From: Candidatus Altimarinota bacterium
GTDB taxonomy: Bacteria > Patescibacteriota > Gracilibacteria > BD1-5 > UBA6164
Assembly (NCBI GenBank): GCA_028689115.1
Contig: JAQTWV010000001.1
Location: 845,539 to 909,538 of the forward strand
Reading direction: 5' to 3'
DNA: 64,000 nt
Position 1 is the first letter of the stretch. Each line of letters begins with the position of its first letter. The position numbers and the translations under genes were made by a program. Below are positions 1 through 64,000 of this stretch, piece after piece. The notes under the pieces are model-generated. The model ran no database searches and was not told the origin of the DNA. It saw nothing but the letters and a program-made list of their open reading frames with translations.

Positions 1-435
1 CTTATCATTATAATAATATATATTTTTTCAATCAGTTTTTATAATGTCTGATTCATCTACTCAAGCAACTTGAGTATTTGTTTTTCAAAAGTCAGAGCTT
101 GATGCAGATCAAGCAACTTGAGAAGTAACCATATCACTTGATAATCAACCTAATGGTGCATCTAAAATTGCTTGTTCATCGATTGACTTATTATAATAAA
201 CTGGTCAATAATTATAAAAACGATCTTTATTATTTTTCCAATATGTTTTTATGTAATCATTCATTACATTTTCCATATTATCACAACTATTAAAAGACTT
301 CAATTTAAAATCTGAAGTCAACGTTTTTACTTCTTGTCATTGTAACTCATCAATAATAGAGTTATCTTCAACTGCTGCATTTACAGAAGAAAAAGTAAAT
401 AAACCTAAAAACAACAATAAAAAATATTTTTTCAT
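1..435 (-). CDS. secreted beta-propeller domain protein (partial, C-terminus off the left edge)
   Basis: The table-25 reading starts at ATG 435 and runs off the window after 145 codons. It begins with a signal peptide (MKKYFLLLFLGLFTFSSVNA) and then a Glu/Asp-rich mature part. Around residues 125-140 it has the motif TNTQVAGVDESDIIKTDG. This strongly resembles the entry motif of the secreted beta-propeller family Pfam PF09826 (consensus near TNvQvxGVDEaDivKtDG). Several of these glycines are TGA codons. It lies downstream of the sigma/anti-sigma pair on the same strand, but a hairpin terminator lies between them. The substrate or partner is unknown; an extracellular adhesion or envelope role is inference. 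Confidence 0.75.
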
Positions 436-504
436 AATATATTTATTAAAAAAATAAAATACTTCAAATATTGAAACGATACTAAAAATAAAAAGTGACA
501 AAAA

Positions 505-533
505 AACCATAAAATTAAAATAATTTTATGGTT
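505..533. terminator. hairpin between anti-sigma gene and beta-propeller gene
   Basis: A perfect 13-bp stem (AACCATAAAATTA pairing with its complement) encloses an AAA loop and is followed by T-rich sequence. It lies just past the stop of the anti-sigma-like gene on the minus strand. Confidence 0.6.
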
Positions 534-538
534 TAATT

Positions 539-1396
539 TTATTTTATTTCCTTAAATTCACAAGTTCAATTTATATAATTACTTGATAAACATTCTTTTT
601 TATTTACTCTACAAATTTGTTCATTTCAAGCTTCATAAATTACTCATAAATTATTCTTACAAAATACTTCAAAAGTATCATAAACAGCTTCTGATTTAAA
701 TAATCTAGAAGATGATAAATCCATCATTGGAGAAGCTCAAATTCAAGTAGAATCAATACTATTTTCAAACTCAGAACTTCAAGAAATTCAATAATCATAA
801 GTTTCTCAAACAGCATCAAGTAAATTACTTATTTCATTATTTTCAACAGATAGATCTGAAGCAACTTGAGTATTAGATTCATCTTTAACATCAACAATTT
901 CATTAGATTTTTTTATAACTGTTGTATTATTATTTCATGTCTTACTATTTTTAGTAGTAGATATATGATTTGAATTTATTTTTATATCTTCATCTTTATT
1001 TAGTTCTAAATTTTCTTTTTCTAAAATAGAATCATCTAAGTTATCATCTAAAACAATATTTTCATCATTATTATAAGTTTTTATATCAACTATCTCTAGA
1101 TTTTTATTAGGGTTTTTTCAATTAAAAAATGTAATATCTTTGAAATAATAAAAAAATCATGCTACCACAAATACAAAACTAAACACAGGTATAGCAAAAA
1201 TTAAAAAATTATTTTTCTTATTTATTTTTAGTGAAATAACTCAGTTAATTCTTGACTTTAGCTTGTTTTTAAAATCATTTGATGCATTAAAAACAGGCTT
1301 ATTATCATTTAAATAATAAACTACTTTTTCAATAACTTCCTTATTTTTTTCAATTTCAGGAAAATTTTCTATCAATTCTTTTAAAAATTTTTTCAT
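539..1396 (-). CDS. anti-sigma-factor-like single-pass membrane protein
   Basis: A 285-residue protein. The N-terminal ~75 residues are charged and presumably cytoplasmic. One hydrophobic segment follows around residues 70-87 (FLIFAIPVFSFVFVVAGFFY), and then a long Asp/Glu/Asn/Ser-rich outer part. Its ATG is only 2 nt past the stop of the ECF sigma factor gene. Such a pair usually encodes a sigma factor and its membrane-bound anti-sigma factor. I see no zinc-binding ZAS motif (H-x3-C-x2-C), so the anti-sigma role rests on topology and gene order. Four cysteines near the C-terminus could form disulfides outside the cell. Confidence 0.5.
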
Positions 1397-1398
1397 TT

Positions 1399-1950
1399 TT
1401 ACAAAATTATTAAAATCATAATTAAAATAAGGAAATTAGCACTTATAACTTTTAATGTTCTACTAACAATTTTTTTACAATTATCAACACTCAATCAAGT
1501 AATTTCAGATATTTCCTTATAAGATAAATCATCCCATATCCTATAAATAAGTATATCTCTATGCTCTTTTTTTATAGTTTTTAAATATCAAAATACTTCT
1601 TTTAATTTATCCTTATTATCTAAATCTTGAGCAAAATCAGAATTAACAGACATTTCTAAATAATCTCAAATATCTAAATTTTCTTTATTTGTCCTATAAA
1701 AATCTATTACTTTATTATAAGCTATCTTGTATAACCAAGCTTTTACAGATGATCATTCTTCAACTCTAAAAGAATTTATATTATTTAAAGCACTCATAAA
1801 AACATCGCTAACAATATCTTCAGCAACCTCCTTATTTGTAGTTTTTAAATAAACAAAATTATATATTTTATCAATATATCTATCATATATTTCTCAGAAA
1901 TAATCTAGGTTTCAACCTAAACATTTTTCCATTAATTTAAGATCATCCAT
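1399..1950 (-). CDS. ECF-type RNA polymerase sigma factor
   Basis: A 183-residue protein with the two-domain layout of sigma-70 family ECF factors. Region 2 is around residues 15-75 (IDKIYNFVYLKTTNKEVAED, then a DVF-SAL-NI-SF-WLYKIAYNKVIDFYR stretch). Region 4 is around residues 105-165 (LIYRIGDDLSYKEISEITG then LSVDNCKKIVSRTLK), a helix-turn-helix for the -35 element. It would direct RNA polymerase to a small regulon, probably in response to an envelope signal sensed by the downstream membrane protein. Four conserved glycines are TGA codons. It has its own hairpin terminator upstream, so it likely starts a transcript. Confidence 0.88.
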
Positions 1951-1983
1951 ACTGCTTAAAACGATAAAAATAAAAAAAGTGAC

Positions 1984-2021
1984 AAAAAAATAATACTATT
2001 TATATATAGTATTATTTTTTT
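1984..2021. terminator. hairpin terminator downstream of rlmH
   Basis: A 16-bp stem (AAAAAAATAATACTAT) with a 6-nt loop, rich in A on one side and T on the other, just beyond the rlmH stop on the minus strand. Confidence 0.7.
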
Positions 2022-2037
2022 AGATTTAATCAATAGA

Positions 2038-2490
2038 TTAATGATGATATTTTACTCATTTTTTTATACAATTTACTCTATAAATTTGTTCTAAAATCAT
2101 CATAATTGCTTGTGCATGTGGAAAAGTCATTGGAGAAAGAGAAATCTTAAAATCAATTAAATCTCAAATCAAATTAAAATCTACTCAATAAGCTCATCAA
2201 ATAATAAAAACTATATCTCAAAATTTCATTTGTTTTTCTTCTACAAACTTAGAAAATTCCATTGTATCCATAGTTTTGCTATCAATATAAAGCAAAACTT
2301 TATATCACTTAGTTTTTTCTAAGTATTTTTTTAATTCTATACTTTCTTCATTAATTATTTCAACAAATTCTTTTCTTTTACTTGGTTTTAATTTAATAAA
2401 TTCTATATCCTTTCAGAGTCTTTTTTGAAATTCTTTTATTGGTTCATCATAATGTTTAAAACTATCAACAAAACTCAATATTTTAATCAT
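2038..2490 (-). CDS. rlmH: 23S rRNA (pseudouridine1915-N3)-methyltransferase RlmH
   Basis: A 150-residue SPOUT-class methyltransferase, close to the family's usual ~155. It has the SAM-binding knot motif FIIGGAYGVDF around residues 95-105, then the diagnostic KISLSPMTFPHAQA and MILEQIYR. The C-terminus ends KKGVKYHH where most members have NHPYH(K/R). It methylates the pseudouridine in helix 69 of 23S rRNA on assembled ribosomes. The GG of the SAM motif is TGA-TGA, so a standard-code reading misses the gene. It starts 5 nt after the lipoprotein gene stop. Confidence 0.93.
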
Positions 2491-2495
2491 AAATA

Positions 2496-2867
2496 TTATC
2501 TATTTAATTCAGTAAAAATCATAAGCTCTTTTCTAATAGTTTTTGCTTTTTCATTATCTCAAGATTTAACAGCTTCATCAAGTTCTAATCTTTTAGATTC
2601 TTCAACTTTTTTAATTTCAGCTATTTTTTCATCTTCTTTTTGTTTATCTCACGTTTTTTTTATTTCATCAAGTTCAGTAAATAACTTTTTTGTTTCCTCA
2701 GATGCATTTGACATAAATGCTTTAGTTCTATTTTCTTGTTGAACTTGAATTTCTTCTTTTGTTAATTGTTTTTTTCATTGAGTAGTTTCAGTTCAAACAG
2801 AATTATTAGTACCACATGAAGCTAATAAAACTAAACTAAATAATGTAATTATTGTTATTTTTTTCAT
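2496..2867 (-). CDS. small predicted lipoprotein
   Basis: A 123-residue protein. The signal peptide MKKITIITLFSLVLLASCGT ends in a lipobox (LLASC), with Cys18 as the lipid anchor. The mature part is highly charged and helical, with E/K-rich likely coiled coil around residues 45-115. I recognise no domain. It shares a transcript direction with rlmH and ends 5 nt before it. A role in the cell envelope is all that can be inferred. Confidence 0.72.
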
Positions 2868-2937
2868 AATATTTATTTATTATTAAATATAATATATTCT
2901 ATTATTAGAATTTATTTTTAAATTCAAGTTTTTTAAA

Positions 2938-2965
2938 TTGACTTTTATTTTTTTTCATATATAAA
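2938..2965 (+). promoter_or_regulatory. sigma-70-like promoter for the 2999 ORF
   Basis: TTGACT (2938-2943), 16-bp spacer, TATAAA (2960-2965), about 34 nt upstream of the ATG at 2999. Confidence 0.5.
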
Positions 2966-2998
2966 ATAATTACTTTTTCTAACTTTTTTGAGGATGAT

Positions 2999-3304
2999 AT
3001 GTCAGCTAGACAAAAATGCCTTATGTTGTTTGGTTGGGGATTTTCACTTCCATTACCAGGCGGAAACATTGAAACTCTATGTAAAGAAGATGAACAAGCT
3101 TCATGTCTTTACACTGAGTACACTGAACTCTGCAAAGTAAGCAACACAACAATTGATCAACAAGAAAGGAAAAAACAAATCATTGCTGTTTTGCAAGAAA
3201 AAATTGCAGCAATGAAAGTAAGAAAAGAAGAAGAAAAAAGGAGATTTGAAGAAATAACTATTGAGGAAATGGCTGGTACACAACTATGCCTTTTCCATGT
3301 CTAG
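2999..3304 (+). CDS. hypothetical 101-residue protein, atypical for this genome
   Basis: Unknown function. The N-terminal half contains FGWGFSLPLPGGN and five cysteines. The second half (residues ~55-90) is a Lys/Glu/Arg-rich likely coiled coil. Unlike its neighbours it uses only GGN glycine codons and no TGA. It has a clear Shine-Dalgarno (GAGG, about 8 nt before ATG), a recognisable promoter and a GC-rich terminator. Codon choice is less AT-biased than in flanking genes. These features fit recent acquisition, possibly from a standard-code host or element, but the ORF is short and this is inference. Confidence 0.5.
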   Translation: MSARQKCLMLFGWGFSLPLPGGNIETLCKEDEQASCLYTEYTELCKVSNTTIDQQERKKQIIAVLQEKIAAMKVRKEEEKRRFEEITIEEMAGTQLCLFHV

Positions 3305-3321
3305 ATTTATTTCTATCAAAA

Positions 3322-3346
3322 AAAAGCGCACCTACGGTGCGCTTTT
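3322..3346. terminator. strong GC-rich bidirectional terminator
   Basis: A perfect 11-bp stem (AAAAGCGCACC) with a TAC loop. The GC-rich core stands out in this AT-rich window. It serves the 2999 gene on the plus strand and overlaps the end of the small minus-strand gene at 3346-3471. Confidence 0.85.
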
Positions 3347-3471
3347 TACTTCAAAATATCTAAAAGTCTCTTCCTTCTTTCTCATAAATCAGAAACAATT
3401 TGATCAAATTCATTTGAAAATGTTTCTATTTCTTGAACTCAATCTGATTTATCTAATTCTGTTTCATCCAT
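3346..3471 (-). CDS. hypothetical 41-residue protein
   Basis: A table-25 ORF starting at ATG 3471 and ending in TAA within the terminator stem. It reads MDETELDKSDGVQEIETFSN and ends in a basic stretch (GERRKRLLDILK). Both glycines are TGA, which supports translation in this code. It resembles small helical or heat-shock-adjacent proteins only in being short and charged. Function unknown, and the ORF is short enough to be chance. Confidence 0.4.
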
Positions 3472-3539
3472 AATTTTCAATAAAATATTAATATAGAAAT
3501 ATATTAACACATTAATATTTAAAATACAAAAAAATCAAA

Positions 3540-3566
3540 TTAGCACTCATTATAAAAATGTGCTAA
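3540..3566 (+). promoter_or_regulatory. CIRCE-like operator of dnaK
   Basis: TTAGCACTC, 9-nt spacer, then ATGTGCTAA. The CIRCE consensus is TTAGCACTC-N9-GAGTGCTAA, so the left arm is exact and the right arm differs at two bases. It sits immediately upstream of the dnaK -35 box, where HrcA repressor would block transcription. hrcA itself is not in the window. Confidence 0.8.
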
Positions 3567-3572
3567 AAAGTT

Positions 3573-3600
3573 TTGACAAGAATAAAAAAATTAATAAAAT
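3573..3600 (+). promoter_or_regulatory. dnaK promoter
   Basis: TTGACA (3573-3578), 16-bp spacer, TAAAAT (3595-3600), directly following the CIRCE-like operator. Confidence 0.65.
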
Positions 3601-3657
3601 ATCATCAAGTCATAATAAATGACCAAAATAAAAAACTTTAAAACTTAATTTTTAGAT

Positions 3658-5550
<1,893 letters not shown>

Positions 5551-5556
5551 GAAATT

Positions 5557-5594
5557 AAAAAAAACTTAGAATTTTAAAATTCTAAGTTTTTTTT
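5557..5594. terminator. bidirectional terminator after dnaK
   Basis: A long near-perfect inverted repeat (AAAACTTAGAATTT and complement) with A and T tracts on either side. It serves dnaK on the plus strand and the converging gene at 5593-6084. Confidence 0.8.
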
Positions 5595-6084
5595 AATACC
5601 AACATATTCTAATTACTTCATCTTCTTCTAATAATTTATTAAATGGTATCTTTTTGTTATTTTGACGATTACAAGAATTGTAAAATATTATTCTAATTTT
5701 TCTTCATTCATAAACTGACTCTACTTCATAAAATGAAAAATCATCATCATTTGACCAATAACTAACTAAACCACTCTCATACATACTTTTTATTATAAAA
5801 ATACCTCATAAAGAACGTAAATTATTTAATTTTATACACCATTCATTTCTTGCACTTGAATGCTTTCTTAAAAAAAATATAGCATTAGTCCCTGAATTAT
5901 TTTTTACCTCAGCAATATTTGATTTAGAAATTAAATCCATTAAAGCTGAAATTTGTTTTTGTCCATCTATTTCCGAAGTTTTAGAAACAGATTTTTTGAC
6001 TTTTTCTATTAATTCTAAAATTCATTCAAAAATAGCTCATATATCAAGTTTTCATGATTGATTTTTTATATTTAGTTCTTCCAT
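5593..6084 (-). CDS. hypothetical 163-residue protein
   Basis: I do not recognise a family. The N-terminal ~50 residues are helical and amphipathic. The rest is richer in beta-type sequence (NAIFFLRKHSSARNEWCIKL, GGIFIIKSMYESGLVSYW, RKIRIIFYN). Glycines are a mix of TGA and GGN. There is no signal peptide or membrane segment. The next gene upstream (6124-6618) has a similar length and start (MEE/MED) and may be co-transcribed, 39 nt away. Confidence 0.6.
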
Positions 6085-6123
6085 ATTTTAAGTAGTTAAT
6101 TAATTAAAAATAATATTATATAT

Positions 6124-6618
6124 TTATTTCATCAAAAGTAATTTTTCAATCATCATCAAAGTCACATCTCTTGCATTCATAGTATTGTACAAATCAGCTA
6201 AATGATCAATTCCTAACTCCAAAAAAATCATATCTCTATAAACTTTAGGAATTGTAAATATATTATCTTTCTCAAATTTACTTAATATTTCATTTACAAA
6301 TTCAACTATTTTAAATTTATCTTCACTAGATTCTTTTCATATTCATCTTCAATAAACAGATAATTCAGCTAATAGCTTACCTAACAATAAAGGTATTTTT
6401 TCAGGTAATATAAGTAATTCATCATATGAAAAATAATTTGATAATGAAGAAAACCTAAAATCATCTCTAGTTGAAAAAATAATAGAATCTAAAGAATTAT
6501 AATTTTCTCATCTCATTCTTATCTTTCTAATTTCTTTTAATAATTTCAAAATACTATTTATAACCGATGGTAATAAATATTTTAATTCCTCATCTATACC
6601 TTCATTTAAATCTTCCAT
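6124..6618 (-). CDS. hypothetical 164-residue helical protein
   Basis: No family recognised. The protein is almost entirely helical and leucine-rich (KYLLPSVINSILKLLKEIRK, YDELLILPEKIPLLLGKLLA) with basic and acidic patches and no signal peptide. It has in-frame TGA glycines around residues 38 and 88-92 (VYGRGIGK). It is likely co-transcribed with the following gene. Function unknown. Confidence 0.6.
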
Positions 6619-6740
6619 ATTTATTTAATTTAAATTAATTATATATAATATAAACATATATTAAGTATTGTCAATAACTTCTATAATTGCTTTAAATTAT
6701 TTATTTGTATAATGAAAACAATAATAATTAAATTAAAAAA

Positions 6741-7148
6741 ATGTTTATAAAAGAAAATGAATTGATACTTGTAGAACTTGATTCAATGAATGAAGTTCAT
6801 AGAAATGAAATAGAAATTTTAAATAAATTATTTTTAAGTTTAGAAGAAAAAAACGAAGAAAATATAACTAAATTTTTTGATGAATTAATAGAAGATATGA
6901 AATTTCATTTTGATAGTGAAGAAAAGAAAATGAAAGAGTACAATTTTCATGCATTAATGAAACATAAGATGGCACATATACAAGCTATATTAGACATAAG
7001 GAAAATAAGAACTCAGTGGGAAAAAAACAAGGATATAGTAGAATTAAAAGATTTTTTTGAAACTGCTTTTAAACCTTGGTTAATTAGACATTTAGAATGA
7101 ATGGATAGTGTAACTGCAAAATTTTTAAAAGAAGCTTGATGTAAATAA
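6741..7148 (+). CDS. bacteriohemerythrin-like protein
   Basis: A 135-residue four-helix hemerythrin fold. Candidate di-iron ligands are visible in the family order: H20 (NEVHRNE), H56 and E60 in MKFHFDSEEKKM, H71 and H75 in FHALMKHKMAH, and a late H118 in RHLEGMDS. The F/H-x3-E-x-x-M-x-x-x-x-x-x-x-x-x-H pattern matches O2-carrying or O2-sensing bacteriohemerythrins. The last TGA codons (LEGMDS, EAGCK) extend it 16 residues past the standard-code stop. In an organism with a minimal metabolism it may buffer oxygen near Fe-S proteins. A bidirectional terminator follows. Confidence 0.85.
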
Positions 7149-7172
7149 AAGACTAGAATTTTCTAGTCTTTT
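7147..7172. terminator. bidirectional terminator
   Basis: A 12-bp stem AAAAGACTAGAA with a TT loop between the converging hemerythrin and rhodanese genes. Confidence 0.75.
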
Positions 7173-7495
7173 ATTAATTTGTATCAATAATTTTCCCGGT
7201 ATTCTATTCATCAAATGAGATCATAAACATGCTCAAATTTATTTTCTTTCATATAAGCTAAAACACTTTGAGTCCTATTTCAATGAAAACAATAAATAAG
7301 GTATTTTTTTGTTCTATCAAGTGAAGAAATTTGAGAAATAATTTCTGGTTTATAAACATCGTATAAAAAATGTGTTCACTCAATATAACCATAATACTCT
7401 TTTTCTTCTATTGTTCTAAAATCTATTAAAATATATTCAAGAGTTTTTAATTTACTATCAAAATCTTTTGGAAAAAGTCTTCAAATTTCAGCCAT
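7163..7495 (-). CDS. rhodanese-like domain protein
   Basis: A 110-residue single-domain rhodanese. It has the N-terminal LIDFRTIEEKEYYGYIEG strand-turn element. The catalytic loop is CFHGNRT around residues 72-78, a Cys-x4-Arg arrangement with C72 as the sulfur-carrying cysteine. It ends with GGIEYRENYG, the usual W/GG-I motif. It would transfer sulfane sulfur. Three of the glycines around the loop and C-terminus are TGA. It is 15 nt downstream of the RNA methyltransferase gene on the same strand. Confidence 0.85.
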
Positions 7496-7510
7496 GATAA
7501 TAAATATTAG

Positions 7511-8617
7511 TTATATATTTTTCTTCCAGAAATAACACTTTTCACCTCAATTATAAAGTTTTCTTTTCTTGTAAGTATCTTTTTTTATTAGATCATCAAA
7601 TTCCATAAAACTTGAAATTATTCAACCATTTAATTTAGGATTTAACCTAAAAAGTTTATCTATTGAATTATACATTGATTTCAAATTTTCATCTTTTAAT
7701 CTTTCTCAATAAGGCGGATTTGAAACCAAAGTTCAAGAAATTTCTTTATCTAAATATTCTTTAAAATCTTTTACTTCAAAATTTATTTCTCAACCAACTC
7801 AAGCAAGTCTAGCATTTTCTTGGCACAATTCTATCATTTCAGGATCTATATCACTTGCTCTAATTGTATATTCTCAAGAATATACTTTTTTTCTAGCATC
7901 ATCTCTTTCCTTTTGTGTAATTTCAGGGCTTACTAAACCTAGTTTTTCAAATGCAAAACTTCTCTTTATTCAAGGAGCAATATTTTTTGCAAGCATAAGT
8001 GCTTCAATTGCTATAGTTCCAGAACCACAAAACACATCATAAAAAGGTTCTTTAAATTTCCAACCTGAAAGTAAGACTAAGGCTGCAGCTAGAGATTCTT
8101 TTATAGGAGCTTCTCAAGCTTTTTGTCTATAACCTCTCATATGAAGTGCATCGCCTGAAGTATTTAATAGAACTCTTAATTTATTGTCAATTAACAAAAT
8201 TAAGATTTCCATTTTTTCTAGACTTTCATCTTCGTTTACAATTCAATTTTCTCAAACTCTTGATTTAATAATAGCTTTTTTTGTCAGACTTTGAATAGTT
8301 CTTTCAGCAAAAAGTTCACTTCTTGTTGAGTTTGTTTTTACTACAATTGGAAAATCTTTTTTAAAATAAGATTTCCAAGAAATATCTTTTACAGCATCAA
8401 AAAGTTCATCAAAAGTTTTTACGTTATCTTTTTCAGAAAGTAATATATAAGCTTTATTTCCTACTCTAGACCATATATTTATCCTAGGAATTAGCTCTAT
8501 TTCTCAAGAAAAAGTAACAAGTCTATCAATGGTTTCTTCTATTTTTCCTCATATTTTTTCTATTTCTTTTTTAGCAATACTTTCAACTCAAGCAATTGTT
8601 GACAATACAAATTTCAT
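7511..8617 (-). CDS. THUMP-domain 23S rRNA guanine-N2-methyltransferase (RlmL/YpsC type)
   Basis: A 368-residue protein. The N-terminal THUMP-type RNA-binding region covers residues ~1-150. The Rossmann methyltransferase domain has [16 protein letters not shown] around residues 190-205 (SAM motif I) and the catalytic SNPPYGERL around residue 295. This NPPY plus THUMP layout is that of the RlmL N-terminal half/YpsC family, which modifies 23S rRNA at G2445. The real TGG at GWKFKEP shows that Trp keeps its own codon. The start ATG is at 8617, and the upstream region is the repeat element at 8689-9108. Confidence 0.88.
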
Positions 8618-8688
8618 TTGTTTTAATTTAAAAATTATTATATTGATTATAGTTTAAATGTTGTTAAAGGCAAAAGAAAAACAATATA

Positions 8689-9108
8689 TACTTTTGTGAC
8701 CAAAAGAGAACAATTCCTACTTTTGTAACCAAAAGGTAGCAAAAGTTTTAGGGGTTTTCGAACTAGCTAGCTAAGTTTTATTTCTTACTGCAAGTAATCA
8801 CTATCTCAACCCCTAAGACCCCGGGATATTTCTAGAAGTTTTTTTATTATTTTTAAAACTAAAATAATAATTATAATTTTAAACTATTACAGTATAACAC
8901 TCAATGCGAATTTACATCTGTTTTGTGCTCATTGCGGATTTTAAAGGCTGCATAAGCCTTAAAGACTTTTGGTACCTTTTGGTCACAAAAGTACATATAA
9001 AGGATAAAAACTTTTTAGCTAATTTTTTATTACTTTTAGTTATAAAAGTAAAAAGAATATTCTTTTGGTTACAAAAGTAGGAATTGTTCTCTTTTGGTCA
9101 CAAAAGTA
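8689..9108. repeat. 420-bp element bounded by perfect 47-bp inverted repeats
   Basis: The left arm (8689-8735) and right arm (9062-9108) are exact reverse complements over 47 bases. The arms are built from the 16-bp palindrome CTTTTGGTNACAAAAG. Copies lie at 8691-8706, 8720-8735, 8976-8991, 9062-9077 and 9093-9108, and a degraded copy lies near 9035-9050. The interior is less AT-rich and has its own stems: TTAGGGGTT pairing with AACCCCTAA, and TTTAAAGGCT/AGCCTTAAA. No convincing gene lies within. The whole 8618-9140 gap is this element plus short AT-rich flanks. It is most likely a non-autonomous mobile element (MITE-like) or a structured RNA. Confidence 0.8.
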
Positions 9109-9140
9109 CATATATATTTTTTTAAAAAAAATATAGTTTT

Positions 9141-9171
9141 AAAAAAGTTCTAGAAAATCTAGAACTTTTTT
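9141..9171. terminator. terminator after the MgtC/DUF4010 gene
   Basis: A stem AAAAAAGTTCTAGA with an AAA loop, adjacent to the stop of the minus-strand membrane protein gene. Confidence 0.75.
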
Positions 9172-10530
9172 TTATACCATTTTTAAAAACACCATTCCAA
9201 CTATTCACATAAGCATTGAAACTACAAATCAAGTCATAACTGCAATTCAAAATTTCTTTTCTCAAAATTTCATAGCGATTGAACCTTTAACTAAATTATT
9301 TGATATAACAGCTATAATTATAGTAATAGCAGCAATTTCTAAGCCAACTTTTCAATCAATTGCATCAACACTCATTGTTTGACTTATAGCGTCTACATCT
9401 GCAAGTCAAGAAATAACTCATAAAATATAGAAAAAATAATCTCACCAAACATCTTGGTACAACGAACCAACTCAAGCGATAAACTTGATAAATAATACAA
9501 ATAATGCAAATTTTAAAGCTGGAACTATACTAAATGGACTACTATATTTTTTTTCTTCAAATTTTAAATTGTCAATATGTAATTCTCTTTCTTCTGAGTT
9601 ATAATAAAAATACAATATATATAAAATCATTCAACAAAGCATAAACAAACTTGGAAAAATAATTGACGATAACATATTTATATTAAAAAATAATACTATT
9701 ATTATAACTCTTACAAACATTATAGTTGAAGCAAGAAGTGTTGAAACAACATACATAGAAGTATTTTTTAAATCTTTTTTACTAGATTCTGACATAGAGG
9801 CTGTTACTGCTGTACTTGATACAAGTCAACCAATAGCACCAGAAGCCAAAATACTTCATTTTTCTCAAATAACCTTGCTCATTATATATCATGCATATGA
9901 AATTGCTGACATCAAAACAACGAAAAACCAAATTCAATAAAAATTTAAAAACTCTAAATTTAAAATAGAATTATTTATAGGATTAGTATATCATATATGA
10001 TTTAATAATTGTGAAATTGAAAATTTTACATCTGGAAGTAAAGGCAAAATTACAAGAGAAATAACTGCAAATTTAATAGTATTATTTAACTCTTCTCTAC
10101 TTACTTTTTCAAGTATATTTGTAATGAATCACTTTGAAGAAAGTAAAAAAGTCAAAATAATAGACATAATTATAGCAATTTTTGAGTATCAAATCATTAC
10201 AAATACTCAAAGAAAAAATGTTATAATTGATGCAAGCTCAGTAGTTAATCAATATTGTTTTTCCTTAAAAATACTGTAAGCATAGTATATCGCTATAAAT
10301 ATAGACAAAGTACTAAAAACTCAAGCAATAAAAAACATATTAGTTGAATCAAGAGTTAACCAAGTACTAATGGCTCACAATAAAGATATCAATGAATAAG
10401 TTCTTATATCTCAAAAAGAAATTGAAACCTTGCTTAACAATTTTGTTTTTTCATTTATTCATCTTTCCATTCAAACAAGAGCTCAAAGTCACATTGCCAA
10501 AAGAAATTGTAAAATTATTTCTACATTCAT
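9172..10530 (-). CDS. MgtC/SapB-like membrane protein with DUF4010 domain
   Basis: A 452-residue polytopic membrane protein with about a dozen hydrophobic segments. The N-terminal part has the MgtC signature GALVGMERG followed by RTYSLISLLGAIST (residues ~15-60). The C-terminal part has the DUF4010 hallmark GAIGGLVSSTAVTASMSE around residue 255. In other bacteria this two-domain family is annotated as an integral membrane protein of unclear transport function. MgtC itself modulates Mg2+/ATPase homeostasis. TGA supplies the functionally conserved glycines in both motifs. It is transcribed alone and ends in a hairpin. Confidence 0.85.
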
Positions 10531-10553
10531 ATATTATATTTTAAAAAAATAAA

Positions 10554-11066
10554 TTATTTATTTAGTGATTCAAAACTTGCTTCTTCCAAAGAAAAATCAA
10601 AAATTTTTATTTCATTTTCTAGAGCTTTATAGATTTCCATTAAATCAGTAGTTTTTAATCTAATCGTTTTAGTCCCAATTCAAGGATTAAACATAAAATA
10701 CTCATGATTAAATATTTCTTTGTCAACAAATATTTTTATACTTTTATTTTGAAATCCAAATGGTGGTATACTTCAAATAGTTGCTCAAAGCAAAGTTGTG
10801 ATTTCTTCCTGGTATGCAAATCTTATGTCTTTTGTACCAAATTCCTTTTTAAATTTTCTAGCCTTTATTTCTTTGTTTCAAATAGTAGTAACAAGATAAT
10901 ACTTTCACTTAGCATGAAAAACTATATTTTTACTACCTATTCAATCAAGTCAGGCTTCATCTCTAAATCTCTTTGAATCATCACAACTCTGAGAATCATA
11001 GTGTTCTGTTTCATCAAAAGAAATTTCCCTTTCATTTAAAATTTTTTTTATGTTTTCGTATAGCAT
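10554..11066 (-). CDS. YbaK/prolyl-tRNA-editing domain protein
   Basis: A 170-residue single-domain YbaK/ProX-like deacylase. It has a lysine in VTTIGNKEIKARKFKKEFGT, the motif RFAYQEEITTLLGATIGSIP around residue 95, then PFGF and a C-terminal FNPGIGTKTIRL. The fold hydrolyses mischarged aminoacyl-tRNA, commonly Cys- or Ala-tRNA(Pro), in trans. The start at 11066 gives MLYENIKKIL and the usual length. Longer upstream starts would run into the divergent promoter region of the SixA gene. Its substrate here cannot be read from the sequence. Confidence 0.85.
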
Positions 11067-11171
11067 ATTTTTTAAATTAAAAATACTATATTTAATTATA
11101 ATTTTTTGCCACAAATTGCAATATAATAATAAATATATACTATACAAATAATTAAATATAACTATAAACCT

Positions 11172-11678
11172 ATGAAAACTATAATCCTTGTTCGTCATGC
11201 AAAATCTGGTTTCAAAAATACTGACATGATAGATTTTGATAGACCACTTAGCGAAAAATGAAATAATGAAGTTATTTTTATGCAAAAACTACTTAAAAAA
11301 CTAGATATAAAATCTGATATTATTTTTTGTAGTGATGCAAAAAGAACAAGAGAAACTCTAGAAGGTCTTTGGGAACAATTAGACTGTGAAAACGAAAAAA
11401 TAATTTATGACAAAGCAATATATGATAATCATATGGATGAAAGCTTAGATTATTATTTAAATTTATTCACAAAAATAGATATGGAAAAAGATGTTGCTAT
11501 CATAGTATGACACAACCCTTTTATAACTAGATTACTTAGATTTTTTACAAAAAATGAAAATCTAGGTATGGATACGCTTGGTTTTTGAATAATTGATTTC
11601 AAAACTGAAAATTGGAAAGATGTAGAAGCAATGAGATGAGAGTTAAATTTTTTTATAAATCCAACAAAAAAATCTTAG
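11172..11678 (+). CDS. phosphohistidine phosphatase SixA-like (histidine phosphatase superfamily)
   Basis: A 168-residue protein. The catalytic RHG-type motif is near the start (ILVRHAKSG, His9) with PLSEKG around residue 30. CSDAKRTRET around residue 57 gives the conserved phosphate-binding Arg. The second catalytic His is in VGHNPFITRLL around residue 115. The SixA family removes phosphate from phosphohistidine. The glycine of VGHNP is TGA. It is transcribed divergently from the YbaK gene and shares a bidirectional terminator with the converging methyltransferase. Confidence 0.87.
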
Positions 11679-11698
11679 GAAATTCCTAAGATTTTTTT
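11666..11698. terminator. bidirectional terminator
   Basis: An inverted repeat AATCTTAGGAA/TTCCTAAGATT with flanking A and T tracts. The stop codons of both converging genes lie inside it. Confidence 0.8.
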
Positions 11699-12420
11699 CA
11701 TATAAAATAAACTCTTTCACTCTCTGCAAATACTTTTCCATAATGATAATCTACTTTTTCAAGTAATTCAAATCAAGTTTCTTTTAATTCTTTTTCTATT
11801 TTTGAAATAGGAAAAGAATTTTCTTTTACTACTTCTGTTATAAGTTCAAAATCACTTCATTCTTTATGACTAAATATCTTTATAAGCCACTCAAAATAAC
11901 CTGTTTTTTTAAACATTTCTAGACAAACTACATCATCTCAAAAAGTATAAAATTGTGCAAAATCACGAGTTATACTTTCAAATTCAAAAAGTGTATTTAT
12001 ATCAAAAATCAAAATTCAATCCTTTTTTAAATGTTTGTAAGCCATAGAAAAAAACTTTTTCCATTCTTCCCAAGTCAAAAGATGACAAATAGAATTATAA
12101 TTACAAAGCACAACATCAAAAGTTTTATCTAAATCAAAATCTGTCATATCTGCTAAAACTAAATCATTTTTGCTTAGATTTTTTTTAGCTTTTTCAAGCA
12201 TTTTTTCATTTATATCCAAACCAGTTACATCATAACCAAGTTTTACAAACTCTTTTGCTACTGTTCAAGTACCGCAAGCCAACTCCAAAATAGACTTTGC
12301 TTCAGGATTATATTCCATAATACAATCCTCATGCAAAAAAGCTACTTCATCTTCCAAAGGTGAATTTATTCATCTAACTACTTCTTCGTAGTAGTCTAAA
12401 AATTTATCGTATGTTTTCAT
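11686..12420 (-). CDS. class I SAM-dependent methyltransferase
   Basis: A 244-residue Rossmann methyltransferase of the Methyltransf_25/11 type. Motif I is ILELACGTGTVAKEF (residues ~40-54), followed by the acidic LDINEKMLEKAKKNL, LADMTDF and FDVVLCNYNSICHL. The C-terminal half has GILIFDINTLFEFE, typical of small-molecule or tRNA-modifying members. The substrate is not evident. It is 5 nt downstream of the HD-domain gene and probably co-transcribed with it. It terminates inside the shared hairpin. Confidence 0.85.
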
Positions 12421-12425
12421 ATTTT

Positions 12426-13565
12426 TTATTTAGTTAAATGTACATCATCTATTTTTTCATCAAAGCTATCAATTACATTTTTTAACATATAATCAATACT
12501 TTTTAATTCTATTTTATTTACTCTTTTTTTAATATTTCTATATATTTCGCTATAGTTTTTTCAACCATAATTTCTCTCTACTTTTGCTTCAAGTAAAGCT
12601 GAAAATATATCAGCATATTTAGCCATTTTTCAAAGTTCTCATTCAAAAGGTTTAAGCATATATGATGAAACTTTTTTCTTGTATTCGCTATCAACGTAAG
12701 AAAAAATATAATCATCCATCATCTTTATTTCCACTTGTTCTAAAACTTCTTCAAATCAATCAACTGATTTTTTAGTTGGTGTTATTATATCTCAAGTTAT
12801 AGCTTCTGGTATGTCATGATAAATAGATTTTAGCATCAATTCATCAATATCTAAATTTGCTCAAAAATCATTTTCAAGTTTTCATAGAACATATGAAATA
12901 AACGTTATAATAACTAAATGTGACATAACTGAAACTGGAAAAATTCTAGTTTGTCAGCTCCATCTCATAGAGTGATTTAACCTCCTTATGTGTGATAAAT
13001 ATTTTTTATAATTTTCATTTGTTAACAATATATCTAAACTTTTTAACTCACTTCTTTTTGTATACAAAAAACTATTTATTTGATCAAGTGGAACTTCGTA
13101 AATATCACTGTAAATCTTATGATTTACTAAACATTCATTTAATCAAGCATATTTTTTTGCTACACTTATTATTAGTAATTCTAATTTTTTATTATCATCA
13201 TTTATAGTATCAAAAATATCTTTTTTTATTGATTCAGGAGCGTCCATTAACAAAATAAATTTATAACCTTGTTCTTCTATTTTTGAAAATATTTCACTAT
13301 CAATTTGTCTGATATACTCTCTAGTTCCAGAATTTATATCTGATATAAGTAAGTAAGAAAATGAGTTAAAAATAATCCTTTTAATAAGGAATTCCCTATC
13401 TACTTTTTTGCCATTTTTTTCTTCTAAATAAGCTAAAAATAAAGCAATATGAATAACATATCAAACATTATCTAAATGACTCACATCCTCTATACGTGGA
13501 AAATTATTCCATCTTTTCATAGTTACTCATCTAGTAAGCATCAATTTCAAAATAAATCCTATCAT
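12426..13565 (-). CDS. HD-domain hydrolase (YfbR-like) with a second HD-like half
   Basis: A 379-residue protein. The C-terminal half carries the metal-dependent phosphohydrolase signature of the YfbR/HD_3 family: VSVMSHLVIITF, then LKSIYHDIPEAITGDIITPT around residues 250-270, with the HD pair and downstream E and D. The N-terminal half (RIEDVSHLDNVGYVIHIALF) looks like a degenerate copy of the HD entry helix. YfbR-type enzymes are 5'-deoxynucleotidases, usually ~200 residues, so this one is about twice as long. The start at 13565 keeps the LKLMLTRGVTMKRW segment. An internal ATG at 13520 is possible. Confidence 0.72.
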
Positions 13566-13624
13566 AAATCTTGTATTTAAAATATATCTGTACAAATAAT
13601 ATAGTTAATTTAGTTTAAATCAAC

Positions 13625-13650
13625 AAAAAAGAGACTTTTAGTCTCTTTTT
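13625..13650. terminator. terminator at the end of the RluA-family gene
   Basis: A stem AAAAAAGAGACT with a TTT loop. The stop of the pseudouridine synthase lies inside it. Confidence 0.7.
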
Positions 13651-14660
13651 ATCTTTTCTAAAAATTCTATTAAATCATCTTTTAACCTAGCTTCAAGTTC
13701 CATAGTTTTGTTTCTTCCATAATGAAAAAACTCTATTTTCCAAGCATGAAGCGCTTGTCTAAACAATCAGTAATTATTTCTTAAAAAACTATTTACTTTT
13801 TTATCACCATAAGCCTTATCTCAAACAATTGGATTTCAAATACTTGCCATATGAACTCTTATTTGATGCATTCTACCAGTTTCAATTTGTACTTCTATTT
13901 CTGAAAGAATTAAAACTCATTCCTTAGTTTGCATTATATGTTCTTTCAAAAGTTTATAATGTGTAACTGCAGATTGTCCATCATCACTTACTTGAACTTT
14001 ATTTTCATCTTTTGCATTTTCTATTCTCAAAAGATTTGCTTTAATAGTTCATTTCTTTTTTCATAATTTTCAAACAACAATAGCAAAATATGTTTTTTTT
14101 ATTTTTTTATGATCCTTAAAATCAGCAACTAGTCTAACAAGCATTTCTTTTTTCTTTGCAATCATAAGAATTCCACTTGTGTCTCTATCAATCCTATGCG
14201 CTAAACTTGGCTTGAAAGTAAGACTATTTAATTTATCTCACAAATAATCATGAACTTGAGCAATTATATTACTTTCTGTTGTTTTATGATCTCAAGGATG
14301 AACATTTATTCAAGAATTTTTGTTCAAAACAAGTAAATCTGCATCTTCAAAAACTATATCTTTTTTGTTAAGTTTTTCTCAATTAGAAATTGTATTTGTT
14401 TCGACTTCTTCCTTAATATTTTTAGCTAAAATATCAAATTCCTCATCACTTAAAAATATTTTTATTTCATCTCAAACTTGGATTTTATATTCATTATCTC
14501 TTTTTTTGAATTTACCTTCACTTCATTCAAATTTTACTTTTATCTTATCTTTTCTATTCAATTTATAAATCAAACTTATACTAGCGCTTGGAAAAAGTTT
14601 TTTCAAAAATTTATCAAGTCTACCATTTGCATCATTCTCTTCTATTGTAAATATTTTCAT
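13638..14660 (-). CDS. RluA-family 23S rRNA pseudouridine synthase
   Basis: A 340-residue enzyme of the RluC/RluD type. An N-terminal S4 RNA-binding domain covers residues ~10-75 (NGRLDKFLKKLFPSASIS). The catalytic domain has the signature HRIDRDTSGILMIAK around residue 170, where the Asp of RxDRxTSG is the nucleophile. It also has ETGRMHQIRVHMASIG around residue 270. It isomerises specific uridines in 23S rRNA; which ones cannot be told. Codon use mixes TGA and GGT/GGA for Gly. Transcribed alone. Confidence 0.92.
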
Positions 14661-14734
14661 TTTTAGTTTTTTATAATTAAGAAAAATGAATATATCGAAA
14701 TAATTTTTATGAAAAAATATAAAATTTTAATGTG

Positions 14735-14750
14735 CTGTATAAAAATACAG
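14735..14750. other. small hairpin in the 140-bp gap upstream of the RluA gene
   Basis: CTGTAT-AAAA-ATACAG lies past the end of the pilin-like gene on the minus strand. A second TACAGTGAA copy occurs at the gene end (14811). It may act as a weak terminator; nothing else is visible in the gap. Confidence 0.3.
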
Positions 14751-14800
14751 TGAATGAATTTTTTATTTTTGAGTGAAAATTACAATGATATTTTCATTTT

Positions 14801-15682
14801 TTATTGAAATACAGTGAAGTCAAATGCTTCAGAAACAGTTTCTTGCGGTACTTTTATTTGCATTTTTTTAACAAATCAATTTGATTTTCATTCTGATTCT
14901 ATTACTGAATATTGAAGTGGAATATTATTTGCTCAATTATTCATTTTCCACTCTAAATAAGGAATAATTCATCAAGTTGTAGCAAACTCTAAAGGATTAA
15001 TTATAGATATTTTTAAAACACACTTTACAGTATTACAATTATTTGAGGAAAAAAATGCTGGAAATGTATCAATAGATCCATCACTAACCTTTTTTCAACT
15101 TAAAATATTAAAATTTTGAACTCAAGCATTTACATTATTAGCTGTAAATAAATTAGCTGTTGTAGCATTTAATGCATCATCTGGCGCTACTAATTGCCAA
15201 TTTATCATTGGAGTTGTTGTTCATGATAAAGTTTGTAAGTACAGTCAATCTCTATTAAAATCTGGAACTCTAAAATCTATACTTAAAGTATTTACATTTG
15301 TAACAAATCACAATCATATGATTAATTGTATAGGATTTGAAATACCTATTGTGTTCCAATCTTTATCAAAAGGACTATTTCATTTTCAAACAGGTGGTAA
15401 AAAAGTTCAAGATGAAAAAGTATTAAATTTATAATCATAATCTGTAACATATGATTTAGTATATTCATCTCTTAACTGCGAATCAGTTCTTTTTGAAAAA
15501 AAGTATAATCCTTCTTCAATTCAATTATTAGCCATATAATATGACATAGTAGAATTTTCAATTCATTTAACATCTTTTGAAAAAGGTACTATAAATTCTA
15601 AAATAGTATAAGCAAGTAAACTTGAAATTAAAACAAGTCACATAGCAACTAATAAACTAAACGCTTTTTTATTTTTTTTCAT
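14801..15682 (-). CDS. type IV pilin-like protein, atypical N-terminus
   Basis: A 293-residue protein. A short basic leader MKKNKKA is followed by the hydrophobic helix FSLLVAMGLVLISSLLAYT, typical of prepilin-like proteins. The residue before the presumed cleavage site is Ala rather than Gly, and the usual Glu at position +5 is missing. That pattern fits PilX/GspK-like minor or tip pseudopilins. The rest is Ser/Thr/Asn-rich beta-type sequence with two cysteines (NNCNTVKC) near residue 225. It lies 5 nt after the larger pilin gene and is likely assembled with it. Confidence 0.72.
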
Positions 15683-15687
15683 AAAAA

Positions 15688-16851
15688 TTATTTACTATAT
15701 ATATCAGTTAAATTAATTGTTGAATTAAAATTTATTTCTCTACCCTCATTTTTTAATTTTTTTCTAGTTTCCCAAGATGGTTTAATTTTTAGATTAACAA
15801 TAACATATGGAGAAATATTAGTAGATGGATTAGGATTTTTCCAAAAATATTTTGAATCTACATTTGGATATGGATATACTCTAAACTCTGTTACATTTAT
15901 TCCTGTTGGAAAAATTGGCTTCCAATAACTATTACCATCAGAACCAGCAACAACTGAAGTTGTTTCATCAACATTTGTCATTCATGTAAATTGCTTATCA
16001 ATAAGCCAAGTATCTATTAATCAGTCATTTTGTGTAGAATCAACTGAAGTAGCAATATGATCCATTCACCAATCAACACCTTCTAATTTTAAGAATTCTA
16101 CTGTTCATATACATCAACTTCAAGTAATTACATTTGATGCATTGATACTACAAGTTGACGCTGTTGGTTTATTAGGATCAACATTAACATTCCATCTGAT
16201 TAATGTTCTTGTTTTTTTATCTCAACTTATAAGATATAATTCTTTAATATCAGTTCAAGAAGTAAAAGCATTTGGACCATCTCATAAAAATTCATCATCA
16301 TCGTCTCAAATTACCTTTAAATCTGAATCTTCATCTCAAAGATCAGCATCAAAATTACTATTGTAATCTATAAATTGATAAGAATATTCTCAATATCTTT
16401 GTTGAACTCAAGAATAATTATTCACATCTAGATCAGGATTTCAATCATTATCATTAAATGAAGTTACACAACCTGATGTTCACATTTTAGTTCAATTATT
16501 ACTTCTACAATAATAATAACTATTTCAATAAGTTGTAGTTCAAAAAATTCATCATCATCAAAAATTTCAAAATCAACTTGATATATTATAATGTCAACTT
16601 CAAAAAGTAGTTCATAATACATTTCTATTGAAATATTCTTCATAATCAATAGTTCCTCATTCTTTAATTATTTGAAATAACTTTTCACTAAAATAAAAAC
16701 TATCTTTTTGCATATTAGTTTTTTCAATTAGATTGATTTTTCAAATTCCTATTTTTGCAAATGCATCAAATCAAGAAATAACAACTATTGAAACTATAAG
16801 TATTCAAATCATTATTTCAACTAATGTAAATGCTTTATTTTTTAAAATCAT
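15688..16851 (-). CDS. type IV pilin/pseudopilin-like protein
   Basis: A 387-residue protein with a classic class III prepilin start: MILKNKA, then FTLVEIMIGILIVSIVVISG with Glu at +5. The cleavage residue is Ala instead of Gly, as in its neighbour. The mature part is Gly/Tyr/Ser/Trp-rich (including FGNFGGGGIFGTTTYG, encoded largely by TGA) with four cysteines around residues 115-130 and 225-235. It is much larger than standard major pilins, suggesting a minor pilin or an adhesive tip subunit. It is probably co-transcribed with the following pilin and with the small upstream ORF 1 nt away. The pilus motor genes are not in the window. Confidence 0.8.
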
Positions 16852-16852
16852 A

Positions 16853-17098
16853 TTATTTTTTAAATAAATAATTAATTAAATTTCATGGAAAACTCAACAA
16901 TTTATATAAACTTGGTTTTTTCCAAAAATACATTGGCCAATTTTTAAATATAAAATTTAAAAATATAAAAAAAATATTATTACCTGTTTTTTTTAACTTC
17001 AAAAAATTTAATATAGATCTAAAAAATGAAAGAAAAAAACTAATAATAAAAAAAATAATCTCTAAAAATGAATTTTTAATTTCTATTTTATTATTCAT
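16853..17098 (-). CDS. small hydrophobic protein upstream of the pilins
   Basis: An 81-residue ORF. A strongly hydrophobic N-terminal half (LEIIFFIISFFLSFFRSILNFL) is followed by FIFLNFIFKNWPMYFWKKPS. The last TGA is read as glycine, and the gene ends 1 nt before the pilin ATG. The close spacing suggests a pilin operon member. It is AT-rich and short, and I recognise no family, so it might be a chance ORF. Confidence 0.4.
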
Positions 17099-17200
17099 TA
17101 AACGTAAATAAATAACTAATTAATTAAATTTATTATAAAGTATTTGCAAAAATATCAAATATTATTAAAGTTTTTGTATTATTTTAAGTAATAAATAATT

Positions 17201-17773
17201 ATGAATAGAAAAATTAAAAACATTAAAAATAAAATTTTATCTAATTTTAAAAATCTAAAATTTAAATATTTAAACCTACCAATAAAAAATCAAATTGTTG
17301 TTTTTTCTAGTATATTATGAATAATTAGCCTATTTATACCTTGGATTATTGACAATGACAACAATATAAAATGGAATGCATTTAATACTATTTCTTGAAA
17401 TATTTGATACATATTACTAATAATTTTTTTAATACCGTTATTATTAATAATTTCAAGTTCATATAGAGAGAAAATAAAATTGTATACTGATATAAATTTT
17501 AATAATCATTATATAATCATAAATTCTTGAATAATAAGTATTTGTATAAGTATAATTTCTTTAAGTTTTGCAATATGATTATCTACTTTATGACAAAATA
17601 TTGCTTACTGAAATGGTCCAATTCTATCAATGACATCTTGAGTTTTAGTTTTTATTTCTGGATTTTTAATTAGAAAAGATTTCAAAAAATCATCATCAGA
17701 AATAATTTTAGAACAATTAAACCAAAACAGAGAAAAAATAAAAGAAAAAAATAATATGGAACTACCATTTTAA
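17201..17773 (+). CDS. four-helix membrane protein, unknown function
   Basis: A 190-residue protein. A basic N-terminus (MNRKIKNIKNKILSNF) is followed by four predicted membrane helices around residues 38-58, 65-90, 105-130 and 138-158, and a charged C-terminal coiled-coil tail. Membrane glycines are encoded by TGA. I recognise no family. It sits between the divergent pilin operon and the sigma-like regulator gene on the plus strand. A pilus-related role is possible only by proximity. Confidence 0.6.
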
Positions 17774-17843
17774 ATATTAAAAAAGTTTGACTTTTTAGTA
17801 AAATCAATTATATATTATATAAATTAACATTTAAATAATTTAG

Positions 17844-18893
17844 ATGAATAATGCAGTTTTAAATAATAAAATAATAGTAAAATCTTTTGAAGATATACTA
17901 AGATCGCTTTCTGATAAGGAAAGAAGAGTAATAGAAAAAAGAGTTGGTATAAACTCTGAAAAAGAAACCCTACAAAACATAGGTAATTCTTTTTCACCTG
18001 CAATTACCAGAGAAAGAGTTAGACAAATAGAAGACTCTTGAATTAAAAAAATAGGTAGAATAATAAAATCTACTCTATTAACTGACATTCAAACATCTGC
18101 TATGAATTTTATAAAATTACATGGTTGAGTTATTTCTAAAAATAGACTTATAAACAATGTAATAAAAGATCTAAATATAAATTGAGATGTTAATCAATCA
18201 GTTTTAGAAATGATTATTCAAAGTGATTATGAAATAAAAAAATCTAAACAAAAGCTTGGTTGTCAAATATATTTTCACCTACCAAGTATACAAAAAAATG
18301 ATATTGAAAATATATATAAAGAATGATTAAAAATATTAAAAAAGAAAAAAGATGTTGTATCAAAAAATGCTCTTTTTGAAAATATTTTAACAAATCTAAA
18401 TAAAAAAGTATCAATTCCATTTATTGATTCATGTTTAGAATTATTTGATGATATAGTATATTGAGAAGAAGACTTAGTTTGACTTACAAAATGGAAAATT
18501 CTTAATCCTAAAACACTTAAGGATAAAGCAATTTACGTAATGAAAAAAGAAAAAACTCCTATGCATTTTGTTGAAATTTCAAACAAGATTACACAAATGC
18601 TAGAAGAAAAAGTAAAAGTAAATACAATTCATAATGAGTTAATAAGAAATAATGAATTTGTACTTATTTGAAGATGAATATATGCACTTAAAGAATGGGG
18701 ATTTAATCCTGGAACAGTACTTGATGTTATTTCATCAATACTAGAAAAAAAATGAGAACCAATGAATACAGAAGATATAACAAAAGAAGTATTAAAAATA
18801 AGAAATGTAAAACAAACTACTATCTATATGAATTTACAAAATAAAAAAGCTATAGAAAGAGTAGGTAGAAATTATTACCAATTAAAAAAATAA
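17844..18893 (+). CDS. sigma-70 region 4 protein fused to HARE-HTH-like domains
   Basis: A 349-residue protein. Residues ~10-70 match sigma-70 region 4, with LRSLSDKERRVIEKRVG, ETLQNIGNSFSPAITRERVRQIEDSGIKKIG. There is no region 2, so it cannot melt promoters like a full sigma factor. The rest contains winged-helix segments. Residues ~225-280 (MHFVEISNKITQMLEEKVK, then TIHNELIRNNEFVLIGRGIY and ALKEWGF) match the HARE-HTH domain also found in RNA polymerase delta. A second related segment is at the C-terminus (MNTEDITKEVLKIRNVKQTT). It is probably a transcription factor that contacts RNA polymerase or DNA. Confidence 0.8.
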
Positions 18894-18922
18894 AAAAGTC
18901 TCTCGCAAATAGAGACTTTTTT
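18892..18922 (+). terminator. terminator after the sigma-region-4/HARE gene
   Basis: A stem AAAAAAGTCTCT with a 7-nt loop, followed by a T tract. Confidence 0.8.
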
Positions 18923-18991
18923 ATTTTAAATCTTTACAAAAATTGTGTAATTTATAATATATATATAATAATAAAATTTAATTAAAAATTA

Positions 18992-19600
18992 ATGAAAATA
19001 TTTGTATTTGATACGGAGACAACTTGATTTATAAATAAAAAAGAAACAGACCTAGATAAACAACCCAAAATTATTCAATTTGCGTGAATTCTTTGAGAAA
19101 TAAAAGATGGTAAATTTATAGAAGAAAAAAGGATAAATATCCTAATAAATCCAAAAATGCCAATTCCCTATGCATCTAGTCAAGTTCACCATATATATGA
19201 TATAGATGTTAAAAATGCACCTATTATAGAAGATATAATTGATGAAATAATTTGAAACATAAATTGACCAGATATAATCATATGACACAATATAGAATAT
19301 GATGAAGATATGGTAAAACTAGAACTAAAAAGGTTAAGTGCAGAATATAAATACAAACCAAAACAAAAAATATGTACAATGAAACAAACAGTTGATTTTT
19401 GTAAGATAGAATGAAATTGAAATAGATTTAAATATCCTAAACTTTGAGAACTTCATAAGATATTGTTTTGAGAATACTTTATATGAGCTCATGATGCTAT
19501 GACAGATGTAGAAGCAACATTAAGATGTTTCGTTGAACTTGTTAACCAAAAAGTTATAAAAATAGAAGAAAAAAAAGATGAAGTAATGAGTCTTTTTTAA
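18992..19600 (+). CDS. DnaQ-family 3'-5' exonuclease (Pol III epsilon-like)
   Basis: A 202-residue DEDDh exonuclease. Motif ExoI is FVFDTETTGF (Asp7, Glu9). ExoII is in IIIGHNIEYDEDMVKLEL, with Asp around residue 107. ExoIII is GAHDAMTDVEATLRC, with His and Asp around residues 165-171. It likely serves as the proofreading subunit of the replicative polymerase or as a repair exonuclease. Glycines in ExoI and ExoII are TGA. The recA gene follows with its own promoter after one small ORF. Confidence 0.9.
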
Positions 19601-19624
19601 ATATTATTATTTAAATAAAAAAAT

Positions 19625-19855
19625 ATGTCTATAATTTCAGATTTAGTAAATATAGAAGAATTTGATAAAAAAGATAACTTCAAAGACGATAGATGAGAAG
19701 TTGCTTTTTATTGTAAAGATTGCAGAAAAATAGTGGAAACAGATAGGATAGATCCTAACTGATACAAATTTATTTGTAAGGTTTGTAAATGAAATAATAT
19801 AGTTATTTGAACGCACGAATGACTAAAAACAAATTACAAAATAAAAGAAAATTAA
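19625..19855 (+). CDS. small zinc-ribbon protein
   Basis: A 76-residue protein with two CxxC pairs: FYCKDCRK (residues ~28-31) and FICKVCKG (residues ~48-51). This is the pattern of a zinc ribbon that binds nucleic acid or protein. It starts 24 nt after the exonuclease gene and is probably co-transcribed with it. No specific family recognised. Confidence 0.7.
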
Positions 19856-19864
19856 TAAAAAGTT

Positions 19865-19893
19865 TTGACAAAAGTATATGTTTTATATATACT
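19865..19893 (+). promoter_or_regulatory. recA promoter
   Basis: TTGACA (19865-19870), 17-bp spacer, TATACT (19888-19893). This is one of the best sigma-70-type matches in the window. I see no LexA box, so SOS control is not evident. Confidence 0.75.
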
Positions 19894-19937
19894 CATTATA
19901 TACTATTTAGGTATACATATTATTTAACTCTATTATT

Positions 19938-20924
19938 ATGGACAAACAAGAAGCTTTAAACAATGCATTAGCAATGATAGAAAAACAATTTGGGAAATGA
20001 TCTATTATGAAACTATGAGATGAAGGAATGAAACAAAAAGTTGAAACATTTTCTTCATGATCACTTACTTTAGATATAGCTTTATGAGGTTGATATGCTA
20101 AATGAAGAATAGTTGAAATATATGGTCCTGAATCATCAGGTAAAACAACTCTTACTCTTCACGCTATTGCTGAAATACAAAAAGCAGGATGAGTTGCAGC
20201 ATTTATAGATGCTGAACATGCACTAGATCCAGAATACGCTAGAAAGATTTGAGTAGATACTGATAATTTACTTATTTCTCAACCAGATTATGGTGAACAA
20301 GCATTAGAAATAACTGAAAAATTAGTTAATTCATGAGCTGTTGATTTGATAGTTGTAGATTCTGTTGCTGCTCTTACTCCAAAAGCAGAAATAGAATGAG
20401 AAATGTGAGATTCACATATGTGACTACAAGCTAGACTTATGAGTCAAGCACTTAGAAAAATAACTTGAGCAATAAATAGAACAAATTGTACTGTTATATT
20501 TATCAATCAAATAAGAATGAAGATTTGAATAATGTTTGGTAGTCCTGAAACTACAACTTGAGGTAATGCTTTAAAATTTTATGCGTCTCAAAGATTAGAT
20601 ATAAGAAGAAAAGCTAAAATAGAAACTTGAGCTTGAATGGATAAAGAAGTAACAGGAAGTGAAACTGTAGTTAAAGTAATAAAAAATAAAATTGCTGCTC
20701 CATTTAAAGAAGCAAGTTTTGATGTAATGTACAATGAAGGTATTTCAAAAAATGGTGAAATCATTGATATAGGATCTCAAACTTGAGTAATTAAAAAAGC
20801 ATGAGCATTTTACTCTTACTGAGAAACTAAGCTATGACAATGAAAAGAAAATGCTAAAAATTTCTTAAAAGAAAATCCAGCACTTGCAGTTGAAATAGAA
20901 CAAGTTATAAAAAATAGTTTATAA
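19938..20924 (+). CDS. recA: recombinase RecA
   Basis: A 328-residue protein. Walker A is [10 protein letters not shown] (residues ~55-64). It has [13 protein letters not shown], the Walker B strand [20 protein letters not shown] and loop L2 with [20 protein letters not shown], then [10 protein letters not shown]. It is full-length apart from a short C-terminal tail. It forms filaments on single-stranded DNA for homologous recombination. About two dozen of its glycines are TGA, making it one of the densest users of the reassigned codon here. Single-gene transcript with its own promoter and terminator. Confidence 0.99.
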
Positions 20925-20949
20925 AAAAAGAGCCTACGGCTCTTTTTTT
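20923..20949 (+). terminator. recA terminator
   Basis: A stem AAAAAAAGAGCC with a TAC loop and a T7 tract. Confidence 0.85.
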
Positions 20950-21015
20950 CCTTGCCTTTTTCACATTTTTTCTTATATTTCAAATTAGAAAATTTTAATT
21001 ATTATAAAATACAAA

Positions 21016-23385
21016 ATGAAAATTTCTTATAAAGTTTTACAAAAATATATAAAAAACCTAAAGTCAGCTGAAGAAGTTGCTAAAGATTTAGTTATGCATA
21101 CAGCAGAAGTAGAAGATATTCACTCTCAAAACAAAGATTTTCTAAACATAGTTTATGGAAAAATTAAAAAAATAGAAAATCATCCTGATGCAAATTCTCT
21201 TAGAGTTTGTATGGTTGATGCTTGAGAAAATGAAGATTTACAAATAGTATGTGGTTGATCAAATCTAGAAGTTGGACAAGCTGTAGCAGTTGCAAAATTG
21301 TGAGCAAGTGTTTTATGGCATGGTCAATGAGAACCAGTTGTTATGAAAAAAACTGCAATTAGATGAGTAGATAGTTTTGGTATGATTTGTGCAAGTGAAG
21401 AAATATGACTTGCAAAAGAATTCCCTGCAAATGATGAAAAAGAAATCTTAGACTTATCTTTTATCGAAGCTAAACCTTGAACTCACCTTGATGAAGTATT
21501 ATGAAAAGATGATGCTATACTAGAAATAGATAACAAAGCTATAAATCATAGACCTGATTTATTTTCTCATATTTGAATAATAAGAGAAATATTTGCTATT
21601 TCATGAGAAAAATTTAATTTTTCATATGAAAATAGAGATTTTTCATGAGCAAAAGACTTATGAATTAAAAATGAAATAACAGATTTTGTTTCTAGATATA
21701 TGTGATTAAGAGTAAATAATGTCTCAAATATAGAATCTCCTAATTACATAAAAGAAGTATTAAATAGTGCTGGGATAAATTCAAAATGATTATTAATAGA
21801 TATTTCTAACTATTCCCTATATTTTTACTGACAACCAACTCATTGTTTTGATGCAGATAAGATAGAATGAAATATAACTATAAGATTTGCAAAAACTGGA
21901 GAAAAATTTCTTGCTTTAAATGATTCAACATATGAATTAACAAGTGATGATATAGTAATTGCTGATGATAAGAAAATATTAGCATTATGATGAATTATTT
22001 GATGAAAAGAATCAAGTGTTTCTGACTCGACAAAAAATATAATAATTGAATCTGCTCATTTTGACCAAGCTATACTTAGAAAAACCTGAAAAAGATTATG
22101 AGTAAGAACAGATGCATTAAATATATTTGAAAAAGATATAGTTAATGGTATGCAAGAAGTTGCACTATCAATGATAGTAAGTGAATTAGAAAAAAATATA
22201 AAAAATATAGAAATTTGAGAATTTAGCGATATATATCCAAACAAACAAAAAGAAGTAAGTATAGATTTTGATCTAAATTTCTACAACAAGATACTTTGAA
22301 CTTCATACAATGAAATTGATGTATTAAAAATACTTAACAATCTTTGAATTGAGAAAAAATGAGATAAATTAATTATTCCATTTTGGAGAAAAGATTTAAA
22401 TTTTAAAGCTGATATAGCTGAAGAATTAGCTAGAATTTCATGATATAATAACATAGTTTCAACAATTCCTGAAATCAATATGTGAGCAGTTATCCAAAGT
22501 AACACTTACAAGATTAAAAATGATTCTAAAAATTATTTTTCAAGTATTTGATATTATGATATGTTTACATATTCATTTGTAAATGCTGAATTAATGGAAA
22601 AATCTCTAGGAAATACTAATGATTTAATTCCTATGAAAAATGCATTAAGTGAAGAATTAACTCACCTAAGATGAAGTTTAATTCCAAATTTAATGTTATC
22701 ATTAGAAAAAAATATAAATGAATACAATGATATGAAATTATTTGAAATTGAAAAAGTATTCAATTTAAATAATTGAAATATTATTGAAAACTATAACTTA
22801 TCATGAGTTGAAGTTTCAAATAAAGAAACAGTTTATTATGACGTGCAAAATACAGTTTCAAATTTCCTAAAAACTATTTGAGTTTTCACATTTTCATTTG
22901 AAAGTTCAGAAGTATTACCTAGTTATTCACATAAAGGTAGAACTTGAGTTATAATGGTAAGATGAAAAAATATTTGATTAGTTTGAGAAATACATCCAAA
23001 AGTTGCAAAAAACTTTGATATAAACTCTAGAATTTGATTCTTTGAAATAAATATTGAAAGTCTAGAATCAGCTCTTTATCAAACAGTTAAAGCAAAAGAT
23101 ATATCTAGTTTTCAAGAAAATAATTTTGATTTAAATTTTGTTGTTGAAAAAGCAACAGCAGGAAGCAAGATTAAAACTGCAATTGAAAAATCAAATAAAG
23201 AAATAATTAACAAAGTTGAATTAGTTGATATATATGAAAATGAAGAGAAATTACCTGGAAAAAGAAGTTTCACTTACAAAGTATATATTCAATCAATTCA
23301 TAAAACACTTGACGATAAAGATAAATGAGATTTAATAAATGAAATCATAAAAAATGTATCTAAAGTTTGATGAGAATTAAGGTAA
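21016..23385 (+). CDS. pheT: phenylalanyl-tRNA synthetase beta subunit
   Basis: A 789-residue protein. The N-terminal tRNA-binding OB fold covers residues ~40-150 (VYGKIKKIENHPDANSLRVC, LQIVCGGSN, GMICASEEIGL). The B3/B4 editing region has NHRPDLFSHIGIIREI, followed by QPTHCFDADKI and IIGGKESSVS. The B5 domain and catalytic-like module follow, and the C-terminal anticodon-binding FDX-ACB domain has FQENNFDLNFVVEKAT. It pairs with PheS, which is not next to it here although pheST is an operon in most bacteria. It follows recA, separated by a terminator. Confidence 0.97.
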
Positions 23386-23413
23386 AAAACTAGATTTAAA
23401 AATCTAGTTTTTT
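23384..23413 (+). terminator. pheT terminator
   Basis: A 13-bp stem AAAAAACTAGATT with a TAAA loop, followed by T residues. Confidence 0.8.
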
Positions 23414-23426
23414 GTGTAAAAATCTT

Positions 23427-23454
23427 TTGACTTTTATGTAGTTTCTTATATAAT
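23427..23454 (+). promoter_or_regulatory. promoter of the rpsT-infC-rpmI-rplT operon
   Basis: TTGACT (23427-23432), 16-bp spacer, TATAAT (23449-23454). A leader of about 100 nt to the rpsT ATG follows, less AT-rich at its start (GCCGCAC...GACCGAT). It could carry a ribosomal-protein autoregulatory structure, but I cannot identify one. Confidence 0.7.
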
Positions 23455-23557
23455 TGCCGCACAAAAGAGACCGATTTTATAGCCCAATCCTCAAATTTTG
23501 GTTATTTAATCAAACAAAACACGATTATTAGTTTTATATTTAAATAAATTTTTTTTT

Positions 23558-23857
23558 ATGCCAATAATAGAGTCTGCAAAAAAACAATTAAGACAAAGTC
23601 AAAAAAGAAAATCTAGAAATGACCATTTCAGATCACTTTATAGAGAAGCAAGAGTAGCTTTTGAAAAAGCTATTAAAAATAAAGATGTTGAAGCTGCTAA
23701 ATTAGTATTTACAAACCAAAAAGATAAAGACGGTAAAAATACTAAATCAGGTTTACAATCAATAATTGATAAATTAGTAAAAAAGAATATAATTCATGCT
23801 AACAATGGAGCTAGAAAAAAAGCAAAATTTGTTAAAATGTTAAAAGCTATATCTTAA
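23558..23857 (+). CDS. rpsT: 30S ribosomal protein bS20
   Basis: A 99-residue basic helical protein starting MPIIESAKKQLRQSQKRKSR. It has SLYREARVAFEKAIKN and the C-terminal KKNIIHANNGARKKAKFVK, the usual S20 ending. S20 binds 16S rRNA near the body of the 30S subunit. All three glycines are GGN and none TGA, as in several highly expressed genes here. It is first in an operon with infC, rpmI and rplT, where infC-rpmI-rplT is the classic arrangement. Confidence 0.96.
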   Translation: MPIIESAKKQLRQSQKRKSRNDHFRSLYREARVAFEKAIKNKDVEAAKLVFTNQKDKDGKNTKSGLQSIIDKLVKKNIIHANNGARKKAKFVKMLKAIS

Positions 23858-23875
23858 TTCTTAAAAATAAAAATC

Positions 23876-24388
23876 TTGAAAGAGAAAAGAAGACTTTTAA
23901 ATGATGAAATCAGAGCTACTAAAATTCAGCTTATAAATGACGAATGAGAAAATTTATGAGAGATGACTATGGATGAAGCGAGAGAAAAAGCTAAATCTAT
24001 GGAACTTGACTTAATGGAAATGTGAGCAAAATGAGATTTAAGTATAATCAAAATACTTGATTATGGTAAATTTCTTTACAGACAAAAAAAGCAAGAACAA
24101 AAAAGTAAACAAAAGTGAAAAGCTCCTGATTTAAAAAATATAAGGATTACTTTCAAAATTTGAGAACATGATTTAGAAGTAAGAAGACATCAAGCAGAAG
24201 CTTTTGCTAAATGATGACATCCTCTAAAAGTTAGCTTAATGCTAAAATGAAGAGAAAACCAATACGAAGGTATTGCTAGTGATAAAATGAATTTCTTTGT
24301 AAATAGCTTAAAGGAATTTTATAAACTAGATTGACAAGTTAAAAAAAATTGAAACACATTCTTAGCAATGTTAAAACCAATTAAATAA
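23876..24388 (+). CDS. infC: translation initiation factor IF-3, non-AUG start
   Basis: A 170-residue protein. It matches IF-3 from the N-terminal LLNDEIRATKIQLINDEGEN through MTMDEAREKAKSMELDLMEM and ILDYGKFLYRQKKQEQKSKQ. The C-domain follows with IRITFKIGEHDLEVRRHQAE. There is no ATG before the conserved start. I placed the start at TTG 23876, but the in-frame ATC 23873 or ATA 23867 are equally possible. IF-3 genes classically use AUU or other weak starts for autoregulation. It is 18 nt downstream of rpsT. Confidence 0.93.
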
Positions 24389-24413
24389 TTTTTACAATTA
24401 TAATTAAAGAAAT

Positions 24414-24608
24414 ATGACTTTAAAAACTAGAAGCTGAGTTAAAAAAAGAGTTAAAGTTACTTGAAAAGGTAAATTCAAACTTGGAAAAGCTTGGAAAAAA
24501 CATTTACTTTCTGATAAATCTAAAAAATCAAAAGGTAGAAATAAATATGGATTAATAGTTTCAGGAACTGAATCTAAAAAAATAAAACAACAATTACCTC
24601 ATATGTAG
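24414..24608 (+). CDS. rpmI: 50S ribosomal protein bL35
   Basis: A 64-residue basic protein: KTRSGVKKRVKVTGKGKFKL, then KAWKKHLLSDKSKKSKGRNK and an ending QQLPHM. This fits the L35 pattern with HLL and a C-terminal LP. Two glycines in the first third are TGA. It sits between infC and rplT as in most bacteria. Confidence 0.92.
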
Positions 24609-24640
24609 GAATTATATTAAATTAATAATAATAAATTAAG

Positions 24641-24985
24641 ATGGTTAGAGTTAAAAGAGGTCTGATGACTAAAAAAAGACACAGTAAAATCTTAAAAGCT
24701 TGTAAATGATATAGAATGTTAAGATCTAGATCTTTTACTAATGCTAAAAATGCTTGGATGAAAGCTGGTACTAATGCTTATATTGGTAGAAGAAGAAAGA
24801 AAAGAGATTTTAGAAGATTATGGAATGTTAGAATTAACATTGCTTCTAGAGAATCTGGTTTAAGTTATTCTAAATTTATAAATGCATTATACAAAAAAAG
24901 TGTAAAATTAAATAGAAAAGTTTTATCAAACTTAGCTATTTCTAATCCTCAAGTTTTTGCTTGAGTTGTTGAATTTGTAAAATAA
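24641..24985 (+). CDS. rplT: 50S ribosomal protein bL20
   Basis: A 114-residue protein starting MVRVKRGLMTKKRHSKILKA. It has GYRMLRSRSFTNAKNAWMKA and RRRKKRDFRRLWNVRINIA, a highly conserved L20 block, and ends in QVFAGVVEFVK. L20 is an assembly protein of the 50S subunit and often represses the infC-rpmI-rplT operon. It is last in the operon and followed by a hairpin terminator. Confidence 0.96.
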
Positions 24986-24986
24986 T

Positions 24987-25018
24987 AAAAAAGTTCTATT
25001 ATATAATAGAACTTTTTT
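24987..25018 (+). terminator. terminator after rplT
   Basis: A perfect inverted repeat AAAAAAGTTCTATTAT and complement, ending in a T tract. Confidence 0.85.
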
Positions 25019-25030
25019 TAATTTAAAAAT

Positions 25031-25288
25031 ATGAATAAAGTACAAAAAATAATTATAAATACTGTGAAATTATATCAAAAATATATTTCACCTGACCATT
25101 CAATATGGGCAAAAGCAAATAATAATATTCCCTATTGTAAACATATACCAACTTGTAGCCAATATATGATAGAAGCAGTTGAAAAAAAAGGGGCTTTTGT
25201 TTGAGTTATAAAATGAACTTGAAGGATTTTCAGATGTATGCCATGGAATAAATGAGGTTATGATCCTGTAGATAAAATTGACAAATAG
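25031..25288 (+). CDS. yidD: membrane protein insertion efficiency factor YidD
   Basis: An 85-residue protein with the family pattern: KLYQKYISPDHSIWA, then PYCKHIPTCSQYMIEAVEKK, GRIFRCMPWNKGGYDPVDKI. The three conserved cysteines (PxC, PTCS, RC) are present. YidD helps YidC insert membrane proteins. In many bacteria it lies between rnpA and yidC, whereas here it follows rplT, so the usual context is lost. Four glycines are TGA. Confidence 0.93.
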
Positions 25289-25334
25289 TAATATATTATT
25301 ATAGTATATATACAGAAAATTATTGGAGATAAAA

Positions 25335-25565
25335 ATGAAAACTCTCAAAAGTGTTCCTGTTAATGATGAATTCATCCTAGAATTTCTAAAAATATATTTA
25401 GAATTAGAAATTTCAAGGGTCTGCATTTTAAATATTCATCCAACAAATGAAAATAAAATACAAGAATATGTAATTTTTATTGAATTTGATGAAATATTTT
25501 CTGATTTAGTTGTATCATCATTAACAAAAGGATTACTTTCAAGCAAAATTGCTGATACAATCTAA
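25335..25565 (+). CDS. hypothetical 76-residue protein with a strong Shine-Dalgarno
   Basis: It starts MKTLKSVPVNDEFILEFLKI and is acidic and mixed alpha/beta, with no recognised domain. GGAG lies 7 nt before the ATG, unlike most genes here, which lack a clear Shine-Dalgarno. A TTG at 25323 could be an alternative start. It contains no TGA codon and is followed by a GC-rich hairpin, so it resembles the atypical gene at 2999. It sits between yidD and rplA. Confidence 0.5.
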   Translation: MKTLKSVPVNDEFILEFLKIYLELEISRVCILNIHPTNENKIQEYVIFIEFDEIFSDLVVSSLTKGLLSSKIADTI

Positions 25566-25566
25566 T

Positions 25567-25595
25567 AAAAAGAAGCCCTCTATGAGGGCTTTTAA
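25567..25595 (+). terminator. GC-rich terminator before rplA
   Basis: A stem AGCCCTC-TAT-GAGGGCT flanked by A and T runs. Confidence 0.8.
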
Positions 25596-25609
25596 ATTTA
25601 AAAAAAAAT

Positions 25610-25637
25610 TTTACTTTTTTCTTTTTTTATATATAAT
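25610..25637 (+). promoter_or_regulatory. rplA promoter
   Basis: TTTACT, 16-bp spacer, TATAAT (25632-25637). A ~65-nt leader with a less AT-rich start (GCGGGCC) follows. L1 commonly binds its own mRNA leader, but I cannot confirm such a site. Confidence 0.55.
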
Positions 25638-25705
25638 TTGCGGGCCTTTCAAGGAAGAACTTGAAAAATAGTTCGTTATTACCTTTATTTATTAAAAAAA
25701 GAAAA

Positions 25706-26389
25706 ATGGCAAGATGAAAAAAATATAATAAAGCAGTAGAATTAATAACTTCTCCAGCTTATTCTGTTGCAGAAGCAGTAGAATTATTAGAAAAAACAAA
25801 TACAGTTAAATTTGATCCTTCTGTTGAAGTTCACTTCAACTTAGAATTAGATCCAAAATATGCTGATCAAATGATTAGAACTACTATTACCCTTCCAAAT
25901 GGTTCAGGTAAAGTATCAAGAATATGTGCATTTACTGAAGGTGATGCTAGTGAATTAAAAAAAGCTGGTGCTTTAGTTGCTGGTGGTGAAGATTTAATTG
26001 CAGAAATCGAAAAAGGTGCTGTTGCTCTTGATTTTGATGTTTGTATTGCTACTCCATCAATGATGAGAAATCTAGGTAAAATTGCTAGAGTATTAGGTCC
26101 AAAAGGTTTAATGCCAAATCCAAAAGCAGGTACTGTTTCTCCAGATTTATTATCTACAATTAAAGAAATTTCTGCAGGTAAATTTGAATTCAAAACTGAT
26201 AAACAAGGTAATGTTCATTCAATTTTTGGTAAATTATCATTTGGTGCTAAAAAATTAGAAGAAAACTTAAATCACTTCTTAAAAGTTATCAACGAAGTAA
26301 AACCAGTTGGTGCAAAAGGTAAATATATAAATACTATTTACGTTTGTAACGCTATGGGACCTTCTATCAAAATTGATACAACTATATAA
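25706..26389 (+). CDS. rplA: 50S ribosomal protein uL1
   Basis: A 227-residue protein. It has MARGKKYNKAVELI, FDPSVEVHFNLELDPKYADQ, IRTTITLPNGSGKVSRICAF, ARVLGPKGLMPNPKAGTVSP and the C-terminal INTIYVCNAMGPSIKID. L1 forms the mobile stalk that helps release tRNA from the E site. Only one of about 20 glycines is TGA, the rest being GGT or GGA, a sharp contrast with recA. rplK, its usual partner, is not adjacent. Confidence 0.97.
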
Positions 26390-26390
26390 T

Positions 26391-26431
26391 AAAAAAAGAA
26401 ATCTAAAATTAAATTTTAGATTTCTTTTTTT
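26391..26431. terminator. bidirectional terminator between rplA and the Rrf2 gene
   Basis: An inverted repeat AAATCTAAAATT/AATTTTAGATTT with outer A and T runs between converging genes. Confidence 0.8.
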
Positions 26432-26432
26432 A

Positions 26433-26828
26433 TTATTTTATTATTTTATCCAAAGTATACAATTTCAAAACCCCATTAAATCACTTCTGAATCATACTAT
26501 ATAAATCAGTAGTTTGACAGTTTAGTTGGTTAGAACAAGAAATTCATTTTGTACAATTTGAAATTCATAACTCTTCTCAAACTGCTAATAATACATCATA
26601 AACTGAAATATTTGATAAGTTATGAGATAATTCTATTCATCCATTTCTTCACTTAATTGTAGAAATAATTGATGCCTTTTCTAAATCTGCAACTACTCTT
26701 CTTAAAAGTGATTCTGATATATTTTCATTTAATGAAATGTCAGAAATCTTAACTAATCATCATTTATTGTTAAGTAAATAAATAATAGTCTTCATTGCAT
26801 AATCTCATTTTATTGATAATTTTATCAT
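26433..26828 (-). CDS. Rrf2-family transcriptional regulator (IscR/SufR-like)
   Basis: A 131-residue protein. The N-terminal winged helix has LSIKGDYAMKTIIYLLNN, ISDISLNENISESLLRRVVA and ISTIKGRNGGIELSHNLSNI. Three cysteines (SNCTKGISCSNQLNCQ, residues ~97-110) sit where Rrf2 regulators ligate a [2Fe-2S] cluster. It is the last gene of the suf cluster, 1 nt beyond sufU, and probably senses Fe-S status and controls the cluster. The palindrome upstream of sufC is a candidate operator. Confidence 0.85.
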
Positions 26829-26829
26829 A

Positions 26830-27228
26830 TTAATCTATTAAGTCATCAAAATCAAGTAATTTATCCTTTCATAAATATTTATAAATTGCATTTATTGTTG
26901 TAAGCATTCATAAAACTGAAGCTTGTTTTCTTCTTGGAGAAATTGGCATTCAAACCAATTCTTCAATATAATCATATTTTTTTTCTATTACTTCATTTAT
27001 ATCCATATCTATAATAGATTCTCAAAAAATTGAAGCACATGCAGTTGTAATAATAGCTGTTTCTCAAGAAAAACTAAAATCAACTATCTTGTTGTTTTCT
27101 ATTTTTAAATAAACTTCTAAATCATCTCAACATATACTATTATCCTCAGAATGTTTCACATCAAAATTAGTCAAAACTCATTTATTAGGTGGATTTTTAC
27201 TATAAAATGTTATAGTCTCGTTATACAT
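26830..27228 (-). CDS. sufU: SufU/NifU-like Fe-S scaffold protein
   Basis: A 132-residue NifU_N-type protein. It has SICGDDLEVYLKIENNKIVD, FSFSGETAIITTACASIFGE, and the C-terminal SPRRKQASVLGMLTTINAIY. Two candidate ligand cysteines are seen (CGDD around residue 31, TACAS around 61). The third conserved cysteine of the family (near the C-terminal Arg/Lys segment) is replaced, with RRKQA where RxxC is common. Function as a sulfur acceptor or scaffold is therefore likely but may be modified. It lies between ccdA and the Rrf2 gene in one operon. Confidence 0.82.
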
Positions 27229-27231
27229 AAA

Positions 27232-28017
27232 TTAAACCAAAATATCAAATAAAATATATATTCATAAAATTAACATAATAACTCAAGTAATTAAATGTAG
27301 TTTTTCTACATTTAATTCTTTATATTCTCTCAATTCTCAAACTTTTTTATATCACATTCCTATAATTAAAGTAATAGCAATCATTGGGATAATAAAAATA
27401 AGATTATAAATCAATATATAGATATATCACCAAGTATTAATTGAAGCAGATTCAGATGCTAGATATCAAAGAACAACTAAATATGGTCCTGATGAACAAG
27501 GTAATAAAAACAGAGAAATTAAAAATCATACAAAAAATGCTCACATTGGTGAAACAACTTTTTTCAAAATCTTCCACATTGCTGGTCTCCAACTATCTGG
27601 AACTTCCATTTTAAAAAATTTTCAATACCAAAAATAATCTTTTAAATTAGCAAGTCATATAAGAATTCATAAAACTCAAACAACTAATTTTAAGTAAAAA
27701 ATACTTGTTGAAGTTGCAAGTGCTTTATATAATCAAAATCACATTGCAAGATAACTAATAAAAACTGAAAGAGTAAAAAGTGTTCAGGCTAATATTACAG
27801 TTCTTCTACTTCATTGCTCTTTAAGAATTGAAGACAATAATATAAACATAATTGCAAATGCACAAGGATTTATACTATCTCAAATTGCAGCAGGTACTAA
27901 GATTCAAAAAAACTTAATCCTATCTGCAAATGTAATTATATTTCAAGCGTCACCAGAAGCATATGTGACACCAGAAATAATAAATAATCATAATAATATT
28001 AAAAGTATTTTTTTCAT
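27232..28017 (-). CDS. CcdA/DsbD-family thiol-disulfide membrane transporter
   Basis: A 261-residue protein. After a signal-like N-terminus come six hydrophobic helices. The two redox cysteines are in SINPCAFAIMFILLSS (helix 1) and LFLLPCSSGPYLVVLGYL (helix 4), the CcdA pattern. It would carry electrons from cytoplasmic thioredoxin to partners outside the membrane. The next gene upstream encodes an exported thioredoxin-like protein, 1 nt apart, which is the natural partner. Their place within the suf operon suggests a link between thiol redox and Fe-S assembly. Confidence 0.87.
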
Positions 28018-28018
28018 A

Positions 28019-28579
28019 TTAATTTTTGTTTGATAATTTTATTAAAAAAATTGGAATAATAATTGCAAGAATAATAAGTATAGTAAAAACAATAGTTTTA
28101 TTATTATTTTCAGGCACTTCTCATAAGATTGTTTTTAAATAATCTATAATAACTACATCTCAAATTATTGGAGTTTCTTTTCAATCATCATTTACTACAA
28201 AAAATGGAACTCAAATTGATGATTCTTCTAGTCATAATCTTTTACCATCATCTAGCATTTCTTGTCTATTTTTATCATCAAAATAAACTTCTTTTTTAAC
28301 TATATTTAGTTTTTCATAACCTGAAACTCATTCTAAATATTTTTCCACTTTTGCACAATGAGTACATCATTGTCCATAATAAAAAATATAACTAGATTCT
28401 GTTTTTTTATCTAAAGATCAAGAACTAACAACTGGAGTAATATCCAAAGTTCAAGTTGAAATTACTCAAGTAGATACAGTTCATGTAGATACATTTGTTG
28501 TAATATCTTCAGCAAAAATTGTTCAAGTACTTAGGAAAGTAACTAATATTATAGAAACAAGAAATTTAAGTTTATTCAT
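28019..28579 (-). CDS. membrane-anchored thioredoxin/glutaredoxin-like protein
   Basis: A 186-residue protein. A signal peptide (residues 1-23) is followed by a Thr/Ser/Val-rich linker with repeated VST/TGT units. The thioredoxin-fold domain has the active site YYGQWCTHCAKVEKYL (CTHC around residues 75-78) and the conserved cis-Pro region GVPFFVVNDDGKE. A C-terminal membrane helix (TIVFTILIILAIIIPIFLI) follows. It is probably an extracytoplasmic disulfide reductase recharged by the CcdA-like transporter encoded 1 nt downstream. Confidence 0.85.
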
Positions 28580-28661
28580 TTTTTTAATTTTTAATTTGTA
28601 AATATAAATATGGTATAGATTATATAGTTTAAATACAATAAATCAAAGAAAATTTAATATA

Positions 28662-29345
28662 TTATTCTTTATATAAAATAGTAGTAATCTTAGAAATTAA
28701 ATTTGTATAAAATTCATTATCTACCATTGACAAACAAGAAAAAATAGATTTAATATTTGCTTCAAGCAAGATCATAAGAGCTGTTTTTTCTTCTATTCAC
28801 CTACTTCTTAAGTAAAATAATTTATCACTGCTTATTTTTTCTATCTTACATGAGTGACTTGCTTCCACATCATCACTTCTAACAAGTAAGGTTGGAACTC
28901 ATTTCATTTTTCATGTTTCACCTAAAAATAAATTATCTTCTACTAAGTGTCATATCATCTTTGTAAATCATTTTGATATTTCAACTATTCAATCTAAATC
29001 TATATTTCACTTTTCACCTATGATTGAAAATATCTTTACATCACTTTTTGAATGATTGCTTTTTATATTAGAATAAATCCTAGATCGTATTTTTTTATCA
29101 TTTACTGAGTAAAGTAAATATTTAACTTTCAAATTTGAATTTTCTTTATTTTGAAAAAATTCTATATTATGATTTTCATTATCCATAATAAATCAAGAAA
29201 ATTCTACAATAGAATTTTCTCATAAAAAAATTTTTTTAGAATGAGTTCAATCATCATAAAAACTAGCTACAATATTTTTACTAATTATAACTTCACTATC
29301 ATTTACCAAAGATAAATCGTAAAATCAGTTTTTATCAATTATCAT
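28662..29345 (-). CDS. sufD: Fe-S assembly protein SufD
   Basis: A 227-residue SufB/SufD-family protein, shorter than the ~430 residues of Escherichia coli SufD. The C-terminal core is intact: VPTLLVRSDDVEASHSCKIE then KISSDKLFYLRSRGIEEKTA. The N-terminal region is reduced. The conserved His/Cys of EASHSC is present. It forms the SufBC2D scaffold with SufB and SufC. Its ATG overlaps the stop of the A-type carrier gene by 1 nt (TAATG). Confidence 0.87.
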
Positions 29346-29731
29346 TATTTTGTTAAATTATTTTTAAAATCTTTTAATTTACTTAGGTCAAATTTTGGTG
29401 ATTTTTTCTCAAAACTAAAACTACTACCACAACCACATCTATCAACTACTTGATCATTACTAAATATAAAACGAATTTTTTCTTTTCAAGTATGATCAGC
29501 ACTTACTGTTCTTGTAATTATAGATCAAGCAAATTTTTGCTTATCTTTTTTCTCAACATATACTGAAAAAGGGCTAGAACTTAGTTCTAGTTTTTCCAAA
29601 TCATCTGTAATTTCAAAGTCTTCTTTTATATCAACCTTATTTCAAGAACACCCTGCTTCATAAAAATAAACAAATATTTTTTCAACTTTTCTTTCTATTA
29701 AATCAAGTACTGTTTTTTTATCTAATTTCAT
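29345..29731 (-). CDS. A-type Fe-S carrier protein (IscA/SufA/ErpA family)
   Basis: A 128-residue protein. The three cluster-ligating cysteines are placed as in the family: GCSGNKVDI (around residue 24) and DRCGCGSSFSFEKK (residues ~105-107). It moves assembled Fe-S clusters from the SufBCD scaffold to target proteins. The SIITRTVSADHTGKEKIRFI segment is unusual and lengthens the middle. It lies between sufB and sufD. Confidence 0.87.
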
Positions 29732-29779
29732 AAATAAATCTGATTTTAATATTATAAATTAAGAAACACTTAAGGATAA

Positions 29780-31183
29780 CTAAAATCCTCCTTCAAATTC
29801 CATAGAAATAAGTACATTCATTTCACTTGCATATTCTAGTGGTAATTCTTTTACTATATCAGAAATAAATCAATTAACTATCATTCCTTTCGCCTCATCT
29901 TCTCTTATTCATCTACTTCTTAGGTAAAATAAATCTGCTTCATTTATTTTTCAAGCACTAGCTTCATGAGCAACAGTTGAGCTACTATTTCAAACAATTA
30001 TATTTGGAACAGTATCTGAAACTGAAATTTCATCTAAAAGTAATGCTTCACAATCTATTTTTGAAACAGCTCAAGTTGCGCTTGGTTTTATATCTACTAA
30101 ACCTCTATAAGTACTTATTCAACCTCACTTACTAAGAGATTTTGAAATGATATTTGAAGTAGTATTTTTTCAAATATGTATAACTTTTGCTCACACATCT
30201 TGATTTTGATTTTTGTTTGCAAATGCAAGACCTAACATATCTGTTTTACTATTATCTCAAAGCAATATACTACAAGGATAAAGCATAGTTACTCAACTTC
30301 ACATATTTCATCAAACCCATTCCATATAAGCGTTCTCTTGTACTATGGCTCTTTTTGTATTTAGGTTAAAAGTATCAACACTCCAGTTTTCAACTGAGCT
30401 ATATCTCATATGAGCATTTTTTCAGACAAATATTTCAACTCAACCTGCATGTAAACTATTTTCATCATATTTTGGTGCTGAACATCATTCTATATAATGA
30501 GCTTCTGCTTCATCTTCGACAATAATTATAGTATGCTCAAATTGTCATCAACTTTTTTTATTCATTCTAAAATAAGATTGTAGCGGTTCTTTTAACTTAA
30601 CTCAAGCAGGAATATACATAAATGTTCCTCATGACCAAACAGCATAATGAAGAGATGCAAATTTATGATCAGTAATTGGAATAGCTTTTGAAAAATATGC
30701 CTTTATCAAATCTGGATACTTATTTACTGCAACTGATGTATCATCAAATATAACTCAAGCACTTACTAATTCTTCTTTTAAAGAATGATAAACTACTTCA
30801 CTATCATATTGTGCTCAAACTCAAGCTAGAGATTTTTTTTCTGCTTCTGGAATACCTAATCTATCAAAAGTATTTTTAATATTTTCTGGTACTTCATCCC
30901 AAGATTTTTTAGCTCAAGCTCACTCTGGTTTAGCATAATAATAAATCTCATTTAAATCTAAGCGACTTAAATCAGGTCACCATTTAGGCATTTCCTTTCA
31001 CTCAAATATCTTTAATGCTTTTAGTCTAAGTTCCAGCATCCATTCTGGCTCATTATTAGACAATGAAATTTGTCTAACAACTTCTTCGTTTATTCATTTT
31101 AATATTTCATTTGTATACTTAACTTCATCTTGAAAATGCCAAGAATCGGATATACTCATATTTTTTAAATCATTGTTTGACAT
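29780..31183 (-). CDS. sufB: Fe-S assembly scaffold SufB
   Basis: A 467-residue protein with full SufB features: [97 protein letters not shown], and the C-terminal [15 protein letters not shown]. The catalytic Cys in IDCEALL is present. It builds the nascent cluster with SufC and SufD. Many glycines are TGA, including the GGG run. It starts 19 nt after sufC. Confidence 0.97.
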
Positions 31184-31202
31184 TATTTTTATTTAATTTA
31201 TA

Positions 31203-31937
31203 TTATTCAAAACCTGCTTCTATTATTTTTTCAATCAACTCTTTTCCTCATTCTCTCTCTACTAATCAATCTCTCAAAACATAAACCTTGTCTACATCTA
31301 TATATTCCAAGATCTTGAAATAATGAGTTATTATAATAAGACTATTTTTTTCACTACTTAGATTTTTTAACATAGAAGCGACTGCTCTAAAAGCATCTAA
31401 ATCAAGTCCACTATCTATTTCATCAAGTATTATGTATTTTGGTCCAATAAGTTTCATTTGAAGAATTTCTATTTTTCTCTTTTCTCATCAACTAAAACCT
31501 ACATTTAAATCTCTATCTAAAAATCCCTCATTTATATGTAGCTCAGTTAAATACTTAGAAATATGTCTTTTAAAAATAAATGGAGAGATATCTTTTTGTT
31601 CTGGATTTATATTTTTTAAACTTATATTATAAATAATTCTAAGAAATTCACTTAATTTTATCCCTTGTATTTCTGGAACATTTTGAAATGATAAAAATAA
31701 TCCTGCCTTACTTCTCTCTTCAGCATTTAGCGATAATAAATCTTTTCAATCAAGAGAAACACTTCATGAAATATAGTTATAATTTGGATGTCACATTAAA
31801 AATGAAGAAAGTGTAGATTTACCACTTCAATTTTTTCAAAGTAAACAATAATTCTTTCAAAGTTCAAAATTTAAACTTATTCACTTCAATATTTCCTTTT
31901 CTCAAACTCAAACTTTTAAATTATCAATTTTTATCAT
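31203..31937 (-). CDS. sufC: Fe-S assembly ATPase SufC
   Basis: A 244-residue ABC-type ATPase. Walker A is CLLGKNGSGKSTLSSFLM. The signature is LNVGFSGGEKRKIEILQMKL, Walker B is YIILDEIDSGLDLDAFRAVA, and the switch His is in LIIITHYFKILEYI. It powers SufBCD conformational change. It is first in the operon, with sufB, the carrier and sufD following. The SGG of the signature uses TGA. Confidence 0.97.
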
Positions 31938-31959
31938 TTTTAAACTTTAATTATAAAAC

Positions 31960-31976
31960 ATTACTATTTTAGTAAT
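31960..31976. promoter_or_regulatory. palindromic candidate operator upstream of sufC
   Basis: ATTACTA-TTT-TAGTAAT is a perfect 7-bp inverted repeat about 23 nt upstream of the sufC ATG. On the minus strand a TATAAT lies just upstream of it, so a bound repressor would block the suf transcript. The Rrf2 regulator of the cluster is the obvious candidate; this is inference. The rest of the 292-bp divergent gap to rsmH is AT-rich, with a TTGACA at 32132-32137 that may serve rsmH. Confidence 0.45.
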
Positions 31977-32229
31977 ATTTTTAATTTTCGCAAATTTTTT
32001 TATTATACTCTAGATATATACTTTGTTTTAATATAGACAATGTAAATAAAATGTTAAAAACCCTATTTTGTTAGCTTTGTAATCAATAACTTATTTTAGA
32101 CAATTTGTCTAGTTGTTTATACATAGATGTTTTGACAATAGACAAAAAAAGAATAAAAATATATATAAGTTTTGCTTATATCAAGAGCTGGTTTTTAGAA
32201 AATTAACATTTTTTTAACATTTTTAACAA

Positions 32230-33171
32230 ATGAATAATATAAAAGAAATAGAAAATAAACATATTTCTGTACTTTTAAATGAATTGGTAGAAGCCATAGA
32301 GATTAAAAATGATAAAAAAAATATAATTGTGGACGCTACTCTAGGTATGTGATGACATGCTAGCAAAATTATTGAAAAAATGAACATTTGAGATACTTTT
32401 ATCTGATTTGATGCTGATATAAAAAATTTAGAATTGGCAAGAACTAGACTAGAAGAAATAAACAAAAACAAAAAAGTAGAAATTATTTTAATTAATTCAA
32501 ATTTTTGAAATCTTAAAGTTGAACTTGAAAAGATTTGAATAAAAAAAATAACTTGAATTTACTATGATTTATGATTGTCTAGTTTACATCTAGATGAAGC
32601 TGATAGATGATTTAGTTTTATGTTAAATGGTCCACTTGATATGAGACTAGATAAAAGTAAATGAAAAACAGCGGCAGATATAGTAAACTCATACAAAGAT
32701 AGCGAGCTTAGAGACATATTTTTAAAATACTGAGAAGAACCTCAAAGTAACAAGATAGCAAAAAATATAGTAGAATTGAGAAGAAAAAAAAGATTTGAAA
32801 CAACTTCTGATTTATCTGAAATCATCACTTGATGACCAAAAGCTAAGTCTAGAATATTTCAAGCAATAAGAATAGAAGTAAACTGAGAATTGGAAATGCT
32901 AGAAAAATCATTGCATGATGCAATTGATATGCTAGAAAAAGATTCTGTAATATTTGTTATAAGTTTTCATTCACTTGAAGATAGGATAACAAAAAACATA
33001 TTTAGAGATGAAACAAGAGATTGTATTTGTGATGATTTGATTTGTAGTTGTGGACACGTAAAAAGTTTAAAAACATTAAATAAAAAACCCATTCTTCCAA
33101 CTCCGGAAGAAATAAAGAACAATTCTAGAAGTAGAAGTGCAAAAGCTAGATTTGCAAAAAAAATAATTTAA
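32230..33171 (+). CDS. rsmH: 16S rRNA (cytosine1402-N4)-methyltransferase RsmH
   Basis: A 313-residue protein. It has HISVLLNELVEAI, the SAM motif IIVDATLGMGGHASKII, YYDLGLSSLHLDEADRGFSF, GPLDMRLDKSKGKTAADIVN, RIFQAIRIEVNGELEML and VISFHSLEDRITKNIFRDE. It also has C-terminal cysteines in CICDDLICSCGH, as in longer family members. It modifies C1402 in the ribosomal P site. The ftsL-like gene follows, as in the dcw cluster. Confidence 0.97.
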
Positions 33172-33197
33172 AACATTATTTCATAATATATAAAATA

Positions 33198-33563
33198 GTG
33201 AGCTCAAACGTAGTAACAAAAGACTTTAGTCAAAATTATTTTTCTAAAAGAAAAAAAGAAAAAGAAAAATTTACTTTCTGAGTAAATTCGACTTATATAG
33301 CACTATTATCTATAATCTCAATGTTACTTTTATATTATGTTTGGATACTAAATGTAAATGCAACAAAATGATACAATATTAGACAATTAGAAATAGAGAA
33401 AAAAAATCTATTGATGGAAAAAGAAAAATTGGATGTAAAAATAGCTGAACTTGAAAGTTTGTCTAACATAATGACTGAAACTGATTTAGAAAATATGGAA
33501 AAAATAGAAGATCCAGATTATCTAGTTATAAAAGATGATGTCCAATATGTATATAATTATTAA
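33198..33563 (+). CDS. FtsL/DivIC-like cell-division protein
   Basis: A 121-residue bitopic protein. A basic cytoplasmic N-terminus precedes one membrane helix around residues 37-55 (YIALLSIISMLLLYYVWIL). An extracytoplasmic coiled coil follows (IRQLEIEKKNLLMEKEKLDV with heptad leucines), then a short C-terminal tail. Size, topology and place right after rsmH fit FtsL. The start is a GTG at 33198, 26 nt past rsmH; no ATG precedes the conserved region. Sequence similarity in this family is weak, so the call rests on context. Confidence 0.75.
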
Positions 33564-33590
33564 AAAGAGTCTTGCAAAAGACTTTTTTTT
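33563..33590 (+). terminator. terminator after the ftsL-like gene
   Basis: AGTCTT-GCA-AAGACT stem followed by T8. Confidence 0.75.
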
Positions 33591-33625
33591 TATTACTCTA
33601 ATATAAATAATATTTATAAAAAAAT

Positions 33626-34234
33626 ATGCCTGAAAGTTTAAAACAATTAATAAATGCTATAAATTATTTGCCTTGAATTTGAGAAAATAGAGCTACAAAA
33701 CTTGCTTTTTTCTTATTAAATGCAAATAGAAATTATATAGAAAATCTAAGTGAAAATTTAAAAAATATAAAAGACAAGATAGGATTTTGTAAAAACTGTA
33801 ATTCCCTATGTGATATATGACAAGACTTATGTAAAATATGCGAATCAAACAATAGAAACAAAAATATAATAGCAATTGTAGAAGAATATTTAGATATGCT
33901 TACAATCGAAGAAACAGGGTGATTTAGATGAGTTTATCATGTACTAGGTTGAGCTATTTCTCCTATAAATTGAGTTTTTATTTGAGATTTAAAATTTGAA
34001 GAATTATTTAAAAGAATAATTGAAAGTGATGAAAATGTAGAAATAATACTTGCAACAAATCCAAATATAGAATGAGAAGCAACAAGTAACTATATAAGTG
34101 AGGAAATAGAAAAAAGAAAACTAAAATATAAAACAAAGATAACAAGATTATCTAGATGATTATCTAGCGGTTATATAGAATATGCAGATAATATAACTCT
34201 TGTAAATGCCCTAAAAGAAAGAAAAGAAATATAA
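33626..34234 (+). CDS. recR: recombination protein RecR
   Basis: A 202-residue protein. The N-terminal helix-hairpin-helix has LPGIGENRATKLAFFL. The zinc finger is CKNCNSLCDIGQDLCKIC (four Cys around residues 54-71). The Toprim domain has IAIVEEYLDMLTIEETGGFR, YHVLGGAISPINGV and ATNPNIEGEATSNYI. It ends with LSRGLSSGYIEYADNITLVN. It acts with RecO/RecF in gap repair. recO and recF are not in the window. Confidence 0.96.
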
Positions 34235-34258
34235 ATTTAATTTTTAAATATAAATCTT

Positions 34259-34447
34259 ATGACTGAATTTGCACCAGCTTGAAGTACTCCAAGAATGACA
34301 AAAGCTCAAGTTAGAAAATATATAAAAGATATGGAAGAAGCTAGAAAATTAGCTCAACAAAAACTTGATGAAGCCAAAGATTCTTGAGAATTAGCAAAAG
34401 AAGAAATCGAAATTGAACTTTTAGAAAAAAAATTAGACCAGCTGTAA
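34259..34447 (+). CDS. small coiled-coil protein
   Basis: A 62-residue ORF 24 nt downstream of recR: MTEFAPAGSTPRMTKAQVRK, then a continuous E/K/A/L-rich helix to the end (ELAKEEIEIELLEKKLDQL). Both glycines are TGA, and the stop is buried in a good terminator, which supports a real gene. No family recognised. Confidence 0.6.
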
Positions 34448-34460
34448 GCTGGTCTAATTT
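34430..34460. terminator. bidirectional terminator
   Basis: A 13-bp stem AAATTAGACCAGC with a TGTAA loop. It contains the stop of the coiled-coil gene and that of the converging yvcK. Confidence 0.85.
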
Positions 34461-35434
34461 TTTTTAATTATGTCTTTTATTACTTGTCATATCTTATCAT
34501 AAGAGTGTCTTACAAAAGTATTTTCATGAAGCAAATCTGCTTCTATAACTTCATACTTTTTCCCTTCAAAAACATCATGACTTTTTACTTTTACTGGTTT
34601 TTTCTTTTCTAAACTCTTGTATTTATCTGCCAATTTTTCTGAAATATATCAATTATTTACTACAAAATAATCTATAACTCAAACTCCTAGATATTTTTCA
34701 ATTGTATCTATAAAATCTATAGCTTCAAAATCAGTAGTTTCACCTGGTTTTGTCATAAGATTGCAAAAATATACAACCTTGGCTTTTTTATTTTTAACAA
34801 TTGCTTCTTTTATACCTTTTACAAGTAAATTTGGTATAACAGAAGTATACAAATCTCAAAATGATAACAATATATAATCAGCTTTTTCTAAAGCACTAAC
34901 AGCTTTTGGATTAGCATTTACTTCTGGAGTTAGATATGCAGTTTTTATAGGAGAACTAGTTTCATCTAATTTTAAATCTATATTTGTTTCTCACTCTACT
35001 ATATTTCAATCTTGCAATTCTACATTTAAATGTGATAATTCCAAAGTTACAGGAATAACTCTTCATTTCACTTTAAACATTTTAGCAACTTGCTTAAGTC
35101 ATTTATCAAAATTTCAAGTTATTTGTGACATTGCAGTTATTATAAGATTTCACAAATTATGACCTCATACACTACATCATTTATCATATCTATAATCAAA
35201 AAGTTGTTTTACAATTTCATGTTCTCTAGATAAAGCCATAATAGCTCTTCTTACATCTCCTGGTGGAAGCATATTAAACTCTTCTCTCAAAATACCAGTT
35301 GAGCCTCCACTATCACTCATAGAAATAATAGCAGAAATATTGTAATCATCATTATCTCTTATACTAGACAATAGTCCATAACTTCAATTTCATCATCATA
35401 TGGTAACTACATTTATATTCTTTGATTTAGACAT
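34454..35434 (-). CDS. YvcK/CofD-like gluconeogenesis-morphogenesis factor
   Basis: A 326-residue protein. The nucleotide-binding start is VVTIGGGNGSYGLLSSIRDN. It has ISMSDSGGSTGILREEFNML, PPGDVRRAIMALS, then GHNLGNLIITAMSQITGNFD and the C-terminal VVYFCNLMTKPGETTDFEA. The YvcK family binds UDP-sugars and links cell-wall synthesis with central metabolism and shape. The GGG near the N-terminus is TGA-TGA-TGA. It is usually next to rapZ and whiA, which are absent here. Confidence 0.93.
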
Positions 35435-35490
35435 AATTTTTCAATTTTTCAAATAAATTTCATACATTTTTAAACTCAAAGAATTATATA

Positions 35491-35526
35491 AAAAAAACAA
35501 AGAAAATCTAGTTTTTCTTTGTTTTT
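35491..35526 (-). terminator. terminator downstream of alaS
   Basis: AAAAACAAAGAAAA pairs with TTTTTCTTTGTTTTT across a TCTAG loop, 10 nt past the alaS stop. Confidence 0.7.
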
Positions 35527-35535
35527 ATGTAATAA

Positions 35536-37356
35536 TTAATCTTTAATTAAAACAGCTTTTATTCTTCTAACTCATCTAGAACTTGCTTCTTCTTTTAAAA
35601 TCTTAAATTTTCACATAGTTTTAGAGTTTTCTACATGTGGTCATCAACATAATTCTTTTGAATATACTTTTCCATCAGCTCAAACCATAGAATAAACTTT
35701 TACTATTTCAGGATATTTTTCCCAAAAACTTCATTCAACTCAAGAAGTTCTTGCTTCTTCTTTATCCATATTAGTCATAATAGTTTCAAAACCTGCATTT
35801 ATAGCTTCATTTACATAAGCTTCAACTTTATCTAGAATTTCTTTTTCAACTTTTTCATCATTAGAAAAATCAAATCTAAGTCTTTCTGGAGTTATATTAC
35901 TACCTTTTTGATGAACATTTTCTCAAAGATATTTTCTAAGACCAGCTAAAAGTAAATGTGTTGCACTATGCAAACCTACAGTTTCTTCTCAACTATCAGC
36001 TAATCATCATTTAAATTTTCAAGCACTTGCTGTTCTTGATTTTTCTTGATGTTCAGTATATGCTTTTTTAAATCATTCAGTGTCAACAGTTAATCAAACT
36101 TCCATAGCTAACTCCCCTGTCATTTCAAGAGGAAAACCATAAGTATCATAAAGTTTAAATGCTTTTTCTCATGATATGATTTCTACTTTTTTTCCAGTTC
36201 TTTCAAAAGCTATTTGAAATCCTGAAACTAATTTTTCAAATTCTTTTAATCATTTTTCAAGAGTTTCTCAAAATTGTTTTTCTTCTCTAAGTATTTCAGT
36301 AACTATTTCTTCTCTTTTTGTTATCATATGAGGATAAGCAACACCTAGTTTATCTATAACAGTATTTGCAACCTTACTCAAAAATTCTCACTTAAATCAA
36401 AGCTTATAAGCTTGTCTAATAGCAATTCTTATAAGTCTTCTAAGTACATAACCTTGGTCAACATTTGCAGGAATAACTCAGTCACTTATCATAACAGTAG
36501 CAGTTCTAGAATGGTCTGCTATTATTCTAATAGATCTCATAGTTTCAGCATTGTATGGAACTCAAATTTCTTTTGAAATTGAAGCAATAATCTCACTAAA
36601 AATATCAGTATTATAAACCGTTTTTTCTCAATTTAGAGTTGCAGTAATTCTTTCAAGTCACATACCAGTATCTACGTTTTGAGCTGGTAATTTAACTAAA
36701 CTTCCATCTGGTAGTTTATTATATTCCATAAATACATTGTTCCAGATTTCCATCCAATTTTTTTCGTCTGATCAAACATTGCTTCAAGCAGGAGGTAAAT
36801 CACTTTCTCAAACATAGTAAAATATTTCAGTATCTGGACCACAAGGACCAGTATCACCTGCCGCCCACCAATTATCTTTTTTTGGAAGATAAGATATTCT
36901 ATCTTTAGGCATACCTACACTTTGCCAAATACTTGCAGATTCTTCATCTCTTGGAGCATCTGCATCTCATTCAAAAACAGTTACAGCTATTTTTCTAGGA
37001 TCAAGAGCAAGCCAATCTTTGCTTGTCAAAAACTCCCAAGAATAAGCAATACTATCTTTTTTAAAATAATCTCAAAGTGACCAATTTCAAAGCATTTCAA
37101 AAAATGTAAGATGACTATTATCACCTACTTCTTCTATATCTCAAGTTCTAATACATTTTTGACTATCAGATAATCTTTTTCAAAGTGGATGAGTTTCTCA
37201 TAAAAGATATGGAACCAAAGGTTGCATACCTGCAGTATTAAATAAAACAGTTGGATCATTTTCAGGAACTACTGGAGCACTAGGAATTATTGCATGTCAT
37301 TTACTTTGGAAAAAATCAAGGTATTTTTGTCTTATATCAGCACTATTATATTGCAT
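35536..37356 (-). CDS. alaS: alanyl-tRNA synthetase, short form
   Basis: A 606-residue protein. The class II catalytic core has [60 protein letters not shown] and [13 protein letters not shown]. The editing (SAD) domain has [17 protein letters not shown] and ends [20 protein letters not shown]. It stops right after the SAD domain and lacks the ~250-residue C-terminal C-Ala/DHHA1 region of the E. coli enzyme (876 aa). HxxxH and CxxxH editing metal ligands are kept. Confidence 0.95.
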
Positions 37357-37432
37357 AAATTGGTATATTAATTCTAAATTTAATTTATTTTAAATAAAAA
37401 GTGTTTTTTATCAAATAAAAAGCTTCAATTTT

Positions 37433-37461
37433 TTGAATTAAAAAGCAAAATATAGTAAAAT
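37433..37461 (+). promoter_or_regulatory. promoter for the giant-protein gene pair
   Basis: TTGAAT (37433-37438), 17-bp spacer, TAAAAT (37456-37461), 34 nt upstream of the first gene's ATG, in the 138-bp divergent gap with alaS. Confidence 0.5.
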
Positions 37462-37494
37462 AAATTAAAGAATTTTATATATTTATACTAATTT

Positions 37495-39777
37495 ATGAAT
37501 CCTCAAGAAATATCATTTGAAAGATACAATTCTATACAAAGAGAAATTTGAAAACATAACGATATTCAAAGTGCTCTTAAAGAAGCTTATGAATTAATAA
37601 AATGAATAACTATAGAAAAAGAAATAAATAAAAAAAATCCTACTAAATACAATCAACTAGAAGAACTAGAAAAAAAATTCATAAAAGAATATATTGATTT
37701 GGAAAATTCTATAAAAGATGCAATTAAAGATGATAGAACTATATCTCAAAAAGAGAGAGAAAAAATTATGTTTGAATTATCTGATATAGTAGATTTGGCA
37801 CAAAAAAACTGAATAAAAGAACATAAAAATCTTTGGAGTAAATTATGAGATGTAAAAAGATCAATTTGATGAACTGAGGAAAAAGTAGATACTAGTAGCG
37901 CCAGAACTGAAGCAATTAAATTAAATGAAAAAAAAGAATTATTAAATAAATATTTTAAAAAAGAAAAATTTTCAGATGTTGAGTTAAAGAAATTATTAAC
38001 TATTTCTAATGAAGAAAGAAAAATTAAATGAGAAAATAAAACATGAAATCTAGCTTGATACGCAGTTAGATGGATTAATTTAGATACAACATCTGCAGAC
38101 ATATTTTCTGAACAAGAAGACGTAATAAGAACAAACCAATTTCAAGATGATATTATAAAAAGAATATGATTAGAAAAATGATACAATGCATCTTGAGATA
38201 TCCATGCCTTTCATCAAAGTTTATGAAACTATATAACAAATGCTCCTATTGTTGAAAGTGCTTTAAAAACAAATAATGTTCAAAATTTATGAAATAAAGC
38301 ATTAAAAAACTATTTATGATATTTGGAAAGTAAATGAGAATTAGCTCCTAAAAATTTAAAAATAAAATTCTGAGAAGAAAAAACTCAAGAAATTTTTAAC
38401 TTTATAAAAAGAAATGAACCTGATAAAATAACTTGAGAAAAATTTTGAACTGATTTTGTGAATAAAGTTTTAGATTTATTTGATAAAGCTTTAAAAGCTT
38501 TAAAAGAAAAAATAGATTGATTATTTACAAAATTAACGACATCTAAAGACTTAAAAGAATTTAAAAGTAATTTAGAAGAAATTAAAAATTATGATAAAGA
38601 AGAAACAGATGCTCTACTTAAAAAATTTGATGAAGAAATTAAAAATAAAGAATCTGAATTAATGAAAAAATTTATATGACCAATTAATGCAAAAATTAAA
38701 AATGAAAATGAAGCTGAAAAAATAGCAAGAGAAATATTAAATAAAATAAAAAATAATTTAGATCCAAAAAAATTATGAGAAGCATTTAGTATAATTGAAA
38801 AATTTAATAAAGATTATGATGCAAAATTTGATAGTAAAAATACAATTCAAGAAACAATTAATGTATCTACATTAGAAAATGAAAGAGATATATTAAAATC
38901 TGTTAGTAATGCAAATATAGCTAAAAAATTAGCAGAAGAAGCAAGAAAAAACTGAAATAAAGAAGAAGCTAAAAAGCAAGAAGAAGAAGCTAAAAAGCAA
39001 GAAAAAGCTTATCATTCACAAATGATAAGAAAAAAATGAATTGAAACTTCTGGTAAAATATTATCTCAAACAAGTGAAAAACAAGCAAGAGATATATGAA
39101 CTTGAAAAATTGATTATAATGAGCATTTAGAAAAAATATTAAGTAAAGATGAAAACTTAAGAAAAGAAATAGATAATTATGAGAAACAAAAAAAAGAAGT
39201 TGAAGAAAAACAAGAAAATAATTCAAATGATAAAAAAGAAGACAATCTTACAACTAAAAATAATACAAATATAGAATCATATTCTTATGACTCAACTTCT
39301 TGAACAGTACAAATAAAATGAGAAAATTGAGTTGAACACATAATTTTAACTCAAGAAGAACAAAAAAAAGTAAAAAATAATCCTGAAATAATAGAAAAAA
39401 TAATTGATTTCTATTCTATATTAAGAGACTTATGATTAAGTGAGTTATGGAAAGAAAAAGAAAAAATTTTTACTGCTATTTCTAATAAAATGTGAATTTG
39501 ATTTAATAATAAATCTAATTACTTAAGTGAAAATGAGATAAAAATATTTTTAAATGCCATTCTGAAATCTGTTTGACAAAAAGAAATTGATAAAACAAAA
39601 GTATTAGTTGAATTTAAAAACATTTTTTCAAATAAAAATGATTTACAAATTATTTGAAATGGTTATAACGATAATTTACTTCAAAAATGAAGTTCAAAAA
39701 TCTCTGAACAATTTTTACAAAAATATGCTAATTGAAAAATATCTTTTGATATCGAATGATTTAGTAAAAATATATAA
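37495..39777 (+). CDS. giant protein A of unknown function with a shared C-terminal module
   Basis: A 760-residue protein with no signal peptide and no membrane helix. It is mostly Lys/Glu/Asn-rich and helical. A coiled coil with a short repeat (KEEAKKQEEEAKKQEK) lies around residues 485-502. An Asn/Lys-rich linker follows, then a C-terminal module of about 160 residues starting near SYSYDSTSGTVQIKG. It includes LTQEEQKKVKNNPEIIEKII, LSENEIKIFLNAILKSVG and NLLQKGSSKISEQF, and ends ISFDIEGFSKNI. The same module ends the next gene. It uses TGA for nearly all glycines, so it is adapted to this genome. No known family recognised. Confidence 0.75.
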
Positions 39778-39782
39778 CAAAT

Positions 39783-42500
39783 ATGCCTGAAATAAACATA
39801 GATAAAATAGTCAATACAAGTATGATTGAAAACCGTGAATGAGAAAAAGATAGCCTTATAAATGATATAAAGAAGGCTAATTTTTTTATTGATTATTTCA
39901 GAAAAAATCAAGATAGTAAATATAGCGAGGTAAAATGATTATATGATAATCTAACTCTAGAATTAAACAATGCAATAAGTGATAATAAAATAGAAACAAA
40001 AAAAGAATTAGAAGGTTTAAAACAATCACTAAATATAGAAACTGAATATGAAAAAATAATAAATATAACTAGAAAATTAGACTCTATATTTGAAAATAAC
40101 ACAAAAATAAGTACTGAGACATTGGAAAGACTATCAAATGATAAACTTGATAATGACTCTAAGAAAAAAATATTTTTTGAAATTAGAAATAACTTACCTT
40201 TAATTTCTCATATAAAAGATCCTGAAATAATTAAGTCTTTTTTTGAATTTTATGAATGAACTAATTTAAGTGAATATTATAAACACTTATCTAATTCCAT
40301 AATTAATTTTCCATTAATAACAAATAGTTATATAAAAAATACATCTCAAATTAATATGAATTTAATTCCAGATGAATATTTTACATATAAAATAGAATGA
40401 CATGATAATATATCTGATATAACAAAAATACTAATTAATTGAAATCAAAATAAAATTGAATCTAGAGTTAGGTCACTTTTTTTAAGATTAAATTGAAATA
40501 TTGGAAATATTAAATTAGTATTAAATGTACTACTAAATAATGAAAAAACAAAGCTAATTATTGAAAATAATCTACCTAAAGAACTTATAGAAAACAAAGA
40601 AACAATTCAATTTTTAAAAGAAAATTGAATTGTAATTCAAAAAGAAAATATAGAAAATCCAAGTAAAAAATTTAATGAATTATCAAAACAAATATTAGAT
40701 TTAAGTATAAATCAAAAAGATTATGATTTATTGGTAAATAAATATATAGATGAACTTGACTCTTTTATTATTAGAAATTGAGAATATGATAAAGAATTAT
40801 TGGCAAAAATAATAAATAAAAATTATTCTAAGTTTGAAAGATTTTCTTGCATAAATTATAACAAAGAAATTGCTAAAGATTTAGTTGAAATTGATCATTC
40901 AATATTTATGAATTTATCAACAGAATTAAGAAAAGATGAAAAGTTAATTAAGGCGTCAATTAAAAATCAAGATGATTATGCATGGGCATATTTTATAAAT
41001 ATAGATTCAATTGATACTCTAATTAATAGTTATAAAATACTTATGGATATCTGAATTAATTCAAATGATATACTAAATTTTCCAAATTTTTCAAATGCAA
41101 TAAAATCATATGCAAATAAAGATAATATATGGGCATATAATTCAAAATGAGATATAGGAGGTTGAAATATATTAAAAGAATTAGAAAATAAATGAAAAAA
41201 TCAAGATAAATTTTTTTCTGAATCATTAAAAGATAATAAATTAATATTAAATGATATAGTTAAAAATGATTTTTTTACTATAATAAATAGTGAAATAAAA
41301 AATGAAACAAAATCTAGAGAATTTTTAGATATATTATATAAAAATAAAGAATTTGATATTGATACATTTAAAGAAAATTATAATAAGCTTTTATTATTAT
41401 GCTCTTGAAATGAAAAAATACTTAAAAATATATTTAATTATTTATTAGATAAACAAGCAGAAGTATATAATAACCCTGAAATTTTAAAAAAGATAACAAA
41501 AAGTAGTATTGAAAATAGTAATTTTGAAATATGAAAAATTAAAATAATATTGAATGAAAATTCTAAAATTAGAGAATTTTTAAATATAGAAATAAATAAT
41601 GATAAAGAAGAAATAAATTTAAATACAAATTTATTAAATTCTAATTTTAAAGATTTTTCAAAAAATCATCCAACAAAAAATAAAAATGAAATTATTAATT
41701 TATATTTATCAGAAATCTGATTATCAGATGATCTTTCATATGATGAATGAAAATTAAGAGAGTTATTATGATGAATACTACTAATTAATTTTGAAAAAAT
41801 AAAATCGAAAACAATTGCTAATCAAAAAGAAACAGCTTATGATTATATTTCATGAAAAATTACAAGAGAAGAATACAATAAAATAATTGACAAGTCATAT
41901 AATGAAAATTTAAAAAAAGAATGACTTCCAAGTAATAAAAACGAGGAAGAAAAAGTTGAAGATAATAAAAACTGAGAGAAAATAAGTAATGTAAATAATA
42001 TAGAAAATTACGATTCTAATTCTTGAATAATTACACTAAACTGAATAAATTGAGTTGAAAAAATAAACCTAAACCAAGAAGAACAAGATCAAATAAAAAA
42101 TAATCCTGAAATAAAAGATAAAATAATTAATTTTTACTCTACTTTAAAGGATTTATGAATAGATAATTTATGGATACATAGAGAAAATATATTTAAAGTT
42201 ATTTCAAATAAAAAATGAATTTGATTTGATGCAAAAACAGATTATCTAGGTGAAAATGAAATAATTATATTTTTAAACTCTATTTTAAAATCAGTTTGAA
42301 TGGAAGAAATTCCTCTTGGTTTTAATTTAGAAAATGTTAAAAATAAATTTATGCAATTAAATAATAAACAAGTTTTATGAAATTGATATTGAGATAATTT
42401 ACTTCAAAAATGAAGTTCAAAAATATCTGAAATCTTTATAAAAAAATATGTTAATTGAAAAATATCTTTTGATAATGAATGATTTAGTAAAAATATATAA
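39783..42500 (+). CDS. giant protein B, C-terminal paralogue of giant protein A
   Basis: A 905-residue protein that starts 5 nt after giant protein A stops. The long helical, Asn/Lys/Ile-rich N-terminal part differs from A. The last ~160 residues match A closely: NLNQEEQDQIKNNPEIKDKI, ISNKKGIGFDAKTDYL, GENEIIIFLNSILKSVG, NLLQKGSSKISEIFIKKY, ISFDNEGFSKNI. There is no signal peptide. It ends at a GC-rich terminator, so A and B form one operon. Function unknown; the large size and duplicated tail could suit a structural or effector role, which is inference. Confidence 0.75.
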
Positions 42501-42501
42501 T

Positions 42502-42528
42502 AAAAAAACTGCCCTGCGGGCAGTTTTT

Positions 42529-42530
<2 letters not shown>
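42502..42530. terminator. bidirectional terminator between giant protein B and gyrA
   Basis: AAAAAAACTGCCC-TGC-GGGCAGTTTTTTT, a perfect 13-bp stem. Confidence 0.9.
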
Positions 42531-45075
<2,545 letters not shown>

Positions 45076-45140
45076 ATTTTCAACATTTTTAAGCCATAAA
45101 ATACAAGATTAAATATACTTGTTTTTCTCAATAAATCAAG

Positions 45141-45161
45141 CAAAAGTTCTCTTTTTTTTAA
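45141..45161. repeat. 21-bp direct repeat, left copy
   Basis: CAAAAGTTCTC followed by seven T and AAA. An identical copy in the same orientation lies at 48774-48794, so the two bracket the whole cassette array. The left copy is in the gyrA upstream region; the right copy truncates the SdrD-like pseudogene. Confidence 0.8.
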
Positions 45162-45332
45162 AATCAAAGTTAATATGTCAATATGTGTTAAAATAGAAAT
45201 ATAATCATGAACATTATTAGTAAAAAAAATATATGAATTATTACATTTTTTTTGTAACTTTTCTTTATATTGTGTGTCTAATTATATGAATACCTATCAT
45301 ATGTATTTAAGTTTATTTTTCATATTTTTTTA
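45162..45332. other. gene-free gap with remnants of a cassette gene
   Basis: Minus-strand positions 45283-45322 repeat the start region of the gene at 46655-47122 (MKNKLKYIG), then hit TAG, so this is a 5' remnant of a cassette gene. On the plus strand ATG 45208 opens a short signal-peptide-like frame (MNIISKKNIGIITFFL) that stops after 16 codons at an eight-T run. Removing one T would extend it to about 35 residues. I see no intact gene. Confidence 0.5.
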
Positions 45333-45845
45333 TTAATCCTCACAAGGAGTAGATATTGTTTCTAAATAATCTCAAAAAGCCACATCTGTACCACAGATTC
45401 ATCAATGGGAACTGCAAAGTGAGTTTTCTATTTCTTGAAATTTATATTCTGGATATATATAATACATATTTTTATACCTCTTTCAATAATCCATTGAATA
45501 TAATTTAAACATAAATATATAATTATCATTACTTTTATCTAAAAATACATTGTTTCAATTAGATAATAAATAACAATTTTTTATAGGTTTAATATTTTGA
45601 TTAAATTTTTCATTAAATTCTTTCAAATTTTCAAAACTATATGAGTTTTTATTTAGTCAATTTAAAACAGATTTTACTTTTTCTAATTGTTCAAAATTGT
45701 ATTCATCTATTTTTATATTTTCTAATTCTTCTTTGGTTACATGCTCATTATTTATATAATAATTATAAGAGTATTTTCATAAAATTAATATTATTAATAT
45801 TAATAATATTAATTTTATTATAACTATTTTTATATTTTTTTTCAT
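45333..45845 (-). CDS. cassette protein P1, small exported cysteine-containing protein
   Basis: A 170-residue member of a local family with four copies here. The N-terminal signal or anchor helix is KIVIIKLILLILIILIL. It has the family motifs YNFEQLEKVKSVL, LKEFNEKFNQNIKPIKNCYL and a C-terminal ISTPCED. This copy has extra cysteines near the end (CSSHGGICG). Two cysteines (NCY and PCE) are shared with the paralogues and could pair outside the cell. It follows an SdrD-like fragment by 19 nt. Function unknown. Confidence 0.68.
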
Positions 45846-45864
45846 AATTTATAATTATTATATA

Positions 45865-46140
45865 TTATTTATTTCATCATTTAAATTTAAAATTTCAAAA
45901 ATTCTTATTTATAAGTACTTCTCAATTAGATAAATCAATATTATAATATCAACTATTATTAGTAATTATCCAATTTTGATGAGAAATTTCTAAAATTTTG
46001 TATATTCAAGTTGCTAGTGAGTTGAACTCATAATATCAATCATTATTAGTTAGATTGAATGGTTCTGATTGTTCTTGACAGTTTCAATCATTGTTTAAGT
46101 CAATACAAACTTTCCATCATGCCATTAGTTTTTCTCAAAA
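45865..46140 (-). pseudogene. SdrD-B-like fragment S1
   Basis: The open frame runs from a TAA at 46141 to TAA at 45865; the first ATG is 46125, giving 86 residues. It reads AGWKVCIDLNNDGNCQEQSE, then GYYEFNSLATGIYKILEISH and ends NFGNFKFKGGNK. It is a single SdrD_B-like beta-sandwich unit (calcium-binding DLNNDGNC motif). It matches the C-terminal part of the longer copy at 47721-48790 and begins abruptly at GEK, where that copy reads on from the left. It is therefore a 5'-truncated duplicate. It has no signal peptide and probably is not exported. Confidence 0.7.
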
Positions 46141-46160
46141 TTAACTAAAAAATAAACACA

Positions 46161-46198
46161 AAGAACAAAAGAAATGAAAAATCATTTCTTTTGTTCTT
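46161..46198. terminator. long hairpin terminator inside the cassette array
   Basis: A perfect 16-bp stem AAGAACAAAAGAAATG with an AAAAAT loop, right after the stop of the P2 gene on the minus strand. Confidence 0.8.
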
Positions 46199-46648
46199 CT
46201 AATTTTCTTCACAAGGACGAGATATTATATTAATAAATTTATCATTATTGTAATCAAATCTTCAAGATGAATCTCACATTGGTAGATATGGTAAATCATA
46301 CTTTGGATAGGCATAATATGCTGTTTTATATATAATCATATTTATAAATGATTCTAATTTAAATCAAAATATATATTTTTCATTTCAATTATAATTACTT
46401 ATATGATAACAATTTTTAATAGGTTGTATATTAACATTGTATATTTTATTAAATTCATTTAAATTAAAAAATTCTTTATCTTCTCTTTTTATGTCTTTTA
46501 ATATAATTTTTACTTTTTCTAACTGTCTAAAATTATACATATCTATATACATAGCATATGTTTCTCTAATCATAAATGATATTAAAAATACCAACAATAC
46601 TTTTTTAAATGTTTTACACTTAGTTGTTTTTTTAACTTTTTCTTCCAT
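46199..46648 (-). CDS. cassette protein P2, small exported cysteine-containing protein
   Basis: A 149-residue paralogue of P1, P3 and P4. A basic start (MEEKVKKTTKCKTFKK) is followed by one hydrophobic segment (VLLVFLISFMI), then YNFRQLEKVKIILKDIKRED, FNLNEFNKIYN, IQPIKNCYHISN and YPKYDLPYL. It ends IISRPCEEN. From residue ~25 on it is nearly identical to P3, 6 nt upstream, so this is a recent tandem duplication. Function unknown. Confidence 0.7.
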
Positions 46649-46654
46649 ATTTTT

Positions 46655-47122
46655 TTATTTTTTCTCACAAGGATGAGATATTAAATAATCATAATTAGAT
46701 CTTGCTCAATCAAAAACTCATGCTGAATCATACACTGGTACATATTGTAAATCATATTTAGGATAAGTATAATATCTTTGACCAAATACATATTTATATA
46801 AATTAGAATAATAGTCATCACCATATATAAATGTATATATTAATGATTCTAATTCAAATCAAAATGTATATGGAACTCTATCTTCTGATTTATAATTTCT
46901 TAAATAATAACAGTTTTTTATAGGTTGTATATCCACATTGTATATTTTATTAAATTCATTTAAATTAAAAAATTGTTTATCTTCTCTTTTTAAATCTTTT
47001 AATATAATTTTTACTTTTTCTAACTGTCTAAAATTATACATATCTATATACATAGCATATGATTGAGATAATACAAATATAATTAAAAGAATTATTCATA
47101 TGTATTTAAGTTTATTTTTCAT
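46655..47122 (-). CDS. cassette protein P3, small exported cysteine-containing protein
   Basis: A 155-residue paralogue. The signal peptide is MKNKLKYIGIILLIIFVLSQ, possibly cleaved after SYA. It then has YNFRQLEKVKIILKDLKRED, IQPIKNCYYLRNYKSEDR, YPKYDLQYVPVYDS and LISHPCEKK. Its first ~40 nt and upstream flank recur as a remnant near 45283-45322. Shared cysteines are around residues 71 and 152. Function unknown. Confidence 0.7.
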
Positions 47123-47131
47123 ATTTTTTTA

Positions 47132-47190
47132 TTATTTATTATTACCTTTAATTTTAAAGTTTCAAAAGTTAGATTCTTTATTTCTTGTAA
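47132..47190 (-). pseudogene. SdrD-B-like tail remnant S3
   Basis: The frame SNFGNFKIKGNNK ends in TAA at 47132. It matches the C-terminal tail of S1 (NFGNFKFKGGNK) and S2 (FGNFKIKRK). Only the last ~17 codons survive. It lies immediately upstream of P3, just as S1 precedes P1 and S2 precedes P4. Confidence 0.6.
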
Positions 47191-47254
47191 ATTATTTAAA
47201 TATAACTTATAACTTAATTTTTACTACAACTTTACTGATTATACAAATTATATA

Positions 47255-47701
47255 TTATTTTTTACAATGACTTGAAATTATTCTATGATAATGATCTAAT
47301 GGTGATTTAGGTACATAATTAGATCACATTCATAAATATATAAGTTTATCCGATAAATCATTTTTAGGAAAAGCATAATTATCACTATTATATTTAGTTT
47401 TATAATATATTGAAACTAATTGAAATCAAAATATATATTCTTCATCTCAATTCTCACTAGAAATATAATAACAATTTTTTTTTGGTTTTATATTAAGGTT
47501 ATATTTTTTATTAAATTCAGATAATGTTTGAAATTCATAAAGATCTAATTTTTTTCAATCTAATACATTTTTGACAATTTCAAGTTGTTTGAAATTGTAT
47601 TCATCAATTTTTCTTTTATAAGTTTCACTATTTTGATAAATAAATCATAATAATATTAGTATTAATGTAATTCATATAATTATTTTAGTTTTCTTTTCCA
47701 T
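47255..47701 (-). CDS. cassette protein P4, small exported cysteine-containing protein
   Basis: A 148-residue paralogue, the most diverged of the four. It has a hydrophobic N-terminus (IIIGITLILILLGFIY), YNFKQLEIVKNVLDGKK, FNKKYNLNIKPKKNCYYISS, FPKNDL and an end IISSHCKK, keeping the two shared cysteines. It follows the SdrD-like pseudogene S2 by 19 nt. Function unknown. Confidence 0.68.
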
Positions 47702-47720
47702 AATTTTTAATTATTTATTA

Positions 47721-48790
47721 TTATTTCCTTTTAATTTTAAAGTTTCCAAAATCAATATTAGAAATATGTTTTCCATTTCAAAGACTGATATCATAATATC
47801 AAATATTTGGATTTGTAATAGTCCAATTTTGGTGAGGTATTTCATGTATATGATAATTACCTGACTCTAATGAATCAAATTCATAGTAACCATTGTTATT
47901 TGTTACATTAAATGGTTCAATATTTTCTTCACAATCATTATTATTATTTAAATCTATACATATTTTCCATCATGCCATTGTTTTTTCTCACTCATCTTGT
48001 ACTCAGTCATTATCATCATCTGAGTAAATATATCAAGAGATTTTTCAACTATATGTTTCTGGTTTTTCTGTAAGTGTAAATGTTTGAGTTTGTACCGTCT
48101 CTATTATTTCAAAATATATCAATAGAATAGTAATTTAATGTATATTCTCATAATCAATTAATTTCAATTGTTTTTGTATATGGTAAATATATTAAAGATC
48201 ATGAATTATTATCTAGAGAATAATATGTATTATCAATACCACTTCACCTTTCATTATCTTGTGCATCAAGTTGAATACTAACTGATTCAATAAACGAATT
48301 AGCTTCTCAAGTAGTTGAAATACCAACAAAGTTAATAGAAGTAGTTGGTACTATATTATCTTGAAATGTTGGTGGTAATTGAGTAGTTTTATCATAATTA
48401 CCATCATTATCACTATCTATTTGATAAATTACAGCATCATTTGTATTATTAACAACATTTTGCCAATTAATACTATATTGTTGAACTTCCTTTTTTATAT
48501 CTATATTATTAATATATATTGAACCAGTAGCATTATTATAAAAATCATCAATTGATAAATTATATTTTCATATTTTATTATCATCAAAATCTACTTGTAA
48601 ATTTGTTCTTGTTGAAACAAAAGTATCAATTTGTCATGAACTTGTTTCTATATTTTCTAACAAAGTATAATAATCTCCTCATGCTATCATAAGATCATAG
48701 CTTTCAGATTCTTTTGAAGTAATTTGAAGTGTATATGAAAATTTATTAGGAATATATATATTTTTATTTAACTCAAAAGTTCTCTTTTTT
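47721..48790 (-). pseudogene. SdrD-B/OmpL47-like surface protein, 5'-truncated and frameshifted (S2)
   Basis: Two adjoining frames. The first (~48790-48105) has no start codon: an in-frame TAA lies inside the flanking 21-bp repeat, and the first codons are KKRTFELNKN. It contains an OmpL47-like beta domain (SGIDNTYYSLDNN, LGEYTLNYYSIDIFGNN). At about 48102-48106 one extra A shifts the frame. The second frame carries ETVQTQTFTLTEKPETYSGK and the SdrD_B-like unit (SGYIYSDDDNDGVQDEGEKT, then GYYEFDSLESGNYHIHEIPH), stopping at 47721. The original was likely a large secreted surface protein. Confidence 0.75.
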
Positions 48791-48794
48791 TAAA
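48774..48794. repeat. 21-bp direct repeat, right copy
   Basis: Identical to 45141-45161 in the same orientation, 3,633 bp apart. It coincides with the 5' break point of the SdrD-like pseudogene. Confidence 0.8.
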
Positions 48795-48856
48795 GCAAAC
48801 TTTACAAAATTATTTTTAAAAATAAAATTAGATAAATATAACCTAAAAAAACAAAA

Positions 48857-50035
48857 ATGAAAGCAATAATATTGGCTGCATGAGAAGGTAGCAGACTTAG
48901 ACCTTTGACAAATACTATACCAAAACCAATGATAAATATTTATGGAAAAAGCATTTTGGAACACAATATAGAAAATATTTATAAATATGTAGTTGAAATA
49001 ACAATCGTAGTAAAATACAAAGCTGAAATAATAGAAAATCATTTTTGAAATAACTATAAATGAGTTCCTATAAATTATCATATGCAAAATGATGAAAAAT
49101 GAACTTGAGCAGCTATAAAATGAATAGAATCAGACTTTGATATAATAATACTTAATTGAGATTCTATATTCAACAAAAATGACTTAAAAACAATTTTAGA
49201 ATACAAATGATACTGAGCACTTGCAAAACAAGTTGCAAGTCCAGAAAAATATGGTATTTTTAAAGTTGATAGTGAAAATAATATAAGAGAAATAATTGAG
49301 AAACCTGAAAATTATGTATGAAATCTAGCAAATCTTTGAGTTTATAAATTTAATCCTCAAATTCTAGAAATTGTTAAACATATACAATTATCAAAAAGAT
49401 GAGAATATGAAATCACAGATGCTATAAATGAATATGTAAACAAATATCCTCTTAAAGCAATTGAAGTAAAAAAAGAATTTATAGATGTGGGTTATCCATG
49501 GGATATACTGAGCGCAAATTCTCATTTTTTAGAAAAACTAAAAGACAATGAAATAAAATGAGACATAGAAAAATGAGTAACTATAAAATGAAATATATAC
49601 CTAGGTAAATGATCAGTTTTAAAAGCTTGAACATATATAGAATGAAATGTATATATTTGAGAAAATACTTCAATATGACCAAATACTTATTTAAGATGAA
49701 ATACTGTAATTTGAAATAATTGTAAGATATGAAATGCTGTTGAAATAAAAAACTCTAGTATTTGAAATAAAACAAATGTAGCACATTTAAGCTACATTTG
49801 AGATAGTGTAATATGAAATAATGTAAATATAGGTTGATGATTCATATCTGCAAATGTAAGACATGATAATAAAAATATAAAAGTTATGATAAACTGAAAA
49901 CTTGTTGATAGTTCTCTTAGAAAACTTGGTATTATTATTTGAGACAATTCAAAAACTTGAATTAAATCATACTCTATGCCTTGAAGAATAATTGAAAATG
50001 ATAGTTTTACAAATCCTTGAGAAATAATAAAATAG
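48857..50035 (+). CDS. bifunctional-type sugar nucleotidyltransferase with left-handed beta-helix
   Basis: A 392-residue protein. The N-terminal nucleotidyltransferase has KAIILAAGEGSRLRPLTNTI then PKPMINIYGKSILEHNIENI, and a metal-binding Asp in IIILNGDSIFN. It also has VGYPWDILSAN. The C-terminal part (residues ~245-370) is a hexapeptide left-handed beta-helix (IGNNCKIGNAVEIKNSSIGN, GGGFISANVRHD), with most turn glycines TGA. The layout is that of GlmU-like or archaeal-type glucose-1-phosphate/UDP-GlcNAc pyrophosphorylases. The exact sugar cannot be told. Confidence 0.87.
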
Positions 50036-50062
50036 CTAAACACATAAGTGTTTAGCTATTTT
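50029..50062 (+). terminator. terminator of the nucleotidyltransferase gene
   Basis: A 15-bp stem AAAATAGCTAAACAC with an ATAA loop and a T-rich end. Confidence 0.8.
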
Positions 50063-50089
50063 ATTATAGATTTAAAAAATCTAAGTGTA

Positions 50090-50140
50090 AAATCGAAACT
50101 TCTATTGAAGTAATTATCAAGTTGCATCAATGTTGATGTA
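50090..50140. other. tandem small hairpins in a convergent intergenic gap
   Basis: ACTTC-TATT-GAAGT and CATCAA-TG-TTGATG lie close together in the 170-bp gap between two terminators, with a less AT-rich tract (TTTGGTTTAAGGCTAATTATCC) after them. This could be a small structured RNA. No ORF is visible. Confidence 0.3.
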
Positions 50141-50233
50141 CTTTTGGTTTAAGGCTAATTATCCATTTTTATACTTGAATTAATAAATTAAAAAATTTAT
50201 TAATATATATTTTACAAAACAGATTATAATAAA

Positions 50234-50276
50234 AATAATAAAAAAGTCAATACTTTGTATTGACTTTTTTATTATT
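50234..50276. terminator. terminator of rpmA
   Basis: A perfect stem AATAATAAAAAAGTCAATAC with a TTT loop, overlapping the rpmA stop. Confidence 0.8.
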
Positions 50277-50544
50277 TTACAGATATGTAAGTATCAACAA
50301 ATTTTCTACCATCAAATCTTGTTCTTTTCTTTTGAGTAAAAGTAACAATACCTTCTGAAGTAGCAAAAAGTGTAAAATCATGTCCTTGAGAAACACCTTC
50401 TCCTGGCCAGAATTTATTACCTTTTTGTCTAACAATTATATTACCAGAGATAGCTTTTTGTCATCCAAAAAGTTTTACACCTAATCTCTTAGCTTGTGAG
50501 TCTCTACCATTACTAGTAGCTCATTGTGCTTTCTTGTGAGCCAT
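50272..50544 (-). CDS. rpmA: 50S ribosomal protein bL27
   Basis: A 90-residue protein: MAHKKAQGATSNGRDSQAKR, LGVKLFGGQKAISGNIIVRQ and FWPGEGVSQGHDFTLFATSE. The N-terminus starts directly with AHKKA, the form that reaches the peptidyl-transferase centre, with no cleaved extension. rplU (L21), its usual partner, is not adjacent. The 150-bp gap upstream to rpsG is AT-rich with only short repeats. Confidence 0.96.
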
Positions 50545-50695
50545 TTTTAGTTAATTATGAATTTAAAAATATATATTAGATTAAAACTATACTGAACCTT
50601 ATTAGAAAATTAAATTATTTCATAATTTAAATCTAATATAAGCCAGCATAGCTTAAATCAAACAAATAAATTAAAAAATTTATTTGAGATTTAAC

Positions 50696-51130
50696 CTATT
50701 TATTTGCAAATCTAGCAAATGCTTTATTAGCTTCTGCCATTTTGTAAACTTCTAATTTTTTCTTATAAGCATTACCAGTTTCATTAGCAGCTTCAATTAA
50801 TTCATTAGCTAAAAATTTAGCAAAAGGAGCACCTTTTTTACTTCTAGCAGAATCTATGATCCATTTTGAAGCTAAAAATAATTGTCTTTTTGGTTTTACT
50901 TCTTGTGGAACTTGATATATAGAACCTCAAACTCTTTTTGGTCTAACTTCAATTTTTGGAATAATATTTTCTAAAGCTTTATCAAAAATAGCTTTAGGCA
51001 TTTTTTGACCTTTTGCTTTAATTTCTTCAAAAGTTTCATCCATAATTTTTATAGCAACACTTTTTTTACCATCAAGCATTACATAATTTGTAAATTTATC
51101 AAACATTGATAATTTTTCATTTTGTTTCAT
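50696..51130 (-). CDS. rpsG: 30S ribosomal protein uS7
   Basis: A 144-residue protein, slightly short for the family. It has KFTNYVMLDGKKSVAIKIMD, ALENIIPKIEVRPKRVGGSI, YQVPQEVKPKRQLFLASKWI and ANKAFARFANK. S7 organises the 16S 3' major domain. Only one glycine (RVGGS) is TGA. fusA and tuf, which often follow, are absent. It lies 83 nt after rpsL. Confidence 0.96.
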
Positions 51131-51213
51131 TGTATATAACAATTAATAAATAGTACGGAATTTTTCAGCAATTGTTTAGCTTACTCCGTTTAAATTTAAT
51201 AAAAACTTAGTTT

Positions 51214-51633
51214 TTATTTTTTTGGTCTTTTAGCACCGTATAATGATCTACCTTGTTTTCTGTTTTTTACTCATTCAGAATCAAGTAAACCTCTAACGAT
51301 ATGATATCTTACTCAAGGTAAATCTTTAACTCTTCAACCTCTTATAGCAACTACAGAGTGTTCTTGTAAGTTATGTCATTCACCTCAGATGTAAGCATTA
51401 ACTTCATATCAATTAGTTAATCTAACTCTTGCTACTTTTCTTAAGGCAGAGTTAGGTTTTTTAGGAGTCATTGTAGTTACTTTAACACAAACTCCTCTTT
51501 TTTGAGGACATCCTCCATCTATCTCAACAGTTGTTTTTCTGATTGAGTTTCTAATCACTTGTAAAGCAGGTGATTTACTTTTTGTAGCTGGAGTTTTTCT
51601 TTTCCTTTTAATTAATTGATTTATAGTAGGCAT
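51214..51633 (-). CDS. rpsL: 30S ribosomal protein uS12
   Basis: A 139-residue protein. It has [80 protein letters not shown] and [20 protein letters not shown]. The decoding-centre PNSALRK and PGVRYH loops are intact. Glycines in the second half are TGA, which is why a standard-code reading stops half way. The 187-bp upstream gap has a GATTAAATCAGATAATG-rich AT leader with short hairpins and no gene. Confidence 0.97.
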
Positions 51634-51820
51634 TTCTACAATATTTATAAATTAAATATATTTTGTCATTATCCAATTTAATAGGATAATAATTTAGTAA
51701 AATTTCACATTATTACCTGATTAAATCAGATAATGACTAGGTAAAAAGAACTATACTAATATAGTATAAATTGATTCTAACAAATCATTTTTTCCTTGAA
51801 AAAATTCTTTGAGACTCAAA

Positions 51821-52213
51821 TTATCTTTTTGACCAAGATGGAGATTTTCTAGCTTTCTTTTTCCCTGGTTTTTTTCTTTCAACTATTCTAGAATCTCTAG
51901 TTAAAAATCCATCTGCTTTAAGAATTTTTTTAAATCCTTCATTTTTTTCAGCTAGATTTCTAGATAATCCTAATCTAATTGCTTCAGCTTGAGCTGAAAT
52001 TCATGAACCAGAAATTTCTACTTCAAAATAGAAATCATCTTTAACTTTACAAGCTTTTAAAGGTGCGTAAACAACTTCAAATAAGTCTGTTCTAGTTATA
52101 TATTCTGATGACTTTTTTCCATTTATAGTATCACTACCTTTCCCCTCAAATAATTTTACTTGAGCAGAAGCAGTTTTTCTTTTTCAAATGTTATAAGTAT
52201 ATTTATTTGTCAT
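51821..52213 (-). CDS. rpsI: 30S ribosomal protein uS9
   Basis: A 130-residue protein. It has [60 protein letters not shown] and the C-terminal [12 protein letters not shown]. The terminal SKR/KR tail that contacts P-site tRNA is kept. It follows rplM by 12 nt, the normal rplM-rpsI pair. Confidence 0.96.
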
Positions 52214-52225
52214 AAATAATTGTTA

Positions 52226-52654
52226 TTATTTTATAAGTTCAGGTTTTTGAGCAACGTAAGTATGTTCGTCTCAAGTAAATAATTTTAATCTAGATAACAT
52301 TCCTTTTTTCAATCTATTTTTTGGTAACATACCAGCAACAGCTAATTCTAAAGCTCTATTTGGTTTTTTGTTTAATAAATTTTCTAAAGAAATTTCTTTA
52401 AGACCACCTAAGTAACCAGAATGTCTGTAGTAAATTTTGTCAGTTAACTTTTTACCAGTTACAACAAATTTATCACAATTAGTTACTATAACGTAATCTC
52501 CATTATCTAAATGAGGAGCAAATGATGCTTTGTTTTTACCTTTTATGATAACAGCTATTTGAGTAGCTAATCTACCTAAAGTTTGTTCTTTAGCGTCAAT
52601 TACATACCATTTTCTTTCATCACCTTTTAATTGTGTTGGAGTAATAGTTTTCAT
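52226..52654 (-). CDS. rplM: 50S ribosomal protein uL13
   Basis: A 142-residue protein. It has KWYVIDAKEQTLGRLATQIA, HLDNGDYVIVTNCDKFVVTG, KIYYRHSGYLGGLKEISLEN, VAGMLPKNRLKKGMLSRLKL and FTGDEHTYVAQKPELIK. Only the last glycine is TGA, the rest GGN. It is upstream of rpsI in the same operon. Confidence 0.97.
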
Positions 52655-52678
52655 GTCTAATTTAAACTTAAATAAATA

Positions 52679-53041
52679 TTAAACTAATTCTAATTTAACT
52701 AATTTAGCAGCGTCTCCGTCTCTAAATTTAATAGCCGTAGCTCTTGTAAAACCAGAAGTTGTATTTCCTTTGTATTTAGGAGCAACATTTTTAAATAATT
52801 CTAATGATGCTTCTTTTGTGTATAGATATTTCATTACATATCTAATTGCGTTCATTTCATCTTTTGTATTAACTACATTGATTAATTTATCAACCATAGG
52901 TATGATTAAATTAACTTTTTTTTCTGTAGTTTGTATAGATTTATGTAAGAAAAAAGATGTTAACAAGTTTCTTTCCATAGCATCTCTATGAGCAAAACTT
53001 TTATTATTGAACTTTAAGTTTTTTCTAACTCTATGTCTCAT
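52679..53041 (-). CDS. rplQ: 50S ribosomal protein bL17
   Basis: A 120-residue protein: MRHRVRKNLKFNNKSFAHRD, AMERNLLTSFFLHKSIQTTE, KKVNLIIPMVDKLINVVNTK and SGFTRATAIKFRDGDAAKLV. The L17 arrangement of rpoA followed by rplQ is kept (27 nt apart). It contains no TGA codon. Confidence 0.96.
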   Translation of the reverse strand: MRHRVRKNLKFNNKSFAHRDAMERNLLTSFFLHKSIQTTEKKVNLIIPMVDKLINVVNTKDEMNAIRYVMKYLYTKEASLELFKNVAPKYKGNTTSGFTRATAIKFRDGDAAKLVKLELV

Positions 53042-53068
53042 TTGTATAAAAATTATAAATTAGATATA

Positions 53069-54049
53069 TTAGTCATCACCTAAAAGCTTTAAACCTCTCT
53101 CACCAAGAGATGTTCTAATTTCTGTCATTGCTTTCTTACCAAATCATTTGATTGAAGAAAGTTTTGTTTCAGTACATTTAGTTAACTTTTCTATTGAAAG
53201 GATATCTCAATTAATTAAAGCGTTTAATGTTCTAGGAGATAATCACATAATTTCAATTGGAGTATAAGTTTCCTTTTCTAACTCTTCTTGAACTTCTTCT
53301 TTTTCTCTAGATATTAATTCTTTTACATTAGAAATAAATTGTCATTCTACTTGTAAAGATTCTTCATTGAAAATTGAAAAGTAAGAATTTAACATATCTC
53401 AAGAAAATTTTAATGCATTTACTGGAGATATAGATCAATCTGTAACTATTGTCATTTCTAAAGAGTCTAAGTTAATCATTTCTCAAAATCTAGCTTTTTC
53501 TATATCGTATTTTACATTCAATACAGGAGAAAAGTTAGTATCAAGTAATAAAACTTCAACGTCTTCTTCTTTTTCTAATAATTCTTCTTGAGTTAAATAT
53601 CAAACTCATTTTTCAACTCTAATTTCAATATCTAATTCTAAACCATCTTGGTCTATTTCTGTAATATATAAGTCTTTGTTAATTATTTCAATTCATCCAG
53701 AAGCTTTTATATCAGCAGCAGTAACTTTTCAAGATTTTGTTTTATTTAATCTTAACCATTCAACTCAGATTTCATTTTTTGATAATACTAAACCTTTTAA
53801 GTTTAACATTATATCAATAATTGAATCTTTTACTCATGGAAGAGTTGAGTATTCATGATTAACTCATTTTACTTTTATTCAAGTTACTTTTGTTCATGGG
53901 ATTGAAGACAAAAGTATTCTTCTTAGCGAATTACCCAAAGTTACACCATACCCTTTTGGTAAAGGTCCTACTATGAAAGATGAAGCATTGTTTTCTAAAT
54001 CTGTTTGAGTAATTTTAGGAACACCTATTGTATTATGAATAATGTGCAT
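53069..54049 (-). CDS. rpoA: RNA polymerase alpha subunit
   Basis: A 326-residue protein. The N-terminal assembly domain has [20 protein letters not shown] and ILLSSIPGTKVTGIKVKGVN. The C-terminal domain has [20 protein letters not shown] and [20 protein letters not shown], the DNA- and activator-binding HhH fold. It sits in the classic order rpsM-rpsK-rpsD-rpoA-rplQ. Confidence 0.97.
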
Positions 54050-54090
54050 ATTATTAAATTGATTACAAAAATAACATAAATTCCTATTTA

Positions 54091-54714
54091 TTATTTTGAG
54101 TAAAACTCAACTATTTTTTGGATATCAATTATTTGATCAAAATCTTCTTTTTCTGGCATTGCTTTGATTGTAATTGTTAATTTTTTTGAATCAACATCAA
54201 TCCATTTACAAGCAGTTACTTTACCTTTATTTGATTTAGAAAATTCTTCTAATTCTTCTAATAAAGTTTTGTATAAAGCAGATTCTTTTAATTTATCTCT
54301 TAATGCAATAACATCTCATACTTTTACAGCAATAGATGGAACATCAACTTTTACACCATTTAATGTAAAATGTGCATGATTTACGAATTGTCTAGATTGA
54401 ATTCTTGTTCTAGCAAAATTTGCTCTGTAAACAACGTTATCTAGTCTTAATTCTAAAAATTGTAACATTTTATCTCAAGTAGTTCCTGTAGTAGTTGATT
54501 GTTGAGCTTTTTTAAAATAAGAAGCGAATTGTTTTTCTGATAATCAAAACATTCTTTTAGCCATTTGTTTTTTTCTCAGTTGAGTTCAGAACTCACTTGT
54601 TTTTCTACTTCTTAGAGGAGCTCTTTTTGAGTCAGTTAAATCATATTTTTCAGTACCGAATAGATTTACACCTTCTCTTCTACAAAGTTTTTTCTTTGGT
54701 CAAGTATACCTCAT
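54091..54714 (-). CDS. rpsD: 30S ribosomal protein uS4
   Basis: A 207-residue protein. It starts [20 protein letters not shown] and has [40 protein letters not shown] and the S4 domain [20 protein letters not shown]. The N-terminus has a single Cys, so no zinc-knuckle form. S4 nucleates 30S assembly. Confidence 0.97.
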
Positions 54715-54771
54715 AATTAAATTTAAAATTAAAAAATTTAAAAAATTGTTTTTTTATTGTTTTAGTAAGAA

Positions 54772-55164
54772 TTATAATTTTCTTACTTTCTTTTTTCTAC
54801 ACCCATTGTGTGGAACTGGAGTGATATCAAAAATTGCTTTTAAATCAACACCTCAAGAAATCAAACCTCTAATAGCTTGTTCTCTCCCGATACCTATTCC
54901 TTTAACATAAACATCAACTGATTCAATTGAATGAAGAGTTTTTGCTTTTGATATAGCTTGTTCAGCAATAACTTGAGCAGCATATGGAGTAGATTCTCTA
55001 GCACCTTTAAAACCAGCAGCTCAACCAGATGACCAAGTTAAAACACTACCTTTATCATCAGTAATACTAACGATAGTATTATTGAATGTAGCATTTATAT
55101 GTGCTTGTCCATGAGGAATTATTTGTCTAGTTTTTTTACTTTTTTTAATAGTAGTTTTAGCCAT
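54772..55164 (-). CDS. rpsK: 30S ribosomal protein uS11
   Basis: A 130-residue protein: [80 protein letters not shown] and [18 protein letters not shown]. All diagnostic S11 blocks are present. Part of the rpsM-rpsK-rpsD-rpoA operon. Confidence 0.97.
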
Positions 55165-55211
55165 AATATAAATTAATTTTTTAAATATTATACATAGTTA
55201 AAGAAATAATA

Positions 55212-55580
55212 CTATTTCTTCTTACCAGCGATAGCTGTTGCTTTACCTTTTCTAGTTTTAGCATTAGTTTTTGTACTTTGACCTCTAACTGGAAGTCTTT
55301 TTCTATGTCTTTGACCTCTATAACAATTAATTTCTTGTAATCTTTTAATATTACCAGCAACTAATCTTCTAAGATCTCATTCAACAACATATGATTCTTT
55401 TATTTCATCTCTGATTTTATCCAAATCAGCTTCAGAAATAGTTTCAATCTTAGTTGTTTTTTCAATTCAAACTTTTGTCAATATTTCGTTTGAAGCAGTT
55501 CTACCTATACCGTAAATATAAGTAAGTGCTATTTCAACGTGTTTACCATTTGGTAAATTTACTCAAGCAATTCTTGCCAT
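55212..55580 (-). CDS. rpsM: 30S ribosomal protein uS13
   Basis: A 122-residue protein: [60 protein letters not shown] and [20 protein letters not shown]. It bridges the 30S head with the 50S subunit. It follows rpmJ by 50 nt, as in many bacteria. Confidence 0.97.
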
Positions 55581-55630
55581 ATATTAGTTATATAATTAAA
55601 TATAAAATAAATTGTTATAATGTTAGTTTA

Positions 55631-55747
55631 TTATCATTGTCTTTGTTTGTGTTTTGGATCAACACTACATATTACTCTGACAACTCCATTTCTTCTAACA
55701 ATTTTACATTTGTCGCAAATTGGTTTTACAGATGGTCTTACTTTCAT
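55631..55747 (-). CDS. rpmJ: 50S ribosomal protein bL36
   Basis: A 38-residue protein: [20 protein letters not shown], then [18 protein letters not shown]. It is the zinc-binding form, with C-x2-C, C and H ligands. The terminal glycine is TGA followed by TAA, a compact demonstration of the code. It sits between infA and rpsM. Confidence 0.95.
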
Positions 55748-55811
55748 AACCAGATAAGTAATCAATTAAAATATGCCCTGTTTTTAATTTTGTAAGAAAA
55801 ACAGGTAAAAA

Positions 55812-56042
55812 TTATTTTTGCCTAAAAACTATTCTTCATTTAGTTAAATCATAAGGTGATAATTCTACTAGAACTTTATCTCATTCGATAAGTTTAATAA
55901 AATTATTTCTCATTTTTCAACTAAGATATCATTGAATAATTCATCATCAAAACTCTTCTGGTAATTGAATATCAAATACCAGACCAGGTAGAGCCTTCAG
56001 TATAGTTCACTCTACCTCGATTTTATCTTCTTTGTTTGACAT
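55812..56042 (-). CDS. infA: translation initiation factor IF-1
   Basis: A 76-residue S1-type OB fold: DKIEVEGTILKALPGLVFDI, YLSGKMRNNFIKLIEGDKVL and VELSPYDLTKGRIVFRQK. It occupies the A site during initiation. Four glycines are TGA, including GGG in the middle. It is followed by rpmJ, as usual. Confidence 0.95.
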
Positions 56043-56083
56043 AGTAAGTCAATAAAATAACAAAAATGTGCACCTAATATATA

Positions 56084-56138
56084 CAAAAAACAATCAATTG
56101 CAAATCTTTTTTTTATTTTTTGCAACTGATTGTTTTTA
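56084..56138 (-). terminator. hairpin downstream of the cyclic-nucleotide-binding gene
   Basis: AAAACAATCA-TTGCAAA pairs with TTTGCAACTGATTGTTTT across a T-rich loop. It separates the infB-CNB transcript from infA. Confidence 0.6.
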
Positions 56139-56152
56139 ACTTGACTATTTAC

Positions 56153-56578
56153 CTATTTTATAGTTGATTCTATAATTTTATTACTAATTATTCTATTATT
56201 TATAATATCTTTTATTTTTTTATATAAAATTGGATATTTTTTTGTAAGATCTTTTATAGAAAAAGACAATATAGTTATTAGTTCACATTCAACTAATGCA
56301 ACAGCAGTTGCCATTCTCTTATTATCATCTCAAAATAAAGCCATTTCTCAAAGAACTTCTTCTGCTTCTACATTTCAAAGTATAACATCTTTTCTATTTA
56401 TTTCTTTTCTAATTTCTATCCTTCATTTTTTCAATATATACATAGCTACTGCTTCTTCACCTTCTTTAAAAATAACTTCTCATTTTTCAAGAGTTCTATA
56501 TTGGCAAAATAAACTTAGATTTTCTTTATCAGTAGAATCTAATTCATTAAGTAATTCAATTCCGTCTAATATGTTCAT
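56153..56578 (-). CDS. cyclic-nucleotide-binding (Crp-type sensor) domain protein
   Basis: A 141-residue single CNB domain: FCQYRTLEKGEVIFKEGEEA, MYILKKGRIEIRKEINRKDV, VLGEMALFGDDNKRMATAVA, LVECELITILSFSIKDLTKK. The phosphate-binding cassette (GEMALFGDDNKRMATA) is present, with Arg replaced by Lys/Arg nearby. There is no DNA-binding domain, so it is a stand-alone sensor or regulatory subunit. It lies between infB and infA, an unusual place. Ligand unknown. Confidence 0.82.
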
Positions 56579-56592
56579 ATATTTATAATTAA

Positions 56593-59109
56593 TTATTTTT
56601 GTATTTCAATTTTATAGATTTCTAATTCATCTCCATTTTCTATTTCTACGTTTGAAACAAATTTTATTCAACATTCTGTAGGTCCTTCAACTTCTTTAAC
56701 TTCAAGTGTTCATTGTTTTAATGATTCTATTTTTCAAGTTCAAATCATTTTCTTTTTTCTTATAACTCTTGCCATTGTATTTGCTTCAATTCTATTTTCT
56801 GGTTGTACAACAAGTCATAAAATCATAAATTTTTTATCAGTGAAAAATATTCAACCAACTTTAGCTTTTCATAATATAACTTCAACTTCTTTTGGATCAA
56901 GCATTCAAGTAACTATTTTTTCTATCTTATCTGTTATATGATAGATTATATCACTAGAAATATATTCAACTCAAGCAGATTCTAGAGTAGACTTAGCAGT
57001 TGGTAAAACTCAAACACTAAATCAAACTAAGATTGCATCACTTCATTTCCCCATAAGAATATCTCATTCTGTAATTGAACCAACTCAACTAAGAATTATT
57101 GAAACAGTAGTTTCTGGAGTAGATAATTTAACTAATGCATTTTTTATAGCTTCAAGTGAACCATTTGTATCAGCCTTTAATATTATCTTTAATTGTTTTA
57201 AATTTCCTGATTTTATCTTTGACATAAGTAATTCTAAACCTGAGCTTCAAGCTTTCTTTTGTTTTTCAAGAAGAGTTTTATATTCTATTGCTTTTGATTT
57301 AGCTATATCAGGAGTATTTACAACTTGTAAAATATCTCAACCATCTACAACTCTATCAAGTCAAACAATTAAAACAGGTTCTCCTGGTTTAGCAAATTTA
57401 ACCTTAGTATTTTGATAATTTTTTAAAATTTTAACCTTACCATAAGAATCTTGACAAACTATATTGTCTCAAGAATTTATAGTTCATGTATTTATTAATA
57501 CTGTAGCAACTGGTCATAGATTTCAATCTAAGTGTGATTCTATAACTGTAGCAACTCAATTTCTATCTGGATTAGCTTTAAGTTCTTTCATTTCAGCAAC
57601 AAGCAAGATAATTTCAAGTAAATCATCTATTCAAAAACCTGTATGAGCAGAAACTGGAACCATAGGAACATCTCCTCCCCAATCTTCAGCTAAAAGTCCA
57701 TGCTCAGCTAATTGTCATTTTACATGATCTGGATTAGCTCAAACCTTATCCATCTTATTTATTGCAACAATTACAGGAATATTAGCTTCACGAGCGTGAC
57801 TAATACTTTCAATAGTTTGTGGCTTAACTCATTCATCAGCGGCAACAACTAAGATAGCAATATCAGTTGATTTTGCTCATCTAGCTCTCATAACTGTAAA
57901 TGCCTCATGACCTGGAGTATCAAGAAATGTAATATTTCATTGTGGTAATTCAACTTGATATGCTCAAATACTTTGAGTTATTCAACCTGCTTCTCAAGCA
58001 GCAATTTTTGCACTTCTTATATAATCAAGAAGTGATGTTTTACCATGATCAACATGTCACATTATAGAAACAACTGGAGATCTAGGAATAAGTTTTGATT
58101 GATCATCTTCAGTTAAAAATGAAGAAATATCTCATAAAACGATATCTTCAACTGATGCTCAAAGTGAATTTTCTCTTTCTAATTTTATACCAAAAGCATC
58201 TCAAATTATAGATGCAGTTTCAAAATCTACCTTTGAATTTATAGTAACCATCATTCAATTCTTCATAAACTCAGCAATAAGCTTAGGAAGGATTACTCAT
58301 AGTTTTTCAGATAATTCTTTTACACTTAAAAAATCTCATACTAAAATTGTTTCTCATACTCTTTCAACTAGATTTTGTTTTATATCTTCTGCTTTCTTTT
58401 CTTCTTTTTTTAATTTTTGTAATTTATTTGATCTAGTAAAAGTAAGATCCTCATCTCAAGAAAATCTAATTTTTCCTCTTGTTTTACCAAAAGTATTTAA
58501 TTTTGGTTTTTTAGAGTCTTCATCATCTTTTGTTTTTTGTTTACCTTTTCAAGCTCAAGGATGTTTATTATTTGAAAAAGTTTTCTTAAATCATGAATCA
58601 TTTGATTGAAAATGACTTGAACCACCTTTAAAATCACCACCTTGTTGAGATGGATTTGTCGATTTAAAATCTGGTCTTGTATTTTCTGATCTATTTGTAT
58701 TGTTATTATTTGCTCAAGTTGATGTATTTGGTCTTTGTTGTTGTCTTTGATTTGGTCAACTTGTTGATCATTGATTTTGAGACTTATTATTATTGTATGG
58801 TGGTCTATTTGTAGGTTTAGCAGTAGTAGTTTCTTTTCTATCTCATCTTTTGATAACTTCTATTTTTTGAACTATATTTTTTGATTTTTTTTGTTCATTT
58901 TGATTATTTTGTTTAATAGAAGCGTTTTTAATATCATTTAATTTTTTTTCTTCTTTAATTGCAGCATCAGCTTTGATTTCTGCAGCCTTTCTAACAACAA
59001 TTTTTTTCTTTGTTGCTACTATTGGTTTTTTGACAGGTTCTTTTTTATTTTCGCTATCGTTCGGGTTTATTTGTGAATAATAATCATCTACTATTTTTTT
59101 GTCTGACAT
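56593..59109 (-). CDS. infB: translation initiation factor IF-2
   Basis: An 838-residue protein. The N-terminal ~290 residues are a low-complexity Lys/Asn/Gln/Ser-rich extension. The conserved IF2_N and G domain follow: [20 protein letters not shown] (G1), [33 protein letters not shown] (G3), VAINKMDKVGANPDHV (G4). Then come domains II-IV with VKIILKADTNGSLEAIKNAL and ECGIKFVSNVEIENGDELEI. It brings initiator tRNA to the 30S subunit. nusA and rbfA are not adjacent. Confidence 0.97.
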
Positions 59110-59250
59110 TTAATTATATTGGTTGAATAAATAAAGAAAATATTTGTTAGAAGATAAGTATTTTTTATAAAAAGTCAAAAAAATATAAAAACTTGCAACA
59201 AAGCTATTTTTTATTAATCTTATAAAAAATTTAAAATTAATTTTTTTATT

Positions 59251-59742
59251 ATGTTAGAAAAAATTAAATCGTTAACTTGAGAATTTTTTGACAATTTTTG
59301 AATAAAAATTGATTCATTAGAAGTTATAAATGAAGAAAAAAATATTTTTCTTATAAAGATAAAATCTGAAGATTCTTGACTTTTAATATGACCAAACTGA
59401 AAAAATCTTGATCATATTTCAAATATTTTAAAACTTATTCTAAAAAATAATTTAGAAGGAAGTGTAAAAATTCATATTGAAATAAATGATTATATAAAAA
59501 GTAAAGATGACAGATTAAAACAACAAATTATTTCAAAAATACAATTTGTTGAAAAAAAATGAGAAGATTTATGTTTACCTTTTTATTCGCCATATGATAG
59601 AAAAAAAATACATTCTATAGTATGAGAATACAATAATCCAAAAATATATACTAAAAGTGTTTGAGAATGAAATGCTAGAAGATTATATATTTGTAAGAAA
59701 AATGATAAAATCACAATTGATTTAGACTGAATTGATATTTAA
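59251..59742 (+). CDS. Jag/SpoIIIJ-associated KH-R3H RNA-binding protein
   Basis: A 163-residue protein. The KH domain (residues ~45-85) has LLIGPNGKNLDHISNILKLI. The R3H domain (residues ~95-160) has CLPFYSPYDRKKIHSIVGEY, TKSVGEGNARRLYICKK. It lacks the N-terminal Jag_N domain. Jag-type proteins bind RNA and usually sit next to yidC; here the partner is a TPR-like gene. Divergent from infB, with a 141-bp AT-rich gap. Confidence 0.85.
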
Positions 59743-59753
59743 TATTTTATAAT

Positions 59754-60878
59754 ATGCTTAAAAAAATTATTATTATAGTTTTAATAACTATTTGATTATT
59801 CACTTTTTTTAAAGTAAATGAACAAAATTATAAAAAACATATAGAAATAAAAAACGAAATAATTAATCATCCTGAAAATTTACCAAAAAAAGAAATCGCA
59901 AAAGCTACTTCTTTTTGATTTGAAAATTTAAAAGCAGATTTTTATCGGATTGAAACTATTCAATATATATGAGCAAATGCTTTTCATAGTGAATATAAAA
60001 AATACCTATATGCTATACTTGATTTAGTTACTGAACTAAATCCATATTTTGAAAAACCATATATTGTTGGGCAATTATTATTACCTTCATATCAAAAAGA
60101 ATATGAATTTATAAGTGATTCTGAACAACAATGACATACGAATCAAGCAGTTGAGTTATGATTAAAATGAGTAAAAAATTTCTGTGATCCTGAAAAAATA
60201 GAATTAATAGATAAAGAAAATGATTTATTAAAAATATGGAATAATGAAGAATTTAAAAACCCATGTTTAAGTTATAAAGTACCATATTATTTAGCTTATG
60301 TTTATTATTCATATAAAAATGATCCTATAACATCAGCAAAATATTACAAGATATCAAGTGCTAATACTGATTCTCCAGAATGAGCTAAAACTATGGCTGC
60401 AATTATGCAATGAAAATGATGAAATAGAGAAAAATCATATTTTATGTTTCTAAATCTAGCTAAGTTTATAGAGCCTGAAAATGAAGTTTGTAATATACTT
60501 GGAAATGAATTAGAAAATATATGAATTGGTACTTTTATAACAAAAAAGTTAAATCTAGATTGAAAAATATTAAAAAGTGTAGAAGATTTTAGAAAAAAAG
60601 CATTTATAGATGTAAAACAAGAAGAGTTAACAGATGACTCAAAATGTACAAATTATATAAATAAATCTATCCGTGAATTAAATCTATATTATATAGAAAA
60701 AAATAATGAGAGATATCTTAAAGACAAAGGTGAAAATGCCTTTGATGCTAAAATATTATTTGATAATTGATATCTAGATTACTTACCTACTGACTTCCAA
60801 CAAAGTGAAGATTATTGAATAATATACAAATTCAATTATGACACAAATCATTATGATTATGATATGTGAAGATACTAA
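59754..60878 (+). CDS. membrane-anchored TPR-like protein
   Basis: A 374-residue protein. The N-terminal anchor helix is IIIIVLITIGLFTFFKV. The rest is all-helical with TPR-like spacing (AILDLVTELNPYFEKPYIVG, YYLAYVYYSYKNDPITSAKY, TMAAIMQGKGGNREKSYFMF). It contains paired cysteines. It is 11 nt downstream of the Jag-like gene and probably co-transcribed. It may be an envelope assembly protein; I recognise no named family. Confidence 0.65.
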
Positions 60879-60903
60879 AAATAAGCCTTCGGCTTATTTT
60901 TTT
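60877..60903 (+). terminator. terminator after the TPR-like gene
   Basis: AATAAGCC-TTC-GGCTTATT stem with a stable TTCG-type loop and T7. Confidence 0.85.
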
Positions 60904-60981
60904 GTTAACTAAAATTGATATTTAATAATTTTTACATATAATCCTGAACATTAAAATTTATTTAATTATTGTAACGATTTT

Positions 60982-62277
60982 ATGAAAATAACTAGAAACA
61001 ATTTAGAAAAATCTATTGTTGAATTAATTGTAGAAGAATCTGTGGAAAATGTAGCTAAGGCTAGAAGTAAAGCTATTGAATATTTACAAAAAAATGGAGA
61101 AGTAAAAGGATTTAGAAAATGAGCAAAAATTCCTGCTGATGTTGTTGTGAGACAATATTGAGAAGATCATATAAATAGAATTGCAATTGATTTTTCAATT
61201 GATGCTATGTATAAAGAAGCTTTAAAAAGTGAAAAATTAATTCCAGTTGCTCAAGGAGAAATAAAAGAAATAGTAAGTGAAAATCCATTAACAATAAAAA
61301 TTCATATAGAAGTTTTACCAAATGTAGAAATATCTAAGGATTATAAAAAAATCTCTCTTAAAAAAACTAAATTAAGTGTTAGTGACGATGAAGTTACAAA
61401 TGCATTAAGTGACATAGAAAAAAGATTTACTAAATTTGAAGACATAGCTGATGAATCATACAAAGCTCAACTTTGAGATAGAGTAAGTATTGATACTGAT
61501 GGTTTTGAAAATGGAAAACTACTTGAAAATACTTCTATGAAAAACTATCCTTTAGTTTTAGGTTCAAATTTACTTGTTCCTGGATTTGAAGAAAAAATAG
61601 TTTGAGCTAAAACAAGCGAAGAATTAGAATTACCAATCGTATTTCCAAAAGATTATCACAATAGTGACTTTGCTGGAAAAGAAACTACTTTTAAAGTAAA
61701 AGTAAACAAGATTGAAAAAGCAGTAAAACCAGAATTTACACCAGAATTTGTAGAACAATTAAGAGGTAAAAAACTAGATTTAGAATGATTTAAAGCTTTG
61801 ATAAAAGAAGAAATTCTAGAAACTAAAGATGCAAATGCAAGAATAGATGAAGAATCTAAATTAATTGATGAATTATTAAAAATAACTACTCTTGATATTT
61901 GAAATGCTATACTTGCAAATCAAATTGAAAAAGTTTTTGCTGAAATAAAAGAAAACATGGCTAATGACCAAGTTAAAATGTTAGATTATTTAGAAAGTTT
62001 GAAATTAGACGAAGAAACTTACAAAGAAAACCATGTAAAACCAGTTGCATTAAAAAGATTACAATGAGAATTAATTCTTCATAAATTATGAGAATTAGAA
62101 AAAATAGAAATTAGTGATGACGAAATGAAAGTAGAAATTGAAAAAGTTTTAGCTAAATTTCAAAATCCAGAAGTATTAGAAAAACTAAAAAATCTATACT
62201 TACCTAACACTAAATATTATTCAGAATTAAAACAAAGAATGATATACAGAAAATTGATTGATTCATTTTTTAATTAA
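60982..62277 (+). CDS. tig: trigger factor
   Basis: A 431-residue protein. The N-terminal ribosome-binding domain has the signature VKGFRKGAKIPADVVVRQYG (GFRxGxxP). The PPIase-like FKBP domain (residues ~165-245) has GDRVSIDTDG, LVLGSNLLVPGFEEKIVGAK. The helical C-terminal chaperone arms follow. It sits at the ribosome exit tunnel and holds nascent chains, working with DnaK, also in this window. clpP/clpX, its usual neighbours, are absent. Confidence 0.96.
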
Positions 62278-62278
62278 T

Positions 62279-62317
62279 AAAAAAAATATTAGAATTTAAA
62301 ATTCTAATATTTTTTTT
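62279..62317 (+). terminator. trigger-factor terminator
   Basis: A long inverted repeat AATATTAGAATTT/AAATTCTAATATT with T8. Confidence 0.8.
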
Positions 62318-62369
62318 GTGGGTTTAATTATATGTACTTGAATTTGTATTTATTTTATTCTTTTTTAAA

Positions 62370-62708
62370 TTATTGAGATGATAATATAAAAAAGAATAAT
62401 GAAAATGTTAAACTTACAATTATATAAATTGTACTGAATATGTATCAAATTTTATATTTTTCATATTTATTAAATATAAAATTAATTATTATAAATAATA
62501 AAATATTATATATTGGCATTAAAAAATAATTTGTTAATGGATTTAATATAAATATTAGTAAAAATACTCAAGAAGATGATATAAATAATGCATCTATATA
62601 ACTTCCTAAATTATTTTTATAATAAAAAAATATGGAATTTAAGAAAAAAAATATAATAAGTATAAATATATTTATGCTTATATATTTATTTTTAAAGGTA
62701 TTTTTCAT
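62370..62708 (-). CDS. small polytopic membrane protein
   Basis: A 112-residue protein with four predicted helices: IFILIIFFFLNSIFFYY, ISSSGVFLLIFILNPL, YNILLFIIINFIF, and FSTIYIIVSLTFSLFFFIL. It has TGA glycines within the helices. It lies 12 nt downstream of the DUF2283 gene and may be co-transcribed. No family recognised; very AT-rich. Confidence 0.55.
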
Positions 62709-62720
62709 AGTTATAATTTT

Positions 62721-62930
62721 TTATTTAAAAAATTTTGATGCAGGAATAAATTCAATTCAAATAATTTCATTTTTTTCAGAAAAATCAATATTTATCATAG
62801 AATTATTTTCATCTAATAATGATGAAGAATATGAAATTTTATTATTTTTATTTTCTTTATAAATATAAAGATATGCTGCATTTGCAACTTCATCAATATG
62901 AAGTTCAGAATTTAAATTAATTATTTTCAT
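62721..62930 (-). CDS. DUF2283 family protein
   Basis: A 69-residue protein. It has the DUF2283 pattern: start, EVANAAYLYIYKENKNNKIS, INIDFSEKNEIIGIEFIPAS. This family often pairs with DUF4258, and the two have been proposed as a toxin-antitoxin-like unit. Here the DUF4258 partner lies directly upstream but is broken. The glycine of IIGIEF is TGA. Confidence 0.75.
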
Positions 62931-62969
62931 ATAGTTTTTTAAAGGTTATCAATATAATTTTTTGATGGT

Positions 62970-63185
62970 TTAATTACAGTTGTAATTTTTTTCATACTCA
63001 AACAAATTATTATTTTCTTTTAAATAATATCATGTTTTTTAAAATCATTCATGAATATATTCAAAAATTTCTCATTCATTAATGGTTCTTTTTAATTCAT
63101 CTATAGAAATTCCTCTTTCTTTTATTCTTTTTAATGCGTGTTCAGAAATATTATTTATTAAATTATCTGCTTTACTAGCTTTTTT
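62970..63185 (-). pseudogene. DUF4258-like gene, broken
   Basis: The frame reads KKASKADNLINNISEHALKR, IKERGISIDELKRTINEGEI, FEYIHEGF, then an in-frame TAA (63039). It continues in the same frame as KTGYYLKENNNLFEYEKNYN to a second TAA at 62970. A TAG lies directly before the first codon shown and no ATG, GTG or TTG start is visible. HALKRIKERGIS is typical of DUF4258 domains. It is most likely a decayed partner of the DUF2283 gene. Confidence 0.6.
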
Positions 63186-63211
63186 CTATTACATTATAAT
63201 AAATATGATTT

Positions 63212-64000
63212 TTAATCTTTTAAAATGGAATAGGTAGTGGTAAATTCCATTTTAAAAGATCCCTTATTATTTTCATAATACTTATATATTGCACTAACTA
63301 AAAAATAATGTGGAGCTTGAATATCAAGAAAAGTTCTATTATTTTCTTGTATTTTTAAATCTCTAAAGATTTTCTTCCTTAAAATATCAATTTTTTTAGT
63401 AAACAAATCTTTTTTACATCTTTTTTCTAATTGAATTAATTTAAAAAAATCTGTTGAGATATCATCTATTCCAATTATTCTAAACTCAGGCTCAAATTCA
63501 AAATCAACCATTAATCCCAGGGTGTTTTGAAATAAATTATAATATTTTTCATTCCAATTATTTCCTTTTCCATGATAGTTATGGTTACATGAACTACAAC
63601 AAGGAAATAAGTTCATTTCATTTATATAAAGTAAAGGAAATTCAGACTTTGGAAGTAAATGATCAATTTCAAAGTCCAGCAATTCAAAATCTTCTTTTGA
63701 ATCACAATATGGACAAATACAATGTTCTTGATCTTCAAAAAAAATCTTCTTAAAAATCATTTTACTAAATATTCATTCATCTAAACCAGACCAATAAGAT
63801 TCAGAAAAAATTATTTTTTCATAAATAAATTCTAATAAATTTATTATTTCATCTGATATTTCTTTCTTTGAAACGTTAAAAATACTTTTTCTGATTTCCT
63901 CATCTTGTAACAAACTAATTTTTAGAGATTTTTTTGCATCTTTCTGTGAAATATTTGAGATTAAAGTAATAAAATGTTCCTTGTTGGTTCTTAGTTTTTC
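63212..64000 (-). CDS. HNH endonuclease (partial, N-terminus off the right edge)
   Basis: 263 codons are visible and the start lies beyond the window. An HNH nuclease core: CICPYCDSKEDF (zinc pair), EIDHLLPKSEFPLLYINEMN (the Asp-His active-site pair) and LFPCCSSCNHNYHGKGNNWN (second Cys pair and final H/N). The N-terminal ~80 residues are helical. It resembles stand-alone HNH proteins of defence or mobile elements (PtuB-like IDH-x-x-PKS motif), but a specific system cannot be named. One TGA glycine (DEGIF) joins the two parts. Confidence 0.8.

Follow-up and report, generated by a model that had tools for sequence, protein, structure and literature searches.

Glycine at UGA and apparent tryptophan at CGG in the code of a probable Gracilibacterium

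We analysed a stretch of 64,000 nucleotides, here called the window, and concluded that it very probably comes from an uncultured Gracilibacterium in which UGA is glycine throughout and whose effective code is NCBI table 25 plus CGG as tryptophan. Glycine at UGA was confirmed and is the code already known for this group, having been published for Gracilibacteria and shown by proteomics (PMC4032931). The original prediction of table 25 throughout the window held for UGA, but that table is incomplete here because CGG also aligns with tryptophan. The window's genome, with 23% GC, is a draft of four contigs and 80% complete. Among the RecA matches, the nearest named one belonged to a Candidatus Gracilibacteria MAG (89% identity), and the other 79 kept loci reached 71% at most. 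The features discussed are listed in Table 1.

Table 1. Positions of the genes, codons and tRNA discussed. Positions are those of the window unless a contig is given; lower-case g denotes glycine encoded by TGA.
Feature	Position	Strand	Remarks
rlmH-like	2038..2490	-	NCBIfam RlmH models all under cut-offs, best E 9.3e-19; motif IIggAYg
dnaK	3658..5550	+	21 in-frame TGA; PF00012, E 2.9e-248; PDB alignment
CGG codon, possibly Trp	7196..7198	-	Codon 100 of rhodanese-like ORF 7163-7495; context GG-I-E-Y-CGG
recA	19938..20924	+	22 in-frame TGA; PF00154; 79 reference RecAs
CGA codon	29085..29087	-	Codon 87 of SufBD-like ORF 28662-29345; sole CGA in 57 hand-listed ORFs
sufC	31203..31937	-	TIGR01978 above cut-off; motif SggEK
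yvcK-like	34454..35500	-	TIGR01826 above cut-off; motif gggNgS
alaS	35536..37356	-	33 in-frame TGA; NF002436 above cut-off
gyrA	42529..45075	-	37 in-frame TGA; NF004043 above cut-off
rpoA	53069..54205	-	21 in-frame TGA; PF01000, PF01193, PF03118
bL36	55724-55744		Located in window
infB	56593..59109	-	47 in-frame TGA; PF11987, PF00009
CGG codon, read here as Trp	59946..59948	+	Codon 65 of ORF 59754-60878; opposite TGG in G022
tRNA-UCA	C3:723287-723365		Outside window

Under table 25 the window contained 87 open reading frames of at least 100 amino acids, compared with 13 under table 11. At least one TGA was present in 57 of its 59 model genes. TGA made up 743 of the 1144 glycine codons in these 59 genes, 770 of 1136 in 57 hand-listed frames of the window, and 16,056 of 22,063 in the modelled genes of the whole genome. 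Its share in the 59 genes was 4.4% in frame 0, between the values of the other two frames (1.3% and 6.2%), indicating that TGA is not avoided in frame. The hand-listed frames ended in TAA (46) or TAG (11), which follows from how they were built.

In alignments with E. coli, TGA faced glycine at 141 of 229 sites in the window genes (background 8%) and at 742 of 1283 sites in the genome, and the lnL ratio of glycine over the next amino acid was 228 and 1118, respectively. At the TGA positions of RecA, glycine accounted for 1421 of 1612 aligned residues from 79 standard-code RecAs; 13 of the 22 positions were glycine in all 79, and at positions 233 and 295 the commonest reference residue was not glycine. 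When DnaK was aligned with its best PDB chain (DnaK, 7kzi) with TGA masked as X, glycine was counted by eye opposite 16 of 18 aligned X, the others being one Thr and one Asp; three further TGA codons lay outside the alignment. These comparisons supported the original prediction, in that unrelated proteins have TGA where glycine is conserved. The motifs it named were also found as described, namely IgIDLg in DnaK, SgSLTLD and ALgGgYA in RecA, and those given in Table 1 for RlmH, YvcK and the SufC signature; the TGA codons of GyrA were covered within the pooled E. coli comparison only. TGA faced glycine less often than GGN did (58% vs 74-83% in the E. coli alignments and 88% vs 93% in RecA), suggesting that TGA glycines lie on average at less conserved sites. 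TGG, as had been expected, still behaved as tryptophan, which it faced at 64 of 127 sites in the E. coli alignments.

The tRNA-Gly with anticodon UCA that had been proposed for this code was present. It carried the glycine identity elements G1:C72, C2:G71, G3:C70 and U73, the same as the genome's own tRNA-Gly-UCC, according to criteria taken from the methods of PMC8629427. It was found in 52 of the 60 relatives searched, the window's own genome included, and was identical across nine genomes of seven genera. A search for prfB, whose absence had likewise been anticipated, detected none in the draft genome. The one PF00472 match there scored as RF1 with the NCBIfam models, reaching 469 bits for prfA (cut-off 423) and 279 bits for prfB, below its cut-off of 370. 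RF1 recognises UAA and UAG. The RF1 gene itself used TGA for residues 221 and 224; residue 224 is the second glycine of GGQ. Exactly one release factor gene was found in 53 of the 54 genomes having any, out of 60 searched, with the type assigned in the window's genome only. Since this genome is a draft, its lack of RF2, like that of tRNA-UCG described below, is no proof by itself.

Tryptophan at UGA (table 4, as in Mycoplasma) would leave the frames equally open, and the proteomics of a related organism matched three UGA-Trp peptides vs 97 with glycine (PMC4032931). This meaning was refuted by the alignments with E. coli, RecA and DnaK, in which TGA faced glycine and not tryptophan; the UCA tRNA has U73 and C2:G71 instead of a Trp-like G73, and we regard such a code as extremely improbable. 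Still less credence can be given to the view that UGA remains a stop and that in-frame TGA reflects assembly errors, pseudogenes, programmed readthrough or selenocysteine. ARAGORN labels the UCA tRNA as tRNA-SeC; however, this tRNA is 79 nt long and has no long variable arm. In the E. coli alignments, at least 20 aligned residues lay downstream of 1049 of 1093 TGA codons in the genome stretches read. SelA gave no match in the draft genome, by a search that was positive in E. coli and M. jannaschii. With TGA in most genes, this tRNA shape, and neither SelA nor RF2 found in the draft, the stop and selenocysteine readings were rejected in favour of glycine.

Judging from alignments and tRNA sequences, CGG apparently encodes tryptophan and not arginine in the window's genome. 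The genome's own CGG codons faced tryptophan at 3 of 5 sites in E. coli (others Ala and Gln) and at 3 of 4 in the related genome G024 (other Phe); they faced tryptophan codons at 10 of 11 informative sites in G022 (other Ala) and at 7 of 9 in G045, from a sister family (others Ala and Gly). These sets are small and overlap. A tRNA with anticodon CCG was found in 25 of the 60 genomes, and all 25 full-length copies among the 26 had A1:U72 and G73, like the own tRNA-Trp. Some Gracilibacteria had already been predicted to read CGG as tryptophan (PMC8629427). Within the window, the CGG of the rhodanese-like frame was present in the hand-listed set and absent from the gene model. Its context resembles a rhodanese GGxxxW motif. 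A PDB search was uninformative for this codon; the sole match placed Asp opposite it at the very edge of the alignment.

With so few informative sites (5, 11, 9 and 4, overlapping), the tryptophan alignments could be chance and CGG still arginine, as it is in G045 (52 Arg of 157); ARAGORN also names the CCG tRNA tRNA-Arg, by its anticodon. Yet none of the aligned CGG sites faced arginine in any of the four comparisons, and the lnL of arginine was below that of tryptophan by 67 units against G022 and by 54 units against G045. The own tRNA-Arg-GCG, -UCU and -CCU, moreover, have A73 (read by eye for -CCU), whereas the CCG tRNA has G73 and A1:U72. We consider retention of arginine very unlikely, and tryptophan is the reading that we prefer for CGG.

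CGA was nearly gone from the window's genome (6 of 331,162 codons in modelled genes), and none of the six fell inside the alignments with E. coli, G022, G045 or G024. tRNA-UCG was not found in this draft genome. It was found with the alanine identity pair G3:U70 in three sister genomes of two genera (G024 and G032; G014), where it also had A73 and matched the tRNA-Ala of the window's genome in the first four acceptor pairs. CGA aligned with arginine in G022. In G024 it aligned with neither arginine nor tryptophan and no longer looks like arginine, which was seen at 2 of 45 sites. In the separate comparisons with G045 and E. coli, CGA of G024 faced arginine at 2 of 10 and 0 of 3 sites, respectively. 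Serine was ahead of alanine by 3.2 lnL units against the window genome's genes, alanine was ahead of serine by 5.4 units against G022, and the two tied when the four references were summed. No single amino acid beat the unconstrained-site background in these two comparisons: relative to it, the lnL was -5.5 for Ser, -8.7 for Ala and -51.3 for Arg against the window's genome, and -9.3 for Ala, -13.8 for Ser and -30.0 for Arg against G022. The mixture model alone favoured one amino acid, by 2.0 to 3.7 units, with alanine best in three of four settings; against G022, glutamine was within 0.1 to 0.5 units and arginine gained 0.5 to 1.1. Because the alignment does not separate alanine from serine or from unconstrained sites, we say only that the tRNA-UCG with alanine identity in the sisters may represent a new reassignment of CGA. 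Bacterial CGA as alanine was not found in print in the open-licence literature, partly limited to 2021 or 2022 onward.

The window's genome shares with table 25 (SR1/Absconditabacteria, Gracilibacteria) UGA as glycine, UAA and UAG as stops, UGG as tryptophan, tRNA-Gly-UCA and a single detected RF1-type factor; it differs in the apparent CGG as tryptophan, which is not in that table, and in the near absence of CGA. Glycine at UGA is also shared with the BD1-5/SN-2 chemostat bacterium, in which 97 glycine-only peptides confirmed it (PMC4032931). The code that Shulgina and Eddy published for Absconditabacteria in 2021 (PMC8629427) has in common UGA as glycine, CGG as tryptophan, a low-GC genome and tRNA-GCG for CGU and CGC, but CGA is also tryptophan there, whereas it has nearly vanished here.

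In the mechanism that we propose, glycyl-tRNA synthetase would charge tRNA-UCA, the loss of RF2 would have freed UGA from a competing release factor, and mutation pressure toward AT would then have made UGA the main glycine codon. CGG would have been captured by tryptophan via the tRNA with anticodon CCG, A1:U72 and G73. Charging of all these tRNAs, with glycine, tryptophan or otherwise, is predicted from their sequences. The window's family is a natural series in which to follow sense codons as they pass from one amino acid to another. Since its tRNAs for UGA and CGA stand beside tRNAs of different meaning for UGG and CGG, U34 must be kept from wobbling onto the codon that ends in G. In G022, the tRNA-CCG has an A.C mismatch at the anticodon-stem base, and CGA nonetheless aligns with arginine, not tryptophan. 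This mismatch may bear on the extended-superwobble idea of 2026 (PMC13092985); the experiments described there concern stems opened at the top, and the comparison is therefore loose.

For this window, gene calling must use UGA as glycine, and CGG should be read as tryptophan. We further suggest, as a tentative view that we hold with somewhat less than even confidence, that the family's CGN arginine box is being dismantled codon by codon beyond the published codes: CGG would be tryptophan in G022 and G024 as well as in the window's genome, and CGA would be arginine in G022, near-extinct in the window's genome and newly alanine via tRNA-UCG in the two sister genera. If this is true, G024 has three reassigned codons (UGA as glycine, CGG as tryptophan and CGA as alanine).

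The window lies in a draft genome of four contigs (80% complete, GC approximately 23%). It holds 87 open reading frames (ORFs) of at least 100 amino acids under translation table 25, in which UGA encodes glycine, versus 13 under table 11. TGA was present in 57 of the 59 genes modelled in the window and accounted for 743 of their 1144 glycine codons; across 952 genes modelled in the parts of the genome that were read, its share was 16,056 of 22,063. One 387-aa window protein has the N-terminal methylation motif of type IV pilins (PF07963) and 31 in-frame TGA codons. Two adjoining proteins of 760 and 905 aa gave no Pfam match over cut-off, with a weak DUF4116 match in the second.

The modelled genes, with TGA, CGG, and CGA masked as X, were aligned with frames from approximately 200 kb of standard-code Escherichia coli MG1655 picked for conserved genes; 88 genes had a match (27,131 aligned codons). 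Glycine stood opposite TGA at 742 of 1283 sites, against a background of 8.1%, and led the next amino acid by 1118 log-likelihood units; for 18 window genes, the count was 141 of 229. Opposite the 22 TGA codons of RecA, 1421 of 1612 residues in 79 named standard-code RecAs were glycine, as were 16 of 18 opposite those of DnaK in one PDB chain. The glycine share against E. coli was lower for TGA (58%) than for GGN codons (74–83%), suggesting that TGA glycines occupy on average less conserved places, but their meaning is not in doubt. Hence, the original prediction that UGA is glycine across the window was right, and TGG still encodes tryptophan, as it also held (64 of 127 sites opposite E. coli Trp). 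The closest named RecA was that of a Candidatus Gracilibacteria MAG (89%; at most 71% for the other 79 loci kept), and this reading of UGA is already known for Gracilibacteria: a proteome study reports 97 unique peptides for glycine, 3 for tryptophan, and 0 for stop (PMC4032931).

ARAGORN, run on 30 tRNA loci of the genome, called one UCA-anticodon tRNA and labelled it selenocysteine. This 79-nt tRNA has no long variable arm and shares G1:C72, C2:G71, G3:C70, and U73 with the tRNA-Gly-UCC of the same genome; no SelA was found in the draft. The anticipated tRNA-Gly(UCA) was thus recovered, and the expected absence of prfB agreed with the sole release factor detected in the draft, which scored above the RF1 cut-offs and below the RF2 cut-off. 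TGA encodes its residues 221 and 224, of which 224 lies inside the GGQ motif. A search of 60 relatives, counting this genome, recovered the UCA tRNA in 52, with letter-identical copies in nine genomes of seven genera. Release-factor matches were obtained in 54 of the 60, one in each of 53 and two in G020, a 2.7-Mb draft of 500 contigs; the six genomes giving no match were all drafts, 78–87% complete. One member of the G020 pair has no TGA in its matched part, and the two genes perhaps reflect contamination of that draft. The last 21 nt of tRNA-Gly(UCA) recur approximately 150 bp downstream, a second match seen in this genome alone among the 60, which looks like an integration-site duplication. 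A further tRNA-like gene (Rfam, 42.8 bits) has extra bases in its anticodon loop, and ARAGORN called no tRNA there.

Table 25 as the code of the window was borne out for UGA but is not the whole code, as CGG aligns with tryptophan. CGG occurs 66 times in the modelled genes. Tryptophan stood opposite at 3 of 5 sites in E. coli, and TGG at 10 of 11 informative sites in the related genome G022, 7 of 9 in G045 (of a sister family), and 3 of 4 in G024 (of a sister genus); three and six further sites were CGG in both genomes for G022 and G024, respectively. Arginine was found at none of the aligned sites in these four comparisons, whose site sets overlap. The tRNA-CCG has A1:U72 and G73, as does tRNA-Trp of this genome, unlike its tRNA-Arg-GCG and -UCU (G1:C72, A73). 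The 57 listed window ORFs contain two CGG codons; one is possibly tryptophan, from its place in a stretch resembling a rhodanese GGxxxW motif, and a PDB search for it returned one match, uninformative for the residue. A giant ORF of 4248 aa has four CGG codons, facing three TGG and one CGG in G022 and three TGG and one GCG in G045. According to Shulgina and Eddy, CGG as tryptophan was reported in Absconditabacteria and predicted in some Gracilibacteria (PMC8629427).

The anticodon arm of the 25 full-length tRNA-CCG copies among L124–L149, with letters read by eye, has one extra pair position; the pair adjoining the 7-nt loop was A.C in 17, C:G in 4, and U.G in 4. A 2026 report describes every tRNA-CCG of Absconditabacterales as having a 5-bp stem, argues that C34 can read A when the stem has 4 bp, and tests stems opened at the top (PMC13092985). 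The tRNA-CCG of G022 has the A.C form, and CGA nonetheless aligned with arginine there (23 of 43 sites), which speaks against misreading in G022; its CGG faced tryptophan at 3 of 4 informative sites (both from L230–L259).

Locations of the features discussed
Feature	Location	Remark
Window	C3:845539-909538	inside 1.23 Mb draft genome
Protein with pilin-type methylation motif	15688-16851	
Two adjoining large proteins	37495-42500	
CGG codon	59946-59948	TGG in G022
CGG codon	7196-7198	possibly Trp; in no gene of the gene model
Giant ORF	L077 1261-14007	
tRNA-Gly(UCA) end repeat	L028 ~1325-1348	
tRNA-like gene	L030 1501-1601	
Release-factor pair of G020	G020:C153:10152-10478, L122	
UCG tRNA with alanine identity elements	L340 1486-1561	G024
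UCG tRNA with alanine identity elements	L339 707-782	G032
UCG tRNA with alanine identity elements	L345 1486-1561	G014

Of the 331,162 modelled codons, 6 were CGA, fewer than were CGG, although by base composition CGA would be the commoner of the two; the draft yielded no tRNA-UCG. Seven of 48 family genomes carry an arginine-type tRNA-UCG (full-length, at least 82% identity to the copy in the related genome G031), and the three of them also searched for tRNA-CCG (G017, G021, and G031) gave no match to it. Neither tRNA-UCG nor tRNA-ACG was found in single-contig G022, where one tRNA search also missed the known tRNA-CCG and so was not exhaustive. In G045, CGA and CGG both read as arginine, which stood opposite CGA at 192 of 410 sites and CGG at 52 of 157. 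The sister genera (G024 and G032; G014) have a different tRNA-UCG with G3:U70 and A73, whose first four acceptor pairs are those of tRNA-Ala in the present genome.

CGA of G024 faced arginine at 2 of 45 sites against our genes, arginine lying 46 log-likelihood units under the best amino acid and 51 under background, and at 3 of 40 against G022 (30 units under background). A control of 53 ordinary codons, each subsampled to 45 sites 200 times, gave 8 wrong calls in 10,600, 0 of them to alanine. Small residues (A, S, G, V, T, and C) stood at 24 of the 45 sites (expected 31%, p = 0.0015; p = 0.02 to 0.04 in three other settings), the set having been picked after the data were seen and the four settings overlapping. 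Alanine and serine were inseparable by alignment, neither rising outright above the unconstrained background. CGA in G024 appears, from these alignments, to have lost arginine; together with the alanine-type tRNA-UCG, this points to a possible reassignment of CGA to alanine, a prediction from the tRNA.

What the first reader, a model, noticed from the sequence alone, without database searches (positions are those of the whole stretch)
45141..48794. Array of duplicated surface-protein cassettes flanked by a 21-bp direct repeat
Minus-strand order is S2-P4, S3 remnant-P3-P2, S1-P1, then a P remnant. S is an SdrD-like unit at the end of a surface protein; P is a small exported cysteine protein. 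Each S precedes a P. Fragments show repeated duplication and deletion. An identical 21-bp direct repeat brackets the array. This looks like a gene family that generates surface variation by recombination.
Basis: partly seen in the sequence, partly recalled or inferred. Interest (0 to 1): 0.8.

Follow-up and report, generated by a model that had tools for sequence, protein, structure and literature searches.

The report
Swappable exported-protein gene cassettes
The spot holds a partly decayed set of repeated gene cassettes, each the tail of a large secreted protein plus a small exported protein; comparison across genomes shows that such cassettes recur at four places in this tiny bacterium and have been swapped by recombination, which could let it change its outer surface.

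Summary
The array is real. The genome reads TGA as glycine. On the minus strand the order is S1-P1, S3 remnant-P2-P3, a terminator, S2-P4, then a P remnant. All four P frames are intact. S1 lacks its N-terminus and is frameshifted, so this copy is a silent or relic bank. The flanking repeat is 18 bp identical with a T-tract slip, not 21 bp.

The same S-P family sits at three more loci in the genome. There S is complete (1148-1807 aa, secreted, SdrD_B C-terminus), followed by P and then usually by 5'-truncated S plus P cassettes. The plan recurs in relatives. At two own loci the S tail and the first 50 codons of P are identical (dS 0), then the P ectodomains differ (dS 0.86): cassettes are exchanged by recombination. 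Islands at three sites interrupt spacers that are uninterrupted in same-genus species. At the window site three relatives are empty (147 bp) and two carry a diversity-generating retroelement.

P has no known relative or fold. The closest working analogy is Rhs main/orphan cassettes, but here the variable part is a separate exported protein. Function is inferred. New variant of a known kind.

The parts
48774..48794 (.). right copy of the flanking direct repeat (18 bp identical to the left copy, then one T fewer); its outer side continues into the empty-site sequence TTTTTTTAAAGCAAACTTTAC
45141..45161 (.). left copy of the flanking direct repeat, next to the gyrA -35 region
47721..48789 (-). S1: 5'-truncated C-terminal part of an S gene, broken by a frameshift near 48110 (body frame 48789-48052, SdrD_B tail frame 48134-47724)
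47255..47701 (-). P1, 148 aa, small exported protein
47132..47170 (-). S3 remnant: last codons of an S tail (..NFGNFKIKGNNK)
46655..47122 (-). P2, 155 aa, signal-like N-terminus ending QSYA
46199..46648 (-). P3, 149 aa, directly behind P2 with no S between
46160..46199 (-). intrinsic terminator hairpin between P3 and S2; the same P-terminator-truncated-S junction exists at C3:447 kb
45865..46140 (-). S2: S tail truncated at GEKLMAGWK
45333..45845 (-). P4, 170 aa; its 3' end carries a weak form of the P-specific dyad (two mismatches)
45297..45335 (-). P remnant: 39 nt identical to the start region of P2

Best explanation
The array is a silent or relic bank of a two-gene cassette family of Gracilibacteria. 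A working locus has one complete S gene (a large secreted protein with varied bodies and, in this genome, a conserved SdrD_B-type C-terminal domain), then P (a small exported protein) and, usually behind a hairpin or terminator, cassettes made of a 5'-truncated S tail plus another P. The S tail and the P N-terminus act as homology arms. Recombination between cassettes, within an array or between loci, replaces the P ectodomain while S stays, so the cell can change the partner exposed with S. Shown: duplication, recurrent 5' truncation, a sharp recombination boundary inside P, near-identical cassettes at two loci of one relative, and islands at three sites that are uninterrupted in related species. 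Inferred: truncated cassettes are not expressed, P is displayed outside together with S, and the benefit is variation towards prey, host or phage. The window copy entered the gyrA-nucleotidyltransferase spacer as an insertion that probably duplicated about 18-21 bp of its target.
For: Four S-P loci in the own genome, three with a complete S. Same plan in G001, G003, G021, G024, G031, G032, G033. S tail plus P start identical over 440 nt between C3:357 kb and C3:525 kb, then a sharp drop inside P; first 50 codons dS 0, ectodomain dS 0.86. G033: cassette of the contig-48 array and cassette on contig 16 share 940 nt at 94.6%. S tails conserved (dN/dS 0.11-0.34) while P evolves faster (0.46-0.89). 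Empty sites: 147-bp spacer in G002, G003, G005; dnaB-dus in G004; cysS-M48 in G002-G005. Terminator between P3 and S2.
Against: No population data: exchange is seen between loci and species, not within one clone. Expression of any copy is unknown. P has no homologue of known function and no fold match, so surface display rests on the N-terminus only. The window array has no working S. Some intact P copies in silent positions imply selection, recent exchange or expression that the silent-bank idea does not explain.
Confidence: 0.65

Rival explanations
1. S-P is a polymorphic toxin system: S is a delivered effector, P is the immunity protein, and truncated S plus P are orphan toxin/immunity modules kept for protection and for switching.
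For: The plan (complete gene, small gene, 5'-truncated copies each with a small gene) matches Rhs main/orphan loci (PMC3967940). In G001 and G004 the ftsK site that holds an S-P island in the own genome holds an Rhs gene and Rhs orphan fragments. One G033 cassette sits behind Rhs-repeat ORFs.
Against: The S C-terminus is conserved, not variable, and is an SdrD_B domain, not a toxin domain. P is one family whatever the S body (subtilase, RCC1, laminin-G, Rhs). P varies more than its S tail. One P is fused to another SdrD_B domain.
Confidence: 0.2
2. Ordinary tandem duplication followed by decay: the array is a relic with no role in variation.
For: S1 is truncated and frameshifted, S3 and the last P are scraps, two P copies at C3:354 and 356 kb share a frameshift.
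Against: Four of four P frames in the window are intact at up to 50% synonymous difference; exchange with a sharp boundary is shown elsewhere in the genome; the plan recurs in many species. Compatible with the window copy alone, not with the family.
Confidence: 0.12
3. The array is a degenerate part of the retroelement that occupies the same spacer in G001 and G004, and P varies by that mechanism.
For: Same spacer; those elements have RVT_1, bAvd, a prepilin-like variable protein, and 20 of 21 template/variable mismatches at template adenines.
Against: No S or P in those elements; no match to the reverse transcriptase in the own genome; P copies differ by indels and at all kinds of sites with dS up to 0.96.
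Confidence: 0.03

Closest known systems
Rhs main/orphan toxin-immunity loci (Salmonella rhs, PMC3967940; also CDI)
   Same: A complete large gene plus a small gene, followed by 5'-truncated copies each with its own small gene; shared homology lets recombination bring a distal module behind the complete gene.
   Different: In Rhs the variable part is the C-terminus of the large protein with a matching immunity gene. Here the C-terminus of S is conserved and the variable part is the separate exported protein P; no toxin domain is seen.
Silent-cassette antigenic variation (Neisseria pilE/pilS, e.g. PMC3899283)
   Same: Partial gene copies serve as donors; a conserved N-terminal part and a variable distal part with a sharp boundary.
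   Different: Donors here usually keep a whole P with start codon and export signal, the cassette includes the tail of the upstream gene, loci are dispersed, and switching in a clone was not observed.
Diversity-generating retroelements
   Same: Occupy the same spacer in two sister species and diversify an exported protein.
   Different: Need a reverse transcriptase and template repeat; none found in the own genome, and P variation is not adenine-limited.
SdrD_B-domain surface proteins
   Same: S tail matches PF17210 above its cut-off.
   Different: S ends directly behind the domain with no sorting motif seen, and carries subtilase, RCC1 or other bodies.

Membership tests
Rhs/CDI-type polymorphic toxin locus with orphan modules | complete gene followed by 5'-truncated copies, each with a small downstream gene | tested here: met
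   own loci at C3:353 and 524 kb and G001, G003, G033
Rhs/CDI-type polymorphic toxin locus with orphan modules | variable toxin domain at the C-terminus of the large protein | tested here: not met
   S tails 60% mean column identity, SdrD_B domain only
Rhs/CDI-type polymorphic toxin locus with orphan modules | small gene gives immunity | not testable with these tools
   needs expression tests
Silent-cassette variation system | one expressed complete copy plus partial donor copies | tested here: inconclusive
   complete plus partial copies exist; expression unknown; the window locus has no complete copy
Silent-cassette variation system | segmental exchange with sharp boundaries between copies | tested here: met
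   (between loci; direction not known)
Silent-cassette variation system | switching observed within a clone | not testable with these tools
   one genome per species is held
Diversity-generating retroelement | reverse transcriptase and adenine-limited variation | tested here: not met
   no match in the own genome (one query only); P differences include indels and all site types
Transposable element | transposase or integrase gene between the flanking repeats | tested here: not met
   only S, P and antisense frames between 45141 and 48794
Transposable element | target-site duplication | tested here: inconclusive
   18 bp at the window site, but the relatives' empty site is diverged there; no long repeat at the C3:447 and 524 kb islands
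SdrD_B domain protein (PF17210) | domain model match above cut-off | tested here: met
   50.6 bits against 29.7 for the S1 tail

The most novel reading that the evidence does not exclude
A separate, lineage-specific diversification system: 5'-truncated S plus P cassettes arise where replication or transcription stops at the hairpin behind P, and the P ectodomain is then exchanged genome-wide. This would give ultra-small, probably host-dependent bacteria a way to vary an exported two-part surface complex without a reverse transcriptase, in genomic slots that retroelements and Rhs loci use in sister species.
Probability: 0.3. Interest if true: 0.8.

Novelty: new variant of a known kind. Interest (0 to 1): 0.6.

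Why it matters
Gracilibacteria are thought to depend on contact with other microbes (PMC11452946), and how such small genomes keep a varied surface is an open question. An unnamed, lineage-restricted exported protein family that is swapped as cassettes behind large secreted proteins gives a concrete, testable set of genes for that. The same genomic slots hold retroelements, Rhs loci or S-P islands in sister species, which marks them as places to look for interaction genes.

Tried and rejected
Table 11 reading of the window: TGA is glycine, and code 25 restores the genes. A conserved programmed frameshift in S, suggested by overlapping matches at all loci, was rejected because complete S genes read through in one frame. 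Weak P matches in G002, G004 and G030 are chance hits to DNA polymerase III alpha, so 14 rather than 17 of the 60 nearest genomes carry P. A type IV pilin fold for P was suspected from the long N-terminal helices, but there is no convincing Pfam, NCBIfam, PADLOC or PDB match and no Foldseek or VIA-align match to the model (mean pLDDT 81). Promoter scanning of the 81% AT region was uninformative. No paper on this family was found.

Full report
What is there. The window lies in a 1.23-Mb genome of 4 contigs (G000:C3:845539-909538). TGA is glycine: under code 25 the housekeeping neighbours read through (gyrA, a nucleotidyltransferase, ribosomal proteins). Homologues in named records are Candidatus Gracilibacteria. 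Between gyrA (minus, starts at 45075) and the divergent nucleotidyltransferase gene (plus, starts at 48857) lie, along the minus strand: flanking repeat, S1, P1, S3 remnant, P2, P3, terminator, S2, P4, P remnant, flanking repeat. P1-P4 are intact; P1-P3 are 38-42% identical to P4 at protein level. S1 is the last third or less of an S gene and changes frame near 48110; S2 starts at GEKLMAGWK; only the last codons of S3 are left.

The flanking repeat. It is 18 bp identical, then 8 T against 7 T. The same spacer is 147 bp and uninterrupted in three same-genus species, G002, G003 and G005. The right flank (TTTTTTTAAAGCAAACTTTAC) matches that empty site directly. The inner part of the repeat is diverged from it, so the view that the repeat is a duplicated target is an inference. 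The insertion appears to leave the promoter regions of both neighbours in place (my reading of the sequence).

The family in this genome. P and S-tail searches find four loci: the window; C3:353-358 kb (complete S of 1807 aa with Peptidase_S8 and DUF5050, then five P and four truncated S); C3:524-530 kb (complete S of 1159 aa with RCC1 repeats, P, a truncated S of 268 aa, P); C3:447-452 kb (S of 1148 aa, P, a broken S tail). In these loci S body and tail are in one frame, so the window frameshift is a lesion (or a sequencing error, which was not tested). The window P3-terminator-S2 junction and the C3:447-kb junction are homologous, so the two arrays share history.

The family in relatives. 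Of the 60 nearest genomes, own included, 14 carry true P genes (17 matches less three chance hits). None of 379 other Patescibacteria genomes drawn across the phylum matched (the first look of that search is a filter and could lose weak relatives). Complete S, P, then truncated S plus P, or arrays of the latter, is seen in G001, G003, G021, G024, G031, G032 and G033. S bodies and even S tails differ between loci, while P stays one family.

Recombination. The cassette at C3:357 kb and the second cassette at C3:525 kb are identical over 440 nt spanning S tail and P start, then drop sharply inside P. The first 50 codons have dS 0; the next 104 have dS 0.86 and dN 0.40. Selection on the protein does not make synonymous sites jump like this, so the ectodomain was exchanged. 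In G033 the last cassette seen on contig 48 and the cassette on contig 16, behind Rhs-repeat ORFs, share 940 nt at 94.6%, about 620 nt of it nearly identical, ending at the 3' end of P. The direction of these exchanges is not known.

How truncated copies may arise. At most P/truncated-S junctions a hairpin (an intrinsic terminator or a palindrome over the P stop codon) lies just before the truncated S, and the 5' truncation point differs between loci. The dyad CTAATCCYTGYRRGGATTAG occurs in the own genome at five places, all P 3' ends (two of these are P copies with a frameshift upstream; one is the window P4 with two mismatches), and the reversed control pattern has no match. Stalling at the hairpin with a template switch back into S would give this pattern, and so would copying of terminated transcripts; neither is shown. 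Some junctions (G021, G031, window P1) show no clear hairpin.

Islands and slots. dnaB and dus are neighbours in G004, and cysS and the M48 protease gene in G002-G005, where the own genome has islands; these sit next to A-tracts or a terminator, without a long repeat. At the gyrA site G001 and G004 carry a retroelement with reverse transcriptase, bAvd and 20 of 21 changes at template adenines. Next to ftsK, G001 and G004 carry an Rhs gene and Rhs fragments where the own genome has its largest S-P island. The own genome gave no match to the retroelement enzyme.

What P is. P has a hydrophobic N-terminus, which in P2 and P3 looks like a cleavable signal (..QSYA..ETYA) and in others like an anchor; a conserved YNFxQLExxK helix; an NCY..FxLxS..YP core; a variable stretch near residues 141-160; and usually a C-terminal cysteine. 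One copy is fused to a further SdrD_B domain. There is no convincing family or fold match.

Selection. S tails are under clear constraint (dN/dS 0.11-0.34), P less so (0.46-0.89). Intact P frames at silent positions are best explained by recent exchange or by selection; which one is open.

Verdict. It works like Rhs main/orphan switching (PMC3967940) or silent-cassette variation, but is not filed as either: the S C-terminus is not a variable toxin, and switching was not observed.

Noticed in passing
L075 2551-6592 (G004:C8) and the matching part of L076 (G001:C17): A diversity-generating retroelement in the same gyrA-nucleotidyltransferase spacer of two sister species: reverse transcriptase, bAvd, prepilin-like variable protein; 20 of 21 template/variable mismatches are at template adenines.
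   Followed up: yes
L101, L102, L104 (next to ftsK in G003, G001, G004): Large Rhs-repeat or related secreted proteins followed by small membrane-protein genes and orphan Rhs fragments, at the site where the own genome has the C3:353-358 kb S-P island; a YD-repeat scrap survives there at C3:352560-352763.
   Followed up: partly
L013 9974-10010, L014 11203-11240, L046, L051, L052, L060: A perfect 36-nt palindrome (AACAATATCTAATCCCTGCAGGGATTAGATATTGTT or close variants) overlaps the stop codon of many P genes in several species; it lacks a T-tract, so it is not a plain terminator and could be a recombination or processing site.
   Followed up: partly
C3:353.8-357 kb (L013 8808-11642): A unit of about 1675 bp (S tail, frameshifted P, S tail) is present twice and is followed by a different P each time, so tandem duplication and P replacement are both recent there.
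   Followed up: partly
L013 7867-8784: A 306-aa P variant carries an extra SdrD_B domain fused behind the P domain.
   Followed up: no
window 37495-42500: Two neighbouring large ORFs (760 and 905 aa under code 25) share similar C-terminal parts (GIGF..NLLQKGSSKISE..GFSKNI), which looks like another tandem paralogue pair.
   Followed up: no
C3:353, 447, 524 and 891 kb: All four S-P loci of the genome lie on the same strand of one contig; not tested against replication direction.
   Followed up: no
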